The notes beneath the pieces are model-generated. The model was given only the letters and a program-made list of their open reading frames with translations, made no database searches and was not told the origin of the DNA. This document shows, one piece after another, positions 1-64,000 of a stretch of 64,000 bases of DNA. The stretch spans positions 1,192,001-1,256,000 of the forward strand of contig NZ_CP159258.1 of assembly GCF_040438925.1 (NCBI RefSeq), in the 5' to 3' direction. How positions within the stretch are numbered: the first letter of the stretch is position 1; each line of letters opens with the position of its first letter. The position numbers and the translations under genes were made by a program. The stretch is from Pseudomonas sp. MYb327 (GTDB lineage Bacteria; Pseudomonadota; Gammaproteobacteria; Pseudomonadales; Pseudomonadaceae).

Positions 1-338
1 AGCAGCGGTGCCTCGCTGACGCCATGATCAAGTTCGATCTCGGCGAACTTGTCCTCGCCCTGGGTGGCGAAACGTCCGGACAGCGTCTCTTGCTCCGTGG
101 ACAGCACGTGCACGTTCCAATGCTTGCCGCTGCTGAATACCGGCAGGCTGCGCGCTTGCTTGGACAGGCTCCAGAGCACCAGCGGAGGGTTGAGTGAAAC
201 CGAGTTGAAGCTGTTGGCGGTGATGCCCACGGGCGAGCCGTCTTCGGTCTGGGTGGTGATGATCGTAACCCCGGTGGTGAACGTGCCGAGCGCGGCACGA
301 AATGCCTGGGGATCGAAGCTGATGTTTTGCATTGCCAT
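1..338 (-). CDS. hsaB: Flavin reductase HsaB, C-terminal part outside window
   Basis: Reading leftwards from the ATG at 338, the protein begins MAMQNISFDPQAFRAALGTF, followed by TTGVTIITT and a GITANSFNSVSLNPPLVLWS stretch. This is the FMN-binding split-barrel core of small NAD(P)H:flavin reductases (DIM6/NTAB family). About 112 residues are visible; the window edge removes the C-terminus. In the seco-steroid pathway HsaB supplies reduced flavin to the oxygenase HsaA, and an HsaA candidate lies at 42929-44116, so the two components are about 42 kb apart here. A GAGG lies just before 338; an in-frame ATG at 350 and another at 332 are alternative starts. An 18-bp operator-like dyad (399-416) precedes it. 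Assignment to HsaB rather than another flavin reductase rests on context. Confidence 0.82.
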   Translation of the reverse strand, partial: MAMQNISFDPQAFRAALGTFTTGVTIITTQTEDGSPVGITANSFNSVSLNPPLVLWSLSKQARSLPVFSSGKHWNVHVLSTEQETLSGRFATQGEDKFAEIELDHGVSEAPL

Positions 339-398
339 GACTGGCCTCATGGAGTGGGGTTTTCGTATGGCCAGTATTGGGCGTTTGCGGGTGCTGAA

Positions 399-416
399 CA
401 TCGTCTCAACGGACTA
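399..416 (-). promoter_or_regulatory. Shared 18-bp operator-like dyad before hsaB
   Basis: On the minus strand it reads TAGTCCGTTGAGACGATG, a close match to the recurring element. It ends 60 bp before the hsaB start. A -10-like AATACT lies at 373-378, 21 nt downstream. It belongs to a family of 16 sites in the window. Confidence 0.65.
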
Positions 417-432
417 ACGCTAATGTACGAAT

Positions 433-450
433 CTCGTCCGATTGGACGAG
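433..450 (+). promoter_or_regulatory. Operator-like dyad, most symmetric copy, before aldehyde dehydrogenase
   Basis: CTCGTCCGATTGGACGAG has perfect 7-bp arms around GATT. It is the same GTCC-N4-GGAC core as the other sites, but with CTC instead of TAG on the left and GAG at the right end. It ends 85 bp before the aldehyde dehydrogenase ATG. No convincing -10 hexamer sits at the usual spacing, which makes this the least typical promoter of the set. Confidence 0.5.
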
Positions 451-535
451 GCGACGCAGCTTTGCGAGAGGCTAGGGTGGCGCCAGGCGCATCGGGCGCT
501 CAACGGCCATCGAGCCAACCTGCAAGGGAATAACA

Positions 536-1975
536 ATGAGTACAGCCGCATCTTGCGTCCAAGACCTTTCCAGCCTGCTGGCACAACAGAAAAAAGCCTT
601 TGCCAGCAGCGGCAATGTCAGCGCCGACACGCGTCGCCAGCGACTCCAACAAGTGATCGACCTGCTGGTCCATAACCACCAGGCCTTGACCACGGCAATC
701 GACCAGGATTTTGGCGGGCGGCCTGCCGGGTTTTCATTGATGAATGACGTGCTGGGCGCACTGGCCTCGCTCAAACATGCCCGTGACCACCTGCAGGACT
801 GGATGCAGGACGAGCCGCGCGAGATGTTCGCTCCTTATGACCAGCTCGGAGCCAAAGCCTGGGTCATGCATCAGCCAAAAGGCACGGTGGGCATCCTGGG
901 TACCTGGAACGCACCGCTGTATACCTTGTTCAGTCCACTGGCCTCGGCGCTGGCGGCCGGCAACCGGGCCATCCTCAAGCCTTCGGAAGTGGTGCCTCGC
1001 ACCGCCGAACTGGTGGCGCGTTTGTGCGCCGAGCATCTCGACCCACTCGTAGTGGCGGTGGTCAACGGCGGGCCGGAACTGGGCGAGGCCTTTAGCAGCC
1101 AGCCCTTCGACCACCTGGTGTTCACCGGTAGCACGGCGATTGGCCGGCTAGTGATGGGCAATGCCGCAAAAAACCTGGTGCCGGTGACCCTGGAGCTCGG
1201 CGGCAAGTCGCCGGTGATCGTTTCAACCACTGCTGATTTGAACAAAACCGCCTTCAGCATCGCGGCGGGCAAGATTTGCAATGGTGGGCAGGTCTGCATC
1301 AATCCGGATCTTGTCTACGTGCCCAAGGCTCAACTGGAATCGTTTCTCGATGCGCTGCGCAGTGCCTATTGCGATCTCAACCCGACAGTGGCCGGCAATC
1401 CGGATGTGGTGGCGGTGGTCAACCAACGTCATCTGGACCGGGTCGAAGGTCTGGTACAGGACGCCGAGTCCAGCGGTGCGCGCGTCGAATGCCTGCCAGA
1501 ATCGTTGGCCGTGGAGGCTGGCGGGGACCGTCGGCGTCCGCTGCGCGTGGTGATTGATCCGGTTCCGGACAGCCTGATCATGCACGAAGAAATCTTTGGC
1601 CCGGCGATGGTTGTGCTTGGTTATGACGACCTCGAACAGGTCATTGCGCAGATCAACGGCAGACCACGTCCGCTGGCGTTGTACTACTTCGGCGAGAATG
1701 CACACGAGCAACGTTACGTGCTGGAGCACACGCTGTCAGGCGGGGTCACTCTCAACGATGTGATGATGCATCCCGCGCTGCACGATGCGCCGTTCGGTGG
1801 CGTCGGCGCTTCGGGCATGGGCCATTACCATGGCCGCGAAGGCTTTCTCGAATTCAGTCACTTGCGCACGGTGTTCCAGGCGTCGGCCCATGACCCGCGC
1901 CGCGAATGGGGCCTGTTGCCGCCTTATGGCGAGCACTATCTGGCGGCCATGCTGGCCGGGGTAACCTCCGACTGA
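536..1975 (+). CDS. NAD(P)+-dependent aldehyde dehydrogenase, coniferyl-aldehyde type; candidate steroid side-chain aldehyde dehydrogenase
   Basis: 479 residues, normal for the ALDH family. The coenzyme-binding FTGSTAIGRLV segment, the general-base VTLELGGKSP motif (Glu220) and the nucleophile motif GGQVCINPD (Cys254) are all present, so the active site is intact. The C-terminal APFGGVGASGMGHYHGREGF is characteristic of the coniferyl aldehyde dehydrogenase branch. In cholate degradation by Pseudomonas the first side-chain aldolase step gives a C22 steroid aldehyde that an ALDH (Sad in strain Chol1) oxidises to the acid. Two aldolase modules in this window make that role likely, but the substrate is inferred. 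The start ATG has a GGGA/AAGGGA Shine-Dalgarno upstream. Confidence 0.85.
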   Translation: MSTAASCVQDLSSLLAQQKKAFASSGNVSADTRRQRLQQVIDLLVHNHQALTTAIDQDFGGRPAGFSLMNDVLGALASLKHARDHLQDWMQDEPREMFAPYDQLGAKAWVMHQPKGTVGILGTWNAPLYTLFSPLASALAAGNRAILKPSEVVPRTAELVARLCAEHLDPLVVAVVNGGPELGEAFSSQPFDHLVFTGSTAIGRLVMGNAAKNLVPVTLELGGKSPVIVSTTADLNKTAFSIAAGKICNGGQVCINPDLVYVPKAQLESFLDALRSAYCDLNPTVAGNPDVVAVVNQRHLDRVEGLVQDAESSGARVECLPESLAVEAGGDRRRPLRVVIDPVPDSLIMHEEIFGPAMVVLGYDDLEQVIAQINGRPRPLALYYFGENAHEQRYVLEHTLSGGVTLNDVMMHPALHDAPFGGVGASGMGHYHGREGFLEFSHLRTVFQASAHDPRREWGLLPPYGEHYLAAMLAGVTSD

Positions 1976-2075
1976 TTTCAGCGCGGGGGCCTTGCGCCCC
2001 CATCCGCTGCATGGGACAGGCCACTGTTTATGTACAAGGCAATTACTATCGCCCAGCGCTTCAAGCGCGCCTTTG

Positions 2076-2308
2076 GTGGCGCAGATTCGCAGTGGCGCCG
2101 ATGATGTGATCCGCAGCGTGGACACCATCGCCGCCGTGATTACCGAACAGGTGCGCGTCACGCGGGAAATGGTCAGCCGGGTCGAGAGTGTCTCGACCGG
2201 CACCGGAGCGTTGTCGGCCAACGCCGGGCGTAGCGCGGTGGCCGCCGCGACCTGGAGCAACTGGCGCGGGCATTGGATCAATTGTCGGCGCGCTTCAATG
2301 TCGCTTGA
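2076..2308 (+). pseudogene. Remnant of a methyl-accepting chemotaxis protein C-terminus
   Basis: One frame reads VAQIRSGADDVIRSVDTI, then ITEQVRVTREMVSRVESVS, which resembles the final coiled coil of MCP signalling domains. Near 2251 the reading shifts by one base and continues as LEQLARALDQLSARFNVA followed by a stop at 2306-2308, the usual MCP ending. No start, transmembrane segment or highly conserved signalling tip is present. It appears to be a decayed 3' fragment left by rearrangement between the aldehyde dehydrogenase and amidase genes. A GC-rich hairpin (GGGGGC/GCCCCC, 1985-2001) without a T-run lies just upstream. Confidence 0.5.
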
Positions 2309-2343
2309 ACCCGGCCTTGTTCCATCTGAATACCGCTCCCCCC

Positions 2344-2433
2344 TGTAGGAGCGAGCCTGCTCGCGATGAGGTCAGCAAATTCAACATCAACGTTGGCTGA
2401 TCTAGCGCTTTCGCGAGCAGGCTCGCTCCCACA
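2344..2433. repeat. REPIN (paired inverted REP elements)
   Basis: TGTAGGAGCGAGCCTGCTCG (from 2344) is mirrored by CGCGAGCAGGCTCGCTCCCA (from 2412), with a short spacer. This is the common Pseudomonas REP doublet. Confidence 0.85.
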
Positions 2434-2485
2434 AGGAGTCGGACCTCTATCCTTAACAACCCACAATCAGGGCGCGATCATCACC

Positions 2486-4054
2486 ATGGATAACCACGAA
2501 AACGCACCACTCAATTCCACCACCGGCTGGCCGCGCCGCAGCGTACTCAAGGCCGGTGCCGTGGCTGTCGGCGTCGGGATTCTGGGGCGGTTTGCCGATG
2601 CCCGCGCGGCGGGGCTGTCGGCCAGCGACTATCAGGCGATGGATGCCTGGGCCATGAGCCAGGCGATCCGCAGTGGCGAACTGAGCGCCGAGGACCTCTT
2701 GGCGGCGGCGCTGTTGCGCTACAACGAGGTCAACCCCAAGGTCAATGCAGTGAACATGCTGCATGAAACCTACGCGCGGACTTTGCTCGCCCAGCGCCGC
2801 GTCGCCGGCACCTACAACCAGGGCGCCCTGGCTGGTGTGCCGCTGCTGTTCAAAGACCTGAACACCACGCTGCAAGGCACGATCACCAGTAACGGTAGCC
2901 GGATGTTCAAGGATTCACCGCCCGCCGCGCGTACCAGCACGCTAATCACCCGTTATGAACAGGCCGGTGCGGTGCCGTTCGGCAAGACCACATCGCCCGA
3001 ATTCGGCTTAACCACCACCACCGAATCCTTGGCCTGGGGCCAGACTCATAACCCGTGGAACCTGGCCATGAGCGCCGGCGGTTCTTCCGGCGGCTCGGCT
3101 GCGGCGGTGGCGGCGGGGATCGTTCCCGTGGCTCATGCCACTGATGGCGGCGGTTCGATCCGCATTCCCGCTTCGTACTGCGGCGTGGTCGGGCTCAAGC
3201 CGACCCGCTATCGCACCCCCAGCGGGCCACTGCATTTCGAAGGTTCGTTTGGCGCCAGCGCTGCCAATGTGGTGTCGCGCACGGTGCGTGATACCGCGCT
3301 GTTCCTCGATGCCGGTCAGGGGCATGAGGCGGGCAGTGCTTATTGGTGCCCACCGTTGATTCGACCTTATGTGGAAGAATTGCAGCGTGATCCGGGCAAG
3401 TTGCGCGTGGCCGTGGTGCGCCAGTCACTGACCGGCGCCCCTTTGGACCCGGCGATTGCCGCCACGCTGGAGCAGACCATCAAGCAACTGTTGGCGCTTG
3501 GGCATCAACTCGACGAATTGACGCTGAACATCGATCCGCGCCAGTTGTTCGGTGCCCATGGCACTGCGCTCGGCACAGCCTTGCGTGTGCAGATTCATGA
3601 CCGGGAGCAGGTACTCGGGCGGGCTGCCACGGCTCAGGATCTGGAGAAGATCACCTTGGTCAACCTCGAGCGCTCGAAAGCGACCAGTGGCGAAGACCTG
3701 TACCGCGCGCGGCAAGCGTTCGAGCGTATTGGTGCGACGATGGAGCAGCACTTTGAACTCTATGACGTGATCCTGTCGCCGGTCACGGGCAGCCTGACCC
3801 CGAAGCTGGGTCTGTTGTCGCTTGACCAGCCTTGGGACAGCTACGCCCATCAGGCCATGGGCAGCGCCGGTTTCACCGTGATAGCCAATGTCAGCGGCCA
3901 GCCGGCTATCTCCCTGCCACTGGGCCAGAGCGATGACGGCTTGCCGGTGGGCATGATGTTCACCGCTCGCCTGGGTGGCGAAGACGTGCTGTTGCGTCTG
4001 GCCAGCCAGTTGGAACAGGCACATCCATGGGCCGCCAGGCGCGCCATGCTGTAA
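2486..4054 (+). CDS. Tat-exported amidase-signature hydrolase
   Basis: 522 residues from the ATG at 2486. The N-terminus has a twin-arginine motif (WPRRSVLKAG) followed by a hydrophobic stretch ending in ADARA, so the protein is predicted to be exported folded by the Tat system. The amidase-signature triad is complete: Lys123 (LLFKDLN), the cis-Ser in AGGSSGGSAAA (around 200-201) and nucleophile Ser224 (DGGGSIRIPAS). The family hydrolyses C-N amide bonds. In this context a plausible substrate is a glycine- or taurine-conjugated bile salt, released in the periplasm before uptake, but no substrate can be read from sequence. It has no copy of the 18-bp dyad upstream; a REPIN separates it from the gene before. 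Confidence 0.85.
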   Translation: MDNHENAPLNSTTGWPRRSVLKAGAVAVGVGILGRFADARAAGLSASDYQAMDAWAMSQAIRSGELSAEDLLAAALLRYNEVNPKVNAVNMLHETYARTLLAQRRVAGTYNQGALAGVPLLFKDLNTTLQGTITSNGSRMFKDSPPAARTSTLITRYEQAGAVPFGKTTSPEFGLTTTTESLAWGQTHNPWNLAMSAGGSSGGSAAAVAAGIVPVAHATDGGGSIRIPASYCGVVGLKPTRYRTPSGPLHFEGSFGASAANVVSRTVRDTALFLDAGQGHEAGSAYWCPPLIRPYVEELQRDPGKLRVAVVRQSLTGAPLDPAIAATLEQTIKQLLALGHQLDELTLNIDPRQLFGAHGTALGTALRVQIHDREQVLGRAATAQDLEKITLVNLERSKATSGEDLYRARQAFERIGATMEQHFELYDVILSPVTGSLTPKLGLLSLDQPWDSYAHQAMGSAGFTVIANVSGQPAISLPLGQSDDGLPVGMMFTARLGGEDVLLRLASQLEQAHPWAARRAML

Positions 4055-4069
4055 CCCGACACCTCCATC

Positions 4070-4138
4070 CTGTAGGCGCTGGCTTGCCAGCGAAAGCGAT
4101 GTCACGGACGCCATCGCCGGCAAGCCAGCGCCTACAGG
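4070..4138. repeat. REPIN
   Basis: TGTAGGCGCTGGCTTGCCAG is mirrored by CTGGCTTGCCGGCGA read on the opposite strand. The pair lies in the gap after the amidase and just before the operator at 4156. Confidence 0.85.
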
Positions 4139-4155
4139 GAGCCGTTATATCCCCC

Positions 4156-4173
4156 TAGTCCACTTTGACGATG
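4156..4173 (+). promoter_or_regulatory. Shared operator-like dyad before KstD
   Basis: TAGTCCACTTTGACGATG. A -10-like GATCAT lies at 4195-4200 (22 nt downstream). The element ends 99 bp before the ATG at 4273. Confidence 0.65.
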
Positions 4174-4272
4174 AGCCCATCCCCCCGCAGCCCCGATCAT
4201 GGGCTGCACTCCGCCAGCGCACCCTGCGTGGTCGGCGGTTTCTTTCTGACCTCAGCTAATGGCATAACAACA

Positions 4273-5982
4273 ATGACGGCTCAAGTTCAGTCTCAGACCC
4301 ACTACGACGTGATCGTCGTCGGTTCGGGCGCAGGTGCGATGACTTCGGCGGTGTTCCTCGCCGATCAGGGTTTGCGCGTGCTGGTGGTGGAGAAAAGCGA
4401 CCAGTACGGCGGCACCTCGGCGATCTCCGGCGGCGGTATCTGGATTCCGAACAACCATTACTTCGCTCGCATGAGTGGCAACGACAGCTACGCCACGGCG
4501 CTGACCTACCTGAAGGCGGCGGCGGGCGAGCATGTCGATGAAGTGCGCCTGCGTGCCTACCTGGACAATGCGCCGAAGATGATCGAACAGCTCACCCGCA
4601 AAAGCAGGGTGCGTTATGCAGTAGCGGCCAAATACCCTGATTACTATCCGCATCTTCCGGGAGCCCTTGCCGGTGGGCGGACCCTGGACCCTGAATTTTT
4701 TGACACCAGTCTGCTGGGTGATGAGCTGGCAAACCTGCGCAAGCCATCGCCTTCAACGCTGCTGATGGGTTGCATCGCCTGGACTGCGCGTGATGCTCAC
4801 AAGGTCATGGCCCGCAGTTTCGGCTGGCGCCTGCTGATCTTGAAACTGATGATGCGCTACAAGCTGGACTTCAAGTGGCGGCGCAAAAGCAAAATTGATC
4901 GTCGCGCGTCCCTGGGCAGTTCGTTGGTGGCTTCGTTGCGTCGCTCGCTGATGGACCGCGACGTACCGTTGTGGCTCAACACCGATTTCTGCGGGTTGAT
5001 CACCGACAATGAACGGATCAGCGGCATCACCGTGCGACGTGACGGCGCCGAGCTGCAACTGCATGCGCGGTTGGGAGTGATCCTGGCCTCGGGTGGCTTC
5101 GAACAAAATCAGGTCCTGCGCGACCAGTACCTGCCCAAGCCGACCCGCAAATCCTGGAGCGCGACGCCACCGGGTAACAACACGGGTGCGGCGCTGGAAG
5201 CCGGCATGGCTCAGGGCGCGGCCACCGCGTTGATGGACTGGGCGTGGTGGGCGCCGACCATTGCCGTACCCGGAGAAGACAAGCCCCGGGGAATTTTCGC
5301 CGAGCGCGCATTCCCGGGCGCCATCGTGGTCAACGGTGAGGGGCAGCGGTTTGTCAACGAGGCGGCGCCTTACCTGGAGTTCGTCGATGCCATGCATCAG
5401 GACAACCAGAAAACCGGCGGAAAAACAGTGCCAGCCTGGGTGATCTTCGACGCGCATTTCCGCTTCAACTACGCCATGGGCCCGTTGATGCCCGGCCAGA
5501 TCATGCCTGACAGCCGCCTGCGCAAGGAGTGGCTCAACACGCTGTACTGGAAGGCTGACACGTTGGCCGGGCTGGCCCGGCAGATCGGCATCGACAGTGC
5601 CGGCCTGGAAGCCACCGTCACTAAAGTCAACGACTATGCCCAAAGTGGTGTCGACCTCGACTTCGCCCGTGGCGGCAATGTCTTCGATCGTTACTACGGC
5701 GATTGCAACGTCAAGCCCAACCCTTGCCTGGCGCCGCTACAAAAAGGTCCGTATTACGCCATGCGCCTGGATGCCGGCGACATCGGCACCAAGGGCGGCC
5801 TGTTGACCAACGAGCACGCACAGGTGGTGCGCGATGACGGTACGGCCATCGCCGGGCTGTACGCCATCGGCAACTGTTCGGCATCGGTGATGGGCACCAG
5901 CTATCCGGGTGCCGGCGGTACGCTGGGGCCGGCGATGACCTTCGCTTATGTCGCTGCCAACCATTTGGCTCGCACGGTATAG
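4273..5982 (+). CDS. kstD: 3-Ketosteroid delta1-dehydrogenase (KstD/TesH family)
   Basis: 569 residues from the ATG at 4273. The N-terminal FAD site is YDVIVVGSGAGAMTSA, and the GGTSAISGGGIWIPNN segment is typical of KstD-like fumarate reductase-fold flavoproteins. The C-terminal GTSYPGAGGTLGPAMTFAYV completes the flavin/catalytic region. KstD introduces the C1-C2 double bond into ring A of 3-ketosteroids. The next gene is a second, distinct flavoprotein of the same superfamily, matching the tesH-tesI pairing of Comamonas testosteroni. The start is set by homology because the Shine-Dalgarno is weak; an upstream in-frame TTG at 4165 overlaps the operator and is unlikely. Confidence 0.85.
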   Translation: MTAQVQSQTHYDVIVVGSGAGAMTSAVFLADQGLRVLVVEKSDQYGGTSAISGGGIWIPNNHYFARMSGNDSYATALTYLKAAAGEHVDEVRLRAYLDNAPKMIEQLTRKSRVRYAVAAKYPDYYPHLPGALAGGRTLDPEFFDTSLLGDELANLRKPSPSTLLMGCIAWTARDAHKVMARSFGWRLLILKLMMRYKLDFKWRRKSKIDRRASLGSSLVASLRRSLMDRDVPLWLNTDFCGLITDNERISGITVRRDGAELQLHARLGVILASGGFEQNQVLRDQYLPKPTRKSWSATPPGNNTGAALEAGMAQGAATALMDWAWWAPTIAVPGEDKPRGIFAERAFPGAIVVNGEGQRFVNEAAPYLEFVDAMHQDNQKTGGKTVPAWVIFDAHFRFNYAMGPLMPGQIMPDSRLRKEWLNTLYWKADTLAGLARQIGIDSAGLEATVTKVNDYAQSGVDLDFARGGNVFDRYYGDCNVKPNPCLAPLQKGPYYAMRLDAGDIGTKGGLLTNEHAQVVRDDGTAIAGLYAIGNCSASVMGTSYPGAGGTLGPAMTFAYVAANHLARTV

Positions 5983-5991
5983 GAGGCAGAG

Positions 5992-7689
5992 ATGTCCATG
6001 TCCAATAACCTCCCCAGCACCGAAATACTGCCACCCTTGCGAGTGGCCGACAGCGAAAGCGTGCACTGGGATGAACAATGCGATGTGCTGGTCATCGGCT
6101 GGGGAGCGGCGGGTGCGTGTGCCGCGCTGGAAGCTCGCGCCAGGGGCGCCGATGTGTTGATCGCCGACCGGTTCACCGGTGGTGGTGCCAGCGCCAAGAG
6201 CGGCGGAGTTGTGTATGCCGGCGGCGGTACTCGCCATCAGCAGGCGGCGGGCTTCAACGATAGCCCTGAAGCCATGTTCGATTACCTCAAGCACGAAACG
6301 CAAAACGTGGTCAGCGACGACACCCTGCGGCGCTTCTGCGCCGACAGCGTGAGCAATCTCCAATGGCTGGAAAGCCATGGCGCGCCCTACGCCCACCAGA
6401 TGCCACCGGGGGGCAAGACCTCGTATCCGCCCGATGGATACTTTCTCTATTACTCGGGTAACGAGTTGGTGCCTGATCATCGCGGTCCCTTGCCAGCGGC
6501 GCCGCGCGGTCATCGCACCGTCGGCAAAGGCCAGGGCGGCGCGGTGCTTTATGCCCACCTCAAGGCTGCGTGCCTCAAGGCCGGGGCTCGCCCGCTGTTG
6601 CAAGCGGCAGCGCGGCGATTGGTGGTTGATCCTCAGAAACGCGTGCTGGGTGCCGAATTCTGGTGCATGCCCGAAGGCAGTAAAGAGACCGAGCTGCATG
6701 CACGACTGGCGGCCCGCGCCGAACGATTGCAGAACTTCGCACCGGGTTATTGCAACAAACTGCGCGTAAAGATCTGCCAGCTTGAACGTGATTTCGCCCG
6801 TCCACGGCGGGTGCGAGCACGCAACGGCGTGATCCTCAGCACGGGCGGCTTCATCTTCAATCGCCAGTTGCTTGGGCAGCATGCGCCGAAGTTTCGCCGC
6901 AACTTCAAAGTGGGCGCCACTGGCTGCGATGGCAGCGGTTTGCGCCTGGGCGCCAGCGTCGGCGGTCAGGCGCGAGGGCTGGAGCGAGTGTCGGCGTGGC
7001 GCTTCCTCAACCCGCCGTACAGTTGGCACAAAGGCATCGTGGTCAATCGCGAGGGTCAGCGTTTCTGCAATGAAGAAGTGTATGGCGCCACCCTTGGCCA
7101 GCCGTTGATGGAAGAGCAGGGTGGCAAGGCCTGGCTGGTGCTGGATGCGCCGTTGCGCAAGAAGGCAATTGGCGAGGCACTGTTTGGAGGCTACTGGTGG
7201 TTCCAGAGTTTCCCGGCCTTGGCGCTGATGCTGTTCAAAGTGCGAAAGGGCAAGAGCCTGAGCGAGTTGGCCAATGCGACCTCCATGGACCCGGCGGTGC
7301 TGCGTGCCTCGGTGCTGGCGGCCAATGCCGCTGCCCGTGGCGAGGCACCGGAGCCGTTCGGCAAATCCGAGGGCGGCCGCCAGGTACTCGATCAGGGACC
7401 GTTTTATGCCTGCGACATTTCCGTGACCAACCCGGTATTTCCGCTGGGAGCGTTGACCCTCGGCGGGCTGCGGGTGGATGAACTCAGCGGCGCCGTACTG
7501 GACGAGCAGGGTCAGGCAATCGCTGGCTTGTACGCCGCCGGACGCACTGCCCTGGGGATTCCTTCGCATTTGTACATCAGCGGCCTGTCCCTGGCTGACT
7601 GCGTGTTCTCCGGCCGGCGCGCCGGTGCCGCCGTCGCCCGCGCCCAAGGTCAACCCTCACCAACGCCCCACGCACATGAGATGACATGA
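5992..7689 (+). CDS. tesI: 3-Ketosteroid delta4(5alpha)/delta4-dehydrogenase-like flavoprotein (TesI-like)
   Basis: 565 residues, preceded by AGGAGG at 5 nt spacing that overlaps the kstD stop. The FAD-binding CDVLVIGWGAAGACAALEA and GGGASAKSGGVVYAGGGTRH segments resemble the family that includes 3-ketosteroid-delta4(5alpha)-dehydrogenase. The C-terminal GLYAAGRTALGIPSHLYISG replaces the GAGGTLGPAMTF motif of KstD, so this is a different enzyme rather than a duplicate. It would introduce the C4-C5 double bond into 5-alpha- or 5-beta-reduced 3-ketosteroids, a step needed for bile acids, whose A/B ring fusion is saturated. Stereospecificity cannot be read from sequence. It overlaps the next gene by ATGA. 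Confidence 0.75.
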   Translation: MSMSNNLPSTEILPPLRVADSESVHWDEQCDVLVIGWGAAGACAALEARARGADVLIADRFTGGGASAKSGGVVYAGGGTRHQQAAGFNDSPEAMFDYLKHETQNVVSDDTLRRFCADSVSNLQWLESHGAPYAHQMPPGGKTSYPPDGYFLYYSGNELVPDHRGPLPAAPRGHRTVGKGQGGAVLYAHLKAACLKAGARPLLQAAARRLVVDPQKRVLGAEFWCMPEGSKETELHARLAARAERLQNFAPGYCNKLRVKICQLERDFARPRRVRARNGVILSTGGFIFNRQLLGQHAPKFRRNFKVGATGCDGSGLRLGASVGGQARGLERVSAWRFLNPPYSWHKGIVVNREGQRFCNEEVYGATLGQPLMEEQGGKAWLVLDAPLRKKAIGEALFGGYWWFQSFPALALMLFKVRKGKSLSELANATSMDPAVLRASVLAANAAARGEAPEPFGKSEGGRQVLDQGPFYACDISVTNPVFPLGALTLGGLRVDELSGAVLDEQGQAIAGLYAAGRTALGIPSHLYISGLSLADCVFSGRRAGAAVARAQGQPSPTPHAHEMT

Positions 7690-8468
7690 TGACGCTCAAT
7701 CAAAACAACCAGAACGGACGGGTTCACGGCAAGGTGGCGCTGGTTACCGGTGGTGCCAAGGGCATCGGCGCCGCCAGCGTGCGGCTGCTCGCGGCCGAAG
7801 GTGCCCAAGTGCTGATCAGCGACCTCGATGTCGAGGCAGGGCAAGCGCTGGCGCAGGAAATCGGCCCGACCGCCGCCTTTATCCGCCAGGACGTCAGCAG
7901 TGAAGAGCAATGGCGCGACGTCGTGGGTCATGTGCGCGAGCGCTATGGTCGACTGGATATTCTGGTCAACAACGCCGGCATCCTGATCCACGGCTCGATT
8001 GAAGAAACCAGCCTGGCCGATTGGCGCAAAGTGATGCAGGTGAATGCCGATGGCGTGTTTCTGGGCTGTCGCGAAGGCATTGCGTTGATGAAGGACAGCG
8101 GTGGTTCGATAATCAATCTGTCTTCCGTCGCAGCCCTGGCGGGGCGTGACGATTACCTGGCCTACAGCGCCTCGAAAGGGGCGGTCGCGGCGTTGTCGCG
8201 CTCGGTGGCGGTGCTTTGCCGCCGACGCAAATACCGCATCCGTTGCAATACCCTGCATCCGGATGGCGTGCTCACCGACATGACCCGTGGCGGATTTCCT
8301 GAGGGCGTCGATGCAGACCGCCTGACCATCGACAGCGACCCGATGAATCGCATGTGCCGGCCAGAGGACGTGGCGGCCAGTGTGTTGTTTCTGGCCAGCG
8401 ATGAGTCCCGGGCAATCAATGGCGTCGAGTTGCGGGTGGACAGCGGGCAGATGGTGATGAGTATCTAA
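7686..8468 (+). CDS. Short-chain dehydrogenase, 3beta/17beta-hydroxysteroid dehydrogenase-like
   Basis: 260 residues. Classical SDR features are all visible: VTGGAKGIGAAS for NAD binding, the NNAGIL motif, the catalytic Ser in INLSSVAAL and the Tyr/Lys of YSASK. The segment CRRRKYRIRCNTLHPDGVLT closely recalls the corresponding part of Comamonas 3beta/17beta-HSD, as does IALMKDSGGSIIN. It probably oxidises a ring hydroxyl (3-beta or 17-beta) to the ketone that KstD requires. It is translationally coupled to the TesI-like gene by a 4-bp overlap, so ring A oxidation genes form one operon (4273-8468). Confidence 0.75.
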   Translation: MMTLNQNNQNGRVHGKVALVTGGAKGIGAASVRLLAAEGAQVLISDLDVEAGQALAQEIGPTAAFIRQDVSSEEQWRDVVGHVRERYGRLDILVNNAGILIHGSIEETSLADWRKVMQVNADGVFLGCREGIALMKDSGGSIINLSSVAALAGRDDYLAYSASKGAVAALSRSVAVLCRRRKYRIRCNTLHPDGVLTDMTRGGFPEGVDADRLTIDSDPMNRMCRPEDVAASVLFLASDESRAINGVELRVDSGQMVMSI

Positions 8469-8482
8469 ACCGGATCTGCCTT

Positions 8483-8533
8483 TTGTAGAAGCCGGCTTGC
8501 AGGACGCTCTCGCCAGCGAGCCGGCTACGCAGG
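8483..8533. repeat. Degenerate REP pair
   Basis: TTGTAGAAGCCGGCTTGC is mirrored imperfectly by GCGAGCCGGCTACGCAGG in the gap between two convergent genes. Confidence 0.55.
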
Positions 8534-8558
8534 TTGTGTGCGTTTGGATGATGAGCGT

Positions 8559-9344
8559 TCAGTACCCTTCGAATTGCGCCGGGCGTTTTTCGATGAACGC
8601 CTGCATGCCTTCCTTCTGGTCGCGCGAAGCGAACAACAGTGCATTGGCCTTGCGCTCCAGCGCCAGGCCCGCCTCCAGTGGCGCGTCCATCCCCGCCAGA
8701 ATCACTTCCTTGATCTGCTCGGCAGCCAGCGCCGGCATCGCCGCGATCACCCGCGCCAGCTCCAACGCGTGGGCCTGCACTTGGTCATCGTCAACCAGGT
8801 CGCTGACCAACCCGGCCACCCAGGCCTCCTCGGCGCTGATCGGTTGGCCAGTGAGTGCCATGCGCATCGCCTTGACCTTGCCGACCGCGCGCACCAGACG
8901 TTGAGTGCCGCCGATGCCAGGCATGATGCCGATACGGATTTCCGGTTGGCAGAAGCGCGCGCTGCGTCCGGCGACGATCAGGTCGGCGTGCATCGCCAAC
9001 TCGCAGCCACCGCCGTAGGCGTAACCGCAGACCGCCGCGATCACCGGTTTCGGGCAATGCTGGATCGGCCCCCAGACTCGCTCGGTGTGGCGCTTGTAGA
9101 TATCGATGGCGCCAACCCCGGCCATGCTGTTGATGTCGCCACCGGCCGCGAACACTTTGTCTCCACCCGTCAGCACGATGCAGCGCACTTGGGGATCAAT
9201 CGCCAATTCGGCGAAATACCGCGACAGCAGCGCCTGTAATTCCAGGCTCAAGGCGTTGGTCGCCTGCGGACGGTTGAGCCGCAGCAGGGCCACGCCGGGC
9301 AGTGGGCGTTCGAGCAGAACCGGTGCAGCGGATGGGTCGGACAT
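8559..9344 (-). CDS. Enoyl-CoA hydratase/isomerase (crotonase) family protein
   Basis: 261 residues from an ATG at 9344 with GAGG upstream; a longer reading from 9413 would begin inside the operator and is rejected. The oxyanion-hole segments KVFAAGGDIN and CGYAYGGGCELAMHADLI and the catalytic region FCQPEIRIGIMPGIGGTQRL carry the Glu expected of true hydratases. It probably hydrates an enoyl-CoA in steroid side-chain or ring breakdown. It is transcribed alone, leftward, from its own operator-type promoter. Confidence 0.8.
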   Translation of the reverse strand: MSDPSAAPVLLERPLPGVALLRLNRPQATNALSLELQALLSRYFAELAIDPQVRCIVLTGGDKVFAAGGDINSMAGVGAIDIYKRHTERVWGPIQHCPKPVIAAVCGYAYGGGCELAMHADLIVAGRSARFCQPEIRIGIMPGIGGTQRLVRAVGKVKAMRMALTGQPISAEEAWVAGLVSDLVDDDQVQAHALELARVIAAMPALAAEQIKEVILAGMDAPLEAGLALERKANALLFASRDQKEGMQAFIEKRPAQFEGY

Positions 9345-9410
9345 GGGCAGCCTCAAAGAGCAGACAAGGTGTGAATGGCCGCCAGTGTCCTGTTCGCGAG
9401 GATGAATTTT

Positions 9411-9428
9411 CATCGTCCGTTCAGACGT
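9411..9428 (-). promoter_or_regulatory. Shared operator-like dyad before the crotonase gene
   Basis: Minus strand ACGTCTGAACGGACGATG. It ends 66 bp before the start at 9344, with a -10-like GACACT at 9384-9389. It lies in the divergent gap with the SDR at 9487 and could serve both genes, but only the leftward side shows the usual spacing. Confidence 0.6.
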
Positions 9429-9486
9429 AGTTTGGCCTGCGGTTCGTCCCTAGAGTGATCCTTGTCAGTAGAGAAAGGAGCACATG

Positions 9487-10272
9487 ATGGAGCTGCATTC
9501 GGGTCTTGATTACAGCGGCAAAGTGGTGCTGGTGACCGGTGGCACCAAGGGCATCGGCGCCGGCATTGCACGGGGGTTCCTGGCTGCCAACGCGCGGGTG
9601 ATTGTCTGTGCCCGGCGCGAACCTGAGCAGGTGCCGGCAGAGGGCGGCAAGCGTGCGAGCTTCATTGCCGCCGATGTGCGCGAGCACGATTCCCTGCAAC
9701 GCCTGTTCGCCACCATCGAGCGCGACTTCGGGCGCCTCGACGTGGTGATCAACAACGCCGGTGGCAGCCCGTCCGCCGACGCGGCCACGGCCTCGCCAAG
9801 GTTTCACGAAAGCATCATCGGTCTGAATCTGATCGCGCCGCTCAACGTCGCCCAGCATGCCAACCGGCTGATGCAGGCCCAGGCGCTGGGCGGTTGCATC
9901 GTCTTTATCGGCAGCATCAGCGCGTTGCGTTCCTCGCCAGGCACCGCCGCTTACGGCGCCGCCAAGGCCGGGGTGCTGGCGTTGGTGCAATCGCTGGCGG
10001 TGGAGTGGGGACCCAAGGTGCGCGTGGTCACGGTCAGTCCAGGGCTGGTGCTGACCGAACAGGCGCATCTGCATTACGGCTCCGAAGCCGGTATCGCCGC
10101 CGTCGCTGCCGGCATTCCGGCCGCCCGAATGGCAGTGGCCGAAGACATCGCCAACGCCTGCCTCTACATCGCATCACCGCTGGCCAGTTACGCCAGCGGT
10201 TGCAACCTGTTGCTGCATGGCGGTGGTGAACGACCGGCATTTCTCGGTGCTGCGCAGGTTCTGCCCACCTGA
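9487..10272 (+). CDS. Short-chain dehydrogenase/reductase, first gene of the side-chain operon
   Basis: 261 residues if the second ATG (9487, AGGAG at 6 nt) is used; the first ATG at 9484 is possible. VTGGTKGIGAGIARG, NNAGG, FIGSISAL and YGAAKAG are the SDR dinucleotide and Ser-Tyr-Lys motifs. The C-terminal extension after CNLLLHGGGERP is unusual for the family. It leads directly into the MaoC/DUF35, ACAD and aldolase genes, so it may act on a hydroxyacyl-CoA or a ring hydroxyl in the same steps. The exact substrate is unknown. Confidence 0.75.
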   Translation: MELHSGLDYSGKVVLVTGGTKGIGAGIARGFLAANARVIVCARREPEQVPAEGGKRASFIAADVREHDSLQRLFATIERDFGRLDVVINNAGGSPSADAATASPRFHESIIGLNLIAPLNVAQHANRLMQAQALGGCIVFIGSISALRSSPGTAAYGAAKAGVLALVQSLAVEWGPKVRVVTVSPGLVLTEQAHLHYGSEAGIAAVAAGIPAARMAVAEDIANACLYIASPLASYASGCNLLLHGGGERPAFLGAAQVLPT

Positions 10273-10328
10273 TCGACCTATTGCGGCGACCGGGTTCGGT
10301 GGCCGCCTTCAATCTGAAGGAGACGACT

Positions 10329-11297
10329 TTGGCTGATCCACAATTGCTATCCAATGTGCGCGCCCTGGTGGGGCGCCAATACGGCCGCGTGTATGCCTGG
10401 GACGAGGTCAACGCACCGATGATTCGCCAGTGGTGCGAAGTCATGGGCGTGGACAACCCGCTGTACATCGACCCGGCTTTTGCCCTGGGCACTCAACATG
10501 AGGGCTTGATCGCGCCGCCGGCGATGTTGCAGGTGTGGACCATGGAGGGCCTGCACGCCAACAACTATCCGCCTGGCTCCACCGACGAGAACCCATACGA
10601 GGTGCTCAAGGAAATGGAAGCCTACGGCTATGCCTCGACTGTGGCGGTGAACTCCGAGCTGAGCTTTACCCGCCCGGTGCGCCTGGGGGAAAAGCTCTAC
10701 TACACCACGCGCCTGGATGCGGTGGGCGATGAGAAAACCACCGCCCTGGGCACCGGTTTTTTCGTCACCCTGGTGATGAGCCATTTCGTCGAAAAGGCAG
10801 GCGGCGACGAGCCAGTGGGCGAATTGCTGTTTCGCGTCTTCAAGTTTCGCGCGGCCAATGCCCAGGCGCCGGCCAAGGTTGAGCCAGCACCGATCAAGGC
10901 CAAGCGCCCGCTGCCGGGCATCAGCGACGACACCCGGTTTTTCTGGGAGGGCTGCGACAAGGGCCAGTTGCTGATCCAGCGCTGCACCGCCTGCCAGACC
11001 CTGCGCCATCCACCGGCCCCGGTGTGCATCGAATGCCATAGCTTCGACTGGGACTCCGTGCCATCCAGCGGCCGCGCGACCTTGTATTCGTTCGTGGTGA
11101 TGCACTACCCCGAAGTACCGCCGTTCGATTACCCCAACCCGATCGGCCTGATCGAACTGGAAGAGGGCGTGCGCCTGATCGCCGGCCTGGTCGGTATCGA
11201 GCGTGAGCAATTGCAGATCGGCCAGCGTTTGCAGGTCGAGTTCCAGACCTTCGATGACCAGCTGACCCTGCCGCTGTTCCGGCCGGTAGAGGCATAG
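10329..11297 (+). CDS. chsH2: MaoC-DUF35 fusion: ChsH2-like hydratase subunit with aldolase-docking domain
   Basis: A TTG start at 10329 with GAAGGAG 6 nt upstream fits better than the upstream in-frame codon at 10281, giving 322 residues. Residues about 1-150 are a MaoC-like hotdog domain in which the usual D-x-N-P-x-H motif reads VDNPLYID, so the catalytic His is absent. Residues about 195-322 are a DUF35 domain with a zinc ribbon (CTAC...CIEC) and an OB fold. In mycobacteria ChsH2 pairs with ChsH1 to hydrate the steroid enoyl-CoA, and its DUF35 domain binds the aldolase Ltp2. The ChsH1-like and Ltp2-like genes follow at 12411 and 12848, the arrangement expected for that complex. Confidence 0.8.
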   Translation: MADPQLLSNVRALVGRQYGRVYAWDEVNAPMIRQWCEVMGVDNPLYIDPAFALGTQHEGLIAPPAMLQVWTMEGLHANNYPPGSTDENPYEVLKEMEAYGYASTVAVNSELSFTRPVRLGEKLYYTTRLDAVGDEKTTALGTGFFVTLVMSHFVEKAGGDEPVGELLFRVFKFRAANAQAPAKVEPAPIKAKRPLPGISDDTRFFWEGCDKGQLLIQRCTACQTLRHPPAPVCIECHSFDWDSVPSSGRATLYSFVVMHYPEVPPFDYPNPIGLIELEEGVRLIAGLVGIEREQLQIGQRLQVEFQTFDDQLTLPLFRPVEA

Positions 11298-11305
11298 GAG
11301 CCACT

Positions 11306-12439
11306 ATGGATTTCGAATTGAGCGAAGACCAGCGCGCCATTGCGCAGATGGCCGACGGCTTGTTTGTCGACCATTGCCATGACGACTACATGCGCCAGTG
11401 GGACGCCAGCGGCGAACCGATGATGGCGCCGCTGTGGGCGCTGTGTATCGAGACCGGCCTGCATGCCCTGGCGATTCCCGAAGAGCACGGCGGCAGCGGT
11501 CTGGGCATGACCGAACTGATGCTGGTGCTGCAAGCCCAGGGCAAGGCCTTGGCCCAAGTGCCGTTATGGCGTCATCAATTGTCGGCTGCGACCCTGGCCC
11601 GTTTCGATGCTGGCGACACTGCCGGATGGATCGGCAAAGCGGCGTCCGGCGAGGCGCTGCTGAGCCTGTCCCTCGATGGCTTGAGCAGTGCCCGGGGCAT
11701 TGAGTTGCAAGCACAGGCGAATGCCGGAGGCTGGTCGATCAATGGCCGGGTCGCGGCCTTGTCCCTGGGTGACCAGGCCAATGCCGCACTGGTGTTGGTG
11801 CAGGTGGAGGGGCAGCCGCGGTTGCTGCTGCTCGACCTGTCGGCGCCTGAAATTCGACGGGTTTCGGCGGTGTTGACCCACGGCGAAGCGGTGGCGGACC
11901 TGCACATCGAAGATTTGACCGTGAACGCTGCGGCGCTATTGCCGGCCGAGGCCGTCGCCTGGCTGGAGCTGCGCTGCACTGCGGCATTGGCCGCCTTGCA
12001 ACTGGGGGTCAGCGAAGAGCAGATCCGCCGCACCGTGGCCTACGTCAGCGAGCGCCGGCAGTTCGAACGCAGCATCGGCAGCTTCCAGGCGGTGCAGATG
12101 AGCATGGCCGACAACCACATCGCCGTCGAAGCGTTGCGCACCGCGCTGTGGCAACTGGCTTACCGCATCGATGCCGGGTTGCCGGCGCCTTCCGAAGCGT
12201 TGGCCACTGCCTGGCTGGCCTGCGAAGCGGGGCACCGCATTGGCCATGCCGCACAGCACGTGCATGGCGGCATCGGCGTCGACCTGACGTACCCGATCCA
12301 CCGTTTTCTCTACTGGAGCCGCGGCCTGTGCCTTGCCCTGGGTGGTTCGGCGGCAAGCCTGGAACGCCTCGGCGACTGGCTCAACGATAACGACAAGCTG
12401 GGATGGAAATATGACCTCGAAGAACACCAAGCGCTTTGA
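11306..12439 (+). CDS. Acyl-CoA dehydrogenase, non-catalytic-type partner subunit
   Basis: 377 residues. FAD-contact motifs RRQFERSIGSFQAVQ and HVHGGIGVDLTYPIHR are present, but the C-terminus lacks the GTNEIQ segment and the helix-G position reads WLELRCTAA rather than xxER. Steroid ACADs are commonly alpha2beta2 heteromers in which one subunit supplies the base and the other part of the FAD site. This looks like the partner of the ACAD at 14037-15206 in the same operon (FadE/ChsE- or Scd-type), desaturating the shortened steroid side-chain CoA ester. It overlaps the next gene by 29 bp. Confidence 0.8.
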   Translation: MDFELSEDQRAIAQMADGLFVDHCHDDYMRQWDASGEPMMAPLWALCIETGLHALAIPEEHGGSGLGMTELMLVLQAQGKALAQVPLWRHQLSAATLARFDAGDTAGWIGKAASGEALLSLSLDGLSSARGIELQAQANAGGWSINGRVAALSLGDQANAALVLVQVEGQPRLLLLDLSAPEIRRVSAVLTHGEAVADLHIEDLTVNAAALLPAEAVAWLELRCTAALAALQLGVSEEQIRRTVAYVSERRQFERSIGSFQAVQMSMADNHIAVEALRTALWQLAYRIDAGLPAPSEALATAWLACEAGHRIGHAAQHVHGGIGVDLTYPIHRFLYWSRGLCLALGGSAASLERLGDWLNDNDKLGWKYDLEEHQAL

Positions 12440-12830
12440 AGACGTGCGCCCCGGCGAAGCACTGCCGGAGCTTGCCGTACCGATCACGGTGACCCTGATC
12501 AACGGCGGCGCGATTGCCACCCGTGACTACTTCCCCGGTCACCACGACGCGGAAGCGGCCCGTGCGCTGGGTTCGCCCCATGTGTTCATGAACATCCTCA
12601 CCACCAATGGGTTGGTGCAGCGGTTCGTCGAGCAATGGGCCGGGCCGCTGGCGCAATTCACCGCGCTGAAAATCAAGCTCGGCGCGCCGAACTATCCCGG
12701 TGACTGCATGACCTTCAATGGCAGCGTCACCGGCGTAGATGCGGACACCCGTTCGGTGGAAATCACCTTGAGCGGCAAAAATTCCATGGGCAACCACGTG
12801 ACCGGGACGGTCGCGCTGGTCCTGCCCTGA
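12411..12830 (+). CDS. chsH1: MaoC-like hydratase subunit (ChsH1-like)
   Basis: 139 residues from the ATG at 12411, which lies inside the end of the preceding gene. It is a single short hotdog domain. The segment TRDYFPGHHDAEAARALG carries the Asp and His expected of the R-hydratase active site, complementing the fused MaoC domain at 10329 that lacks the His. The protein probably forms a ChsH1-ChsH2-type heteromer that hydrates the enoyl-CoA side chain before aldol cleavage. Confidence 0.8.
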   Translation: MTSKNTKRFEDVRPGEALPELAVPITVTLINGGAIATRDYFPGHHDAEAARALGSPHVFMNILTTNGLVQRFVEQWAGPLAQFTALKIKLGAPNYPGDCMTFNGSVTGVDADTRSVEITLSGKNSMGNHVTGTVALVLP

Positions 12831-12847
12831 CAGCCGGAGAGACACAG

Positions 12848-14026
12848 ATGACTGATTCATCGATTTCCGGGCGCGCTGCGATCGTTGGTCTGGGCGCTAC
12901 CGAATTTTCCAAGAACTCCGGACGCACTGAATTGCGCCTGGCCCTGGAGGCCACCTTAAGTGCGCTCAAGGACGCCGGCATCGATCCGTCCGAGGTCGAG
13001 GGCTTCAGCTCCTACTCGGTGGACAAGGTCCCGGAGTACGAAATAGCCCGTTTGCTCGGTTGCAAAGATGTGAAGTTTTTCTCGCAAGTGCCCCACGGCG
13101 GCGGCGCGGCCTGCGGGCCGGTGATGCACGCGGCCATGGCTGTTGCCACCGGGATGGCGAAAGTGGTGGTGGTCTATCGCGCCATGAACGAGCGTTCCTG
13201 GTATCGCTTCGGGACGGGCGCCTACGGCTTCGCTTCGACGCCGACCTTCGACAACGTCAACTACGGCTGGTACATGCCCCACGGCTTTCATACACCGGCG
13301 GCCTGGGTCGGGATGTTCGCCCAGCGCTACATGCACACCTATGGCGCCACCAGTGAAGACTTCGGCCGGGTGGCGGTGGCGGCGCGGGATTTTGCCGCGA
13401 CCAACCCCCAGGCATTTTTCCACGGCAAGCCGATCACCCTGGAAGAACACCAGGCCTCGCGCTGGATCTGCGAACCGCTGCACTTGCTCGACTGCTGTCA
13501 GGAATCCGATGGCGCGGTGGCGATGGTCATCACCTCGGCCGAACGCGCCCGTGACTTGCGCCAGAAACCGGTGACCATCAAGGCCGGTTCCCAGGGCATC
13601 AGCCACGGTCAGCAGAGCATGACCTCGTTCTACCGCGAGGACATTACCGGGCTGCCGGAAATGGGAGTGGTCGCCCGCGAGCTGTATCGCCAATCCGGCC
13701 TCGGTCCCGAGTCTTTCCAGACCGCCGTGATTTATGACCACTTCACCCCGTTCGTGCTGCCACAGCTGGAAGAATTCGGCTTTGCCAAACGCGGCGAAGC
13801 CAAGGAATTCATCCGCGCCGGGCACCACGCCCGTGGCGGCAAATTGCCGATCAACACCCACGGCGGGCAACTGGGCGAAGCGTATATCCATGGCATGAAC
13901 GGCATCGCCGAAGCAGTGCGCCAAGTGCGTGGCACGGCGGTCAACCAGGTGGCGGATGTGCAAAACGTGCTGGTCACCGCCGGAACCGGCGTACCCACCA
14001 GCGGCCTGATTCTCGGCGCAGCCTAA
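12848..14026 (+). CDS. ltp2: Thiolase-fold steroid side-chain aldolase (Ltp2/Sal-like)
   Basis: 392 residues of the SCP-x/lipid-transfer thiolase subfamily: AAIVGLGATEFSKNSGRT at the N-terminus, a GGGAACGPVMHAA segment, YDHFTPFVLPQLEEFGF and the late NTHGGQLGEAYIHGMNG motif. Members that pair with DUF35-containing hydratases are aldolases, not CoA-dependent thiolases: they cleave the beta-hydroxyacyl-CoA side chain retro-aldol fashion. Adjacency to the ChsH1- and ChsH2-like genes supports that reading. Whether it releases acetyl-CoA to give an aldehyde, or propionyl-CoA to give the 17-ketone, cannot be told from sequence. Confidence 0.82.
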   Translation: MTDSSISGRAAIVGLGATEFSKNSGRTELRLALEATLSALKDAGIDPSEVEGFSSYSVDKVPEYEIARLLGCKDVKFFSQVPHGGGAACGPVMHAAMAVATGMAKVVVVYRAMNERSWYRFGTGAYGFASTPTFDNVNYGWYMPHGFHTPAAWVGMFAQRYMHTYGATSEDFGRVAVAARDFAATNPQAFFHGKPITLEEHQASRWICEPLHLLDCCQESDGAVAMVITSAERARDLRQKPVTIKAGSQGISHGQQSMTSFYREDITGLPEMGVVARELYRQSGLGPESFQTAVIYDHFTPFVLPQLEEFGFAKRGEAKEFIRAGHHARGGKLPINTHGGQLGEAYIHGMNGIAEAVRQVRGTAVNQVADVQNVLVTAGTGVPTSGLILGAA

Positions 14027-14036
14027 GGAGCAGCAG

Positions 14037-15206
14037 ATGTTCGTCGACCTCACTCCCGAACAACATGCCCTGCGCCACAAGGTGCGGGACTATTTCCAGG
14101 CCCTGATGACCCCGGACATGCGCAACCAATTGCGCGGCAAGGAAGGCGGTGAGTTGTATCGCCAGACCATCCGCCAGATGGGCAGCGACGGCTGGCTCGC
14201 GGTCGGCTGGCCCAAGGCCCATGGTGGCCAGGGTTACGCCGCCACCGAGCAGTTGATCTTCTTCGAAGAAGCCAACATCGCCGGGGCGCCGTTGCCGTTC
14301 GTGACCATCAGTACCGTAGGCCCGGCATTGATGGCCCACGGCAGCGAGCTGCAAAAAGAACGCTTCCTGCCCGGCATCGCCGCCGGCGAAATCATGTTTG
14401 CCATCGGTTACTCGGAACCCGAAGCGGGCAGTGACCTGGCGGTGCTGAAAACCAGTGCCCGCCAGGACGACGAAGGCTTTGTCGTCAATGGCAACAAGCT
14501 GTGGACCTCGGGTGCCGAATCGGCCGACTTCGTCTGGCTGGCGGCCCGTACTGACCCGACCCAGGCCCGGCACAAAGGCATTTCACTGCTGATCGTCGAC
14601 ACCACGACCCCGGGCTTCTCCCACACCTTGATTCGCACCGTCGGCAACCCGACAGCGGCCACTTACTACGACAACGTGCGGGTGCCCAACGAGATGCTGG
14701 TGGGTGAGTTGCACGGTGGCTGGAAACTCATCACCTCGCAGTTAAACCACGAGCGCCTCGGCCTGGGCACCTGGTCAGACAAAGTCGTGGCGCTGTTTCG
14801 CAGGGTGTATCTGTGGGCGCGGGCCCGCGATGAACAGGGCCGCCGGGCGATGGACAAAGCCTGGGTGCGCAGCTCGCTGGCCGAATGTTATGCGCGCCTG
14901 GAGGCGATGCGCCTGATCAATATGCGCATTGCCGCCGATCTCGAACTCGACCGCATGAGCGTCGCGCTGAGTTCGACCACCAAGGTTTACGGTTCGGAGT
15001 CGGCCATTGAAATCCTGCGCAGGCTGGCGGCGATCGTCGGTGCCAATGGTTCGCTGCGCAGCGGTTCGGCCGCGACGCTGTTGGAGGGGGATCTGGAATA
15101 TGAATTGCGTTCTGCAACGACCCTGACCTTTGGCGGTGGCACCAATGAAATCCAGCGCGAGCTGATTGCCCAGTTTGGCCTCGGCATGCCGCGTACTCAA
15201 CGCTGA
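14037..15206 (+). CDS. Acyl-CoA dehydrogenase, catalytic-type subunit
   Basis: 389 residues. GYSEPEAGSDLAVLKT (flavin/substrate site) and FGGGTNEIQRELIAQFGLG are clear. The residue that is the catalytic Glu in medium-chain enzymes (YEGT) is Gly here, but LNHERLGLG places Glu239 where isovaleryl-CoA dehydrogenase has its base. It is therefore likely to be the active subunit of a heteromer with the ACAD at 11306. It is the sixth gene of the operon that begins at 9487. Confidence 0.83.
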   Translation: MFVDLTPEQHALRHKVRDYFQALMTPDMRNQLRGKEGGELYRQTIRQMGSDGWLAVGWPKAHGGQGYAATEQLIFFEEANIAGAPLPFVTISTVGPALMAHGSELQKERFLPGIAAGEIMFAIGYSEPEAGSDLAVLKTSARQDDEGFVVNGNKLWTSGAESADFVWLAARTDPTQARHKGISLLIVDTTTPGFSHTLIRTVGNPTAATYYDNVRVPNEMLVGELHGGWKLITSQLNHERLGLGTWSDKVVALFRRVYLWARARDEQGRRAMDKAWVRSSLAECYARLEAMRLINMRIAADLELDRMSVALSSTTKVYGSESAIEILRRLAAIVGANGSLRSGSAATLLEGDLEYELRSATTLTFGGGTNEIQRELIAQFGLGMPRTQR

Positions 15207-15236
15207 CGCGGGTCCATCAACAACAAAAACCGTACT

Positions 15237-15254
15237 CGCCCCGGATCCGGGGCG
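15237..15254. other. Perfect GC-rich palindrome between two ACAD genes
   Basis: CGCCCCGGATCCGGGGCG is an 18-bp perfect inverted repeat 18 bp before the ATG of the next gene. It has no T-run, so it is not a standard intrinsic terminator. It could act as an mRNA stability or processing hairpin between the two ACAD pairs. Confidence 0.4.
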
Positions 15255-15271
15255 GGTCGAAGGGGACTTTC

Positions 15272-16477
15272 ATGAGCACTATCGAGCAATTCAGGCACGA
15301 CACCCGTGCCTGGCTGGAAGCCAACTGCCCGCCGTCGATGCGTACCGGCATGGCTGAAGGCGATGTGGTGTGGGGCAGCCAGAACCCGCAGTTTCCCTGT
15401 GAGGACGCGCGCCTGTGGTTCGAGCGCATGCGCGACAAGCGCTGGTTCTGCCCCGAGTGGCCCGAGGAATACGGCGGCGCCGGTCTGAGCGACGAGCAAC
15501 TGGCGGTGCTGGAAAGCGAGATGCGTCGCCTCAAGTGCCGGCCGCCGCAGATCAACCTCGGTATCTGGATGCTCGGGCCGGTGTTGCTGGCCTTCGGCAG
15601 CGAACAACAGAAACGCGATCTATTGCCGCCGATTGCCCGCGGTGAGGTGCGCTGGTGCCAGGGCTTCTCCGAGCCGAACGCCGGTTCCGACCTGGCCAGC
15701 CTGAAAATGGCTGCGCGCGACGCGGGCGATCACTTCGTGGTTGACGGCAGCAAGATCTGGACCTCCTACGGCGACAAATCCGACTGGATGTATGCCCTGG
15801 TGCGCACTGACTTAAGCGCGCCGAAACACGAAGGCATCAGCTTGATCGTGCTGGACATGCGCAGCCCCGGCGTCAAGCCGCAGCCAATCGATTTGATCAG
15901 CGGCAAATCGGCGTTCTGCCAGGTGTTCTTCGACAGCGTGAAAGTGCCCAAGAGCCAATTGATCGGACCGTTGAACGGCGGCTGGAACCTGGCCAAATAC
16001 CTGCTGCAACACGAACGCAAGGCGATGTCGAAATTCGGCGAGTTCAGCCTGCCGTCGCACTTCGACCTGCTGGCGCTGATGCGCGAGTACGTGCCGGCGC
16101 CCCGGACCCAGAGTGAACACGCTCTGCAGGCGCGGGCCACGGCTTGTGCGATGAACGAGCATGCCTACAACTTGACCGTGCAGCGCATGGGAGAGGAGGC
16201 GCGGGCCGGCGACGACATTAGCGGCCTGATGTCGATCATGAAACTGGTGCACACCGAACAGGAACGCGACAAGTTCGAAGTGCTGCTCGATGCCATGGCC
16301 GGGCATGCCTTCGGCTGGGAGAGCTCAGCATTCAGCGAGCAGCAACTGGCGGTGACCCGCTCCTGGTTGAACAGCTATGCGCTGACCATTTCCGGCGGGT
16401 CGTCGGAGGTCCAGTTGAACGTCATCGCCAAGCGCGTGCTGGGTTTGCCCGACGCTAAAAAAGGAGTCACCCCATGA
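15272..16477 (+). CDS. Acyl-CoA dehydrogenase, catalytic-type subunit of a second pair
   Basis: 401 residues. QGFSEPNAGSDLASLKM and ISGGSSEVQLNVIAKRVLGL mark the ACAD fold. The medium-chain-type Glu position is Gly (SGGSS), and LLQHERKAM supplies Glu248 at the isovaleryl-type position. It overlaps the next ACAD by ATGA, so the two subunits are translationally coupled and probably form one alpha2beta2 enzyme. It is a candidate for the other side-chain desaturation step (Scd1AB or Scd2AB type in cholate degraders). Confidence 0.83.
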   Translation: MSTIEQFRHDTRAWLEANCPPSMRTGMAEGDVVWGSQNPQFPCEDARLWFERMRDKRWFCPEWPEEYGGAGLSDEQLAVLESEMRRLKCRPPQINLGIWMLGPVLLAFGSEQQKRDLLPPIARGEVRWCQGFSEPNAGSDLASLKMAARDAGDHFVVDGSKIWTSYGDKSDWMYALVRTDLSAPKHEGISLIVLDMRSPGVKPQPIDLISGKSAFCQVFFDSVKVPKSQLIGPLNGGWNLAKYLLQHERKAMSKFGEFSLPSHFDLLALMREYVPAPRTQSEHALQARATACAMNEHAYNLTVQRMGEEARAGDDISGLMSIMKLVHTEQERDKFEVLLDAMAGHAFGWESSAFSEQQLAVTRSWLNSYALTISGGSSEVQLNVIAKRVLGLPDAKKGVTP

Positions 16478-17616
16478 GCCTGCGTTATAGCGATGAACAG
16501 CGTTTGCTGGCCGACAGCGCCCGGGATTTTCTCGCGGCCCGCAGCCCGGTCAGTGCCCAGCGTCGACTACGCGATGACGCGGTCGCGACGGGTTTCGATG
16601 CGCAGTTGTGGCAGGGCGCGGTCGATCTTGGCTGGAGTGCGATTCCGTTTCCGGAAGACTTCGGCGGCCTGGATTTCGGTTGCAAGGGCCTTGGGCCGAT
16701 CTTCGAATCCATGGGCCGCAACCTGTCCGCCACACCGTTATTGTCCAGCGTGGTACTCGGAGGTTCGCTGGTGCTTCTGGCGGGCAATCCGACGCAACAG
16801 ACGCGCTGGTTGCAAGCCGTCATCGGTGGTGAACAGCGCCTGGCCCTTGCTGTTGATGAACAGTCGCGCCACGACCCGAGCCGGATTGCCCTTGCCGCGA
16901 AAGTCGAAGGGCAGGGCTATCGCTTGCATGGCGACAAGTTCTGGGTGGTCGATGGCCTGGGTGCCGATGCCTATGTGATCGCGGCGCGCACGTCCGGGCA
17001 GGCGGGTGAGACGCAAGGTATCAGCTTGTTCCTGGTGCCGGCCGATACGCCGGGTTTGACCGTCAGCGCCTTGTCGCTGATCGATTCGCGTAACAGCGCT
17101 CGCTTGCAACTGGACCAGGTGCAACTGGCCAGCGATGCGCTGCTGGGCACGTTGGGCGAGGGCTGGACCGCGCTGGAAACCGCGCTGGACCGTGGCCGCA
17201 CCTGCCTCGCGGCGGAGCTGTTGGGGATGGCCGAGCAACTGTTCGAAACCACGCTGGAGTACCTCAAGACCCGTGTGCAGTTCGACACACCGATTGGCAC
17301 CTTCCAGGTCCTGCAACATCGTGCCGCGCAAATGCACATCGACCTGGCGCTGAGCCGCAGCGCCCTGATGGCCGCGCTGGCGACGCTGGATGACACCAGC
17401 CTCGACGCCGCTGCACGGGCGCGACTGGTCAGCCTGGCGAAGTGGAAAGCTGGCGACACGGCGATCAAGGTCGCCAACGAAGCCGTGCAAATGCACGGCG
17501 GCATCGGCGTCACCGACGAACTGGATGTCGGCCTGTATCTCAAGCGCGTCCGCGTGGCGCAGAGCTGCCTGGGCGATCGGGATTTCCATTGCGAGCGCTA
17601 TTTGACCCACGCGTAG
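16474..17616 (+). CDS. Acyl-CoA dehydrogenase, partner subunit of the second pair
   Basis: 380 residues. RVQFDTPIGTFQVLQHRAAQ and MHGGIGVTDELDVGLYLKR are FAD-site motifs of the beta-type subunits. The GTNEIQ motif is missing and the helix-G position reads LDRGRTC, without the Glu. Together with the upstream gene it forms a heteromeric dehydrogenase. It is probably the last gene of the 9487-17616 operon; a REPIN follows. Confidence 0.82.
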   Translation: MSLRYSDEQRLLADSARDFLAARSPVSAQRRLRDDAVATGFDAQLWQGAVDLGWSAIPFPEDFGGLDFGCKGLGPIFESMGRNLSATPLLSSVVLGGSLVLLAGNPTQQTRWLQAVIGGEQRLALAVDEQSRHDPSRIALAAKVEGQGYRLHGDKFWVVDGLGADAYVIAARTSGQAGETQGISLFLVPADTPGLTVSALSLIDSRNSARLQLDQVQLASDALLGTLGEGWTALETALDRGRTCLAAELLGMAEQLFETTLEYLKTRVQFDTPIGTFQVLQHRAAQMHIDLALSRSALMAALATLDDTSLDAAARARLVSLAKWKAGDTAIKVANEAVQMHGGIGVTDELDVGLYLKRVRVAQSCLGDRDFHCERYLTHA

Positions 17617-17635
17617 CACCTGCAGGCAGTCAACG

Positions 17636-17730
17636 CCTGTGGGAGCGAGCCTGCTCGCGATAGCGGTGTAACAGGCGGCATTGATATCGACTGACACGCC
17701 CTCAACGCGAGCAGGCTCGCTCCCACAGGG
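17636..17730. repeat. REPIN
   Basis: CCTGTGGGAGCGAGCCTGCT is mirrored by AGCAGGCTCGCTCCCACAGG in the gap before the acyl-CoA ligase gene. Confidence 0.85.
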
Positions 17731-17807
17731 ATGTTCGCTGACCGACTGACATTGGCCCGATTGCACGCCAGTAGGTGTGCAATCCGGCTGTCCTGGAGAA
17801 AATAAAA

Positions 17808-19490
17808 ATGAGCATTGAACGCTGGCAAACCGCGTGGCGGCAATTGATCGCCCCCGGTGCGCCGTTTGAGGTGGTGACGCCCGATGACGGCGCGCCACGC
17901 TACTTTCGTCACGCCGCGCACGACCTGCTGCAGGTCATTGACGCCGGTCGAGTGCACGGCGACCGTGAGTTCCTGGTTTGGCAGTCGCAACGCCTGACCT
18001 TCAACCAGTTCTACGAACAAGTCGACCGCCTCGCGGGGCAGATGGTCACGCGTTTTGAGCTGCAACCGGGCGAGCGGGTGGCGATTGCCATGCGCAACCA
18101 ACCGGCGTGGCTGGTGGCGTTTGCCGCTATCCAACGCTGCGGCGGTGTGTGTGTGCCGCTGAACAGTTGGGGGCTGCGCGATGAGTTGCAGTACGCGCTG
18201 CAGGACAGTGGTTCGCGCGTGTTGCTGTGCGACGAAGCGCGGCTCGATACCCTGCGCGAAGACCTGGCCCGTGAACAGCGGGCGACGATTGTCGTCGGGG
18301 CCCGGGAAGGAACGTTACCCGAGTACTGCCTGCGTTTCGAAGACCTGATCAGCGCCCCGGTATCTCCGCTGCCTGCGCTGGACATCGACCCCGATGCGCC
18401 GGCGCTGATCCTTTACACCTCCGGTACCACCAGCCGTGCCAAAGGCGTGGTTTCCAGTCACCGAGCAATCTCCCAGGCGCTGTTTGCCCTGGACTTTCAA
18501 AGCGCATTTTGCGCCATGAGCTCACCCGAACGTATCGGCGTCGTGATCAACAGCGGCTACCCGCCCACCACGCTGGCGGCGGTTCCGCTGTTCCATGTCA
18601 GCGGCTTGCATGCGCAGTTCCTGTCGGCACTGCGGGGCGGTCGGCGCTTGATGCTGATGTACAAATGGGATGTCGAACGCGCCATCGACCTCATTCGCGA
18701 TGAACGCTGCACCCAGTTCAACGGGGCGCCGGTGATGATGCAGCAACTGCTCGCCTCACCACGCTTTGGCAGCGAGCACACCGCCAGCCTGTTCGGCCTC
18801 GGGCTGGGCGGTGGCGCTTCGTCCGCCGGTGTGCTCGACGACATGCTCAAGCTCAAGCCTGACGCCATTGGCGGAGCTGGCTATGGCCTGACGGAAAGCA
18901 ACGGTATCGGCGCGGCGATTGGTGGCGATCAGTTTGTGTACAAGCCGGCGACGACGGGTTGGGCCTTGCCGATTGTCGATATTCGCATTGGTGACGATCC
19001 GCAACAGCCTGAGCCTGCGGGCACTCGCGGGGTGATCTGGCTGCGCTCGCCAACCCTGATGAGCGCCTACTGGAACCTGCCCGAAGCTACGGCGCAAAGC
19101 CTGCGCGACGGTTGGCTCGACACCGGCGATATCGGTTACCTCGACGAAGAGGGATTCCTCAATATCACAGGCCGGGTCAAGGAGTTGATCAACCGTGGCG
19201 GCGAAAAAATTTCCGCTGCGGAAGTCGAGACTTGCGTGCTCGATATGCCCGGTGTCCTGGAAGCGGCGGCGTTCGCCATCGCCGATCCGCTGCTGGGTGA
19301 GACGGTGGGGCTGGCCGTGCATGGCCAGGCATCGACGCTGCCCCAGCCAGCGCAAATCTGCGCCTTCATCGCCGAACGCCTGGCCGCCTACAAAGTGCCG
19401 ACGCAGGTCTTTCGGGTACTCGAACCCTTGCCACGCAACGCCACCGGCAAGGTGCTCAAGGCACAGCTGCAAGAAAAACTGGACGCATAA
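17808..19490 (+). CDS. AMP-forming acyl-CoA ligase (steroid side-chain carboxylate candidate)
   Basis: 560 residues from the ATG at 17808 (GGAG 9 nt upstream); the in-frame reading from 17775 lacks a Shine-Dalgarno. The adenylation motifs are ILYTSGTTSRAKGVVSS (P-loop), YGLTESNG, DTGDIGYLDEEGFLNITGR and the C-terminal lysine loop PRNATGKVLK. It probably activates a steroid carboxylate (C24 or C22) as the CoA thioester after adenylation. It follows the side-chain operon, separated by a REPIN, and no operator-like dyad was found directly upstream. Confidence 0.82.
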   Translation: MSIERWQTAWRQLIAPGAPFEVVTPDDGAPRYFRHAAHDLLQVIDAGRVHGDREFLVWQSQRLTFNQFYEQVDRLAGQMVTRFELQPGERVAIAMRNQPAWLVAFAAIQRCGGVCVPLNSWGLRDELQYALQDSGSRVLLCDEARLDTLREDLAREQRATIVVGAREGTLPEYCLRFEDLISAPVSPLPALDIDPDAPALILYTSGTTSRAKGVVSSHRAISQALFALDFQSAFCAMSSPERIGVVINSGYPPTTLAAVPLFHVSGLHAQFLSALRGGRRLMLMYKWDVERAIDLIRDERCTQFNGAPVMMQQLLASPRFGSEHTASLFGLGLGGGASSAGVLDDMLKLKPDAIGGAGYGLTESNGIGAAIGGDQFVYKPATTGWALPIVDIRIGDDPQQPEPAGTRGVIWLRSPTLMSAYWNLPEATAQSLRDGWLDTGDIGYLDEEGFLNITGRVKELINRGGEKISAAEVETCVLDMPGVLEAAAFAIADPLLGETVGLAVHGQASTLPQPAQICAFIAERLAAYKVPTQVFRVLEPLPRNATGKVLKAQLQEKLDA

Positions 19491-19498
19491 CGCGGCCT

Positions 19499-19516
19499 TA
19501 GTCTTTCCGGACGATG
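19499..19516 (+). promoter_or_regulatory. Shared operator-like dyad before DUF1329 gene
   Basis: TAGTCTTTCCGGACGATG starts 8 bp after the ligase stop and ends 65 bp before the DUF1329 start. A -10-like AACAAT lies at 19536-19541. Confidence 0.65.
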
Positions 19517-19581
19517 TCGGGGCCGGCAGAACACGAACAATGGGTCCATCCACACAGCCTTATCAGCGAAGGAGGCATCAC

Positions 19582-20964
19582 ATGAAAATAACAAGATCAG
19601 GTCTCATGCTCGCGGTCGCAGTCACAGCCAATAGCGGGCTGATGGGTTATGCGCACGCCGCGGTGTCACCGCAGGAAGCAGCCAAACTGGGCAAGGAGTT
19701 GACCTGCGTCGGCGCCGAACAAGCCGGCAATGCCGAGGGCACCATTCCGCCGTACACCGGTAAATACCTGGGCGAAGTCCCGGGCTGGAATCATGTGAAG
19801 TTCTCCGGCGACCAGCCGGTGGACCCCTATGCGGCGGAGAAACCGATCCTGGTGATCACTGCGCAAAACATGAGCCAGTACGAGGCGCATCTGACCGAAG
19901 GCCAGAAGGCGCTGCTGAAGAAGTACCCCACCACTTACAAGATGAACATTTACCCGGGTCATCGGGATTTCCGCTATCCGGATTATGTGTGCCGGCGTGC
20001 GATGGAAAACGCTTTGCAGGCCAAACTGGTCAACGACGGCGCAGGTTTTACCGGGATTGGCCAAGTGCCGTTCCCGATCCCCAAGAACGGCATGGAATTG
20101 CTGTGGAACCACCAACAGCCGGCGCGAGCCTACACCGAGGAAAAAACCACCGACCTGGCTTCGGTCCTGCCCAATGGCAGCATCGGCTGGGGGCGTGCAT
20201 ACGCGCGTAACCTGGCATTGGCCAACTCACCAGCGGCCGACTCCAGGACCGAAGACAAGATTTCGGCCATGAGCAACAACATGACCCTCAAGCCGGCCCG
20301 TGACAATGGCACGCTGAGCATTTCCCACGAACCCTACAACTTCGGTACGGACTCACGCCAGGCCTGGTCCTACAGCCCATCCACCCGCCGCGTACGGCAA
20401 CTACCGGGCTACGGCTTCGATCAACCAATGATCGGCACCAACGGCACCATGACTGTCGACGAGGACCGTTTGTTCAACGGCACTCCAGAGCGCTTCAACT
20501 GGAAGCTCATCGGCAAGCGTGAAATCTACAGCCCGGCCAACGCCTTCAAACCCAACACCGCGTCGATCAAATATGCCGACATGCTGACGCCCAACCATCC
20601 CAACCCGGAGTTCATGCGTTATGAGTTGCGTCGCGTGTGGGTGCTGGAAGCCGATCTGAAGGAAGGCTATCGTCATGTCTATGGCAAGCGTGTGCTGTTC
20701 ATCGACGAAGACACCTGGAACGCGGTCATGGCCGACAACTACGATGCCCGTGGGCAGCTGTGGAAGCACGCCTTGGTCAACTATTACTACCACCCTGACA
20801 TGAGCGGCTGGCAGGCCGGCTCCCAGTTCTTCATGGACTTGAACTCTGGCCAGTACACCGGCTACGGCATGACCAACGAATCGAAGAAAGGGCCGATCCT
20901 CAACGAAGGCAAATTCACTCCGGACCAATACACCGCTGACGCGGCGCGCGCGATCGGGCGTTAA
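19582..20964 (+). CDS. DUF1329 exported protein
   Basis: 460 residues from the ATG at 19582, with GGAGG 6 nt upstream. The N-terminus is a classical signal peptide (KITRSG, hydrophobic core, cleavage after AHA near residue 28). The mature part contains the DUF1329 hallmarks: acidic/aromatic blocks such as YSPSTRRVRQLPGYGFD and FNWKLIGKREIYSPANAF. DUF1329 proteins recur beside DUF1302 proteins in gammaproteobacterial clusters for hydrophobic substrates, where a lipid-carrier-like periplasmic role is suspected. The paired DUF1302 genes here lie at 27297 and 46961. A strong terminator follows, so it is monocistronic. Confidence 0.82.
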   Translation: MKITRSGLMLAVAVTANSGLMGYAHAAVSPQEAAKLGKELTCVGAEQAGNAEGTIPPYTGKYLGEVPGWNHVKFSGDQPVDPYAAEKPILVITAQNMSQYEAHLTEGQKALLKKYPTTYKMNIYPGHRDFRYPDYVCRRAMENALQAKLVNDGAGFTGIGQVPFPIPKNGMELLWNHQQPARAYTEEKTTDLASVLPNGSIGWGRAYARNLALANSPAADSRTEDKISAMSNNMTLKPARDNGTLSISHEPYNFGTDSRQAWSYSPSTRRVRQLPGYGFDQPMIGTNGTMTVDEDRLFNGTPERFNWKLIGKREIYSPANAFKPNTASIKYADMLTPNHPNPEFMRYELRRVWVLEADLKEGYRHVYGKRVLFIDEDTWNAVMADNYDARGQLWKHALVNYYYHPDMSGWQAGSQFFMDLNSGQYTGYGMTNESKKGPILNEGKFTPDQYTADAARAIGR

Positions 20965-20986
20965 GTCCTGGTTCGTTGCAATGACC

Positions 20987-21018
20987 AAAGCCCTATCGGA
21001 TTGCGATAGGGCTTTTTT
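20987..21018 (+). terminator. Rho-independent terminator after DUF1329 gene
   Basis: AAAGCCCTATCG pairs perfectly with CGATAGGGCTTT around a 5-nt loop and runs into TTTTTT. Confidence 0.92.
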
Positions 21019-21022
21019 GTTT

Positions 21023-21520
21023 CTGGACGGAACCAAGGCGTTCATCAATCGCAAAGGCGAGTTCACCGTCAATATTGCCCTGATCGATAACGCCGAACCG
21101 GTGCTTGGAGTGGTTCTCGCCCCTGCGCTGGATCGACTGTTTGCCGGTGCCCGTGGTTGTGGCGCCTTTATTGAAAAGGCCGGGCGGCGTCAGCCCATCC
21201 ACTGCCGCGCAGTGACGCAGGAGGGCCTGGACGTGGTCGCCAGTCGCTCCCATGGTGATGCCGAGGCGCTGGATAAATTCCTCGACGGGCGTCAGGTGCG
21301 CTCACTGAAAAGTGCCGGTTCGTCGTTGAAAATTTGTCTGGTGGCTGCAGGGGAGGCAGACCTTTATCCGCGCCTGGGGCGCACCATGGAGTGGGATATC
21401 GCCGCGGGGTATGCGGTGCTTGTCGCTGCCGGTGGACAGATCCGTAACCTTCCCGGTGATGTGTTGCGTTATGGCAAGCCTGGCCTGGACAACCCGCACT
21501 TCTACGCTTACGGGCTGTAG
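21023..21520 (+). pseudogene. cysQ: Truncated cysQ (3'(2'),5'-bisphosphate nucleotidase) fragment
   Basis: The open frame starts with recognisable homology at LDGTKAFINRKGEFTVNIAL, the metal-binding D-P-x-D-G-T motif of the inositol monophosphatase superfamily, and continues to the normal CysQ end (GSSLKICLVAAGEADLYPRL, then WDIAAGYAVLVAAGG). The N-terminal half, about 80 to 90 residues with the Glu-Glu metal ligands, is missing. The break lies directly after the terminator of the preceding gene, so no start or promoter remains. It is a 3' remnant marking a recombination junction inside the catabolic locus. A functional cysQ should exist elsewhere. Confidence 0.8.
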
Positions 21521-21532
21521 GTCTCACCGACT

Positions 21533-21558
21533 TTCGCCGGCAAGCCGGCTTCTACAGG
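21533..21558. repeat. Single REP element
   Basis: CGCCGGCAAGCCGGCTTCTA is one REP hairpin directly after the cysQ remnant. Confidence 0.6.
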
Positions 21559-21576
21559 TTCTGCGGTTCTCTCGAA

Positions 21577-21613
21577 TAAAAAAAACCGCTGTAACCCGGC
21601 AGGGTTGCAGCGG
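21577..21613 (-). terminator. Rho-independent terminator of the MFS gene
   Basis: On the minus strand CCGCTGCAACCC and GGGTTACAGCGG form a 12-bp stem with one mismatch, followed by a run of T residues. It lies 21 bp after the MFS stop codon. Confidence 0.85.
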
Positions 21614-21634
21614 CGCAAAGGTGGGGCAAGCAGG

Positions 21635-22963
21635 TCAGGCCGTGACGGCGCTGGCCGGTGCTGCAAGCGGAGCGGGGTTTTTCATGTGTTGCCGGTAACG
21701 TGGCAGCGCCAGGGTCAGGAATACACTGGCGAGCACCAGCATCGACACGGATGAAGCAAGGGCATAACGCAGGGATTCAGTCCCCAGGGTCGACACAAAA
21801 AAGTCGCTGAGCATGCCCACGAACAAGGGTCCGACGCCGACGCCCAGAAGCGTCATCGACATCACGAAGATCGCTGTCGCCTGAGCCAATCGCGTAGCCG
21901 GAAACAAGTGGGTAATGGCGCTCAGGCACGGCGTTGCCCACCACACGCCAAAGAACGCGAAGGCGCTGTAGAACAGGAAGGCTTGCGGCACGGCGATGCT
22001 GCCGATATGGAACGCCAGGCCTTGAGGCCAGAGAAAATAGGCGAGGGCGAACGGGATGCTGACCAGCGTACCCAGCAGCGGTACGCCGATTTGCCAGCCC
22101 ACATCACGCCGTGCCATGCGGTCAGTGAGCATGCCGCAGATCAGGGTGCCGATGGTCGATCCGCCGCCGCCCACCACACCCACCAGGAAACCGGCTTCTT
22201 GCATGTTGAGGCCGTGGGAGCGGATCAGAAAACTCGGGCTCCAGGTACCGATGGCGTAGCCGGCAATCGCAGCTGCGCCCCCGGTGCAGACCAGCCACGG
22301 GAACGAGGGCATGCGAAACAGCTCGACGAGCGTCTTGAGCCAGCCATCCTGTAGCAGTGCAACGCTGCTCAGTGGCACCACCCGCTTGGGTGTGCGCACG
22401 GTCAGCAGCAACACCAGGCCAAGCAGGATTCCAGGGGCACCGACCAGCACAAATGCGTAGCGCCAGCCATGGTGCTGGGCGATCCAGCCGCCCAGGCCGA
22501 GGCCGACCATCGCGCCCAGGCTGGAACCGAGCATCAGCACTGACAGGGCCGTGGAGCGGCGGTTTGCCGGGTACAGGTCCGACACCATGGCGACCGACGG
22601 CGCCGTGCCGCCAGCCTCGCCGACGGCGACACCAACCCGCGCCAGCACCAGGGACAGGAAGTTACCGGCCACGCCGCACAGCATGGTCATCACGCTCCAG
22701 GCAATGCAGCTGAAGGCGATCACCGGCTTGCGCCCGATGCGGTCCGACAGGCGCCCCAGCGGAAAACCAAAGACGGTATAGAACACCGCGAAGGTGACCC
22801 CCGACAGCAGGCCGATCTGCGTGTCTGTAATGCCGAATTCGAGCTTCACCGGCTCGATCAGAATCGCCATCAACTGACGGTCGACGTAATTGAACACATA
22901 GATGATGGCGAGCACGAAAAGCGCGTAGTGCGTTCGCCATGTTACGGGTGTGGATTGGTTCAC
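21635..22963 (-). CDS. MFS transporter
   Basis: 442 residues from a GTG at 22963 with GGGAG 8 nt upstream. An open frame extends to an ATG at 23026, but that codon is the end of the operator dyad, so the GTG is preferred. About 12 hydrophobic segments and the motif A loop (GFPLGRLSDRIGRKPV) identify the major facilitator superfamily; the FNYVDRQLMAILIEPVKLEF start resembles organic-anion/hexuronate-type symporters. It probably moves a steroid or a degradation intermediate across the inner membrane. Substrate and direction are unknown. Confidence 0.82.
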   Translation of the reverse strand: MNQSTPVTWRTHYALFVLAIIYVFNYVDRQLMAILIEPVKLEFGITDTQIGLLSGVTFAVFYTVFGFPLGRLSDRIGRKPVIAFSCIAWSVMTMLCGVAGNFLSLVLARVGVAVGEAGGTAPSVAMVSDLYPANRRSTALSVLMLGSSLGAMVGLGLGGWIAQHHGWRYAFVLVGAPGILLGLVLLLTVRTPKRVVPLSSVALLQDGWLKTLVELFRMPSFPWLVCTGGAAAIAGYAIGTWSPSFLIRSHGLNMQEAGFLVGVVGGGGSTIGTLICGMLTDRMARRDVGWQIGVPLLGTLVSIPFALAYFLWPQGLAFHIGSIAVPQAFLFYSAFAFFGVWWATPCLSAITHLFPATRLAQATAIFVMSMTLLGVGVGPLFVGMLSDFFVSTLGTESLRYALASSVSMLVLASVFLTLALPRYRQHMKNPAPLAAPASAVTA

Positions 22964-23023
22964 TGCGGGTGCTCCCGGTTTTGTTCTAGTTGACGCGATG
23001 CTCGGCTGGTCGCGGATTTTCTT

Positions 23024-23041
23024 CATCGTCCATTCAGACCA
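23024..23041 (-). promoter_or_regulatory. Shared operator-like dyad before MFS gene
   Basis: Minus strand TGGTCTGAATGGACGATG. It ends 60 bp before the GTG start at 22963, with a -10-like GAGCAT at 22998-23003. The regular 60-bp gap supports the GTG start. Confidence 0.62.
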
Positions 23042-23081
23042 TTTCCGTTCGCCGTCAGGCCGAAACGCACGATAGCCGACC

Positions 23082-23099
23082 TAGTCTTGTCGGACGATG
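23082..23099 (+). promoter_or_regulatory. Shared operator-like dyad before OYE operon
   Basis: TAGTCTTGTCGGACGATG with a -10-like AATCAT at 23120-23125. It forms a divergent pair with the site at 23024. The gap to the ATG at 23216 is 116 bp. Confidence 0.65.
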
Positions 23100-23215
23100 T
23101 TTCGCTCGCGCTCAAGGTCAATCATTCAGCCCATATTCGCTGGCTCGCCGGCACTTGCCAATGCTTTGGCGAGTCCGCCGACAGCCTGAAAACAATAAGA
23201 AGCTGAGGAACTGAA

Positions 23216-24301
23216 ATGAGCGTCTTGTTCGAGCCGGTCACCCTGGGCGAGCTGCAATTGGCCAACCGCATTGTCATGGCGCCCATGACCCGCAGCCGTG
23301 CTCTCGTCGATGCCATACCCGGCAGCGATATGGTCGAGTACTACCGTCAGCGGGCGGGCGCCGGATTGATCGTCGCCGAAGGCACTGCACCGTCGGCCAG
23401 CGGCCTGGGCTACTGCCGCACGCCTGCGATCTACAGCGCAGAACAAATGGCGGGCTGGCAGCGGGTCACCGAAGCGGTGCATGCCGAGGGCGGGCGCATT
23501 GTCCTGCAGTTGATGCATGTCGGCCGCGCCGCCAGCCAGCACAACAAACCGTCGGGCGCGGCAACGGTGGCACCTTCGCCGTTGCGCGCTCGCACACAAG
23601 TATTCAGCGACAGCCATGGGCTGGTGGACACCGATGAACCACAAGCGCTGACCTTGCGAGGTATCAGCGAGGCCATCGAAGACTATCGCCGGGCCGCATT
23701 GAATGCGCGCCAGGCGGGTTTCGACGGTGTCGAGCTGCATTGCACCAGCGGTTATCTGCCGATGCAGTTCATGGCCTCGGGCAGCAACCAGCGCAGCGAT
23801 GCCTACGGTGGCGATGTGGCCGGACGCGTACGGTTTGCCAAGGAAGTGATCGAGGCCATGGCCAGTGCGATCGGTGCGGGTCGAGTGGGTTTTCGCCAGT
23901 GCCCCGGTAACCCCTACAACGATATCGAAGACCACGATCCGTCGGCCACGGCCGCAGCGTTGTGTGAGGCCGTGGCGCCGTTGTCACTCGCTTACCTGCA
24001 CATTATGCGCTCGCCGCTGGAAGGTCTCGATGCCTTCGCCCTGGCACGCCGGCACAGCCCTCATGCATTGATTCTCAACGATGGTTTCGACGGCCCTACG
24101 GCCAGCGCCGCACTCGCGTCGGGCGAGGGGGCTGCCGTGTCGTTTGGTCGTCACTTTATTGCCAACCCGGACCTGGTGGAGCGCCTCAAGCGTGGCCTGC
24201 CACTGAATCGCTTCGATCGCAAGACGCTCTATACGCCCGGTCCGGCCGGTTACTCGGATTACCCCGCCTATCAAACCAGTGCCCAGGAGGTGGCGCAATG
24301 A
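23216..24301 (+). CDS. Old yellow enzyme family NADH:flavin oxidoreductase
   Basis: 361 residues, a single FMN TIM barrel. FEPVTLGELQLANRIVMAPM at the N-terminus, the active-site His region LHCTSGYLPMQF and the late SFGRHFIANPDLVERLK are typical of NemA/OYE proteins. OYEs reduce activated C=C bonds of enones, so a steroid enone is a plausible substrate, but no OYE is part of the canonical pathway. It is the first gene of an operon with the FATP-type ligase (ATGA overlap) and the metallo-beta-lactamase-fold protein. Confidence 0.83.
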   Translation: MSVLFEPVTLGELQLANRIVMAPMTRSRALVDAIPGSDMVEYYRQRAGAGLIVAEGTAPSASGLGYCRTPAIYSAEQMAGWQRVTEAVHAEGGRIVLQLMHVGRAASQHNKPSGAATVAPSPLRARTQVFSDSHGLVDTDEPQALTLRGISEAIEDYRRAALNARQAGFDGVELHCTSGYLPMQFMASGSNQRSDAYGGDVAGRVRFAKEVIEAMASAIGAGRVGFRQCPGNPYNDIEDHDPSATAAALCEAVAPLSLAYLHIMRSPLEGLDAFALARRHSPHALILNDGFDGPTASAALASGEGAAVSFGRHFIANPDLVERLKRGLPLNRFDRKTLYTPGPAGYSDYPAYQTSAQEVAQ

Positions 24302-26151
24302 ACCTTAACGACTTGCCCAACGTCCTGCCCACCCAGCCGGTCCCTCGAGAGCAGACTCAGGCAATACTTGATTTACGCTCGGCCGCCGTCGGCAAGATCA
24401 AGCCGCGTGATCTCTACACCATGGCCGACCGCCTGGAGCATCAGGCGCGTGAGCAAGGCGAGCGGCCGTTCCTGATCTACGGCGAGCAGACCCTGAGTTA
24501 CGCCGAGGTCGATGCCCGGGCCAATCAGATGGCCCACACGTTTTACGCCAATGGTTTGCGTGCAGGCGATGTCTGCGCCCTGGCCATGGAAAACCGCCCC
24601 GAGTTCTTCTGTACGTGGTTTGGCCTGGCCAAACTTGGGGTGGTGGTGGCGTTCATCAACACGCAAGTCAGCGGTCGACCGTTGCTTCACGCGTTGCAAA
24701 CCACCGATGCCAAGGCACTGGTCATCGGCGAGGAATGCCTGGGCAACGTGCAGGCGACCGAAGGCTTCCCCGAACTGGCGTGCTGGCTGATTCGTGACGC
24801 GGAAAATCCCTGGGCCGGGCCTCTGCCCAAAGGCGTCGACGGGCATTTCGATGCGCGCCTGGAAAAAGCCCCGCGGACGCCGTTCCCCCGGGATATCCGT
24901 GCGCAGATCGAGGCTCAGGCAACCACCCTGTTGATCTTTACCTCGGGCACCACAGGCTTGCCCAAAGCTGCGCGCTACAGCCACATGCGCTGGATGTCCT
25001 CGGGTGATGCGATGGAAGTCACCCTGCCTGCCACTTGTCAGGATGTGTTCTATTGCTGCCTGCCGCTGTACCACGGTGCAGCGGCTACGTCGGTAACCTC
25101 TACCGCGCTGAAGGCCGGTGCCGCCATCGTGGTACGGCGCAAGTTCAGCGTTCGCGAGTTCTGGAACGACGTTGCACGTCACCAGATCAGCATCTTCCAG
25201 TACATCGGTGAGATCTGCCGTTACCTGCTTAACCAGCCGGTGCGCGAGGGTGAGCGTCAACACAGTTTGCGCTGCATGCTCGGCGCCGGGTTGACCGCGG
25301 ATACCTGGCATCGTTGGCTCGAACGGTTCGGCCCGATCCAGGTATTCGAGGGCTGGGGAGCCACCGAAGCCAACGCCGCAATCATCAACGTCGACAACCA
25401 TTTCGGTTCCTGTGGCCGCGTGCCGGACTGGAACAAAACCAACGTGCGACTGGTGCGTTACGACGTCGAAAACGACTGTCATCCACGGGACGAAAACGGT
25501 TTCTACCAAGTCTGCAAAGTGGGCGAGGTTGGCGAGGCCATGGGCTTTATCGTCGATCACCCCGAGATCGGTGGCGGGCGTTTCGAGGGTTACACCTCGG
25601 CCGAGGCGACCGAGAGCAAAATCCGCCGCAATGTGTTTCGCGAGGGCGATGCCTACTGGAGTTCCGGCGATTTGCTGCGCGAGGACGCCGACGGTTACTG
25701 CTATTTCCTCGATCGCATCGGCGATACCTATCGCTGGAAGAGCGAGAACGTGTCGACCCTGGAAGTGGCGAACGCCCTGGGCGATCTGGCGGGCCTGGAA
25801 TTGATCAATATCTACGGCGTCCAGGTGCCGGGCCATGAAGGCCGCGCCGGCATGGCCGCTGTGCTGATGCAGGCAGACCGGGTGTTCGATCCAGCCGCCC
25901 TGTACGCCCTGACCGAAGCGCGCCTGCCGCGCTATGCGGCCCCCGTATTCGTGCGGGTCACCCAGTTGGCCGACCTGACCGCCAGCTTCAAGCTGCGCAA
26001 GGTCGATCTGCAGCGCCAGGGTTACTGCCCGACGCGTTGCAGTGATCCATTGTTCATCCGCGATGAGCATGCCCGCACCTACGTGCCCTACTCGGCAGAG
26101 GTTCTGGCACGTGTCGGCCTCACGCCTTTCGCGGTGACCCAGCATGACTGA
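24298..26151 (+). CDS. FATP-type acyl-CoA synthetase (bile-acid/long-chain acyl ligase candidate)
   Basis: 617 residues. LLIFTSGTTGLPKAARYSHM is the AMP/P-loop motif, GWGATEANAAI the A5 motif, and YWSSGDLLREDADGYCYFLD plus DTYRWKSENVSTLEV the FATP/very-long-chain hallmark. This family includes vertebrate bile acid-CoA synthetases and mycobacterial FadD17/FadD19-like steroid side-chain ligases. It probably activates the carboxyl group of an intact bile acid or long side chain. It is coupled to the OYE upstream by ATGA and overlaps the next gene by 8 bp. Confidence 0.83.
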   Translation: MNLNDLPNVLPTQPVPREQTQAILDLRSAAVGKIKPRDLYTMADRLEHQAREQGERPFLIYGEQTLSYAEVDARANQMAHTFYANGLRAGDVCALAMENRPEFFCTWFGLAKLGVVVAFINTQVSGRPLLHALQTTDAKALVIGEECLGNVQATEGFPELACWLIRDAENPWAGPLPKGVDGHFDARLEKAPRTPFPRDIRAQIEAQATTLLIFTSGTTGLPKAARYSHMRWMSSGDAMEVTLPATCQDVFYCCLPLYHGAAATSVTSTALKAGAAIVVRRKFSVREFWNDVARHQISIFQYIGEICRYLLNQPVREGERQHSLRCMLGAGLTADTWHRWLERFGPIQVFEGWGATEANAAIINVDNHFGSCGRVPDWNKTNVRLVRYDVENDCHPRDENGFYQVCKVGEVGEAMGFIVDHPEIGGGRFEGYTSAEATESKIRRNVFREGDAYWSSGDLLREDADGYCYFLDRIGDTYRWKSENVSTLEVANALGDLAGLELINIYGVQVPGHEGRAGMAAVLMQADRVFDPAALYALTEARLPRYAAPVFVRVTQLADLTASFKLRKVDLQRQGYCPTRCSDPLFIRDEHARTYVPYSAEVLARVGLTPFAVTQHD

Positions 26152-27229
26152 TCTCGACGTCAACGGTCATGAACTGCGCAGCGGCCTGCGTTATCCGTGG
26201 CCGCAGGCGCCCGATTCCGGACAGGTGCTTGAAGTGGCACCCGGCGTGTGGTGGTTGCGCATGCCGCTGCCGTTTCGCCTGGACCACATCAACCTCTATC
26301 TGCTGCGCCACACCGACGGCTGGGTCGTGGTGGACACCGGCATGAACACCGATCAGACCCGCGAAGTCTGGGACCGGGTGCTCAGTGAAGTGTGTGGCGG
26401 GTTGCCGCTGCTGGCGGTGGTCTGCACTCACTTTCACTCCGACCATGCCGGTGTGGCTGCGTGGCTTTCGCAGCGTTTCCAGTGCCCGGTGTACATGACC
26501 GCCAGCGAGTTCCAGTCGCTGCACGTCAGGTTTCCCGCCGATCAGCCACCGGGATGGGACTTTCTCGATTTCTACCGCAAGGCCGGCGTCAGCGATGAAC
26601 AAAGTGCCGAGATGTTCGCGGTGATGAGCAACGCGCATTTCCTGCCGGCACCCCTGAACCATTTCCGCCGTTTGCACGAAGGCAGCCTGCTGAATATCGG
26701 TGGCCGTACCTGGCAGGTGATCATCGGTCGCGGTCACTCACCCGAGCATGCCTGTCTGTACGCCGCCGATGACGGCTTACTGATTTCCGGCGACCAGGTG
26801 CTGCCGCGCATCACCTCCACCGTCGGCGTGCATGCCACGGAGCCGTTGGCCAACCCGTTGCGCGACTGGCTCGACTCCATCGAGCACTTGCGCAGTTTGC
26901 CCGACAGCGTGCTGGTGCTGCCGGCACACGAGCGGCCGTTCTTCAATTTGCATCAGCGCCTGGATCAGCTTGAGGCCCATCACCGCGGGCATCTGGCGTT
27001 GATGCTGGCCGACTGTGACGAGCCGCGCACCGTGCTCGAACTGATGGCTTTGTTGTTTCCCAAGTTGTCGGGTCGTTTCGACGAACTGATGGCGCTGGGC
27101 GAAACGTTGGCCCATGCCAACTACCTGGTGGCCGAAGGGTCGCTGGTGCGGGAAGAGGACCGGGGGCGATATCGCTACCGGCGTGCTGTAAGGGGAGCGT
27201 GCGCGGTTACCTCGCTCAGGGTGTTTTGA
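26144..27229 (+). CDS. Metallo-beta-lactamase-fold hydrolase
   Basis: 361 residues. The metal motif THFHSDHAG gives His96, His98, Asp100 and His101; later ligands are suggested by GRGHSPEHACLY and LISGDQVLPRI. It belongs to the broad glyoxalase II/thioesterase-like group, and a C-terminal helical domain of about 100 residues is present. Coupled to a CoA ligase, it may be a thioesterase or lactonase that removes stalled acyl-CoA or opens a steroid lactone; this is conjecture. Not part of the described steroid pathway. Confidence 0.8.
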   Translation: MTDLDVNGHELRSGLRYPWPQAPDSGQVLEVAPGVWWLRMPLPFRLDHINLYLLRHTDGWVVVDTGMNTDQTREVWDRVLSEVCGGLPLLAVVCTHFHSDHAGVAAWLSQRFQCPVYMTASEFQSLHVRFPADQPPGWDFLDFYRKAGVSDEQSAEMFAVMSNAHFLPAPLNHFRRLHEGSLLNIGGRTWQVIIGRGHSPEHACLYAADDGLLISGDQVLPRITSTVGVHATEPLANPLRDWLDSIEHLRSLPDSVLVLPAHERPFFNLHQRLDQLEAHHRGHLALMLADCDEPRTVLELMALLFPKLSGRFDELMALGETLAHANYLVAEGSLVREEDRGRYRYRRAVRGACAVTSLRVF

Positions 27230-27296
27230 GCGGGTGGCACGGCAGCTGTGTTGAACAGTCCAGGCAGCCAGGCGGTTGTCATTCAGGAGAGTCAGT

Positions 27297-28964
27297 GTGA
27301 TCAACAAGAACAACAATAATTCTACGGTCATCGGTTCGTGCGCATTTCAGGTCAGTAGCCTGGCGGCAGCCATTGCGCTGGTGTCTACACCGGTGTGGGC
27401 TGGCGATACGATCGAGTTCGAAAACGGCGCGACCATGGATTGGTCGGTGACCACCAGCTACGGCATCGGTGTGCGCACGGGCAGTCAGAGCTCGCGCTTG
27501 CTGACGATCAACGCCGACGATGCCAACCGCAACTTCGACAGTGGCAGCCTGACCACCAACCGCGTGGGCGCGCTGGCGGAAATGATCCTGCGCAAGGACA
27601 ACTACGGCGCCGTGGTGCGCGGCAGTACCTTCTACGACGACGTCTACCACCGCAAGAACGATAACGACTCGCCCGCCACCGTGAACAAAGACGGCAGCAA
27701 CGACGAGTTCACCAGCGACACCCGCTACTACAGCGGTGGTCGCAGCAAACTGCTCGACGCCTATGTGTTCAGCGGCTGGCGCTTTGACAACGACACGATG
27801 CTTGACGTCAAGGCCGGGCGGCATATCGAATCCTGGGGCGAGAGTCTGTTTTACCCGGGTGTGAACGGCGTACAAAACCCGTCCGACGCGGTAAAAGCGT
27901 CCCAGCCGGGTGTCGAGGTCAAGGAAATACTTTTGCCGGTGGGCCAGTTCTCCGGTTCATTCCGATTGAACCCCCAGCTGACCTTCGGTGCCTACGTGCA
28001 ATACGAATGGAAGGGCACTGAACTGCCGCCGGTGGGCAGCTACCTGTCGGGTAGCGACGTGGTGGGGCCAGGTCGCGAGTTCATCTACGCCAACGGCCAG
28101 AAGATTCCCTACCGCGGCACTGACGAACCGCGTGATGGAGGCCAGTGGGGGGTGCAGATGCGCTACCGCCCGGTGCCGGCCCTGGAGTTGTCGCTGTTCC
28201 ACGTCAACTACCACGACAAGAACCCGGCCACCGCGCTGGTCGGCTACGACCCGCTGCCAGTGGGCGGTGGACGCAACGCCTTCGTCAGCAATGGCTACGA
28301 GATCAAGTACTTCGAAGACATCAAGCTGACCGGTATCAGTGCCTCGACCAAAATCGGCGACACCCAGGTCGGCGCCGAATGGTCGTACCGCGACGGTGCG
28401 CCGGTGATGGTCAATACCGGCCTCGGCGCTGTGCCGGCCAAGGGCAAGGGCCAGCAAATGCAGTTGTCGGCGATCCGTATCCTGGGGGATCGTCCCTGGG
28501 CCAGCCAGACCAGCCTGACTGCCGAAATCATCCGCGTGCAGGTCGACAGCGTCGAATCCACTTCGGCGGCGCCCAACCTGCAAGGTGTAAACCTGCTGCC
28601 TACCCTGGCACCTCTAGTGGCCTCTTCCGATGACTATACCTACAGCACCGCCGCGGGATACCGAACCAAGTCTTCCAGCGCCTACACCGTGGGCGCATCG
28701 TTCAGTTATCCGGGAGTTTTCCAAGGCTGGGATCTGGAAGTCCCCTTTAGCTTCTCCAACGTCTTCAGCGGATCCACGCCCATGGCCGGAAGCATCTCCG
28801 GCGTCGCCGGTGACCGACGCCTGAGCGCGGGCACGACCTTCAAGTACCTAGGCAATCTGGAACTGGGGTTGAAATACATCGCCTACCTGGGTGAAGCCGA
28901 CGCGATCGATCGTCCGTTCGCCGACCGCGACTACGCCACATTCTCGATGAAATACACCTTCTGA
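27297..28964 (+). CDS. DUF1302 outer-membrane beta-barrel protein (copy 1)
   Basis: 555 residues from a GTG at 27297 with AGGAG 8 nt upstream. It has an N-terminal signal peptide ending near VWAGD, many alternating aromatic/polar strands, and a terminal SMKYTF, the aromatic C-terminal signature recognised by the BAM machinery. GRHIESWGESLFYPGVNGVQ is a DUF1302 hallmark. It probably sits in the outer membrane and handles passage or binding of hydrophobic substrates together with DUF1329. The closely related copy 2 is at 46961. Its gap to the preceding gene is only 67 bp with no dyad, so it probably belongs to the 23216 operon. Confidence 0.82.
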   Translation: MINKNNNNSTVIGSCAFQVSSLAAAIALVSTPVWAGDTIEFENGATMDWSVTTSYGIGVRTGSQSSRLLTINADDANRNFDSGSLTTNRVGALAEMILRKDNYGAVVRGSTFYDDVYHRKNDNDSPATVNKDGSNDEFTSDTRYYSGGRSKLLDAYVFSGWRFDNDTMLDVKAGRHIESWGESLFYPGVNGVQNPSDAVKASQPGVEVKEILLPVGQFSGSFRLNPQLTFGAYVQYEWKGTELPPVGSYLSGSDVVGPGREFIYANGQKIPYRGTDEPRDGGQWGVQMRYRPVPALELSLFHVNYHDKNPATALVGYDPLPVGGGRNAFVSNGYEIKYFEDIKLTGISASTKIGDTQVGAEWSYRDGAPVMVNTGLGAVPAKGKGQQMQLSAIRILGDRPWASQTSLTAEIIRVQVDSVESTSAAPNLQGVNLLPTLAPLVASSDDYTYSTAAGYRTKSSSAYTVGASFSYPGVFQGWDLEVPFSFSNVFSGSTPMAGSISGVAGDRRLSAGTTFKYLGNLELGLKYIAYLGEADAIDRPFADRDYATFSMKYTF

Positions 28965-29056
28965 TCGACCACTCAAGATCCGGGTCGCCTTGCTGCGCCC
29001 GGGCCTGACCACAACCTGGAACTGGCCGCAGCGTAACGCTTCGGCATGGAGGCACT

Positions 29057-30268
29057 ATGGGACTCAAAGGGCATGCGGCCATTGTTGGCACCGCACAGTA
29101 CAAACCGGAGAAGTATTCGACCGCGCCCAAGATGTTTCACCTTGAGCAAGTCGCCGACCTGGCGGCCCAGGCCCTGCGCGATGCAGGGCTCAAGGCCTCG
29201 GACCTCGACGGGCTGGTGATCAACGGCCCGCATTTTCATGAAGCCTCGGTGTTCGTACCGGCGATGGCCGCCGAATACCTGGGCCTGCGCCTGAACTTCG
29301 CCGAAGTGGTGGACCTGGGTGGCTGCACCTCGGTCGGCATGGTCTGGCGCGCCGCCGCGGCGATCGAACTGGGCCTGTGCCAGGCCGTTCTGTGCGTTAT
29401 CCCCGCGCGCATGGCGCCATTGGGGCCTGGCGAAGACGCCGGCTGGATGGCCCGCTCCATGCGTTTCGGTGGACACAGTACGGCATTTGGCGCGCCCGAG
29501 GCCGAGTTCGACCTGCCTTACGGGCACATGGGCCAGAACACCGGCTACGCGATGATTGCCCAGCGTTATGCCGCGCAGTACGACTACGACCAGCGGGCGA
29601 TGGCCAAGATCGCCGTCGACCAGCGCACCAACGCCCTGGCCAATCCGCAAGCGATGTTCTATGGCCAACCGTTGACCATCGAACAGGTGCTGGCGAGCAA
29701 AATGGTTGCCGACCCGCTGCACGTTCTGGAAATCGTCATGCCGGTGGCCGGTGGCGCGGCGATGATCATTACCAACAAGCAAGTCGCGGCGCGGGCTCGC
29801 AAACGTCCGTCCTTCATTACCGGGTTTGGCGAACACCTGGCATTCAAGTCGCCGTCCTACGCCGAGGACATGCTGCGCACGCCGATTGGTCCGGCCTCCG
29901 AGCGAGCGTTTGCCATGGCGGGGCTCAAGCCTAAGGACGTCGATGCCGCGCAAATCTACGACTGCTACACCATCACCACCTTGCTGACCCTGGAGGATGC
30001 CGGTTTCTGCGGCAAGGGCGAGGGCATGGCGTTCGTGCGCGAACACGACCTGACCTGGCGTGGCGACTTCCCGATGAACACCCATGGCGGGCAACTGAGT
30101 TTCGGCCAGTCGGCCTCGGCCGGTGGCATGAGCCAGGTGATCGAGGCGGTGACGCAGATCGCCGGCACCGCCGGTGAACGCCAATTGGGCCGCTGCGACA
30201 GCGTCTATGTCTCCGGTACCGGCGGCGTGATGAGTGAGCAGGGCGCATTGATTCTTCAGGGAGCATAA
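29057..30268 (+). CDS. Second thiolase-fold steroid aldolase/lipid-transfer-type protein
   Basis: 403 residues. HAAIVGTAQYKPEKYSTAPK opens an SCP-x/Ltp thiolase fold. DLGGCTSVGMVWRAAAAIEL holds a Cys in the position expected of the fold, and MNTHGGQLSFGQSASAGGM is the late conserved motif. The gene is followed 4 bp later by a DUF35-MaoC fusion, the signature of an aldolase-hydratase couple. With the module at 10329-14026 this gives two complete retro-aldol systems, as expected when a five-carbon bile-acid side chain is removed in two rounds (Sal1/Sal2 in cholate degraders). Which round each serves is not resolved. Confidence 0.8.
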   Translation: MGLKGHAAIVGTAQYKPEKYSTAPKMFHLEQVADLAAQALRDAGLKASDLDGLVINGPHFHEASVFVPAMAAEYLGLRLNFAEVVDLGGCTSVGMVWRAAAAIELGLCQAVLCVIPARMAPLGPGEDAGWMARSMRFGGHSTAFGAPEAEFDLPYGHMGQNTGYAMIAQRYAAQYDYDQRAMAKIAVDQRTNALANPQAMFYGQPLTIEQVLASKMVADPLHVLEIVMPVAGGAAMIITNKQVAARARKRPSFITGFGEHLAFKSPSYAEDMLRTPIGPASERAFAMAGLKPKDVDAAQIYDCYTITTLLTLEDAGFCGKGEGMAFVREHDLTWRGDFPMNTHGGQLSFGQSASAGGMSQVIEAVTQIAGTAGERQLGRCDSVYVSGTGGVMSEQGALILQGA

Positions 30269-30272
30269 GCAC

Positions 30273-31223
30273 ATGTCCAACAACAAACCGATGCCGGTCG
30301 CGACGCAAATCTCCGCGCCGTTCTGGGAAGGCCTGAAGGCTCGCCGCCTGTTGATCCAGCAATGCAATGCCTGCGCGCACTGGAACTTCTACCCGCGCCG
30401 GCATTGCCCGGTGTGCCTGGAACATGACTTGGCCTGGCGCGAAGTCGACGGCGCCGCGACGCTCTACAGCTACACCGTGACGCGCATTGCAACCTTGCCT
30501 GACTTCATCGACGAGATGCCGCAGAAACTGGCGGTGGTCCAGTTGGCTGAAGGGGTGCGCATCAACACCAACCTGGTCGGCCTCGAGGAAAACGAAATCG
30601 AGATCGGCATGCCCTTGCAGCCGGTGTTCGCCGAAGTCGACGCCAAGGGCAACCGCCTGCTGCGTTTCACCGGGGTGGACAAGAATGCGGCGGTGCTTGA
30701 GCCGTTGCCCGCGCAGGACAGTGAACCGGCACCTGTGGCGTCGGATCAACCGCCCGCGCGGCAGATCGACCTCAACGATGGTCCGGCCTTGCAGGCGCTG
30801 GTGAGTGAGCAGTACAGCGACTGGAGCAACGTGGTGGTGGTCGACCAGGCCCTGATCGACGACTTTGCCCGGTTGTCGGGTGACGATTACTGGATCCATA
30901 CCGATCCGGAGAGAGCGCGCCTGCAAAGTCCGTTCGGCGGCACCATTGCCCATGGCGCACTGGTGCAAGTGTTGCAGTCGCGGATGAAACTGGCGCTGGG
31001 CTTCGAAATCAGCGGTTTCACCACCCAGATCAACTACGGCTCCGATCGCCTGCGCTTCCCGGCGCCGGTACCGGCCGGCTCGCGCATCCATTCGCGGGCC
31101 CGGGTGAAAAAAGTCGAAATCCTCGCCCGTGGTACTCAGTTGACCCTTGAACTCAACATTCATGTGGTGGGCCAGGATCGGCCATCGGTGATCAACGACC
31201 TGGTGATCCTGTACATGGCTTGA
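30273..31223 (+). CDS. DUF35-MaoC fusion hydratase, reversed domain order
   Basis: 316 residues. The N-terminal part is DUF35: zinc ribbon CNACAHWNFYPRRHCPVC, then an OB fold to about residue 135. The C-terminal part is a MaoC hotdog with the full R-hydratase motif (LSGDDYWIHTDPERARLQSP, then FGGTIAHG), with Asp and His intact. In the protein at 10329 the order is the opposite and the His is lost, so here the hydratase activity can reside in one chain with no separate small MaoC subunit. It is paired with the aldolase just upstream. Confidence 0.82.
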   Translation: MSNNKPMPVATQISAPFWEGLKARRLLIQQCNACAHWNFYPRRHCPVCLEHDLAWREVDGAATLYSYTVTRIATLPDFIDEMPQKLAVVQLAEGVRINTNLVGLEENEIEIGMPLQPVFAEVDAKGNRLLRFTGVDKNAAVLEPLPAQDSEPAPVASDQPPARQIDLNDGPALQALVSEQYSDWSNVVVVDQALIDDFARLSGDDYWIHTDPERARLQSPFGGTIAHGALVQVLQSRMKLALGFEISGFTTQINYGSDRLRFPAPVPAGSRIHSRARVKKVEILARGTQLTLELNIHVVGQDRPSVINDLVILYMA

Positions 31224-31242
31224 TCCCCGCCGAAGATCCTCT

Positions 31243-31333
31243 TTAGGAGCCGGCTTGCTGGCGATGGCGTCAGGTCAGACAACCCATTCGTCGACCGAAT
31301 GGACGCCATCGCTGGCAAGCCAGCGCCTACAAG
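31243..31333. repeat. REPIN
   Basis: TTAGGAGCCGGCTTGCTGGC is mirrored by GCTGGCAAGCCAGCGCCTAC, and GATGGCGTC/GACGCCATC extends the palindrome inwards. Confidence 0.82.
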
Positions 31334-31404
31334 ATGCGATGGCAATCAGTTCGGTTTGCACATAAATCCCACCATTCCCGCCCCACGTCATTCACGCCAT
31401 TACA

Positions 31405-31422
31405 TAAGCCATTTGGACGATG
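31405..31422 (+). promoter_or_regulatory. Operator-like element before the YCF48/RND genes
   Basis: TAAGCCATTTGGACGATG has a conserved right half and a weaker left half. A -10-like GACTAT lies at 31443-31448. The gap to the start at 31566 is 143 bp, longer than at the other sites. Confidence 0.5.
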
Positions 31423-31565
31423 TGTCCCCCATCCCTTGCGCCGACTATTCCCACCAGAGGCAACGCCCATCTCGATTGCCTCGCATGCCTGGTGCGTGAC
31501 AAAAACAAGAGGATCGGCCCTATGACTTGCCCTATCCACGCCAACCCCGAACAGGAGCGTTGCTC

Positions 31566-32552
31566 ATGCGCTCGGTGATCGGCTACGCGGTTTGCCTGGT
31601 GGTCGCCTTGACCATTGGCTACACCTTTTCCCCCAAATCCCCACCGCAGGCCGAACTGTTGGCCATGCGCCCGGACCGGGTGCAGATCAACGGCCTGTTC
31701 AATCTTGGCGCGCGGGTGGTCGCTGTGGGCGAGCGTGGCAGCATCCTGCTCAGCGATGACCAGGGCGTCAGCTGGCAGCCAGCCCATGTCGCCACGCAAC
31801 GCAATGCCACCCTCACAGCCGTGGTGGCGCTGGACAACAAGCGCTTGCTGGCCGTCGGGCACGACGGCTGGATCCTGCGTTCCGAGGACGCTGGCAACAG
31901 CTGGCAGGAAATACGTTACGACAGCGATCTGGGCGAACCGCTGCTGGGCATCTGGACCGGTGGTGGCGACAGCGTCATCGCGTTCGGCAGCTTCGGCAAG
32001 TTCTATCAATCTCAGGATGGCGGGCAAACCTGGGCCCCGCAGTCCCTGGAGATCGACAACGCGCACCTCAACAGCATGGCCGGTGGCAACGATGGACGGC
32101 GCATGCTGGTGGGCGAGCAAGGGCTGGTGTTGCGGACCACCGACAGTGGCCAGCACTGGCAGACGCTGCCGGCGTTCTACAGCGGCTCGCTGTTCGGCAT
32201 CGTGCGCCTGAGCGCGAAGGACTGGGTGACCTACGGCATGCGCGGGCATGTGTTCGTCAGTCATGACTTCGGCGACAGCTGGACCCAGATCAAAGTCGGC
32301 AACCAACTGCCGCTGTACGGCCATGTGCTGCTGCCCGATCACTCCGGGCTGGTGATCGTCGGTGCCGGTAGTTCGGTGGTGCGTCTGGATGCACAGGGCG
32401 CGCTGGTCGGCGTCGGCCGCCTGGCCGGGCTTGGCACGTTGACCTCGGCGACCGTCGTTGGCTCACGCCTGCTGGTCGGTGGCGAGCGCGGGGTATTGCA
32501 AGGTTCTGGTGGCAGCGTCGCTGCCTTAATGACCACACAGGCCATCCAGTGA
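31566..32552 (+). CDS. YCF48/BNR-repeat exported protein
   Basis: 328 residues from the ATG at 31566 (AGGAG 10 nt upstream). A single hydrophobic N-terminal segment (VIGYAVCLVVALTIGYTF) anchors or exports it. The rest is a beta-propeller of repeated units such as SILLSDDQGVSWQPA, WILRSEDAGNSWQEI, KFYQSQDGGQTWAPQ and VFVSHDFGDSWTQIK. YCF48-like proteins assist membrane-complex assembly in plastids; in proteobacteria they are often encoded before RND permeases, as here (32567). It probably acts in the periplasm as a partner of that permease in lipid or steroid trafficking. Confidence 0.82.
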   Translation: MRSVIGYAVCLVVALTIGYTFSPKSPPQAELLAMRPDRVQINGLFNLGARVVAVGERGSILLSDDQGVSWQPAHVATQRNATLTAVVALDNKRLLAVGHDGWILRSEDAGNSWQEIRYDSDLGEPLLGIWTGGGDSVIAFGSFGKFYQSQDGGQTWAPQSLEIDNAHLNSMAGGNDGRRMLVGEQGLVLRTTDSGQHWQTLPAFYSGSLFGIVRLSAKDWVTYGMRGHVFVSHDFGDSWTQIKVGNQLPLYGHVLLPDHSGLVIVGAGSSVVRLDAQGALVGVGRLAGLGTLTSATVVGSRLLVGGERGVLQGSGGSVAALMTTQAIQ

Positions 32553-32566
32553 ATGAGAGGCGGGCA

Positions 32567-34999
32567 ATGAATCAAAGTAAACACTGGGTGACGCGCTGCG
32601 TCGAAACGTGCGCGGACCATCTGATGGCCTGGCGCAAGGGACTGCTGGCGCTGTTTATTCTGGTGACGCTGGGCCTGGGCTACAGCGCCACCCACACGCA
32701 GCTGGATCCGGGTTTCAACAAGCAGATCCCGGTGCGTCACGAATACATGATCAACTTTCTCAAATTCAGTCGTTACTTCACCGGCGCCAACCGCTTCCTG
32801 GTCAGCGTGCGCTGGAAAGGCGAGGGCGACATCTATAACGCCGAGTACCTGGAGACCCTGCGCAAAGTTACCGACGACGTGTTCTTCATCTCCGGGGTCA
32901 GTCGTCCCAGCGTGACGTCGCTGTTCACCGCCAACGTGCGCTACATCGAAATCACCGAGGAGGGTTTCTTTGGCGACGTGGTGGTGCCGCCGCGCTTCAG
33001 CGGAACCACCGAGGACCTTGCGCAAGTGCGCAGCAACACGGCGGCCTCCGGGCAGGTCGGTCGTCTGGTGGCCAATGACCTGAAGTCGGCCATGGTCCGT
33101 GCAGATCTGCAGGATACCGACCCCAAGACCGGTCAGCCGGTGTCGTATGTCGAGATCGCCAAGCGTCTGGAAGAGATCCGCGGCAAGTACAACAGCCCCA
33201 ATATCGAAATCAACATTGTCGGATTCGCCAAACTGGTGGGCGATGTGGTTGAAGGGTTGAACACCGTGATCGGTTTCTTTGTGGTGGCCTTCGTCATCAC
33301 CGGGCTGCTGCTGTGGCTGTATTCCCGTTCCCTGCGCCTGACAGTGGTGGCACTGGTGGTCGCGTTGCTGCCGGTGGTCTGGTTGTTGGGCCTGTTGCCG
33401 CTGCTGGGTCTGGGTATCGATCCGATGTCGATCCTCGTGCCGTTCCTGATTTTCTCTATCGGCGTGTCCCATGCAGTGCAGATGACCAACGCCTGGAAGC
33501 AGGACGTGCTGGCCGGTAGCAATTCGAAGGAAGCGGCGCGTTCGGCGTTCTGCAAGATCTTCATCCCCGGTTCCCTGGCCTTGCTGATGAATGCCCTGGG
33601 GTTTGCGGTGATCATGCTGATCGACATTCCCATCGTTCACGAACTGGGAGTGACGGCCTGCATCGGCGTGATGTTGATGATCATCACCAACAAACTGATG
33701 TTGCCGGTGATCATTTCCTACCTGCGCCTGGAGCCTGCGCTATTGCGTCGGGCGCAATCGCGGCCGACGGGCAAGCACCGCCTGTGGTGGCGCCTGTCGG
33801 CGCTGGCCGAACCGGGGCCAGCCCTCGGTGTGTTTGTTGTCAGTCTGTTGCTGCTGGCGGGCGGGGCCTACAAGGCGCGTGACCTGGCGGTGGGCGATAT
33901 CGGCGCCGGCGCGCCGGAGCTGCGGACCGATTCGCGCTACAACCAGGACAACAGCAAGATCATCGGCAGCTATTCCATCGGGCTCGATGTGATGTCGGTG
34001 TTCGTCCAGGTCAAGGGTGTCGAAGAAGGTTGCCTGTCGCCTGCGGTGATGCGTGCGGTGGAAGCCTTCGATTTCCGCATGCGTACGGTCACCGGCGTGC
34101 AGTCGATCCAGAGCGTGGCGGACATGGGCAAGCGGGTGATTGCCGGCAATAACGAAGGCAACCCGCGTTGGGCAGCGATTCCGGGATCGCCCCGTGGCTT
34201 GAGTCAGGGCGCGCGGGCCTATGTTCCGGATGACGGCCTGGTCACGGACGGCTGCCAGCAGATGCAGATTCTGGTGTTCCTGGCTGACCACGAAGGCAGC
34301 ACCGTCAGCCATGCGATCGCCGAAGCCCGGCGAATCATCGCTGAAGTCAGCTCGCCGCAAGTCGAGTTCCTCCTGGCTGGCGGCAACGTCGGGGTGATGG
34401 CGGCCTCCAACGAGGCGGTCAAGCGCGCCGAAGTGATCATGCTCGGGGCACTATTCGGATCGGTGGCATTGTTTTGCTGGCTGACATTCTTGTCGATCCG
34501 CGCGGTGCTGTGCATTCTGGTGCCGCTGGCGATTGTCGCGATCCTCTGCAACGCACTGATGACCATGCTCGGGATCGGCCTGAAGGTTGCGACCTTGCCG
34601 GTGATGGCGCTGGGGGTGGGCGTGGGCGTCGATTACGGGATTTATTTGTACGAGCGTATTCAGCACGAAATGCTGCGCGGCACCAACCTGCGCGAGGCGT
34701 TCTATCAGGCCATGTGCCAACGCGGTACGGCGGCAGTATTCACCGCCGTGACCATGTCCATTGGCGTCTGCACCTGGGCTTTCGCACCGTTGAAGTTCCA
34801 GGCCGACATGGGTGTGCTGCTGTCGTTTATGTTTCTGGTCAACGTGCTGGGGGCGATTTTCCTCCTGCCGGCGCTGGCGGCCTGGTTCAATCGCGGGCGG
34901 CCACTGGTCACCGGACGTGTACGCACGCCGGCACCGGCTCAAGGGCAGTTCCGCTTGAAAAACAGCCCTGCTGCACGTGATACCGGGAGCGAAAAATAA
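32567..34999 (+). CDS. RND/MMPL-family permease
   Basis: 810 residues from the ATG at 32567 (GAGAGG at 6 nt). A GTG at 32549 overlaps the previous stop and is the alternative. Topology is that of HpnN/MmpL-like RND proteins: one N-terminal membrane helix, a periplasmic loop, five helices (for example TVIGFFVVAFVITGLLLWLY), a second loop, then a repeat set with GVGVDYGIYLYERI and AVFTAVTMSIG. Such permeases move lipids or hopanoids across or out of the inner membrane, and steroid movement is the natural guess here. It is co-transcribed with the YCF48-like gene. Confidence 0.83.
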   Translation: MNQSKHWVTRCVETCADHLMAWRKGLLALFILVTLGLGYSATHTQLDPGFNKQIPVRHEYMINFLKFSRYFTGANRFLVSVRWKGEGDIYNAEYLETLRKVTDDVFFISGVSRPSVTSLFTANVRYIEITEEGFFGDVVVPPRFSGTTEDLAQVRSNTAASGQVGRLVANDLKSAMVRADLQDTDPKTGQPVSYVEIAKRLEEIRGKYNSPNIEINIVGFAKLVGDVVEGLNTVIGFFVVAFVITGLLLWLYSRSLRLTVVALVVALLPVVWLLGLLPLLGLGIDPMSILVPFLIFSIGVSHAVQMTNAWKQDVLAGSNSKEAARSAFCKIFIPGSLALLMNALGFAVIMLIDIPIVHELGVTACIGVMLMIITNKLMLPVIISYLRLEPALLRRAQSRPTGKHRLWWRLSALAEPGPALGVFVVSLLLLAGGAYKARDLAVGDIGAGAPELRTDSRYNQDNSKIIGSYSIGLDVMSVFVQVKGVEEGCLSPAVMRAVEAFDFRMRTVTGVQSIQSVADMGKRVIAGNNEGNPRWAAIPGSPRGLSQGARAYVPDDGLVTDGCQQMQILVFLADHEGSTVSHAIAEARRIIAEVSSPQVEFLLAGGNVGVMAASNEAVKRAEVIMLGALFGSVALFCWLTFLSIRAVLCILVPLAIVAILCNALMTMLGIGLKVATLPVMALGVGVGVDYGIYLYERIQHEMLRGTNLREAFYQAMCQRGTAAVFTAVTMSIGVCTWAFAPLKFQADMGVLLSFMFLVNVLGAIFLLPALAAWFNRGRPLVTGRVRTPAPAQGQFRLKNSPAARDTGSEK

Positions 35000-35147
35000 A
35001 CCTGCCGGGCCTATTGTGGAGCCCGCGGGCGCTAGGGAAACTGGCAGGCAAGTATCAGTCGAAAAGGGGGGAGCCCTGGGTTCCCCCAGCCGAAATTATA
35101 AAAATAACAAGGGAAGGGCACAGTCCTTACCCGAGCGAGATAAGACT

Positions 35148-36383
35148 ATGCAAAACGGTGACTTGACCCATGAAGCCCTGGCCAGCCTTGGCCTCGACCT
35201 CACGCGCTACAACCAGTTGGTGGGCGAAATCTACGAAGGCGCCCTCGATCCGAAATTGATGGCTACTGCCCTCAGAAGCTTTCTCAAACTCTACGACGCC
35301 AACTTCGTCACCTTGATTCTGCGCGTGCCGGATCAACCCGATACGGGCGTGATGATTATCGTCGGCGACATCGAGGGTGCCGGTGATGTCTGCTACATGA
35401 CCTACCCGCAGACCAATTCGCCGTTCTCCAATCAGCCACTGGACAGTGTATTTACGGTCGATGACATCATGAGCTCCACGGAGTGGGAACACAGCGCCTA
35501 CTTCAAGGCGTTCTGCGGCCCCAATGATGTGTATCACGTGATGTGCGCGGACATTTCCACACCGGACGGCGGCAAGCTGCGCTTTCGCGTCACCCGCCCC
35601 AAGCGGACCGCCAATTTCTCTGCCCACGACCGGGCGGTGTGCACCAGTTTCCTGCCACACCTGCGGCGTGCCTCGCAGTTGCATAACCTGCTGGACCGTA
35701 GCGAATCGCTGAGTGAGTTGTACTCCCAGGCCATCAGCCGGTTGTCGGTGGCAACGCTGGTGCTCGACGAAAGCGGCAGCGTGTTGCAGATCAATCCGGT
35801 GGCCCAGGAAATCCTCGCCCGTTCCGATGGCCTGAAGCTGGTGGGCGGGCGCCTGGAAGCGACGTATCCCAGTGACAACCGTGAACTGCAGCGCCTGATT
35901 CGTGGTGCGTTCTGCCCGGATGCGCCTAAAAGCGCCGAGGCCATGTCGGTGACGCGGCCCTCGGGGCTGGTCAACCTCGGGGTGGTGGTCGAATCGATTC
36001 CGTCCCTGGACTGGGCGGAGGAGAAGGGCCAGCCGGCGGCACTGGTTTACATCCGCGATGCGTCGAGCAAATCCCTGGCCAGTGAAGTGGTGACCAAGCA
36101 GCTGTTCAACCTGACCAAGGCCGAAACCGCCCTGGCGATGGAACTGGCCAACGGCTTGTCCCTCGAGGAAGCTGCCGAGGTCTTGAATATCCGCCGCAAC
36201 ACCGCGCGGGCGCACTTGCGTTCGATCTTCTCCAAGACCGGCGTGCGGCGCCAGACCGAGTTGGTGCGCATCATGCTCAACAGCGTGGTGGCCTTGGGCA
36301 AGCCGCAGCTGGCATTGAAATTGACCGAGAAAATCAAGGTGCCGCCATTGCAACTGGCCGTGCCGATCTATCGCCAGGCCTGA
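35148..36383 (+). CDS. LuxR-family transcriptional regulator, TeiR-like
   Basis: 411 residues from the ATG at 35148. The C-terminal region (about 322-380) is a GerE/LuxR helix-turn-helix: LTKAETALAMELANGLSLEE, then AAEVLNIRRNTARAHLRSIF. A PAS-like segment lies near 200-240 (LVLDESGSVLQINPVAQEIL). The N-terminal part is conserved-looking but unnamed and lacks the acyl-homoserine-lactone domain. Comamonas testosteroni activates steroid genes through TeiR, a LuxR-type protein, and this is the only regulator in the window. It is the best candidate to bind the 16 dyads described here. No dyad precedes its own gene; the 148-bp upstream gap holds an imperfect hairpin near 35067-35090 and nothing else I recognise. 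Confidence 0.8.
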   Translation: MQNGDLTHEALASLGLDLTRYNQLVGEIYEGALDPKLMATALRSFLKLYDANFVTLILRVPDQPDTGVMIIVGDIEGAGDVCYMTYPQTNSPFSNQPLDSVFTVDDIMSSTEWEHSAYFKAFCGPNDVYHVMCADISTPDGGKLRFRVTRPKRTANFSAHDRAVCTSFLPHLRRASQLHNLLDRSESLSELYSQAISRLSVATLVLDESGSVLQINPVAQEILARSDGLKLVGGRLEATYPSDNRELQRLIRGAFCPDAPKSAEAMSVTRPSGLVNLGVVVESIPSLDWAEEKGQPAALVYIRDASSKSLASEVVTKQLFNLTKAETALAMELANGLSLEEAAEVLNIRRNTARAHLRSIFSKTGVRRQTELVRIMLNSVVALGKPQLALKLTEKIKVPPLQLAVPIYRQA

Positions 36384-36447
36384 TCCTGCAAAACCGCCGC
36401 CGGGCCATCCGCTGCCCGGCGTCGTGGCCATTGACGCCGCGTATTTT

Positions 36448-36465
36448 TAGTCCGCACGGACGATG
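36448..36465 (+). promoter_or_regulatory. Shared operator-like dyad before 3-alpha-HSD gene
   Basis: TAGTCCGCACGGACGATG contains the perfect inverted repeat GTCCG-N2-CGGAC. A -10-like GATACT lies at 36487-36492 and the ATG is 53 bp downstream. It is one of the best copies. Confidence 0.7.
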
Positions 36466-36518
36466 CCGTCCCGTGATCGCCCTGTCGATACTGGGCGGAC
36501 CAATCACGGAGAACCACC

Positions 36519-37286
36519 ATGCCAATTACAGCCATCACCGGCAGTGCCTCGGGAATCGGGGCCGCCGTATCCGCCGCCATGCGCGCTGCCGGGCATCAGG
36601 TTATCGGTATCGATCGCAGCAACGCCGAAGTGATCGCCGACCTGTCCACCCCTCAGGGGCGTGACACCGCCATCGGCCAAGTGCTTGAACTCAGCGGTGG
36701 AGTCCTCGACGGCCTGATCTGCTGCGCCGGGGCCGGTGTCACCGCGCCCAACTGCGGCCTGATCCTAGCGGTCAATTACTTCGGTGTCAGTCAGTTGCTC
36801 GATGGCCTGCAGGACGCGTTGGCCAAGGGTCAACAACCGGCGGCGCTGGTGATCGGCTCTGTGGCGGCGACTCATTCGGGGCCCGAGGGCCAGTCGTTGA
36901 TCGAAGCAATGATCGCCGGCGATGAGGTCCGGGCACTGGAATTGGCCAACAGACTCGGCCAGCCGCACGTCGCCTATGCCGCTTCCAAATACGCCATCAG
37001 CCAGCACGTCCGCAGCTTGGCCGTGGGCTGGGGCAAGCAAGGTATGCGGGTCAATGTGGTGGCGCCGGGCGCGGTGGAAACTCCGTTGCACCAGGCATCG
37101 CTGGAGGATGCGCGTTTTGGCCAGGCGACCCGCGATTTCGTCGCGCCGCTGGGCCGCGCCGGGCGCCCTGATGAGATCGCCGCAATGGTCGCTTTCTTGC
37201 AATCGCCACAAGCGTCGTTTATCCATGGCACCGTGGTGTTCGTCGATGGCGGAATGGACGCCATGGTCCGCACGTCGCGCTTCTAA
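36519..37286 (+). CDS. hsdA: 3-alpha-hydroxysteroid dehydrogenase/carbonyl reductase
   Basis: 255 residues. It follows Comamonas testosteroni 3alpha-HSD/CR in detail: ITGSASGIGAAV for NAD binding, IDRSNAEVIADLSTPQGR, the VNYFGVSQLLDGL helix, YAASKYAIS for Tyr/Lys, and the C-terminal FIHGTVVFVDGGMDAMVR. The compact DLS stretch in place of a longer loop is specific to this subgroup. It reversibly oxidises the 3-alpha-hydroxyl of bile acids and androsterone to the 3-ketone, the entry step of ring A metabolism. It is preceded by a strong operator copy. Confidence 0.85.
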   Translation: MPITAITGSASGIGAAVSAAMRAAGHQVIGIDRSNAEVIADLSTPQGRDTAIGQVLELSGGVLDGLICCAGAGVTAPNCGLILAVNYFGVSQLLDGLQDALAKGQQPAALVIGSVAATHSGPEGQSLIEAMIAGDEVRALELANRLGQPHVAYAASKYAISQHVRSLAVGWGKQGMRVNVVAPGAVETPLHQASLEDARFGQATRDFVAPLGRAGRPDEIAAMVAFLQSPQASFIHGTVVFVDGGMDAMVRTSRF

Positions 37287-37299
37287 AAAAGGAATCGGC

Positions 37300-38133
37300 A
37301 TGAACAAAGTGGCATTCATCACCGGCGCCAGCCGGGGTATCGGTCGCGAGGCGGCGCTGGCGTTCGCCCGCGCCGGTTTCGACCTGGCGATCAGCGCCCG
37401 TACGCTCAACGAAGGTGAGCAACACGAGCACGCCCTGCGCGACGCCAACGGAGCGCCGCTGGCCGGCAGCCTCAACGGCACTGCGCAGGCGTTACGCGAA
37501 CTGGGTTGCCGGGTGCTCGTGGTGCCGATGGACCTGCTCGACAGCGACTCGGCCCTGACCGCCTGCCAGGCAGTGTTGGCCGAGTACGGACGCATCGACG
37601 TGCTGATCAACAACGCGATCTATCAAGGCAGCGACCTCAACGCCGGGTTCATGGACCTGCAAGCGCAGACCCTGGAGCGGATGTTCCAGGGCTACATCCT
37701 GACCCCGTTCCTGTTGACCCGTGCAGTGGCTGAACACATGGTGACGCGCGGCGGCGGGGTGGTGATCAACGTCACTTCCGGCGCTGGCGAAAGCGATCCA
37801 CCGGTGGCGGCAGGCAAGGGCGGTTGGGGGTATGCCTACGGCGCGGGCAAGGCGGCGGTGTCGCGACTGTCCGGGGTGCTGACCACGGAATTGGGCGAGG
37901 CGGGCGTGCGCGCTTACACGCTCAATCCGGGCGTCGTCACCACTGAAGCGCTCAAGGCCACCATCGGCGACAAAGGCCTGATCGCCCTGCGCGCCGGCAG
38001 TGCGCCACCCCATGTACCGGCAGCCGTGATGCTGTGGCTGGCCACCGCCGAACAGGCGCCTGCTTTTCAACGCCGGACCATTGCTGCACAACCGTTTGCG
38101 TTGGAGCACGGCATCGTCGCCGATTGGCGTTAA
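37300..38133 (+). CDS. Short-chain dehydrogenase/reductase of unknown substrate
   Basis: 277 residues, 13 bp after hsdA with AAAAAGGA upstream, so the two are co-transcribed. ITGASRGIGREAALAFARAG and the NNAIYQGS motif are clear. The active-site Tyr/Lys motif reads YAYGAGKAA. A longer insert between beta strands 2 and 3 (about 30 residues around NGAPLAGSLNG) distinguishes it from the other SDRs in the window. It might oxidise another ring or side-chain hydroxyl. Confidence 0.78.
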   Translation: MNKVAFITGASRGIGREAALAFARAGFDLAISARTLNEGEQHEHALRDANGAPLAGSLNGTAQALRELGCRVLVVPMDLLDSDSALTACQAVLAEYGRIDVLINNAIYQGSDLNAGFMDLQAQTLERMFQGYILTPFLLTRAVAEHMVTRGGGVVINVTSGAGESDPPVAAGKGGWGYAYGAGKAAVSRLSGVLTTELGEAGVRAYTLNPGVVTTEALKATIGDKGLIALRAGSAPPHVPAAVMLWLATAEQAPAFQRRTIAAQPFALEHGIVADWR

Positions 38134-38152
38134 AACCTATCCACCGACCCCA

Positions 38153-38243
38153 TTAGGAGCGAGCTTGCTCGCGATTGCGGTAGGCCAGTCGTCAACAATG
38201 TTGACTGGACTATCGCCATCGCGAGCAGGCTCGCTCTCACATG
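38153..38243. repeat. REPIN between convergent genes
   Basis: TTAGGAGCGAGCTTGCTCGC is mirrored by GCGAGCAGGCTCGCTCTCAC; an inner CCAGTC...GACTGG inverted repeat extends the structure. Confidence 0.8.
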
Positions 38244-38256
38244 GGGTTATGTATCT

Positions 38257-39285
38257 TTACGCCTGACGCCGCTGGCGGGCGAGGGTCATGGCGGTGTCTT
38301 CGATCATGTCTTCCTGACCGCCGACCATGCCGCGACGACCCATTTCCACGAGGATTTTCCGCGCCGACACGCCGTATTTCTTCTCGGCGCGTTTGGCGAA
38401 CAGCAGGAACGAACCGTAGACCCCGGCATAGCCCATGGTCAGGGCATCGCGGTCGCTGCGGATCGGGAAGTCCATGATTGGCACCACCAGATCTTCGGCC
38501 ACGTCCTGGATACCGAACACGCTGACACCGGTGTCGATGCCCATGCGGTCGCACACCGCCACCAGCACTTCCATCGGTGTGTTGCCGGCTCCGGCACCGA
38601 GGCCCGCGCAGGCGGCGTCGATCCGGTTGGCCCCCGCGGCAATCGCGGCGATGGAGTTGGAGACGCCCATCGACAGGTTGTGGTGGCCATGAAAACCGAT
38701 TTCGGTTTCCGGCTTGAGCGCCGCGCGCATTGCCGCCACGCGGGCGCTGACGTCATGGGGCAACAGGTAGCCCGCCGAGTCGGTCAGGTAAATGCAGTTG
38801 GCGCCATAGCTTTCCATCAGCAAGCCTTGCTTGACCAGGCCTTCGGGGCTGTTCATGTGGGCCATCATCAGGAAGCCGACGGTGTCCATGCCCAGGCCTC
38901 GGGCGTGGGAGATGTGCTGTTCGCTGACATCGGCCTCGGTGCAATGGGTGGCGACGCGAATGGTGTTGACCCCCAGTTCATGGGCCATCTTCAGGTGATC
39001 GACGGTGCCGATACCCGGCAGCAGCAGGGCCGAAACCTTGGCCTTTTTCATCAACGGGATCACCGCCGACAGGTACTCCTCGTCGGTGTGGGCCGGGAAG
39101 CCATAGTTCACCGAGCTGCCGCCCAGGCCGTCCCCGTGGGTGACTTCGATCAGCGGCACACCGGCCGCGTCAAGGCCGCAGGCGATGTCTTTCATCTGTT
39201 GCAAGCTGATCTGGTGACGCTTGGGGTGCATGCCGTCGCGCAGGCACATGTCGTGAACGGTGATGCTTTTGCCGCGAAGATCCAT
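38257..39285 (-). CDS. hsaF: 4-Hydroxy-2-oxoacid aldolase HsaF
   Basis: 342 residues from the ATG at 39285 (AAGGAG upstream). It is a DRE-TIM metallolyase: [18 protein letters not shown] at the metal/base site, [13 protein letters not shown], and metal ligands in [14 protein letters not shown]. Class II pyruvate aldolases of the BphI/DmpG type cleave 4-hydroxy-2-oxoacids; HsaF acts on 4-hydroxy-2-oxohexanoate from ring A, giving pyruvate and propanal. It would channel the aldehyde to HsaG, encoded immediately upstream in the leftward operon. Confidence 0.88.
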
Positions 39286-39295
39286 GGTCGGCTCC

Positions 39296-40222
39296 TTATG
39301 CGTGGGCGGGGTGGGCGGTGGCGTGCAGCACAAGTTCGCCCTTGAGGATTTCCTCGGCGAACATCTCGGCGGTGCGCGCCGCGGCGGCGGTCATGATGTC
39401 GAGGTTGCCGGCGTATTTGGGCAAGTAGTCACCCAGGCCTTCGACCTCCATGAAGATCGACACCCGATTGCCGTCGAACACCGGGCCGTTGACCAGCTTG
39501 TAGCCGGGCACGTAGCGCTGCACTTGCTTGATCATCGCCTCGATGGCGGCGGTGATGGCCGGCTGGTCAGGTTCGCTGGCGGTCAGGCAATGCACGGTGT
39601 CGCGCATGATCAGCGGCGGCTCGGCCGGGTTGATGATGATGATCGCCTTGCCTTTCTTCGCACCGCCGACCTTTTCCACCGCGCTGGACGTGGTGCGGGT
39701 GAACTCGTCGATGTTTTTCCGGGTGCCGGGGCCAACCGATTTCGACGCGGCGGTGGCGATGATTTCGGCATAGTCCACCGGCTGCACACTGGACACGGCG
39801 GCCACCAGTGGAATGGTCGCCTGGCCACCGCAGGTCACCATGTTGACGTTCATCACGCCCAGGCCCAGTTGCGCCTTGAGGTTGACTGGCGGTACGCAAT
39901 ACGGGCCTATGGCCGCCGGGGTCAAGTCGATCATTAACACGCCCAGGGCATTGAGCTTGCGCGAGTTCTGCGCATGTACATACGCCGAGGTGGCGTCGAA
40001 GGCGATCTGGATCTGGTCTTCGAGGACATGGGGCAGCAAGCCGTCGACGCCATCGGCGGTGGTCTTCAGGCCCAGCTCGCGAGCCCGCGACAGGCCTTCG
40101 GAGGTGGCGTCGATACCGACCATCCACACGGGTTCCAGCACCTCGCTGCGCATCAATTTGTACAGCAGGTCGGTGCCGATGTTGCCCGGCCCGATCAGCG
40201 CGCATCTAATCTTTTTGCTCAT
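39296..40222 (-). CDS. hsaG: Acylating aldehyde dehydrogenase HsaG (propanal to propionyl-CoA)
   Basis: 308 residues from an ATG at 40222; the longer frame to 40264 lacks a Shine-Dalgarno. [20 protein letters not shown] is the NAD-binding start of BphJ/DmpF-type enzymes, and the catalytic Cys131 lies in [17 protein letters not shown]. It forms a complex with the aldolase HsaF, converting propanal to propionyl-CoA. It is 10 bp upstream of hsaF on the minus strand. Confidence 0.88.
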
Positions 40223-40253
40223 GTTTTTTTGGCTCCTGAAGAGGGAAGGGCGA

Positions 40254-41045
40254 TCAAGGGACAAAGCGCAGGCTGGTGTCGCCCAGCCCGCTCATGGACA
40301 GGCTGATGCTGTCACCGGCTACCACCGGCACCAGTGGCGCCAGGGCACCGGAGAGAATGATTTCGCCACGGCGGAACGGGATGCCCAGCTCGCCCAGGGT
40401 ATTGGCCAGCCAGGCCACTGCGGCGCAGGGATGGCCTTGCACCGCCGAGCCCAGGCCGGAGCCTGCCGGCTGACCGTTTTTGTGCATTTGCATGTGCACG
40501 GCGGCCAGGTCCAGCGAGCGCGGATCGACCCGCTGGCTGCCGAGGGCGAACACGCCGCAGGAGGCGTTGTCGGCCACGGTGTCCTGGATGCGAATCTGCC
40601 AGTCGTCGATCCGCGAATCGACAATCTCGAAGCACGGTACGACCCATTGGCTGGCGGCCAGGACGTCCTCGGCGCTGATGCCCGGACCTTGCAAGTCTTC
40701 GCCGAGGATAAAGGCGATTTCACCTTCGGCCCGTGGCTGGATCAGGTTGTAGCGGGCCAGGCTGACATCGCTGCCATCTTCGACTTGCATCGCATGGGTG
40801 AGGAAGCCGAAGTCCGGTTGGTGGACATCGAGCATTTCCTGCACGGCGCGGCTGGTGACCCCGATTTTCTTGCCGACCACCCGCTCGCCGAGGGCTTCGC
40901 GGCGTTGCAGGAAGTGCAGGGAAATCCGGTAGGCCTGCTCCAGGGTGATCTGCGGATAGCGCCGGGTCAGGGGCGCCAGGGTCTGGCGGCTGCGCAAGGC
41001 GTTGAACAGTTCGTCACCGAGGGCGTTGATCAAATGGGCGTCCAT
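40254..41045 (-). CDS. hsaE: 2-Hydroxypentadienoate hydratase-type enzyme HsaE
   Basis: 263 residues from an ATG at 41045, with AGGAG 8 nt upstream. The sequence has the [34 protein letters not shown] and [12 protein letters not shown] blocks of the MhpD/BphH hydratase family. It hydrates the 2-hydroxyhexa-2,4-dienoate released by HsaD to 4-hydroxy-2-oxohexanoate. It is followed by hsaG and hsaF, so the HsaE-G-F steps form one operon. A terminator-like hairpin lies just upstream (41070-41108). Confidence 0.87.
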
Positions 41046-41069
41046 GGCGAAGGCTCCTGAGGGTTGGGA

Positions 41070-41108
41070 GAAAGAAAAGGCCCGCCCCAACGTCAACAGG
41101 GGCGAGCC
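41070..41108 (-). terminator. Terminator-like hairpin between the 7-alpha-HSD-like gene and hsaE
   Basis: Minus strand: GGCTCGCCCC and GGGGCGGGCC pair (one G-T-type mismatch) around a 10-nt loop and run into TTTTCTTTCT. It stands between co-directional genes, so it could partly end transcription from the upstream promoter or act as an attenuator. Confidence 0.55.
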
Positions 41109-41120
41109 CAAAGGAGTCGG

Positions 41121-41894
41121 TCAGCCGGGCCAAACCGACGAGTCGGCGCCGCCGTCGACATCGATGATTTTGCCGGTTACCCAGGCTGAAGCGGGGCTGG
41201 CCAGGTAGAGTGCGGCAGCGGCGATGTCTTGCGGGGTGCCAAGGCATTTGAGAGGCGTATTGTTTTCCATCACCTCGCGCATGGCGGCGGGCATCACGCC
41301 GTTCAACGCCTCGGTCAGCGTCGGTCCGGGCGCAACGGCGTTGACGCGGATCTGCGGCGCAAAGTCCTGGGCCAGCAGGCGGGTCAAATGGCTGAGGGCA
41401 GCCTTGGCGGCGCCATAGGCGCTGAAATGGCGCTGGGCATAACGCGCCGCCACCGAACTGATATTGATGATGTTGCCGCCACCGGCCTCGCGCATCAGCG
41501 GTACGCACAATTGGCAGAAGGCGTAGCTGGTGGCGACGTTGAAGTTCAGCACCTGGGCGAACGCTTCGGGCGTCATCGCCAACGGATCGTTGGGCCCGCC
41601 ACCACCGACGTTGTTCACCAGGTGAGTGATCCGACCCATTTGTTCCACGCTTTGACGCACCAGAGCCTGACGTTGCCCGGCATCGTTGACGTCACAGGCG
41701 ATGGCCAAGGCGCGTCGGCCCAGGCCACGCACTTCTTCGGCCACTGCTTCTACCTCGTCCAGCGAACGCGCCGAACACACCACGTCGGCACCGGCTTCGG
41801 CAAACGCCAGGGCAATCGCCCGACCAATACCCCGGCCGCTGCCGGTGACAATGGCGACGCTGCCGTGCATTTCGAAACGCTGCAAAATACTCAT
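41121..41894 (-). CDS. 7-alpha-hydroxysteroid dehydrogenase-like SDR
   Basis: 257 residues. VTGSGRGIGRAIALAFAEAG, the NNVGGGGPND motif (where most SDRs have NNAG), YGAAKAALSHL and SPASAWVTGKIIDVDGG follow E. coli HdhA (7alpha-HSD), which carries NNAGGGGP and SPAASWVSG. It probably oxidises the 7-alpha-hydroxyl of bile acids. It is the first gene of the leftward group, with an operator-like dyad 62 bp upstream. Confidence 0.72.
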   Translation of the reverse strand: MSILQRFEMHGSVAIVTGSGRGIGRAIALAFAEAGADVVCSARSLDEVEAVAEEVRGLGRRALAIACDVNDAGQRQALVRQSVEQMGRITHLVNNVGGGGPNDPLAMTPEAFAQVLNFNVATSYAFCQLCVPLMREAGGGNIINISSVAARYAQRHFSAYGAAKAALSHLTRLLAQDFAPQIRVNAVAPGPTLTEALNGVMPAAMREVMENNTPLKCLGTPQDIAAAALYLASPASAWVTGKIIDVDGGADSSVWPG

Positions 41895-41956
41895 GGCCCT
41901 TGCTCCGTGGGGTCGATTTTGGATGCGTTTACTATCGCTGCGGTGATCTGGTTGGG

Positions 41957-41974
41957 CATCGTCTCAATGGACTA
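41957..41974 (-). promoter_or_regulatory. Shared operator-like dyad before the 7-alpha-HSD-hsaEGF group
   Basis: Minus strand TAGTCCATTGAGACGATG, nearly identical to the hsaB site. A -10-like GATAGT lies at 41931-41936. Its left half on the minus strand (GGACTA on the plus strand, 41969-41974) is the first base block of the adjoining tandem repeat. Confidence 0.68.
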
Positions 41975-42092
41975 GCGGGGGGCTGTGTGCATATCCGTTC
42001 CTGCGGTAACGGACTAGCGGGGGCCGTGTACATATCCGTTCCTGCGGTAACGGACTAGCGGGGGCCATGTACATATCCGTTCCTGCGGTAAC
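41969..42092. repeat. Three tandem 41-42 bp repeats fused to an operator
   Basis: Units at 41969-42010, 42011-42051 and 42052-42092 each start GGACTAGCGGGG and end ATATCCGTTCCTGCGGTAAC with few differences. Each unit carries the operator half-site GGACTA, and the first one is part of the dyad at 41957. The array then runs into the large inverted repeat. Confidence 0.88.
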
Positions 42093-42812
42093 GGCCACCT
42101 AGGGTTTCGCCCTTACGGCGAGTCACTTTTGGAAGAGCCCAAAAGTAACCAAAAGGCTCTTGCCCCACCACTTGGTGCCTCGCCTAGGCTCGGCATGCCC
42201 TCACTCCGGCATTGCTCCGTGGGTCGCCGCGATGGGCCATCCCTGGCCCAGCGCGGCTAAACCGGCGTCCTGCCGGTTTACCCACGGAGCAATGCCTGCG
42301 TTCGGCCATCGTGGTTTAACGGGGCGCCACGATCAAAATCAAAGCGAGGCGGCCTGACAGCCGACCTGATTTCAAGTGATCACGTTTCCCTGTAGGAGCG
42401 ATGGACGTCAACGATATCGCGCCCTGTCTGGAGGATCGCGTTGTCTTGACGTTCATCGCGAGCAGGGCTCGCACCCACAGTTGGATCGTAGACAGGGCCA
42501 GTCATCAGGTCGGCTGTCAGGCCGCCTCGCTTTGCTTTCGCTTGTGATCTTCTTGCCCCCTCGAGAGGCCGAGTGGAGGTTCTGCGCAGTGGGCAACCCG
42601 GCATGGATGCCGGGTTAGCCGCCCCCGGCCATGGATGGCCGATGGCGGCGGGCCCACGGAGCAGGACCGGAGCGAGGGCACCCTGAGCCTAGGCGAAGGG
42701 CCGAACGAAAGGGGCAAGAGCCTTTGGTTACTTGGGGCTTTTCCAAGTGACCCGCTGTAAGAGCGGAACCATAAGTGGCCGTTACCGCAGGAATGGATAT
42801 GTACCCGCTCAA
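42070..42812. repeat. Composite ~740-bp imperfect palindrome of two inverted intergenic repeats around a REPIN
   Basis: The gap 41895-42928 contains no gene. CATATCCGTTCCTGCGGTAA (from 42072) reappears inverted near 42783-42803, and alignment continues through the TTTTGG/AAGAGCCC and GGCTCTTGCCCC blocks, GCCTAGGCTC and CTCCGTGGG on both sides. A perfect 29-bp inverted repeat lies inside (42341-42369 against 42505-42533). In the centre is a decayed REPIN (about 42391-42480) with GATGGACGTCAA/TTGACGTTCATC. The arms resemble common long Pseudomonas intergenic repeats; I do not assign a family name. Confidence 0.8.
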
Positions 42813-42837
42813 CCTAATACCCCACCCACACCACCCC

Positions 42838-42855
42838 TAGTCCGCTTTGACGATG
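42838..42855 (+). promoter_or_regulatory. Shared operator-like dyad before hsaA
   Basis: TAGTCCGCTTTGACGATG with a -10-like GATGAT at 42876-42881. It ends 73 bp before the ATG at 42929. It lies just outside the composite palindrome. Confidence 0.68.
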
Positions 42856-42928
42856 AATGATTGTTCGCTCGATCCGATGATCCCTCTCAACTCGCGCAGT
42901 GGCGCAGTGAGATCGGGAGAATTGAGTG

Positions 42929-44116
42929 ATGCACAGCATGCGTGAAAAGACCCAGGACGAACGTGATCTGCTGGAACGTGCACGGCGCCTGGTGCCCGCA
43001 CTCAGGGCGCGCACGGCGCAGGCCGACAAGGACTTGAAGGTGCCGGTGGAGAGCGTCGTCGAGTTACAGGACGCCGGCTTGTTGCGGGCCTTGCAGCCTC
43101 GGGCGTTCGGTGGTTACGAAGTGGACCCGCGGACCTTTTTCGAAATCCAGACCATCCTCGCCGAGGGCTGTATGTCCACGGCCTGGATCTACGGCGTGAT
43201 GGGGGTTCACCCCTGGCAATTGGCGCGTTACCCGATCGAAGCGCAGCGCGAAGTCTGGGCCGACGACCATGACGCGCTGATCTGTTCGACCTATATGCCG
43301 GCGGCGAAAGTCACGGTGGTCGAAGGTGGCTACCGGATTAGCGGGCGCTGGGGTTTCTCCAGTGGCAGTGAACATTGCCAATGGGTGTTCCTGGGCGGCA
43401 TCCTGCCACCCGACGGCGAACTGGCCGCCGAGCACGGCACTTTCCTGCTGCCGCGCCGCGACTACCAGATCGAGCGCAACTGGGACGTGCTGGGCCTGCG
43501 CGGTACCGGTAGCCATGACATCGTGGTCGAGGATGTTTTCGTCCCGGCCCATCGCGTGCAACGCACCAACAACTGGACCCTCGAAGCGACGCCCGGGCGC
43601 CTGGTCAACACCAACCCGATCTACGCCATCCCCTTCGCCCAAGTGTTCTCCCGCGCCGTATCGACTTCGGCCATCGGCGCGTTGCAGGGTGCGATCAACG
43701 AGTTTCGCGACAACGCCGCCAACCACATCGGCAAGCATGGCGCGCGTACCGCGGATGATCCGGTGGCGCAAACCGCGGTTGCCGAAGCGATGATCACGGT
43801 CGACAGCTTGCGCCTGGTTCTGGAGCGCAACTACGAGCATCTGATGAGTCTGGCGCGTGCCGGGGAATACCCGGATACCGAGACTCGTCTGTTGTACCGC
43901 TACCAATCGGCCTACGTCACCAACATCTGTGCCGAGCGGGCCAACGACCTGCTGCGCAGCATGGCTGCCTCGGGTCTGTACAACACCAACCCGGTGGCGC
44001 GGCTGTTCCGCGATCTGCATCAGGCACGCGGACACATCGCCAACAACTACATGGCCTACGGGCGCAGCTACGGTGCGGTGATGCTCGGCCTGCCCAACCC
44101 GGACCCTTACGTCTGA
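42929..44116 (+). CDS. hsaA: 3-HSA 4-hydroxylase oxygenase component HsaA
   Basis: 395 residues using the ATG at 42929 (GGGAG 9 nt upstream); a GTG 3 bp earlier is possible. It is an acyl-CoA dehydrogenase-fold flavin-dependent monooxygenase: SGRWGFSSGSEHCQWVFLGG, LGLRGTGSHDIVVEDVFVP and MAASGLYNTNPVARLFRDLH are typical of the HsaA/HpaB-like group D enzymes, which bind no acyl-CoA. It hydroxylates the phenolic ring A of 3-HSA (the 9,10-seco product) to a catechol, using reduced flavin from HsaB (left edge of the window). It heads an operon with the KshB-like reductase and fadD3. Confidence 0.87.
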   Translation: MHSMREKTQDERDLLERARRLVPALRARTAQADKDLKVPVESVVELQDAGLLRALQPRAFGGYEVDPRTFFEIQTILAEGCMSTAWIYGVMGVHPWQLARYPIEAQREVWADDHDALICSTYMPAAKVTVVEGGYRISGRWGFSSGSEHCQWVFLGGILPPDGELAAEHGTFLLPRRDYQIERNWDVLGLRGTGSHDIVVEDVFVPAHRVQRTNNWTLEATPGRLVNTNPIYAIPFAQVFSRAVSTSAIGALQGAINEFRDNAANHIGKHGARTADDPVAQTAVAEAMITVDSLRLVLERNYEHLMSLARAGEYPDTETRLLYRYQSAYVTNICAERANDLLRSMAASGLYNTNPVARLFRDLHQARGHIANNYMAYGRSYGAVMLGLPNPDPYV

Positions 44117-44195
44117 GGCCATGGCGGCCGTTTCAAAACCCCTGGGTTTACACCTGTCCGTGATGCGCGGGCAGGTGGTCATGAGTACCTGAGCT

Positions 44196-45218
44196 ATGAA
44201 CAATTATCTGGCCCTGCGCGTGGCGCGAGTGATCGAGGAAACCGCTGATGCGCGATCCCTGGTCTTCGACGTGCCGGAGCATCTGTGCGAACGCTTCCAC
44301 TATCAACCCGGGCAGTTCCTGACCCTGCGCGTGCCGTTCGAGGACGGCTGGCTGCCCCGTTGTTATTCATTGTCCAGCACGCCGATGCTGGATGAGCCGT
44401 TACGGGTCACGATCAAGCGCGTGCACGAGGGGCGCGCCTCGAACTGGCTGTGCAGCGAGTTGCAGGCCGGCCAGACCCTGGAGGTGCTGCCGCCGGCGGG
44501 CGTGTTTGTGCCGCGCAGCCTCGACGGCGACTTGCTGTTATTTGGCGGCGGCAGTGGCGTGACCCCGGTGCTGTCGATCCTGCGTTCGGCATTGCTCGCC
44601 GGCACCGGCCGTATCCTGCTGATCTACGCCAACCGTGATGAGCAGTCGGTGATTTTCAAGGATCAGCTCAAGGCCCTGGCCGGTGCTCACCCGCAACGCC
44701 TGCAAATCATCCATTGGCTTGATTCGGTGCAGGGCATCCCCAGCGTTGGACAACTGGCTGAAATGGCGCGGCCATTCATCGATGCCCAGGCGTTCATTTG
44801 TGGTCCTGGCCCCTTCATGGACGCGAGCGTGAGCGCGCTCAAGAGTCTGGGCATGCCGGATCGCCGGGTGCATGTCGAGCGTTTCGTCTCGCTGCCCGGC
44901 GAAGGCGAATTGCCGTTGGTGACCAGCAGCGAGGCGGCGGTGGCCGCGCAGTTGTCAGTGCGCCTGGACGGCGAAGACTTCCAATTGTCCTGCGACAGCG
45001 GCGAAACCGTACTGGCCGCCATGGAGCGTGCCGGCCTCAACCCGCCCAGCGCCTGTCGTGTCGGTGGCTGCGCTTCGTGCATGTGCACGCTGGAAAGCGG
45101 TGACGTCGAGTTGTTGCACAACGACGCACTGGACGCAGGCGAACTGGCCGAAGGCTGGATCCTGGCCTGTCAGGCAGTCCCCACCAGCGCGCAACTGCGT
45201 ATCCGCTTCCCCGAATGA
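44196..45218 (+). CDS. kshB: Ferredoxin reductase with C-terminal [2Fe-2S] domain, KshB-like
   Basis: 340 residues. The FAD-binding RxYS motif is PRCYSLSSTP and the NAD-binding region is LLFGGGSGVTPVLSILR. The C-terminal plant-type ferredoxin has Cys287, Cys292, Cys295 and Cys325 (ACRVGGCASCMC...LACQA). This FNR-ferredoxin layout is that of KshB, the reductase of 3-ketosteroid 9-alpha-hydroxylase, and of PaaE/HmpA-like proteins. KshB needs the Rieske oxygenase KshA, which is not in the window. It is 79 bp after hsaA, so partnership with HsaA is not excluded, although HsaA normally uses HsaB. Confidence 0.8.
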   Translation: MNNYLALRVARVIEETADARSLVFDVPEHLCERFHYQPGQFLTLRVPFEDGWLPRCYSLSSTPMLDEPLRVTIKRVHEGRASNWLCSELQAGQTLEVLPPAGVFVPRSLDGDLLLFGGGSGVTPVLSILRSALLAGTGRILLIYANRDEQSVIFKDQLKALAGAHPQRLQIIHWLDSVQGIPSVGQLAEMARPFIDAQAFICGPGPFMDASVSALKSLGMPDRRVHVERFVSLPGEGELPLVTSSEAAVAAQLSVRLDGEDFQLSCDSGETVLAAMERAGLNPPSACRVGGCASCMCTLESGDVELLHNDALDAGELAEGWILACQAVPTSAQLRIRFPE

Positions 45219-45249
45219 TGCCTTCAACAATGCCAAGCGCGAGCCCACG

Positions 45250-46866
45250 ATGAATCAGAGCCTGAACCTTGCCGCGCCCCTGAGCGCGGCCCCTGTCACC
45301 CTGGCCCAGTTGGTCTTCAGCAGTGCCGAGCGTTTTGCCGGGCGCACGGCCATCGAGGACAACGGCCAGTGCATCGACTTCGCACAGCTGCCCGAGCGCG
45401 TCATGGGCTTTACCCGCGGCCTGATGGCCCTGGGGATCCAGGCCGGTGACCGGGTTGGCATCTGGGCGCCGAACAGTGCCGAGTGGATACTTGCCGCGCT
45501 GGGCATCCAGTGTGCCGGTGCGGTGCTGGTGCCGATCAACACGCGAATGAAAGGCCTTGAAGCCGCCGATGTGCTGGAACGTAGCGGCTGCCGGTTGTTG
45601 TTTGTCCCGCAGCGTTTTCTCGATGTCGACTACCCGGCATTGCTCGCGCCTCATCGGCCGGCCAGCCTCGAACACCTGGTCATGCTCGATGGCGACACGT
45701 CCGGGCTGGCTTCGGATTTGACCCTTGCACAGTTCCTGCGCGGCGCGGCGACCATCGAGGCCGACAGCGCCAGGCACCGTGCCTTGGCGGTCGGCCCCGA
45801 AGCGATGTGCGACCTGCTGTTCACCTCCGGCACCACCGGCAAACCCAAGGGCGTGATGAGCGGCCATGGGCAAAACCTGCGAGCCTTCACCGAGTACGTC
45901 AGGGTCATTGGCCTAGTGCCGGGCGACCGTTACCTCATCGTCAACCCGTTTTTTCATGCCTTCGGTTACAAGGCTGGCTGGCTGACCTGCCTGATCGGCG
46001 GGGCGACCATCCTGCCCCACGCAGTATTTGACGCCGAACAAGTGTTCCAGCGTATCGCCCGCGAGCGCATCAGTGTCCTGCCCGGTGCGCCGACCCTGTA
46101 CCTGTCGCTGCTGGCCCATCCACGGCTTCAGCAGACCGACCTGTCGAGCCTGCGCATCGCGGTGACCGGTTCGGCGAGCATTCCACCCAGCCTGATCGAG
46201 CGCATGCGCAACGAGTTGGGGTTTGCCGTGGTGACTACCGCCTACGGCCTGACCGAGTGCGGCGGACTCGCGACGATCTGCGATCCGCAAGACTCGGCGC
46301 AAGTGATCGCCGGCACCAGCGGGCAGCCGATCGCCGGCACCGAAGTAAGCATCCGCGATCCGCAAAACCAAGTGCTGGACGCAGGGCAGACGGGTGAAAT
46401 CTGTCTGCGTGGGTTTCACATCATGCAGGGCTATTTCCAGAACCCCGAAGCGACCCGCGAGGCCATCGACGCCGAAGGCTGGCTGCACACCGGCGATGTC
46501 GGGCGGCTGGACGCGGCGGGCAACCTGATCATCACCGACCGGCTGAAAGACATGTTCATCGTCGGTGGATTCAACTGCTACCCGGCGGAAATCGAAGCGG
46601 CGCTGATCCGCCATCCGGCGATTGCCCAGGTGGCGGTGATCGGCATCGCCGATGAGCGCATGGGCGAGGTCGGCTGTGCCTGTGTGGTGCTGCGCGAAGG
46701 CAGTGAACTCGACGAGGCGCAACTGATCGCCTGGAGCCGCGAGCAGATGGCCAATTACAAGGTGCCGCGCCGAGTGCGATTTTTCAGCGCGTTGCCACTC
46801 AACCCGTCGAGCAAGGTGGCGAAGAACGAACTGCGCGCGGTGGTTGCCAACCACGCTCCGGCATGA
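45250..46866 (+). CDS. fadD3: HIP-CoA ligase FadD3
   Basis: 538 residues from the ATG at 45250. Adenylation motifs are LLFTSGTTGKPKGVMSGHGQ, YGLTECGGLATI, HTGDVGRLDAAGNLIITDR and the lysine loop NPSSKVAKNEL. Its place between ring A genes and the HIP genes, and the 538-residue length, fit FadD3, which thioesterifies HIP, the C/D-ring propionate, to start its breakdown by IpdAB and partners. The FATP-type ligase at 24298 and the ligase at 17808 are different branches. Confidence 0.8.
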   Translation: MNQSLNLAAPLSAAPVTLAQLVFSSAERFAGRTAIEDNGQCIDFAQLPERVMGFTRGLMALGIQAGDRVGIWAPNSAEWILAALGIQCAGAVLVPINTRMKGLEAADVLERSGCRLLFVPQRFLDVDYPALLAPHRPASLEHLVMLDGDTSGLASDLTLAQFLRGAATIEADSARHRALAVGPEAMCDLLFTSGTTGKPKGVMSGHGQNLRAFTEYVRVIGLVPGDRYLIVNPFFHAFGYKAGWLTCLIGGATILPHAVFDAEQVFQRIARERISVLPGAPTLYLSLLAHPRLQQTDLSSLRIAVTGSASIPPSLIERMRNELGFAVVTTAYGLTECGGLATICDPQDSAQVIAGTSGQPIAGTEVSIRDPQNQVLDAGQTGEICLRGFHIMQGYFQNPEATREAIDAEGWLHTGDVGRLDAAGNLIITDRLKDMFIVGGFNCYPAEIEAALIRHPAIAQVAVIGIADERMGEVGCACVVLREGSELDEAQLIAWSREQMANYKVPRRVRFFSALPLNPSSKVAKNELRAVVANHAPA

Positions 46867-46877
46867 GCAGCGCGCAT

Positions 46878-46895
46878 CTCGCCAAACGGACGATG
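46878..46895 (+). promoter_or_regulatory. Operator-like element before DUF1302 copy 2
   Basis: CTCGCCAAACGGACGATG has an intact right half and a degenerate left half. A -10-like CATGCT lies at 46916-46921. The gap to the ATG is 65 bp. Confidence 0.52.
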
Positions 46896-46960
46896 TGCAC
46901 CACAGCGGTTTTTTTCATGCTGTGGCGGCATAAACAAAAACAACAAAAAAGGAGAGGAGC

Positions 46961-48607
46961 ATGTTTACTCGAAACCTGATTGCGCGCCGTCCGGGGAACC
47001 CGATCGAGGGTCGCTGCCTGTTGGCAACGGCCGTCACTTTCGTCAGTGTCGCGGCCAGCGCTGCGCCGACAATCGAATTGGGGGAAGACACCTCCCTGGA
47101 ATCGTCGCTGACGGTCAACTACACCGCCTCCATGCGTACCGCCAAGCAGGCCAGTCAATACCTCAACGACCCGAACAACGACGATGGCACGCGCAACTTC
47201 AAGCGCGGTTCGTTGATCAACAATCGCCTGAGCCTGTTCGGCGAATTACGACTCAGGCACGACAACCTCGGCGCGGTGTTGCGCGGCAGTCAGTTCTACG
47301 ACGATGTCTACAACCAGAAAAACGCCAACGACTCGCCGCAGACGGTGAACAAGACCGGCCACAACGACGGTTTCAGCGACGAAACCCGGCGCCTCAGTGG
47401 CAGCACCGCGCGACTGCTCGATGCGTACGTGTATGGCAACTTTGAACTTGGCGAAACCCAATACCTGTCGCTCAAGGCCGGACGGCATCTGGTGGCCTGG
47501 GGCGAGAGCCTGTTCTGGGCCAACATCAGCCAGGGCCAGGCCCCGGTGGATGCCACCAAGTTCAACGTCCCGGGCACCGAGGCCAAGGACTCGTACCTGC
47601 CGGTGGGGCAGGTGTCCGGGTCGTGGTCGCTCAATGAAGACCTGGCGCTGGTGGGCTACTACCAATACGAGTGGGAAAAAACCCAGCTCAACCCGGTGGG
47701 CGACTACTTTGGCAGCGATACCTTCGGTCCCGGTGCCGAGTTTTTCCGACTGGGTGCCGGTCAGGTCGACCGTTTGCCCAACGGCCTGGCGGTCGGTTAT
47801 GCCGGTGAAAAAGACGCCAGCGACAGCGGCCAATGGGGCCTGGGCGTGCGTTACCGGATCACCGAGAACACCGAAGTGGGGCTGTTCCATTACCGCTATA
47901 ACGAGCGCGTCGGTTCGTTGTTCTTCGACTTCACCGGAACCACGCAATACTCGTCGCTCAAGGGCATCGGTCATGACGGCACTGCACCGTCCTATCGTCT
48001 GGGCTACTTCGAAGACGTCAAGTTGACCGGGATCAGCTTCAGCTCCAAGGTCGGCGACTCGGTGCAGTACGCCGGTGACCTGAGCTATCGCGATGGTGCC
48101 TCGGTGTACCTGAACAACGGCGCGCCGACTACCGGCCAGATCTGGCAAGGCAACCTCAACGCTTCGTACATCCTTGGCCCGAGCCTGCTCGCCCAGCAGA
48201 CCACCTTCATGGGCGAAGTCGTGCATCAGCACATCGACGGTGTGGACAGCCTGACCATCACCGGCGGCGGCGCTGGCGTGGATGGCACGTTCGACCAGTT
48301 CGAGTCGAAAACCCAGACCCGAGGGTCGAGCCTGCTCGGCGTTGGTGTCTACATGGATTACCCGTCCATCGCCAACGGCCTGGATCTGAGCACCAAGTTG
48401 GTCTGGACGCAGAACATCGACGGCAGCGCCTACCAGGGCCTGGGCCGCGACGAGAAACGCGTGACCGTGGGTGGAGACTTCAAGTACCTGGGCAACTTCC
48501 AGGTCGGCATGACCTATATCGCCTACCTGAGCTCGCCGGATGTCGCTCAGGGCCGCTTGCTGGCCGACCGCGATTACCTGTCGCTCAACGCCAAATACAC
48601 CTTTTGA
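46961..48607 (+). CDS. DUF1302 outer-membrane beta-barrel protein (copy 2)
   Basis: 548 residues with an N-terminal export region ending near ASAAPTIELG. Like copy 1 it shows GRHLVAWGESLFWANISQGQ, VLRGSQFYDDVYNQKNANDS and a terminal SLNAKYTF with the aromatic BAM signature. Copy 1 has the equivalent VRGSTFYDDVYHRKNDNDSP, so the two are clear paralogues, 18 kb apart under separate promoters. They may serve different steroids or different stages. Preceded by a Shine-Dalgarno GGAGAGGAG. Confidence 0.82.
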   Translation: MFTRNLIARRPGNPIEGRCLLATAVTFVSVAASAAPTIELGEDTSLESSLTVNYTASMRTAKQASQYLNDPNNDDGTRNFKRGSLINNRLSLFGELRLRHDNLGAVLRGSQFYDDVYNQKNANDSPQTVNKTGHNDGFSDETRRLSGSTARLLDAYVYGNFELGETQYLSLKAGRHLVAWGESLFWANISQGQAPVDATKFNVPGTEAKDSYLPVGQVSGSWSLNEDLALVGYYQYEWEKTQLNPVGDYFGSDTFGPGAEFFRLGAGQVDRLPNGLAVGYAGEKDASDSGQWGLGVRYRITENTEVGLFHYRYNERVGSLFFDFTGTTQYSSLKGIGHDGTAPSYRLGYFEDVKLTGISFSSKVGDSVQYAGDLSYRDGASVYLNNGAPTTGQIWQGNLNASYILGPSLLAQQTTFMGEVVHQHIDGVDSLTITGGGAGVDGTFDQFESKTQTRGSSLLGVGVYMDYPSIANGLDLSTKLVWTQNIDGSAYQGLGRDEKRVTVGGDFKYLGNFQVGMTYIAYLSSPDVAQGRLLADRDYLSLNAKYTF

Positions 48608-48681
48608 TGATCAACGCTGCGTCGCGATGTGGCGACGCCGCCCTTCATTTGTAGCCTGATAACAATAAAGAGAGGCCTGTC

Positions 48682-49914
48682 ATGAATCCTCGTCCAACCC
48701 CGTCAGCGTTCAGCGCTATTGCGATTGGCCCACTGACCCTGAAAAACCGTTTTATCAAGGCCGCGACCAACGAGGGCATGAGTGCCGGGGGAGTGCCTTC
48801 CAAACAGCTGGTCAAGCTGCACTCGGCCCTGGTCGCGGGCGGTACTGCGCTGACCACCGTGGCCTATTGCGCGGTGAGCAGCGATGGCCGCACTTTGCCC
48901 AATCAATTGATCCTCGCGCCATCCAGCGTGCCGCATTTTAAGGCGCTGACCGACGCCGTGCACGCGTCTGGTGGCCTGGCCAGCGCGCAAATCACTCACG
49001 GTGGCTGCTTTACTTTTATTCGCGAGCGTTCGACCAAGCGTCCGCTGTCGGCCAGTGGCGGCTTTAACAAGATCGGATTGATGAGCGGCATGTTCCTCAA
49101 GCAGGCGATGAACGAAGCCGACATGCAACAAGTAGTGCGCGATTTCGCCCAAGGCGCGCGCCTGGCACGCCAGGCGGGTTTCGATGCGGTGGAAATCCAC
49201 ATGGGCCACGGCTACTTGCTGAGCCAGTTCATTTCGCCGATGTACAACAAGCGCCGCGACCAGTACGGCGGCAGCCTGGAAAACCGCCTGCGCTTTCCGC
49301 GCCGGGTGCTGCGCGCGGTACTCGATGCAGTCGGCACGGAAATGGCGGTGATCTGCAAGTACAGCATCACCGAAGGCGTGCGCGCCGGTAACAGCGCCGA
49401 AGACGGCGCACAGATCGCCCGCATGCTGGAAGAAGAGGGCGCACACCTGCTGGTACTCAGCGCCGGGATGAACGCCGAATCGATCACCACCATGTTCGGT
49501 TCTTCGTTCCCCAAGGAAAACCGCGTGCAGCAGAAGAACAAGATCATTGCCCTGGCGATGGCTATCCAGCGTCGCAAAGAGCCGACCGTGGAGTTTCGTG
49601 AGCTGTATTTGCTGGAGCATGCGCGCAAGGTGCGGGCGGCAGTGACGATGCCGCTGGCATATTTGGGCGGTGCCAAGAGCCTGGCGAGTATCGAAAAGAT
49701 CATGGCCGAGGGCTTTGACCTGGTCGCCATGGGTCGGGTGTTGCTGGCCGAAAACGACTACGTCAATAAACTCGCCAGCGGCGCCAGTCGCGATTCGATC
49801 TGCACCGCCTGCAACCGCTGTGTGGCGATGATGTACACCCCCGGCGGCACCTCCTGCGTATTGGGCCAGCCCGGCGATGCCGTGTTGAACAGCCAGAAGG
49901 CGGCAGATCGCTAA
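48682..49914 (+). CDS. OYE-like NADH:flavin oxidoreductase with Cys cluster (2,4-dienoyl-CoA reductase N-terminal type)
   Basis: 410 residues. The FMN barrel start is IGPLTLKNRFIKAATNEGMS and the barrel contains HMGHGYLLSQFISPMYNKR and GRVLLAENDYVNKL. At the end, CTACNRCVAMMYTPGGTSCV carries the Cys residues that hold the [4Fe-4S] cluster in FadH-type dienoyl-CoA reductases. The NAD(P)-binding C-terminal half of those enzymes (about 670 residues) is absent, so this is a stand-alone FMN/FeS unit needing an external electron donor. Its role in the pathway is unassigned. It lies 74 bp after the DUF1302 gene in the same direction. Confidence 0.8.
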   Translation: MNPRPTPSAFSAIAIGPLTLKNRFIKAATNEGMSAGGVPSKQLVKLHSALVAGGTALTTVAYCAVSSDGRTLPNQLILAPSSVPHFKALTDAVHASGGLASAQITHGGCFTFIRERSTKRPLSASGGFNKIGLMSGMFLKQAMNEADMQQVVRDFAQGARLARQAGFDAVEIHMGHGYLLSQFISPMYNKRRDQYGGSLENRLRFPRRVLRAVLDAVGTEMAVICKYSITEGVRAGNSAEDGAQIARMLEEEGAHLLVLSAGMNAESITTMFGSSFPKENRVQQKNKIIALAMAIQRRKEPTVEFRELYLLEHARKVRAAVTMPLAYLGGAKSLASIEKIMAEGFDLVAMGRVLLAENDYVNKLASGASRDSICTACNRCVAMMYTPGGTSCVLGQPGDAVLNSQKAADR

Positions 49915-49923
49915 CCCCCCTCA

Positions 49924-49957
49924 AAACACACCGCTCCCACAGGAGGAGCGGTGTTTG
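49924..49957. terminator. Bidirectional terminator-like hairpin between convergent genes
   Basis: ACACCGCTCC (49928-49937) pairs with GGAGCGGTGT (49945-49954) around a 7-nt loop, flanked by A- and T-rich ends. It separates the OYE gene from the leftward hsaD. Confidence 0.65.
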
Positions 49958-49961
49958 GAGG

Positions 49962-50795
49962 TCAGCCGTGCTGCAGGAACTCGATGCAGCTGCGGTTGAA
50001 CAGTTCGCGGTGTTCCACCTGGACCCAATGGCCGCAGCGGTTGAGGACGATAAAGCGGGCATTCGGCGCGCCGTCGATGATGCGCTGGGCGCCGCTGATC
50101 GGGTTGAAGTGATCGTTGTTTCCCCAGAAACCGAGGATCGGGCACTGGATCTCACCCAGGCGTGCTTCCATGTTCTGCACCATCATCGTGCTGAACAGAT
50201 TTTTCGGCTGGGTGACGGCCACCGCCACGCGCTCTTGCAGCAGGCTTTCCGGCAGGATCGACGCATCGAACAACTGCAGGCTCATCATGCTGCGCATCTC
50301 CTCCATACCGATGGGCCCGGCGCTGAACAGGCTAACCATGCGCACGATGCCTTCCATCTTGAAGTAGGTTTCCCGCTCCTCGACACCGCCCGGTGCCAGC
50401 AGGATCAGGCTCTGCGGCAGTTGCGGCAAGCGCAAGGCCAGACCGAGGGCAATCGCGCCGCCCAGCGAGTTGCCCAGCAGCGTGCAACGCCGCACACCGA
50501 TAGCCTCGAGGAATGCTGCCACGCAGTCGACGAAGAAATCCAGGTTGTACTGCACGTCCTCGGGTTTGTCCGAGCGGCCGAAACCCGGCAGGTCGAGCAC
50601 GATGTTGCGATAGCCCGCGGCGACCAGTTGTGGGTAGTTGCCCTTGAAATTGCTGAAACCACTGGCGCCCGGCCCGCTGCCGTGCAGCCACAGCACCACG
50701 GGGCCTGCGCCCTCATCCAGATAGTGCAGGCGCAGGCCGTTTGGCAGGCTTGCGTAATGGCCGACGGGCAGGGGCAGATCTACGGGTTGATTCAT
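49962..50795 (-). CDS. hsaD: 4,9-DSHA meta-cleavage product hydrolase HsaD
   Basis: 277 residues from an ATG at 50795 (GGAG upstream); extension to 50822 lacks a better Shine-Dalgarno. It is an alpha/beta hydrolase of the MCP-hydrolase group: oxyanion hole WLHGSGPGASGFSNF, nucleophile Ser110 in LLGNSLGGAIAL, and His in NRCGHWVQVEH. It hydrolyses the C-C bond of the ring-opened 4,9-DSHA made by HsaC, yielding HIP and 2-hydroxyhexadienoate. It is alone on its transcript, away from hsaC (55980), and preceded by its own operator copy. Confidence 0.86.
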   Translation of the reverse strand: MNQPVDLPLPVGHYASLPNGLRLHYLDEGAGPVVLWLHGSGPGASGFSNFKGNYPQLVAAGYRNIVLDLPGFGRSDKPEDVQYNLDFFVDCVAAFLEAIGVRRCTLLGNSLGGAIALGLALRLPQLPQSLILLAPGGVEERETYFKMEGIVRMVSLFSAGPIGMEEMRSMMSLQLFDASILPESLLQERVAVAVTQPKNLFSTMMVQNMEARLGEIQCPILGFWGNNDHFNPISGAQRIIDGAPNARFIVLNRCGHWVQVEHRELFNRSCIEFLQHG

Positions 50796-50920
50796 GGGGT
50801 TCTCCATTGACGGCGGATTCATGAAGCACAGCCACGCCAGGCGCTGCAGCAGATTGAAGGGGACTCAGCACCTGGCGTGGTGCGCGCCTTGCGAATGCTG
50901 GGCTCTGATCGGGTTATTCA

Positions 50921-50938
50921 CATCGTCCGTTCAGACCA
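50921..50938 (-). promoter_or_regulatory. Shared operator-like dyad before hsaD
   Basis: Minus strand TGGTCTGAACGGACGATG with a -10-like CAGCAT at 50895-50900. The gap to the hsaD start is 125 bp. It is 8 bp from the rightward dyad at 50947, forming a back-to-back pair. Confidence 0.6.
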
Positions 50939-50946
50939 CGCGGCGA

Positions 50947-50964
50947 TAGTCCCATCGGACGATG
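50947..50964 (+). promoter_or_regulatory. Shared operator-like dyad before the SDR-SDR-SnoaL operon
   Basis: TAGTCCCATCGGACGATG with a -10-like AATCAT at 50986-50991; the first ATG is at 51055. Confidence 0.66.
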
Positions 50965-51054
50965 TGTAGCCAAGTGCTTGCCGCTAATCATGCAGGGGAT
51001 GGCGCCACTGCAAGGGCAGCGGGCCGCAGCGTATGTGCACATTTGGAGATTGCT

Positions 51055-51789
51055 ATGAAGTTACTCAACAAAGTGGCCTTTGTGACTGGCGCCGGGCAGG
51101 GCATGGGCCAGGCCATCGTGCGTGGTTTTGTCGCCGAAGGCGCCAAGGTGGTGGCGGTCGACCTGAATCAGACGACCCTGGCCGAGAGCCTGGCAGACCT
51201 GGGCGACAAGGTCCTGGCCCTGGCCTGCAATGTCGGTGACGGTGCTTCCGTGGCCGATGCCATGGGCCAGGCCGAGCAACACTTCGGTGGCCTCGACATC
51301 CTGGTCAACAACGCTGGCGTGGGCGGGCTGGACAGTTTCCTCGACACCCCGGACGAGAGCTGGGCGCGTGTGATCGGCGTGAACCTGGGCGGCACCTTCC
51401 TGTGCTGCCGTGAGGGCGCAAAACTGATGGTCAAGGGTGGCCGCAAAGGCGCGATCATCAACCTCTCCAGCACCGCCGCGCTGACCGGTGAAGGCCCCAG
51501 CCACTACTGCGCCTCGAAAGCCGGGGTGATGGGCCTGACCCGTTCGATCGCCCGAGAACTGGCAGCCAGCGGTATCCGCGTCAACACCCTGGTGCCTGGG
51601 CCGACCAACACGCCGATGATGGCCGGTATCCCTGATGAATACATGCAGGCACTGCTGAAAAACGTGCCCCTGGGTCGCATGTGCGAGACCGACGAAATCG
51701 CCAAGGTTGCGGTGTTCCTCGCCAGCGAAGACGCCAGTTTCATGACCGGGCAGAACATCGCCGTCAACGGCGGCATGGCTTTTATCTGA
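51055..51789 (+). CDS. Short-chain dehydrogenase/reductase (steroid hydroxyl candidate)
   Basis: 244 residues from the ATG at 51055 (GGAG at 6 nt). [40 protein letters not shown] and [11 protein letters not shown] provide the full SDR set. It is first in a three-gene operon with another SDR and a SnoaL-like protein. In Comamonas, steA and steB are paired SDRs that invert the 12-alpha-hydroxyl of cholate through a 12-ketone; this pair is a candidate for the same job, by context only. Confidence 0.78.
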
Positions 51790-51803
51790 TCAGGGAGTCA
51801 CCC

Positions 51804-52577
51804 ATGAGCAAGCGTTTACAAGGAAAAATCGCCTTCGTCACTGGCGCCGGTTCAGGCATCGGTGAAGCCACCGCACTGCGCTTCGCCGAGGAAGGCGCCA
51901 CGGTGGTGCTGTGCGGGCGCCGCATAGAACCGCTGCAAGGCGTGCAGGAAAAAATCCATGCCCAGGGCGGGCAAGCCGAAATCGCCGTGGCCGATGTCAG
52001 CGACGAACAGGCTTACGTCGGCGCGCTTCAAGCCACTGCGCAACGCCACGGTCGCCTGGATATTCTGGTCAACAACGCGATGGCCTACACCTGGGGCGGC
52101 ATCGACACCATGACCACCGCCGACTGGCACGCCAACTTCGCCACCACCGTCGACGGCACCTTCTGGGGCACCCGCACCGCGATGCAGTTGATGAAAGCGC
52201 AAGGCGGCGGTTCGATCGTCAACATCGCTTCGATCTGTGGCTTGTTCGGCACGTCATGGATGGCCGGTTACTCGGCGGCGAAGGCGGCGGTGATCAACTT
52301 CAGCCGTGCGGCAGCCAGCGAAGGCGCCCCCGACAATATTCGTTGCAACGTGATCATCCCGGGCGTGGTCGACACCCCGGCCACAGCCGGCATGCTGGGG
52401 GACGCCAAGACCCGCAGCAACACTGAAAAAGTGATTCCGATGAAACGCGTAGGCCTGCCGGTGGAACTGGCCAACGCCATCCTGTTCCTGGCCAGCGACG
52501 AGGCTTCCTATGTTACCGGTGCCAGCCTGGCGGTGGACGGTGGGCGAGGTTCGGACCTGTATACGGTGCTCGACTGA
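51804..52577 (+). CDS. Short-chain dehydrogenase/reductase, partner SDR
   Basis: 257 residues from the ATG at 51804 (GGGAG upstream). [39 protein letters not shown] and [11 protein letters not shown] are the SDR motifs; the NNAM variant differs from the neighbour. It ends in a TGATG overlap with the SnoaL-like gene, so all three are coupled. It may act as the reductase half of a hydroxyl inversion or make a substrate for dehydration. Confidence 0.77.
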
Positions 52578-53212
52578 TGGGCCTGGAATCCGTCGCGCTG
52601 CTTGAGCGCATCGACCGCCTCGAGTCGCTGGACGCGATCCGTCAACTGGCCGGCAAGTATGCCTTGGCGCTGGACATGCGTGACATGGATGCCATGGCCA
52701 ATTGCTTTGCCCCGGACGTGCGCGTGGGCCGCGACAAGAGCGGTCGCGCGCACCTCAAGGCGTGGCTGGACGAAACCATGCGCAAGCAGTTCCACGGCAC
52801 GTCGCATCATCTGGGGCAACACATCATCGAGTTCAGCGATGCCGATCACGCTACCGGCGTGGTCTATTCGAAGAATGAACATGAGACGGGTCCCGAGTGG
52901 GTGATCATGCAGATGCTGTATTGGGACGACTACGAGCGGATCGACGGGCGCTGGTGCTTCCGTCGTCGCTTGCCGTGCTACTGGTACGCGACCGACCTGA
53001 ACAAACCACCGATCGGCGGCTTGAAAATGCGCTGGCCAGGGCGAGAGCCCTACGCTGGCACCTTCCACGAACTGTTTCCGTCCTGGGATGCCTTCTGGGC
53101 GCAACGTCCGGACAAGGACGCCTTGCCGCAGATCGCTGAACCGGCACCACTGGAAGGTTTCCTAAAAAACCTGCGCCGAGGGGCGGACGACCCGAAGATT
53201 CGCGTGCGCTGA
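52577..53212 (+). CDS. SnoaL-like (NTF2-fold) protein, candidate steroid dehydratase
   Basis: 211 residues, translationally coupled (TGATG) to the SDR upstream. The first 130 residues match the SnoaL_4/NTF2 layout: a helical start (LESVALLERIDRLESLDAIR), LALDMRDMDAMANCFAPDV, GTSHHLGQHIIEFS, and DDYERIDGRWCFRRRLPCYW. Clostridial BaiE (bile acid 7-alpha-dehydratase) and the Hsh2-type 7-hydroxysteroid dehydratase of Sphingobium share this fold. The context of two SDRs makes removal of a 7- or 12-hydroxyl as water attractive, but the C-terminal 60 residues are not part of the standard fold and I cannot confirm the reaction. Confidence 0.72.
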   Translation: MGLESVALLERIDRLESLDAIRQLAGKYALALDMRDMDAMANCFAPDVRVGRDKSGRAHLKAWLDETMRKQFHGTSHHLGQHIIEFSDADHATGVVYSKNEHETGPEWVIMQMLYWDDYERIDGRWCFRRRLPCYWYATDLNKPPIGGLKMRWPGREPYAGTFHELFPSWDAFWAQRPDKDALPQIAEPAPLEGFLKNLRRGADDPKIRVR

Positions 53213-53266
53213 ACATGGCCGTGCGCGGCTAACCTGCGAGCTCATAATATGGAGTCGACCCTGATC

Positions 53267-53360
53267 CCTGTAGGAGCTGGCTTGCCAGCGATGGCGTCCG
53301 TTCAGCCGATAAATATGTTGACTGATCGGCCGCTATCGCTGGCAAGCCAGCTCCTACAGG
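53267..53360. repeat. REPIN between convergent genes
   Basis: CCTGTAGGAGCTGGCTTGCC is mirrored perfectly by GGCAAGCCAGCTCCTACAGG. It may also help stop transcription from both sides. Confidence 0.88.
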
Positions 53361-53408
53361 TGATCGGTGCATGGCGTTGGCTTTTCACCTGGCGCCAGGC
53401 CGCGCTCC

Positions 53409-54602
53409 TTAATTCGTGACTCGCGGCTCGCGCGGCATGCCCAGCGCCCGTTCGGCAATCACGTTGCGCTGGATTTCATTGCTGCCGCCGTAAATGGTGT
53501 CCGAGCGGGTGAACAAAAACAGCGACTGCAATCGACTGAGCTGGTAGGGCGCGGCGTCGAGAATTTCCCCGGCGTCGCCCAGCACGTCCATGGCCAGTTT
53601 GCCCAGATCGCTGTGCCACGTGGACCAGGCCAGTTTGTAAATCATGGCTTCACGGCCCAGATTGCCGTCTTGCGGACCTGAAAGCATACGCAGCGAGTTG
53701 TAACGCAACACCTTGAGACCGGCCCAGGCCTGGGCAATGCGCTGGCGCAGCATTGGATCGCGCGCGGCGCCGTTGGAGCGGGCGATGCGGATGATTTCGT
53801 CGAGTTCGTTGTGGAACTGCATCTGCTGCCCCAGCGTGGAGACGCCACGCTCAAATCCCAGCAGCGCCATCGCGATCTTCCAGCCATCGCCCGGTTGACC
53901 GATCAGGTTGCCGGCATGGGTAGCTGCCTGGTCGAAGAACACCTCATTGAATTCACTGGTGCCGGTCAATTGCTGGATCGGCTGCACGCGAATGCTGTCC
54001 TGAGCCATCGGCACCAGGAGGAACGACAAACCGTGATGTCCCTGGCTGCCGGGTTCAGTGCGCGCCAGCACGAAACACCAGTCGGCCTCGTGGGCCAGGG
54101 AGGTCCAGACCTTCTGCCCGCTGATCAACCAGTGTTCGCCCGTGGCATCCAGTTTCGCCCGGGTCTGCACGTTGGCCAGGTCCGAACCGGCGCCCGGCTC
54201 CGAATAGCCCTGGCACCAGAACTGGCTGCCGTCGAGGATGCCGGGCAACAGGCGTTGCTGTTGGGCCGAAGTGCCGAAGGCGGCGAGTGTCGGGCCGACC
54301 AGGCCTTCGCCAATATGGCCCATGCGTCCCGGGCCACCGGCGCGAGCATATTCCTCATGGAAGATCACTTGCTGGCTGATCGAGAGTCCGCGTCCGCCGT
54401 GTTCCTTCGACCAGCCAACGCCGATCCAGCCACCGGCGGCAAGCCGGCGTTCCCAGGCTTTACGCTCTTCAGGAAAACAGTGCTCATCCCCCGGACCGCC
54501 GCGAAAGCGCAACGGCGCAAACTCGCCGCTCAGGTGCTCGGCCAGCCATTGGGCGACTTCTTTGCGAAACACTTCGTCTGCACCACTGAAACCGATTTTC
54601 AT
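53409..54602 (-). CDS. Acyl-CoA dehydrogenase, catalytic-type subunit
   Basis: 397 residues from the ATG at 54602, which overlaps the upstream gene's TGA (ATGA); a much longer open frame to 55103 is the shadow of the other subunit. QGYSEPGAGSDLANVQT and IYGGSNEIQRNVIAERALG are ACAD motifs. The medium-chain Glu is Gly, and LLGFERGVS places Glu251 at the isovaleryl-type position. It pairs with the ACAD encoded just upstream. Its acyl-CoA may be a HIP-derived or side-chain intermediate. Confidence 0.82.
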   Translation of the reverse strand: MKIGFSGADEVFRKEVAQWLAEHLSGEFAPLRFRGGPGDEHCFPEERKAWERRLAAGGWIGVGWSKEHGGRGLSISQQVIFHEEYARAGGPGRMGHIGEGLVGPTLAAFGTSAQQQRLLPGILDGSQFWCQGYSEPGAGSDLANVQTRAKLDATGEHWLISGQKVWTSLAHEADWCFVLARTEPGSQGHHGLSFLLVPMAQDSIRVQPIQQLTGTSEFNEVFFDQAATHAGNLIGQPGDGWKIAMALLGFERGVSTLGQQMQFHNELDEIIRIARSNGAARDPMLRQRIAQAWAGLKVLRYNSLRMLSGPQDGNLGREAMIYKLAWSTWHSDLGKLAMDVLGDAGEILDAAPYQLSRLQSLFLFTRSDTIYGGSNEIQRNVIAERALGMPREPRVTN

Positions 54603-55771
54603 GCTTGCTCTCCCAAAAGATGCGCGGCCAGACGCTCGCGATGCAGCGTCGGGCTGCCCAACAGATGCTCGCCGGCGCGGGCACGTTTGAAGTACAGGTG
54701 TGGATCGTATTCCCAGGTAAAACCGACGCCGCCATGCAGTTGAATCGATTCGGCCGCACAGTGGAAAAACGCCTCGCTGGCATGGATCTTCGCGGTGGCG
54801 GCGGCCTGTTCCAGCTCCTGGATCACGGCGGTATCGCCGCCCGGGTCGAGGCGTTCCTGAGCCACGCACGCTGCGTAGTAGGCGGCTGAGCGGGCGCATT
54901 CGACTTGCAGCATCATGTCGGCGCAGCGGTGTTTGATCGCCTGGAAACTGGCAATGGTGCGTTTGAATTGTCGGCGTTCGGCGATGTACGCGAGGGTCAG
55001 GTCCAGGGCTTGTTGCGCGCCGCCAGTTTGCTCGGCGGCAAGGCCTATGGCGCCAATCAGCAGCGTGTCGCGCAGCACCGACCAGCCTTGTTCGTGGCTG
55101 CACAGTCGCTGTGCCTCGTTGACCTGTACCTGATGCATTTCAATGCGAGCCAGGCGCCGGGTCTGGTCGAGGGTGGCCAGGGGCGCGCGGATCACGCCCG
55201 GTGTATCGCCCGGCAAGACGAACAGGCCGATGCCCTGTTCGCCCTGGGTGCCGGGAGCGCGGGCGGCAACGATCAGCAGGTCGGCCGAGGCACCATCAAT
55301 GACTTGTGCGTACTGGCCCTCAAGGGTCCAGCCTCCCGGACATGGCTTGGCGACGGCTTGCACACTGCAAGCTTGCAGCCCCGGAACACTGGCGAAGGCC
55401 AGCGTGGCGCGGGTTTCGCCGGCGGCAATCGCGCTCAGCCAAAGCGCCTGCACGCTCTCGTTGTGCCCCAGTAACAAGGCCGGGGTGGCCAGGCACGCCG
55501 TGGCGAACAGCGGCGAACCCAGCAGATAGCGACCGCTTTGTTCCAGCAGGATTGCCAGCTCGACAAACCCCAGGCCCATGCCGCCAAAGCGCTCGGGCAC
55601 CATTAATGCCGGCCAGTACAGCTCCTGGCCAATCCGCCGCCAGACCTCGGGGTCATGCGCGTCCGGGCGATTCATTGCAGCGCGCACGGCGTGCGAGTCG
55701 CTGGCCTGAGCGAGAAAACGCTCGGCGCTGTCGCGAATCATCAGGTGCTCTTCGGTAAAAGCGAACTCCAT
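54599..55771 (-). CDS. Acyl-CoA dehydrogenase, partner subunit
   Basis: 390 residues from the ATG at 55771; the open frame to 55837 starts nearer the promoter element. RRQFKRTIASFQAIKHRCAD and LHGGVGFTWEYDPHLYFKRA are the FAD-contact motifs, GTNEIQ is absent, and the helix-G position (DTLLIGAIGLAAEQ) lacks the Glu. First gene of the two-gene leftward operon. Confidence 0.82.
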   Translation of the reverse strand: MEFAFTEEHLMIRDSAERFLAQASDSHAVRAAMNRPDAHDPEVWRRIGQELYWPALMVPERFGGMGLGFVELAILLEQSGRYLLGSPLFATACLATPALLLGHNESVQALWLSAIAAGETRATLAFASVPGLQACSVQAVAKPCPGGWTLEGQYAQVIDGASADLLIVAARAPGTQGEQGIGLFVLPGDTPGVIRAPLATLDQTRRLARIEMHQVQVNEAQRLCSHEQGWSVLRDTLLIGAIGLAAEQTGGAQQALDLTLAYIAERRQFKRTIASFQAIKHRCADMMLQVECARSAAYYAACVAQERLDPGGDTAVIQELEQAAATAKIHASEAFFHCAAESIQLHGGVGFTWEYDPHLYFKRARAGEHLLGSPTLHRERLAAHLLGEQA

Positions 55772-55831
55772 GGGGGCGGTCTCTGCAAGGCGGATGGATG
55801 CGTGAGTCTGGGGCGGCGGCGGCGGTGTTCG

Positions 55832-55849
55832 AATCACTAAAACGGACTA
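55832..55849 (-). promoter_or_regulatory. Degenerate operator-like element before the leftward ACAD pair
   Basis: Minus strand TAGTCCGTTTTAGTGATT keeps the left half but has a changed right half (AGTGATT for GACGATG). It ends exactly 60 bp before the start at 55771, with a -10-like CAGACT at 55805-55810. Confidence 0.48.
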
Positions 55850-55896
55850 GGGCATTTCTGCTGTGCGCCAAACCCCTGTGGGAGCGAGCAGGTGCT

Positions 55897-55914
55897 TAGT
55901 CTCAACGGACGATG
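55897..55914 (+). promoter_or_regulatory. Shared operator-like dyad before hsaC
   Basis: TAGTCTCAACGGACGATG with a -10-like CACAAT at 55935-55940, 65 bp before the hsaC ATG. A partial REP (CCTGTGGGAGCGAGCAGG, about 55874-55892) ends 4 bp before it. Confidence 0.68.
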
Positions 55915-55979
55915 AAGCGTGCGACGGCGCTTTGCACAATGCCAGCCACGTAAGCCATTCAGCCAACGAGGACCCAGGC

Positions 55980-56870
55980 ATGATCGACATTCGCGGTTTG
56001 AGCTATTTCGTCTCGCAGATCGAAAACCTCAGCCATTGGCAGCGTTACGCCGAGGACGTGCTGGGCATGCAGGTTCAGCCAGCGCCGGGCGGTGGCTTGT
56101 ACGTGAAAATGGACGAGCGTCCGTTTCGCATGCTGATCGTCGAAGGCAGCGAGGCGCGTTATCTGGCGTCCGGTTGGGAGCTGGCCAACGAGCCGGCATT
56201 CCAGGCCGCGATTGAGCACTTGAGCGCTGCCGGCATCGAATGGCAGCCGGGCTCTGCCGCCGAGGTTGAGCAGCGTGGTGTACAGGCGCTGATCAAGGTC
56301 AGCGACCCGTCGGGCAACTGCCATGAACTGAGCTGGGGCCATCGCTCCGACTGCCTGCCGTTTGTCTCGCCGCAGGGCGTGCCGCGCTTTATCACCGGCG
56401 ACATGGGCCTTGGCCACACCGTGCTGCCGGCACCAAACTTCGACGCCACGTTGGCATTTGCCAAGGATGTGCTGGGCTTCAAGCTGTCGGACATTTTCAA
56501 CTTCCGGCCCGACCCGTCGGCGCCGCCAATCCGCATTCACTTCCTGCATTGCCAGAACGTCCGCCACCACAGCCTGGCACTGGCTGAATACCCGGTGCCA
56601 TCAGGTTGCGTGCACGTCATGGTCGAGGTCGATTCGATGACCGAAGTCGGCCGTGCCCATGACCGTCTGCTCGCCCATGACGTGAGCCTGTCCGCCACCC
56701 TCGGCCAGCACCTCAATGACCGCATGACCAGTTTCTACATGAAGACGCCGTCCGGTTTCGATCTGGAGTACGGCTTTGGCGGATTGCAGGTCGACTGGGC
56801 CGAGCATTCGGCATTCGAATTCACCCGCGTGAGCATTTGGGGGCACGACTTTTCGGTCGGCCAACGCTAA
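55980..56870 (+). CDS. hsaC: Extradiol dioxygenase HsaC (3,4-DHSA dioxygenase)
   Basis: 296 residues from the ATG at 55980. It is a type I extradiol (vicinal oxygen chelate) enzyme with two domains. The Fe(II) ligands are His146 (GLGHTVLP), His212 (GCVHVMVEV) and Glu263 (GFDLEYGF), all in the active C-terminal domain. It cleaves the catechol made by HsaA to 4,9-DSHA. It begins a long rightward operon that continues into the HIP genes (ipdA onward), so ring A cleavage and C/D-ring breakdown share a transcript here. Confidence 0.88.
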   Translation: MIDIRGLSYFVSQIENLSHWQRYAEDVLGMQVQPAPGGGLYVKMDERPFRMLIVEGSEARYLASGWELANEPAFQAAIEHLSAAGIEWQPGSAAEVEQRGVQALIKVSDPSGNCHELSWGHRSDCLPFVSPQGVPRFITGDMGLGHTVLPAPNFDATLAFAKDVLGFKLSDIFNFRPDPSAPPIRIHFLHCQNVRHHSLALAEYPVPSGCVHVMVEVDSMTEVGRAHDRLLAHDVSLSATLGQHLNDRMTSFYMKTPSGFDLEYGFGGLQVDWAEHSAFEFTRVSIWGHDFSVGQR

Positions 56871-56882
56871 GGAATGATCAAC

Positions 56883-57758
56883 ATGAACAAACAACTGACA
56901 GCGGCCGATGCGGTCGCTCAATTGCGCGATGGCATGACCATCGGTTTCGGTGGCTGGGGCCCACGGCGCAAGCCGATGGCCATCGTGCGCGAGATCCTGC
57001 GTTCACCGGTCAAGGACCTCACCGTGGTTGCCTATGGCGGCCCCGAAGTGGGCATGCTGTGCGCTGCCGGCAAGGTCAAGAAACTGGTGTTCGGCTTCGC
57101 TACCCTCGATGCGATTCCGCTGGAACCCTACTACCGCAAGGCGCGAGAAGCCGGCGAACTGGAACTGATGGAACTGGACGAAGGCATGTTTCAGTGGGGC
57201 CTGCGCGCCGCCGGCATGCGCTTGCCGTTCCTGCCAACCCGATGCGGCCTGGCCACTGATGTGACGCGCCTGAATCCGCAACTCAAGACCATCCAGTCGC
57301 CCTACGCCGATGGCGAAGTGCTGCTGGCAATGCCGGCGCTCAATCTCGACGTGGCGTTCCTGCATGCCAACGTCGCCGACCGACTGGGCAATTGCCTGGT
57401 GACCGGACCGGACCCGTATTTCGATCACCTGTTCGCCCGTGCTGCCCAACAGTGCTTCGTCTCGTGCGAACGCCTTGAAGAGCGTCTGGAACTGAGCGCC
57501 GATCAAGCCCGCTTCAATACCTTCGAGCGCTATCTGGTGACCGGCGTGGTGCATGCACCCCTCGGTGCACACCCGACGCTCTGCGCGCCCGACTACGGCT
57601 GGGACATGAAGCATCTCAAGGGCTATGTCGCCAGCAGCCAGGCGGAAAACGGCTGGCAAGACTATGTGCAGACCTACGTCGCCGGTGGCGAGCAGGCCTA
57701 TCAGGCACAGAACGGCGGTGCCGAATCCATGGGCGCCTTGCCCCTTCCCGTGTTCTGA
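56883..57758 (+). CDS. ipdA: COCHEA-CoA hydrolase subunit IpdA
   Basis: 291 residues; the ATG at 56883 has AAGGA at 9 nt spacing, while the ATG at 56874 abuts that site. FGGWGPRRKPMAIVREILRS and VVAYGGPEVGMLCAAGKVKK follow the CoA-transferase family I alpha fold. IpdAB are CoA-transferase homologues recruited as hydrolases that open the last steroid ring of COCHEA-CoA. The partner ipdB follows after 12 bp. Confidence 0.86.
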   Translation: MNKQLTAADAVAQLRDGMTIGFGGWGPRRKPMAIVREILRSPVKDLTVVAYGGPEVGMLCAAGKVKKLVFGFATLDAIPLEPYYRKAREAGELELMELDEGMFQWGLRAAGMRLPFLPTRCGLATDVTRLNPQLKTIQSPYADGEVLLAMPALNLDVAFLHANVADRLGNCLVTGPDPYFDHLFARAAQQCFVSCERLEERLELSADQARFNTFERYLVTGVVHAPLGAHPTLCAPDYGWDMKHLKGYVASSQAENGWQDYVQTYVAGGEQAYQAQNGGAESMGALPLPVF

Positions 57759-57770
57759 GGATTAGCGACT

Positions 57771-58568
57771 ATGTCTGCAACCTGTGATTTCACCCTCGCT
57801 GAACTGATGATCGTCGCCGCCTCCGAGGCCTGGCGCGGTAATGGAGAACTGATCGCCTCGGGCCTGGGCGTGATCCCGCGCCTGGGCGCCAGTCTGGCCA
57901 AGTTGACCCACAGCCCGGAACTGCTGATGACCGACAGCGAGGCGTTTCTGGTCGAAGAGCCGATCCCGCTGGGTCCGCGTGGCAACTACGTCCCGCGCTA
58001 CTCAGGCTACATGTCGTTCGAGCGGGTTTTCGAATGCGTGTGGGGCGGACGCCGTCACGCGATGATCGGCCCCACCCAGATCGACCGCTGGGGCCAGACC
58101 AACCTGTCCTGCGTCGGTGATTATCAAAAGCCCAAGACCGCGATCCTTGGCGTGCGCGGCTTGCCCGGCAACAGCATCAACCACCTCAACTCGTTCTTTG
58201 TTCCCAGCCATAACACTCGGGTGTTCGTCAGCGGTGAAGTGGACATGGTCTCCGGTGTCGGATTCAAGGCTGAGCGTTGGCCCGAAGGTACGCGCCGCGA
58301 CTTGATGGACATCCACTGTGTGGTCAGCGACCTGTGCGTCATGGATTTCAATGGCCCGGACCGTGCGGTGCAGGTGCGTTCGCTGCACCCCGGGGTGAGT
58401 TTCGAGCAGGTCCAGGAGAACACCGGTTTCCCGTTGCTCAAGTCCGCGCAGTTGCACGAGACCGTGCATCCCACCCCTGAGCAGTTGGCCCTGATTCGCC
58501 GACTCGATCCCCACGATTACCGCGCCACCGCGATCAAGGGCAACCCGCCCGGCATCCGTACGGCCTGA
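57771..58568 (+). CDS. ipdB: COCHEA-CoA hydrolase subunit IpdB
   Basis: 265 residues. The beta subunit of the CoA-transferase fold: AWRGNGELIASGLGVIPRLG, IGPTQIDRWGQTNLSCVGDY and GVRGLPGNSINHLNSFFVPS. Together with IpdA it hydrolyses a C-C bond of the C-ring intermediate. Neighbouring ipdA and echA20 confirm the identity. Confidence 0.86.
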   Translation: MSATCDFTLAELMIVAASEAWRGNGELIASGLGVIPRLGASLAKLTHSPELLMTDSEAFLVEEPIPLGPRGNYVPRYSGYMSFERVFECVWGGRRHAMIGPTQIDRWGQTNLSCVGDYQKPKTAILGVRGLPGNSINHLNSFFVPSHNTRVFVSGEVDMVSGVGFKAERWPEGTRRDLMDIHCVVSDLCVMDFNGPDRAVQVRSLHPGVSFEQVQENTGFPLLKSAQLHETVHPTPEQLALIRRLDPHDYRATAIKGNPPGIRTA

Positions 58569-58583
58569 GACAAGGAGGCGAGC

Positions 58584-59492
58584 ATGCACAGCAGCGACAG
58601 TGAATTCATCGTCCGCCAGGACAACGCCGTCTACGAGACGGACACCCCGGTGCTGTACAGCGTGGCCGAGGGTATCGCCACGCTGACGCTGAACCGGCCG
58701 ACCTTCAACAACGCGCAAAACTCGCAGATGACCTACGCCCTGGATGCCTGTTTTCGCCAGGCGGTGAACGATGACAGCGTCAAGGTCATTGTCCTGCGGG
58801 GCAACGGCAAGCACTTTTCGGCGGGCCACGATATCGGCACCCCCGGGCGCGATATCGACAAGCCGTTCGAGCGTGCGCACCTGTGGTGGGATCACACCAA
58901 CAAACCCGGTGGCGAACAACTGTATGCGCGCGAGCAGGAGGTGTACCTGGGCATGTGCCGGCGTTGGCGCGAACTGCCCAAGCCGACCATCGCCATGGTC
59001 CATGGCGCGTGTATCGCAGGGGGGCTGATGCTGGCTTGGGTCTGCGATCTGATCGTCGCCAGCGACGATGCGTTCTTCCAGGATCCGGTGGTGCGCATGG
59101 GCATTCCGGGGGTGGAGTATTTTGCCCATCCCTATGAAATGAACCCGCGCATCGCCAAGGAGTTTCTCTTCACCGGCGACCGCATGAGCGCCAACCGGGC
59201 CTGGCAAGTGGGCATGGTCAACCGCCTGGTGTCGCGTGAAGAACTGGAGTCGGCCACCTACGCGCTGGCTGCCGGCATTGCTCGCCAGCCGCGCATGGGC
59301 CTGGCACTGACCAAGCAGGCGATCAACCACGTCGAGGACCTGCAAGGCAAGCGTACGGCGATGGATGCCGTGTTCGCCTGGCACCACTTTGCCCATGCCC
59401 ACAACGAGCTGTTGTCCGGCGACAAACTGGGCGGCTTCGATGCCAAGGGCATGGCCCGGGCCAACAAGCAGGCCGAGGACAAAAGCCAATGA
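58584..59492 (+). CDS. echA20: EchA20-type crotonase
   Basis: 302 residues, longer than the usual 260. The oxyanion-hole blocks are LRGNGKHFSAGHDIGTPGRD and HGACIAGGLMLAWVCDLIVA; an insert after HDIG (about residues 90-125, FERAHLWWDHTNKPGG) accounts for the extra length and is shared by EchA20 proteins. EchA20 hydrolyses the D-ring of HIP-CoA intermediates (retro-Claisen type) before IpdAB. It ends with ATGA overlapping the next gene. Confidence 0.84.
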   Translation: MHSSDSEFIVRQDNAVYETDTPVLYSVAEGIATLTLNRPTFNNAQNSQMTYALDACFRQAVNDDSVKVIVLRGNGKHFSAGHDIGTPGRDIDKPFERAHLWWDHTNKPGGEQLYAREQEVYLGMCRRWRELPKPTIAMVHGACIAGGLMLAWVCDLIVASDDAFFQDPVVRMGIPGVEYFAHPYEMNPRIAKEFLFTGDRMSANRAWQVGMVNRLVSREELESATYALAAGIARQPRMGLALTKQAINHVEDLQGKRTAMDAVFAWHHFAHAHNELLSGDKLGGFDAKGMARANKQAEDKSQ

Positions 59493-60601
59493 ACCGCTGG
59501 CTGGATACGCCGCTGACCGAAGCCCTCGGATGCCGTTACCCGATTGTGCAAACCGCCATGGGCTGGGTCGCCGACGCCAACCTGGTGATCGCCACGACCC
59601 AGGCCGGGGGCTTCGGTTTCCTGGCCGGGGCAACCATCGCCGCCGATGAATTGGAAGGCGAAATCTGCAAGGTGCTCGACGCTACCGGTGGTAGCAACTT
59701 CGGGCTCAATTTCCATATGTTCCAGGACAACGCCGCGCAGTGCGTCGACCTGGCGATCAAGTACCGCTTGCGCGCCGTGAGCTACGGACGCGGCCCGGAC
59801 AAACAGACCATCGCCCGCTTCAAGGCGGCGAACGTGCTGTGTATTCCCACCGTCGGCGCCTTGAAGCATGCACTGAAGGCAGTTGAGCTGGGCGCCGACC
59901 TGATCACCATCCAGGGCGGTGAGGGCGGCGGCCATACCGGCGGCGTGCCCAGTTCGATCCTATTGCCCCAGGTGCTGGCGGCCGTCAAGGTGCCGGTGAT
60001 CGCAGCCGGGGGATATTCCACTGGCCGTGGTCTCGCCTCAGTGCTGGCTGCCGGTGGAGTCGGCATCGCCATGGGCACGCGGTTTCTCATGACTCGCGAT
60101 TCGCCGACGCCGGCCGCGACCTTGGAACATTATTTGAAGGTCAGCGATCCGCAGCAGGTTCGCGTGACTACGGCGGTGGATGGCATGCGCCACCGCATGA
60201 TCGAAAACCGCTTCATCAATCACCTGGAGCAGGCCGGCCCCTTCGGTCGACTGCGCATTGCCCTGGGTAGCGCCTGGCAATGGAAGCAGCAGACTGGCAT
60301 GAGCCTGGGGCACATGGCCTCGGTCTTTATCCGTGCATTGCGTGAAGACCCGTCGCAGCTGTCGCAAGTGGTGATGGCCGCCAACCAGCCGGTGCTGTTG
60401 CAACGCTCGATGGTCGATGGCGCCCCGGACGAGGGCATCTTGTCCAGCGGCCAGGTGGCGGCGGCCATCGGTGAATTGCTCAGTTGTCGTGAAGTCATCG
60501 AAGGCATCGCCAGCGAGGCCCAGCAATGCCTCGACGCTCTGCTGACGCGCAGCCAGACCCGCCCCTCGAACCATCCAGCCAGCATTGGAGAACCGCTATG
60601 A
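59489..60601 (+). CDS. ipdC: Nitronate monooxygenase-like flavoprotein IpdC
   Basis: 370 residues, coupled to echA20. It has the FMN TIM barrel of the NMO/2-nitropropane dioxygenase family: PIVQTAMGWVADANLVIATT, TIQGGEGGGHTGGVPSSILL and AAGGYSTGRGLASVLAAGGV. In HIP degradation IpdC acts on a ring ketone/enoyl-CoA intermediate to introduce unsaturation or hydroxylation rather than oxidising nitroalkanes. Its position between echA20 and a crotonase is the canonical order. Confidence 0.83.
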   Translation: MNRWLDTPLTEALGCRYPIVQTAMGWVADANLVIATTQAGGFGFLAGATIAADELEGEICKVLDATGGSNFGLNFHMFQDNAAQCVDLAIKYRLRAVSYGRGPDKQTIARFKAANVLCIPTVGALKHALKAVELGADLITIQGGEGGGHTGGVPSSILLPQVLAAVKVPVIAAGGYSTGRGLASVLAAGGVGIAMGTRFLMTRDSPTPAATLEHYLKVSDPQQVRVTTAVDGMRHRMIENRFINHLEQAGPFGRLRIALGSAWQWKQQTGMSLGHMASVFIRALREDPSQLSQVVMAANQPVLLQRSMVDGAPDEGILSSGQVAAAIGELLSCREVIEGIASEAQQCLDALLTRSQTRPSNHPASIGEPL

Positions 60602-61350
60602 ACCCGGCATTCACCACACAACTCAATCAGGGCATCGCAGAGCTGGTGATCGCCAAACCACCGGTCAACGCCCTCGACAGCCAGGAATGGCATGCACTGG
60701 CGCGTCAGATCGAAGCGTTCGGGGCCAATCCCGAGGTGCGGGTGATCGTGATCCGCGCCGAGGGCCGTGGCTTTTGCGCCGGGGTCGACATCAAGGAACT
60801 GGACAAGCACCCGGAGCGGATCGTCGAGGTCAATTCAGGTAACTACGCCACCTTCAAGGCCGTGCACCGCAACCCGGTGCCGGTGATTGTCGCGGTGCAC
60901 GGTTTTGTCCTGGGCGGCGGCATCGGCATCACCGGGGCGGCGGATATCGTCGTCGCCTCCGAATGCGCGACCTTCGCCCTGCCCGAAGTCGACCGCGGCG
61001 CCATGGGCGGCGGTGCGCATCTGCAGCGCCTGTTCCCGGTGCAAAAAGTCCGCTACCTGTTTTTTACCGGCGACAGCATCAGTGCCCCGGATGCCCTGCA
61101 ATACGGCTTCATCGAGCGCATCGTGCCCAAGGACCAACTGCGCGAAACCGCGTTGGGCATCGCGGCGAAAATCGCCGAAAAAAGCCCGGGCATGATCCGC
61201 ATCGCCAAGGAAGCCTTGAACGGCATCGAAGACGGCAACCTGGAAGACAAGTACCGCTGGGAACAGGGCTTCACCATGCAGGCCTACAGCAGCCCGGATT
61301 CCGCGGAAACGCGCCGGGCCTTCGTCGAAAAACGCGACGCCAAGTTCTGA
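60598..61350 (+). CDS. Enoyl-CoA hydratase (crotonase) family protein
   Basis: 250 residues from the ATG at 60598, overlapping the ipdC stop by ATGA. RAEGRGFCAGVDIKELDKHP and HGFVLGGGIGITGAADIVVA are oxyanion-hole segments. The active-site region FALPEVDRGAMGGGAHLQRL carries one Glu. This resembles EchA19-type proteins of mycobacterial steroid clusters. It probably hydrates an enoyl-CoA in HIP breakdown. Confidence 0.8.
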   Translation: MNPAFTTQLNQGIAELVIAKPPVNALDSQEWHALARQIEAFGANPEVRVIVIRAEGRGFCAGVDIKELDKHPERIVEVNSGNYATFKAVHRNPVPVIVAVHGFVLGGGIGITGAADIVVASECATFALPEVDRGAMGGGAHLQRLFPVQKVRYLFFTGDSISAPDALQYGFIERIVPKDQLRETALGIAAKIAEKSPGMIRIAKEALNGIEDGNLEDKYRWEQGFTMQAYSSPDSAETRRAFVEKRDAKF

Positions 61351-61359
61351 GATATCGCC

Positions 61360-62523
61360 ATGGACCTGACTTATACCCCCAAGCAAAACGCCTTCCGCGC
61401 CGAAGTTCGCGCCTGGCTGGCGGCCAATCTGCCAAGCGAGCCCTTTGCCAGTTACGACAGTCGAGAAGGTTTTGAACAGCATCGCGCGTGGGAGGCCAAG
61501 CTGTTCGAAAGCCGTTGGTCGATGGTGATGTGGCCGGCCGAACTGGGCGGTCGCGGCAGCGACTTGATCGAGTGGCTGATCTTCGAGGAAGAGTATTACG
61601 GCGCCGGGGCACCGATGCGCATCAACCAGAACGGCCAGCTGTTGCTGGGGCCGACCCTGATGGAGTTTGGCACCCAGGAGCAAAAGCAGCGCTTCTTGCC
61701 ACGCATGGCCGAAAGCCTGGACATGTGGGCACAAGGCTGGTCGGAGCCCAACGCCGGTTCCGACATGGCGGCGATCACCAGCAAGGCGGTACTCGACGGC
61801 GACCATTACGTGATTAACGGGCAGAAGACCTGGTCGAGCCGGGCGAACTTCGCCGACTGGCTGTTCGGCCTGTTTCGCAGCGAGCCGGGATCGACTCGTC
61901 ATCACGGTCTGTCGTTCATCATGGTGCCGCTGAATACGCCGGGGGTGAGCATTCGCCCGATCAAGGCGCTCAATGGCAAGGATGCCTTCGCCGAGGTGTT
62001 TTTCGATGACGTTCGGGTCCCCGTGAACAACCTCATCGGTGCCCAAGGGCAGGGCTGGCACGTGGCGATGGCCACCGCCGGCTTCGAGCGTGGTCTGCTG
62101 CTGCGTTCACCGGCGCGCTTCCAGTCCACGGCACGCAAACTGGTTGAACTGTACAAGGCCCATCGCGTCAGTGCCGACCGTGACCCTGGCCTGCGCGATG
62201 CCGTGCTGGACACCTGGATGTGCGCCGAGGCCTATGCGATGTCGGCTTATTACACCGTAGGACGCTTGAGCCGGGGTGAGCAGATTGGCGCCGAGTCGAG
62301 CATCAACAAAATCATCTGGTCGGAGCTCGACTTGAAGATGCACGAGACCGCCATGCGCATTCTCGGCACGCGTGGCGAGCTGGTGGCAAAGGGCGCGGAA
62401 GCGGGCGATGCGGCGGGCTGGCTGGAGGGCTTCCTGTTTGCCCAGTCCGGGCCGATCTACGCCGGTACCAACGAAATCCAGCGCAACATCATCGCCGAGC
62501 GCATGCTCGGTTTGCCGAAATAA
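61360..62523 (+). CDS. ipdE1: Acyl-CoA dehydrogenase IpdE1-like catalytic subunit
   Basis: 387 residues. QGWSEPNAGSDMAAITSKAV and IYAGTNEIQRNIIAERMLGL are clear; the medium-chain Glu is Ala (YAGT) and TAGFERGLLL gives Glu243 at the isovaleryl-type position. In Mycobacterium and other steroid degraders IpdE1-IpdE2 is an alpha2beta2 dehydrogenase of the HIP pathway. The partner gene follows 9 bp later. Confidence 0.82.
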   Translation: MDLTYTPKQNAFRAEVRAWLAANLPSEPFASYDSREGFEQHRAWEAKLFESRWSMVMWPAELGGRGSDLIEWLIFEEEYYGAGAPMRINQNGQLLLGPTLMEFGTQEQKQRFLPRMAESLDMWAQGWSEPNAGSDMAAITSKAVLDGDHYVINGQKTWSSRANFADWLFGLFRSEPGSTRHHGLSFIMVPLNTPGVSIRPIKALNGKDAFAEVFFDDVRVPVNNLIGAQGQGWHVAMATAGFERGLLLRSPARFQSTARKLVELYKAHRVSADRDPGLRDAVLDTWMCAEAYAMSAYYTVGRLSRGEQIGAESSINKIIWSELDLKMHETAMRILGTRGELVAKGAEAGDAAGWLEGFLFAQSGPIYAGTNEIQRNIIAERMLGLPK

Positions 62524-62532
62524 GGAACCGCC

Positions 62533-63591
62533 ATGGACTTCACTTTTAACGATGACCAGTTGGCGTTCCGCGAAGCCATCAGTCGTTTCCTGATGACCGA
62601 AGCCGCGCCGGAGATGCTCCGCGAAATCTGGGAGACCGATGTCGGGCGCTCCCGGGACTTGCGCAACAAGATCGCCGGCCAGGGACTGACCGCCTTGTCG
62701 GTGCCCGAGGCCGAAGGGGGTTTGGGCATGGACGATGTGACCTGGGCCTTGATGACCCCGGAGCTGGGCTACTACGCCATTCCCGACTCATTGGCCGATA
62801 CCGCCTATGTTGCCACCGGTTTGCTCGCCGATCTGCCTGCGGAGCATCCGGCCCGCGCCGAGCTGCTGCCACGGATTGCCGACGGCAGCTTGCGGATGGC
62901 GATCAGTCATCCGGTCAATCCCTTGGTCAGCGACGCGCAACTGGCCGAAGTGTTGATTCTCACCCACGGCGATGAAATCCATGTGGTGCCGCGCTCCGAG
63001 GTCAACGTCGGCAATCACCTGAGTATCGATGCCTCGCGCCGCCTGGGCCAAGTGACCTGGACCCCGTCGGCGGCGACCTGCATAGCCAGTGGCGAGCAGG
63101 GCCGCGCCTTGCAGGAGCGCCTGCTCGACCGAGGTGCATTGTCAGTGGCCGGGCAACTGTTGGGGCTGGCGCAGCGCATGCTCGACCTGTCGGTTGACTA
63201 CGTGGCCCAGCGCAAACAATTCGGCAAGCCGATCGGCAGCTTCCAGGCGGTCAAGCATCACTTGGCTGATGTCGCCCGATACATCGAACAGGCCAAACCG
63301 GTGCTGTACCGCGCCGCGCATGCCCTGGCCCGGGGCGACGTCAACGCGGGCGTCCGGGTTTCGCAAGCGCGCCTGGCGGCGAACGAGGCGAGCTGGATCG
63401 CTGCCCGCAAAGGCATCCAGGTGCACGGTGCGATGGGGTACACCTGGGAAGTGGATTTGCAGATGTTCATGAAGCGCGCCTGGGCCCTCGATGCGTCCTG
63501 GGGCGACCGCGGCTTCCACAAAACCCGTGTCAGCGACTACCTGTTCGCCGACGCCACTGGCCTTGCGCCGGGGCATACTTTCGAGGAATGA
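62533..63591 (+). CDS. ipdE2: Acyl-CoA dehydrogenase IpdE2-like partner subunit
   Basis: 352 residues, shorter than the partner. RKQFGKPIGSFQAVKHHLAD and VHGAMGYTWEVDLQMFMKRA are the FAD-site motifs of the beta-type subunits; GTNEIQ and the helix-G Glu are missing (RLLDRGALSVAG). AAGGA precedes the ATG by 6 nt. It completes the heteromer with the upstream subunit. Confidence 0.82.
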   Translation: MDFTFNDDQLAFREAISRFLMTEAAPEMLREIWETDVGRSRDLRNKIAGQGLTALSVPEAEGGLGMDDVTWALMTPELGYYAIPDSLADTAYVATGLLADLPAEHPARAELLPRIADGSLRMAISHPVNPLVSDAQLAEVLILTHGDEIHVVPRSEVNVGNHLSIDASRRLGQVTWTPSAATCIASGEQGRALQERLLDRGALSVAGQLLGLAQRMLDLSVDYVAQRKQFGKPIGSFQAVKHHLADVARYIEQAKPVLYRAAHALARGDVNAGVRVSQARLAANEASWIAARKGIQVHGAMGYTWEVDLQMFMKRAWALDASWGDRGFHKTRVSDYLFADATGLAPGHTFEE

Positions 63592-63594
63592 GTC

Positions 63595-64000
63595 ATGGCC
63601 CAGGCCTACATTGTTGATGCATTGCGTAGCCCCACCGGCAAGCGCAAGGGTTCATTGAGCGAGATCCACGCGATTGACCTGGGCGCCCATGTGCTCAAGG
63701 CGCTGGTGGAGCGTAATGTGATCCCGGCTGAAGACTACGACGACGTGATATTCGGTTGCGTCGACACCATCGGTTCTCAGGCCGGCGACATCGCCCGCAC
63801 CAGTTGGCTGGCCGCCGGGTTGCCGCTGACAGTGCCCGGCACCACGGTTGATCGCCAGTGCGGATCGTCGCAACAGGCGCTGCACTTCGCCGCGCAGGCT
63901 GTGATGAGTGGCACCCAGGATGTGGTCGCGGTGGGCGGGGTGCAAACCATGACCCAGATCCCGATTTCCTCGGCGATGCTCGCCGGCCAGCCCCTGGGCT
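63595..64000 (+). CDS. fadA6: FadA6-like thiolase, C-terminal part outside window
   Basis: About 135 residues are visible. AQAYIVDALRSPTGKRKGSL is the usual thiolase start and VDRQCGSSQQALHFAAQAV places the acyl-accepting Cys at residue 89, so unlike the two aldolases in this window it is a true CoA-dependent thiolase. FadA6 carries out the thiolysis of the ring-opened HIP product. It starts 3 bp after the ACAD stop. The His and second Cys of the active site lie beyond the window. Confidence 0.82.
   Translation, partial: MAQAYIVDALRSPTGKRKGSLSEIHAIDLGAHVLKALVERNVIPAEDYDDVIFGCVDTIGSQAGDIARTSWLAAGLPLTVPGTTVDRQCGSSQQALHFAAQAVMSGTQDVVAVGGVQTMTQIPISSAMLAGQPLG

Follow-up and report, generated by a model that had tools for sequence, protein, structure and literature searches.

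A conserved 18-bp dyad as the very probable operator of TeiR/TesR-like LuxR-type regulators in a Pseudomonas steroid cluster

Known regulators and the Pseudomonas locus

The closest described system is that of Comamonas testosteroni, in which the LuxR-type protein TeiR/TesR was reportedly named as an activator in 2004. In the accessible parts of the published accounts, TeiR/TesR is necessary for steroid gene induction, is encoded inside the steroid cluster, as are the regulators here, and is a membrane-bound, polar kinase; for TeiR1 of our locus, Pfam returned HTH families only and a structure model shows GAF-like and PAS-like parts. This likeness was drawn from descriptions rather than from sequence or promoters, and the 240 regulator relatives listed include no Comamonas protein. 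Pseudomonas stutzeri Chol1, likewise compared by description, has two TeiR-like genes in its steroid cluster, and deleting one of them is stated, in the available text, to delay growth on cholate (unpublished data cited there). In actinobacteria, the KstR and KstR2 regulons also exert cluster-wide control over steroid catabolism, but their regulators are described in the available text as TetR-type repressors, unlike the LuxR-type regulators considered here. Lux-box class II activation has in common with our locus a dyad centre at -42.5 (here relative to a predicted -10) and a GerE HTH, whilst its operator word differs and the regulators here are predicted to carry GAF and PAS domains in place of an acyl-homoserine-lactone domain.

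A 2021 review (PMC8399759, available parts) calls the control of bile-acid degradation in Proteobacteria largely unknown, and the available parts of PMC6895838 repeat that, among testosterone degraders, tesR-like genes occur only in Comamonas testosteroni. If the genes described below are TesR relatives, the latter statement fails. The accessible text of PMC6678751, PMC8399759, PMC12239570, PMC6895838, PMC13101464, PMC4810484 and PMC8700777 gives no operator; nor was a TeiR/TesR operator found in the accessible open-licence literature, and it may be printed in subscription papers. The operator and regulon reported here are well supported as real, belong to a known kind of regulator and are not described in the searchable literature.

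The window, which is the whole 64-kb stretch of DNA analysed, covers positions 1,192,001-1,256,000 of a 6.15-Mb one-contig genome. It holds a steroid degradation cluster with kstD-like, thiolase and acyl-CoA dehydrogenase genes; a steroid-24-oyl-CoA synthetase-like ligase gene; hsaA-, hsaC- and hsaD-like genes; and genes for a 4-hydroxy-2-oxovalerate aldolase, FadD3, ipd-type proteins and transporters. Since many of the NCBIfam names are best matches under the curated cut-off, the exact enzyme names are probable assignments. A general domain scan named no TetR gene among the window genes scanned.

Putative operator sites and promoter geometry

The original prediction placed 16 copies of a dyad built on GTCC-N4-GGAC in the window. 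All 16 are present, although the copy put at 433 is better placed at 434-451 on the plus strand; the dyad itself is real but is better written TAGTCY-N4-GGACGATG. The operator of KstR and KstR2 differs from this element. Relative to TAGTCYNNNNGGACGATG, five sites are exact, six have one mismatch, three have two and two have more than three; we graded 14 as clear and those at 46878 and 55832 as weak. At 16/16 sites the GGACGATG side points to the downstream gene, the site at 434 being nearly symmetric. The putative operators and associated features are given below with the hexamer at the -10 place; coordinates without commas are window positions and those with commas are genome positions.

399..416, minus: operator facing an hsaB-like flavin reductase gene that extends leftwards beyond the window; one mismatch; AATACT
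434..451, plus: nearly symmetric operator before an aldehyde dehydrogenase gene starting at 536; two mismatches; TAGGGT
4156..4173, plus: operator before the kstD-like gene; one mismatch; GATCAT
9411..9428, minus: operator before an enoyl-CoA hydratase gene; two mismatches; GACACT
19499..19516, plus: operator before a DUF1329 gene; exact; AACAAT
23024..23041, minus: operator before an MFS transporter gene; one mismatch; GAGCAT
23082..23099, plus: operator before an old-yellow-enzyme-type gene; exact; AATCAT
31405..31422, plus: operator before the Ycf48-like, RND and teiR1 run; two mismatches; GACTAT; kept in 42/44 orthologues
35148..36383 (longest frame from 34977), plus: teiR1, TeiR/TesR-like LuxR-type regulator of 411 aa, judged by its GerE HTH, the length of its relatives and its GAF-like fold
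36417..36439, plus: terminator-like hairpin following teiR1, with a T run that touches the next operator; weak, with 3 found vs 1.7 expected in shuffles
36448..36465, plus: operator before an SDR gene; exact; GATACT; 46/54 orthologues
41957..41974, minus: operator before an SDR gene; one mismatch; GATAGT; 21/22 orthologues
42838..42855, plus: operator before the hsaA-like gene; one mismatch; GATGAT; 33/33 orthologues
46878..46895, plus: doubtful operator before a DUF1302 gene; more than three mismatches, right half perfect and left poor; CATGCT; 1/9 orthologues
50921..50938, minus: operator before the hsaD-like gene; one mismatch; CAGCAT
50947..50964, plus: operator before an SDR gene; exact; AATCAT
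55832..55849, minus: weak operator before the ipdE2-like gene; more than three mismatches; CAGACT
55897..55914, plus: operator before the hsaC-like gene; exact; CACAAT; kept in 6/6 orthologues examined
1,258,187: site before an uncharacterised gene; 16 bits; without hexamer
1,262,049: operator before a DUF1329 gene, directly after teiR2; exact
1,263,564: diverged operator copy before kshA; 15 bits; TAGTCCAACTGAAGGATG; AATGAT at the right spacing

The element at 46878 is doubtful because it is missing before the closest orthologue, which is 94% identical (locus L071). Before the orthologues of the gene at 55832, 4/4 cases show a variant, TAGTCC...GATT, placed at an equal distance; only one of the four reached 15 bits. 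The distance from element to start codon, using the start codons that we picked as most plausible, was the predicted 53-75 bp at 10/16 sites and 84-143 bp at the other 6. As a separate observation, an insertion with repeated ends sits between two of the operator sites.

A -10-like hexamer, NANNNT, starts 20-22 nt past the element at 16/16 window sites, whilst other offsets average 9%; its consistent placement had been predicted, with a count of 15/16 that was too low. Including the site at 1,262,049, the hexamer is present at 17/17 of our sites (other offsets averaging 9%, highest 35%), and including the two further sites past the window at 18/19, the exception being 1,258,187. For an independent set of promoters, we took 294 sites of at least 18 bits with full flanks from 100 loci of other genomes, and dropped those more than 55% identical over 50 downstream bases to one of our own sites or to a site already retained. 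In the 120 dissimilar promoters that were left, the hexamer lies at +20 to +22 in 91%, against a mean of 8.7% elsewhere (highest 21%). The column composition peaks accordingly (A 74% at +22, A 60% at +25, T 73% at +26), and apart from the hexamer the flanking columns are near background. The rate was 94% for 31 betaproteobacterial sites (13 loci, two of them MAGs named only Proteobacteria), 88% for the 16 sites in loci of clade 2 and G322, and 90% for the 73 others.

With +21 to +26 taken as the -10 element, the dyad spans -50 to -33 and is centred at -42.5. Class II activators of LuxR type have their dyad centre at about -42.5, the usual activator position; the original prediction of this spacing was thus reproduced, relative to the predicted -10, in 120 promoters of other genomes. 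A -35 hexamer at standard spacing would be approximately ATGYNS, a 2/6 match to TTGACA.

The motif is confined to the steroid cluster and co-occurs with the regulator

Allowing up to three mismatches, the window contains 25 matches vs 6.6 (s.d. 2.6, largest 12) in 100 dinucleotide shuffles. With a matrix made from 14 of our own sites, 13 of them inside the window, there are 14 matches of at least 18 bits; 500 matrices with shuffled columns give 0.06 on average (largest 3). Over the 38 kb that precede the cluster, our matrix gives one match of this strength. The window counts are partly circular because the matrix was built on our own sites; tests in other genomes do not share this circularity. 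Across all 6.15 Mb of the genome there are six copies of the exact pattern, each between 1,211,499 and 1,262,066 and within one 70-kb steroid cluster. One-mismatch copies number 12, seven in the cluster and five elsewhere. One of the seven (58607, 16 bits) falls within an enoyl-CoA hydratase frame and probably matches by chance. The five elsewhere (genome positions 1169273, 2254619, 4045154, 4330595 and 4396017) were set aside as all are inside long open frames, which in G+C-rich DNA are no proof of coding. At up to two mismatches the genome-wide count is at background level (73 vs 122 for the reversed pattern). The genome scan therefore did not show the motif to be equally frequent away from steroid genes, and its predicted tie to them holds.

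Just outside the window lies kshA, which the original prediction had counted among the steroid genes to be considered; it has the diverged copy and a correctly placed hexamer. Its orthologues carry the motif at 15 bits or more in 28/41 cases and at 13 bits or more in 37/41. Another KshA-like gene, at 3,333,661, lies in a 3.6-kb locus where no match exceeds 8 bits. Overall, a motif of at least 15 bits lies within 300 bp of 243/304 orthologues of the site genes vs 27/638 for cluster genes without a site (SDRd 12, rnd 5, SDRg 5, oye2 2, and SDRb, acad2 and ltp2 1 each); these counts, like those for co-occurrence, ignore genome relatedness. The motif is kept before site-gene orthologues in both Pseudomonas and betaproteobacteria. 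Using the regulator protein alone, we fetched 80 loci among the matches listed (many from Pseudomonas, with Halopseudomonas, Azoarcus sp. Aa7, Aromatoleum, Thauera and Zoogloea; some share one genome). These contain 223 matches of at least 18 bits, where 0.6 would be expected, and the motif is present in 79/80, often directly past the regulator gene.

Among 398 genomes of the family, the regulator is matched at 1e-10 in 94, and in 68 of those at 1e-60 or better, a threshold for 'strong' matches (E 1e-60) that we fixed after the search results were known. Exact motifs are present in 89/398. At least two exact motifs are found in 68/68 strong-regulator genomes (mean 5.3, 363 in total) vs 2/330 others, giving a Fisher value of 4e-75 that ignores the relatedness of the genomes; counts for the reversed pattern range from 0 to 2 per genome and strand. 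The two exceptions are G104, which is 83% complete and has a weak regulator match, and G322, which has three exact motifs and in which the regulator was not found. In 20 hand-picked genomes we also looked for HsaC and KshA: all 17 with regulator and motif have an HsaC-like protein (at least 274 bits; curated cut-off 450) and KshA (at least 192 bits), G322 has KshA and no HsaC match, and the controls G353 and G355 are without KshA, the HsaC match of G353 being only 80 bits. A class-level search of 369 genomes added one strong-regulator genome, G620, with five exact motifs, and its surrounding order (120 genomes) gave no further one. Of the ten other genomes with weak matches, the nine scanned contained no exact motif, and one-mismatch copies in them numbered 30 vs 24 for the reversed pattern.

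Candidate regulators, alternative readings and wider occurrence

The LuxR-type activator proposed in the original prediction has two candidates, since two LuxR-type genes were found in the cluster and their relatives predict the motif across genomes. The C-terminal HTH of TeiR1 matches PF00196 (GerE) at 26.2 bits (cut-off 23.5); at 1e-3 the Pfam scan returned HTH families only, an autoinducer-binding domain not being among them. The structure model has GAF-like, PAS-like and HTH parts, with an N-terminal part that matches GAF folds. TeiR1 thus resembles a one-component sensor of GAF-PAS-HTH type. The second gene, teiR2, lies 5 kb past the window end, directly before the site at 1,262,049. TeiR2 gave no Pfam family at 1e-5, and in the alignment it has the same HTH as TeiR1; the HTH is nearly unchanged between regulators of both clades.

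The fixed distance before steroid genes and the presence with this regulator family make the element very probably the regulator's landing site, and we hold with high confidence that it is the operator through which the TeiR/TesR-like proteins of the same cluster activate steroid genes. A regulator dimer would sit on GTCC-N4-GGAC, centred at -42.5, with a steroid or catabolite occupying its GAF and/or PAS domain. The bound dimer would replace the weak or missing -35 box and, judging from the spacing, recruit RNA polymerase as a class II activator. About 18 promoters would be switched on in this manner, for side-chain, A/B-ring (kstD, kshA, hsaA-D) and C/D-ring (ipd) degradation and transport. 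Positive feedback on the regulator genes is likely, because teiR1, and probably teiR2 too, follow gene runs that start with an operator: teiR1 comes after the Ycf48-like and RND genes in the run from 31405, and the run from 1,258,187 toward teiR2 includes a 0.5-kb gap. No consensus promoter was found around teiR1 (between 34900 and 36600), and 0/86 teiR1 and 0/86 teiR2 orthologues have an operator within 300 bp.

Co-occurrence by itself cannot name the binder, and G322 has motifs without a TeiR-like match; another regulator conserved in steroid clusters might thus bind the dyad in place of TeiR1 and TeiR2. We think this unlikely, as TeiR alone fetched loci of which, among the matches listed, all but one of 80 carry the motif, and the motif is common to both TeiR clades, whose HTHs are near-identical. 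A palindrome near a promoter can act either way, and the accessible literature reports that a steroid gene of Comamonas has repressors of LuxR and TetR type, so the dyad could instead be a repressor operator, the LuxR-type genes only repressing or merely adjoining. That the element occupies -50 to -33, ahead of the -10, in 120 promoters, and that its presence follows the TeiR-like gene, make a repressor operator decidedly improbable.

The constant distance to the hexamer would also suit recognition of the element by an alternative sigma factor, as part of the promoter and with no separate DNA-binding protein, but an 18-bp dyad centred at -42.5 is long and lies too far from the start for a -35 element, and its presence follows a LuxR-type gene; we give such a sigma factor very little credence. 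A dispersed repeat with no part in regulation, a reading for which the insertion with repeated ends between two sites might speak, is scarcely conceivable: exact copies occur in one cluster only, all 16 sites face genes, and the element is kept at orthologous promoters whose flanks, the hexamer apart, are near background.

With activation by the TeiR/TesR-like regulators as the preferred reading, the DUF1329, Ycf48-like and RND genes are likely members of the regulon. The operator and its fixed promoter geometry make steroid regulation simple to test, offer a search word for unassigned steroid genes and provide parts usable in steroid biosensors. We further consider it rather probable that TAGTCY-N4-GGACGATG serves Proteobacteria generally as a 'steroid box', read by one GAF-PAS-HTH sensor family (at least two clades, ~40% identical), with the same operator and -42.5 geometry kept across beta- and gammaproteobacteria. 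This would hold for chromosomes as well as for replicons like a Vibrio plasmid, and perhaps also for some Sphingobium. If true, steroid catabolic genes would be predictable from sequence alone and TeiR/TesR action would be directly testable.

In a plasmid collection, 28 records match the regulator, and six were read for the motif. The plasmid pNL2 of Novosphingobium aromaticivorans (regulator 27% identical) has no motif of at least 14 bits. Matches at this level are accompanied by the hexamer in 4/4 cases on a Vibrio alfacsensis plasmid, 3/3 in Burkholderia arboris, 3/5 in Caballeronia and 6/9 in Cupriavidus. In Sphingobium the hexamer accompanies one of three matches, just before a gene annotated as 3-ketosteroid-9-alpha-monooxygenase.

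Relatives of the regulator and motif in other genomes

A second clade of regulators, ~40% identical, was found in other Pseudomonadaceae (loci L086 and L087, and further genomes). Their genes lie next to genes for KshA, OYE, SDR, SurE, DUF1302 and acyl-CoA ligase proteins, and the motif that these regulators use is predicted from sequence to be the same as in the window. Two further loci carry the motif:

G322:C33:72000-91000 (L088), exact motifs at 7942, 10519 and 13856
NZ_CP140104.1, 118395-159555 (L209), Vibrio alfacsensis plasmid, regulator and motif locus

At L088, a KshA gene lies near the three motifs; a search of the G322 genome found neither a TeiR-like gene nor HsaC. These motifs are possibly orphaned operators, i.e. 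remnants of a decaying cluster. The Vibrio plasmid, whose host is of fish-gut origin, encodes a regulator with 52% identity; it also carries copies of the motif and several consecutive beta-oxidation genes of the steroid type. The homologue P0019 is labelled Rhodococcus sp. IEGM1300, yet is 90% identical to the Pseudomonas regulator; the underlying assembly is perhaps mislabelled or contaminated.

An insertion between divergent predicted operators

The stretch between the divergent predicted operators at 41957 and 42838 (41975-42837) contains a ~0.8 kb insertion, with ATATCCRTTCCTGCGGTAACGG in inverted copies near both ends and two internal Rfam matches:

41991, 42032 and 42073, +, ATATCCRTTCCTGCGGTAACGG end repeats
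42201-42303, -, TwoAYGGAY
42591-42655, +, TwoAYGGAY
42776, -, ATATCCRTTCCTGCGGTAACGG end repeat

In relatives, the start-to-start spacing of the counterpart operators is 26 bp (L102) and 262 bp (L071).

An intragenic match

One 16-bit motif match falls inside an enoyl-CoA hydratase gene, at its beginning, and probably reflects chance:

58607-58624, -, motif match
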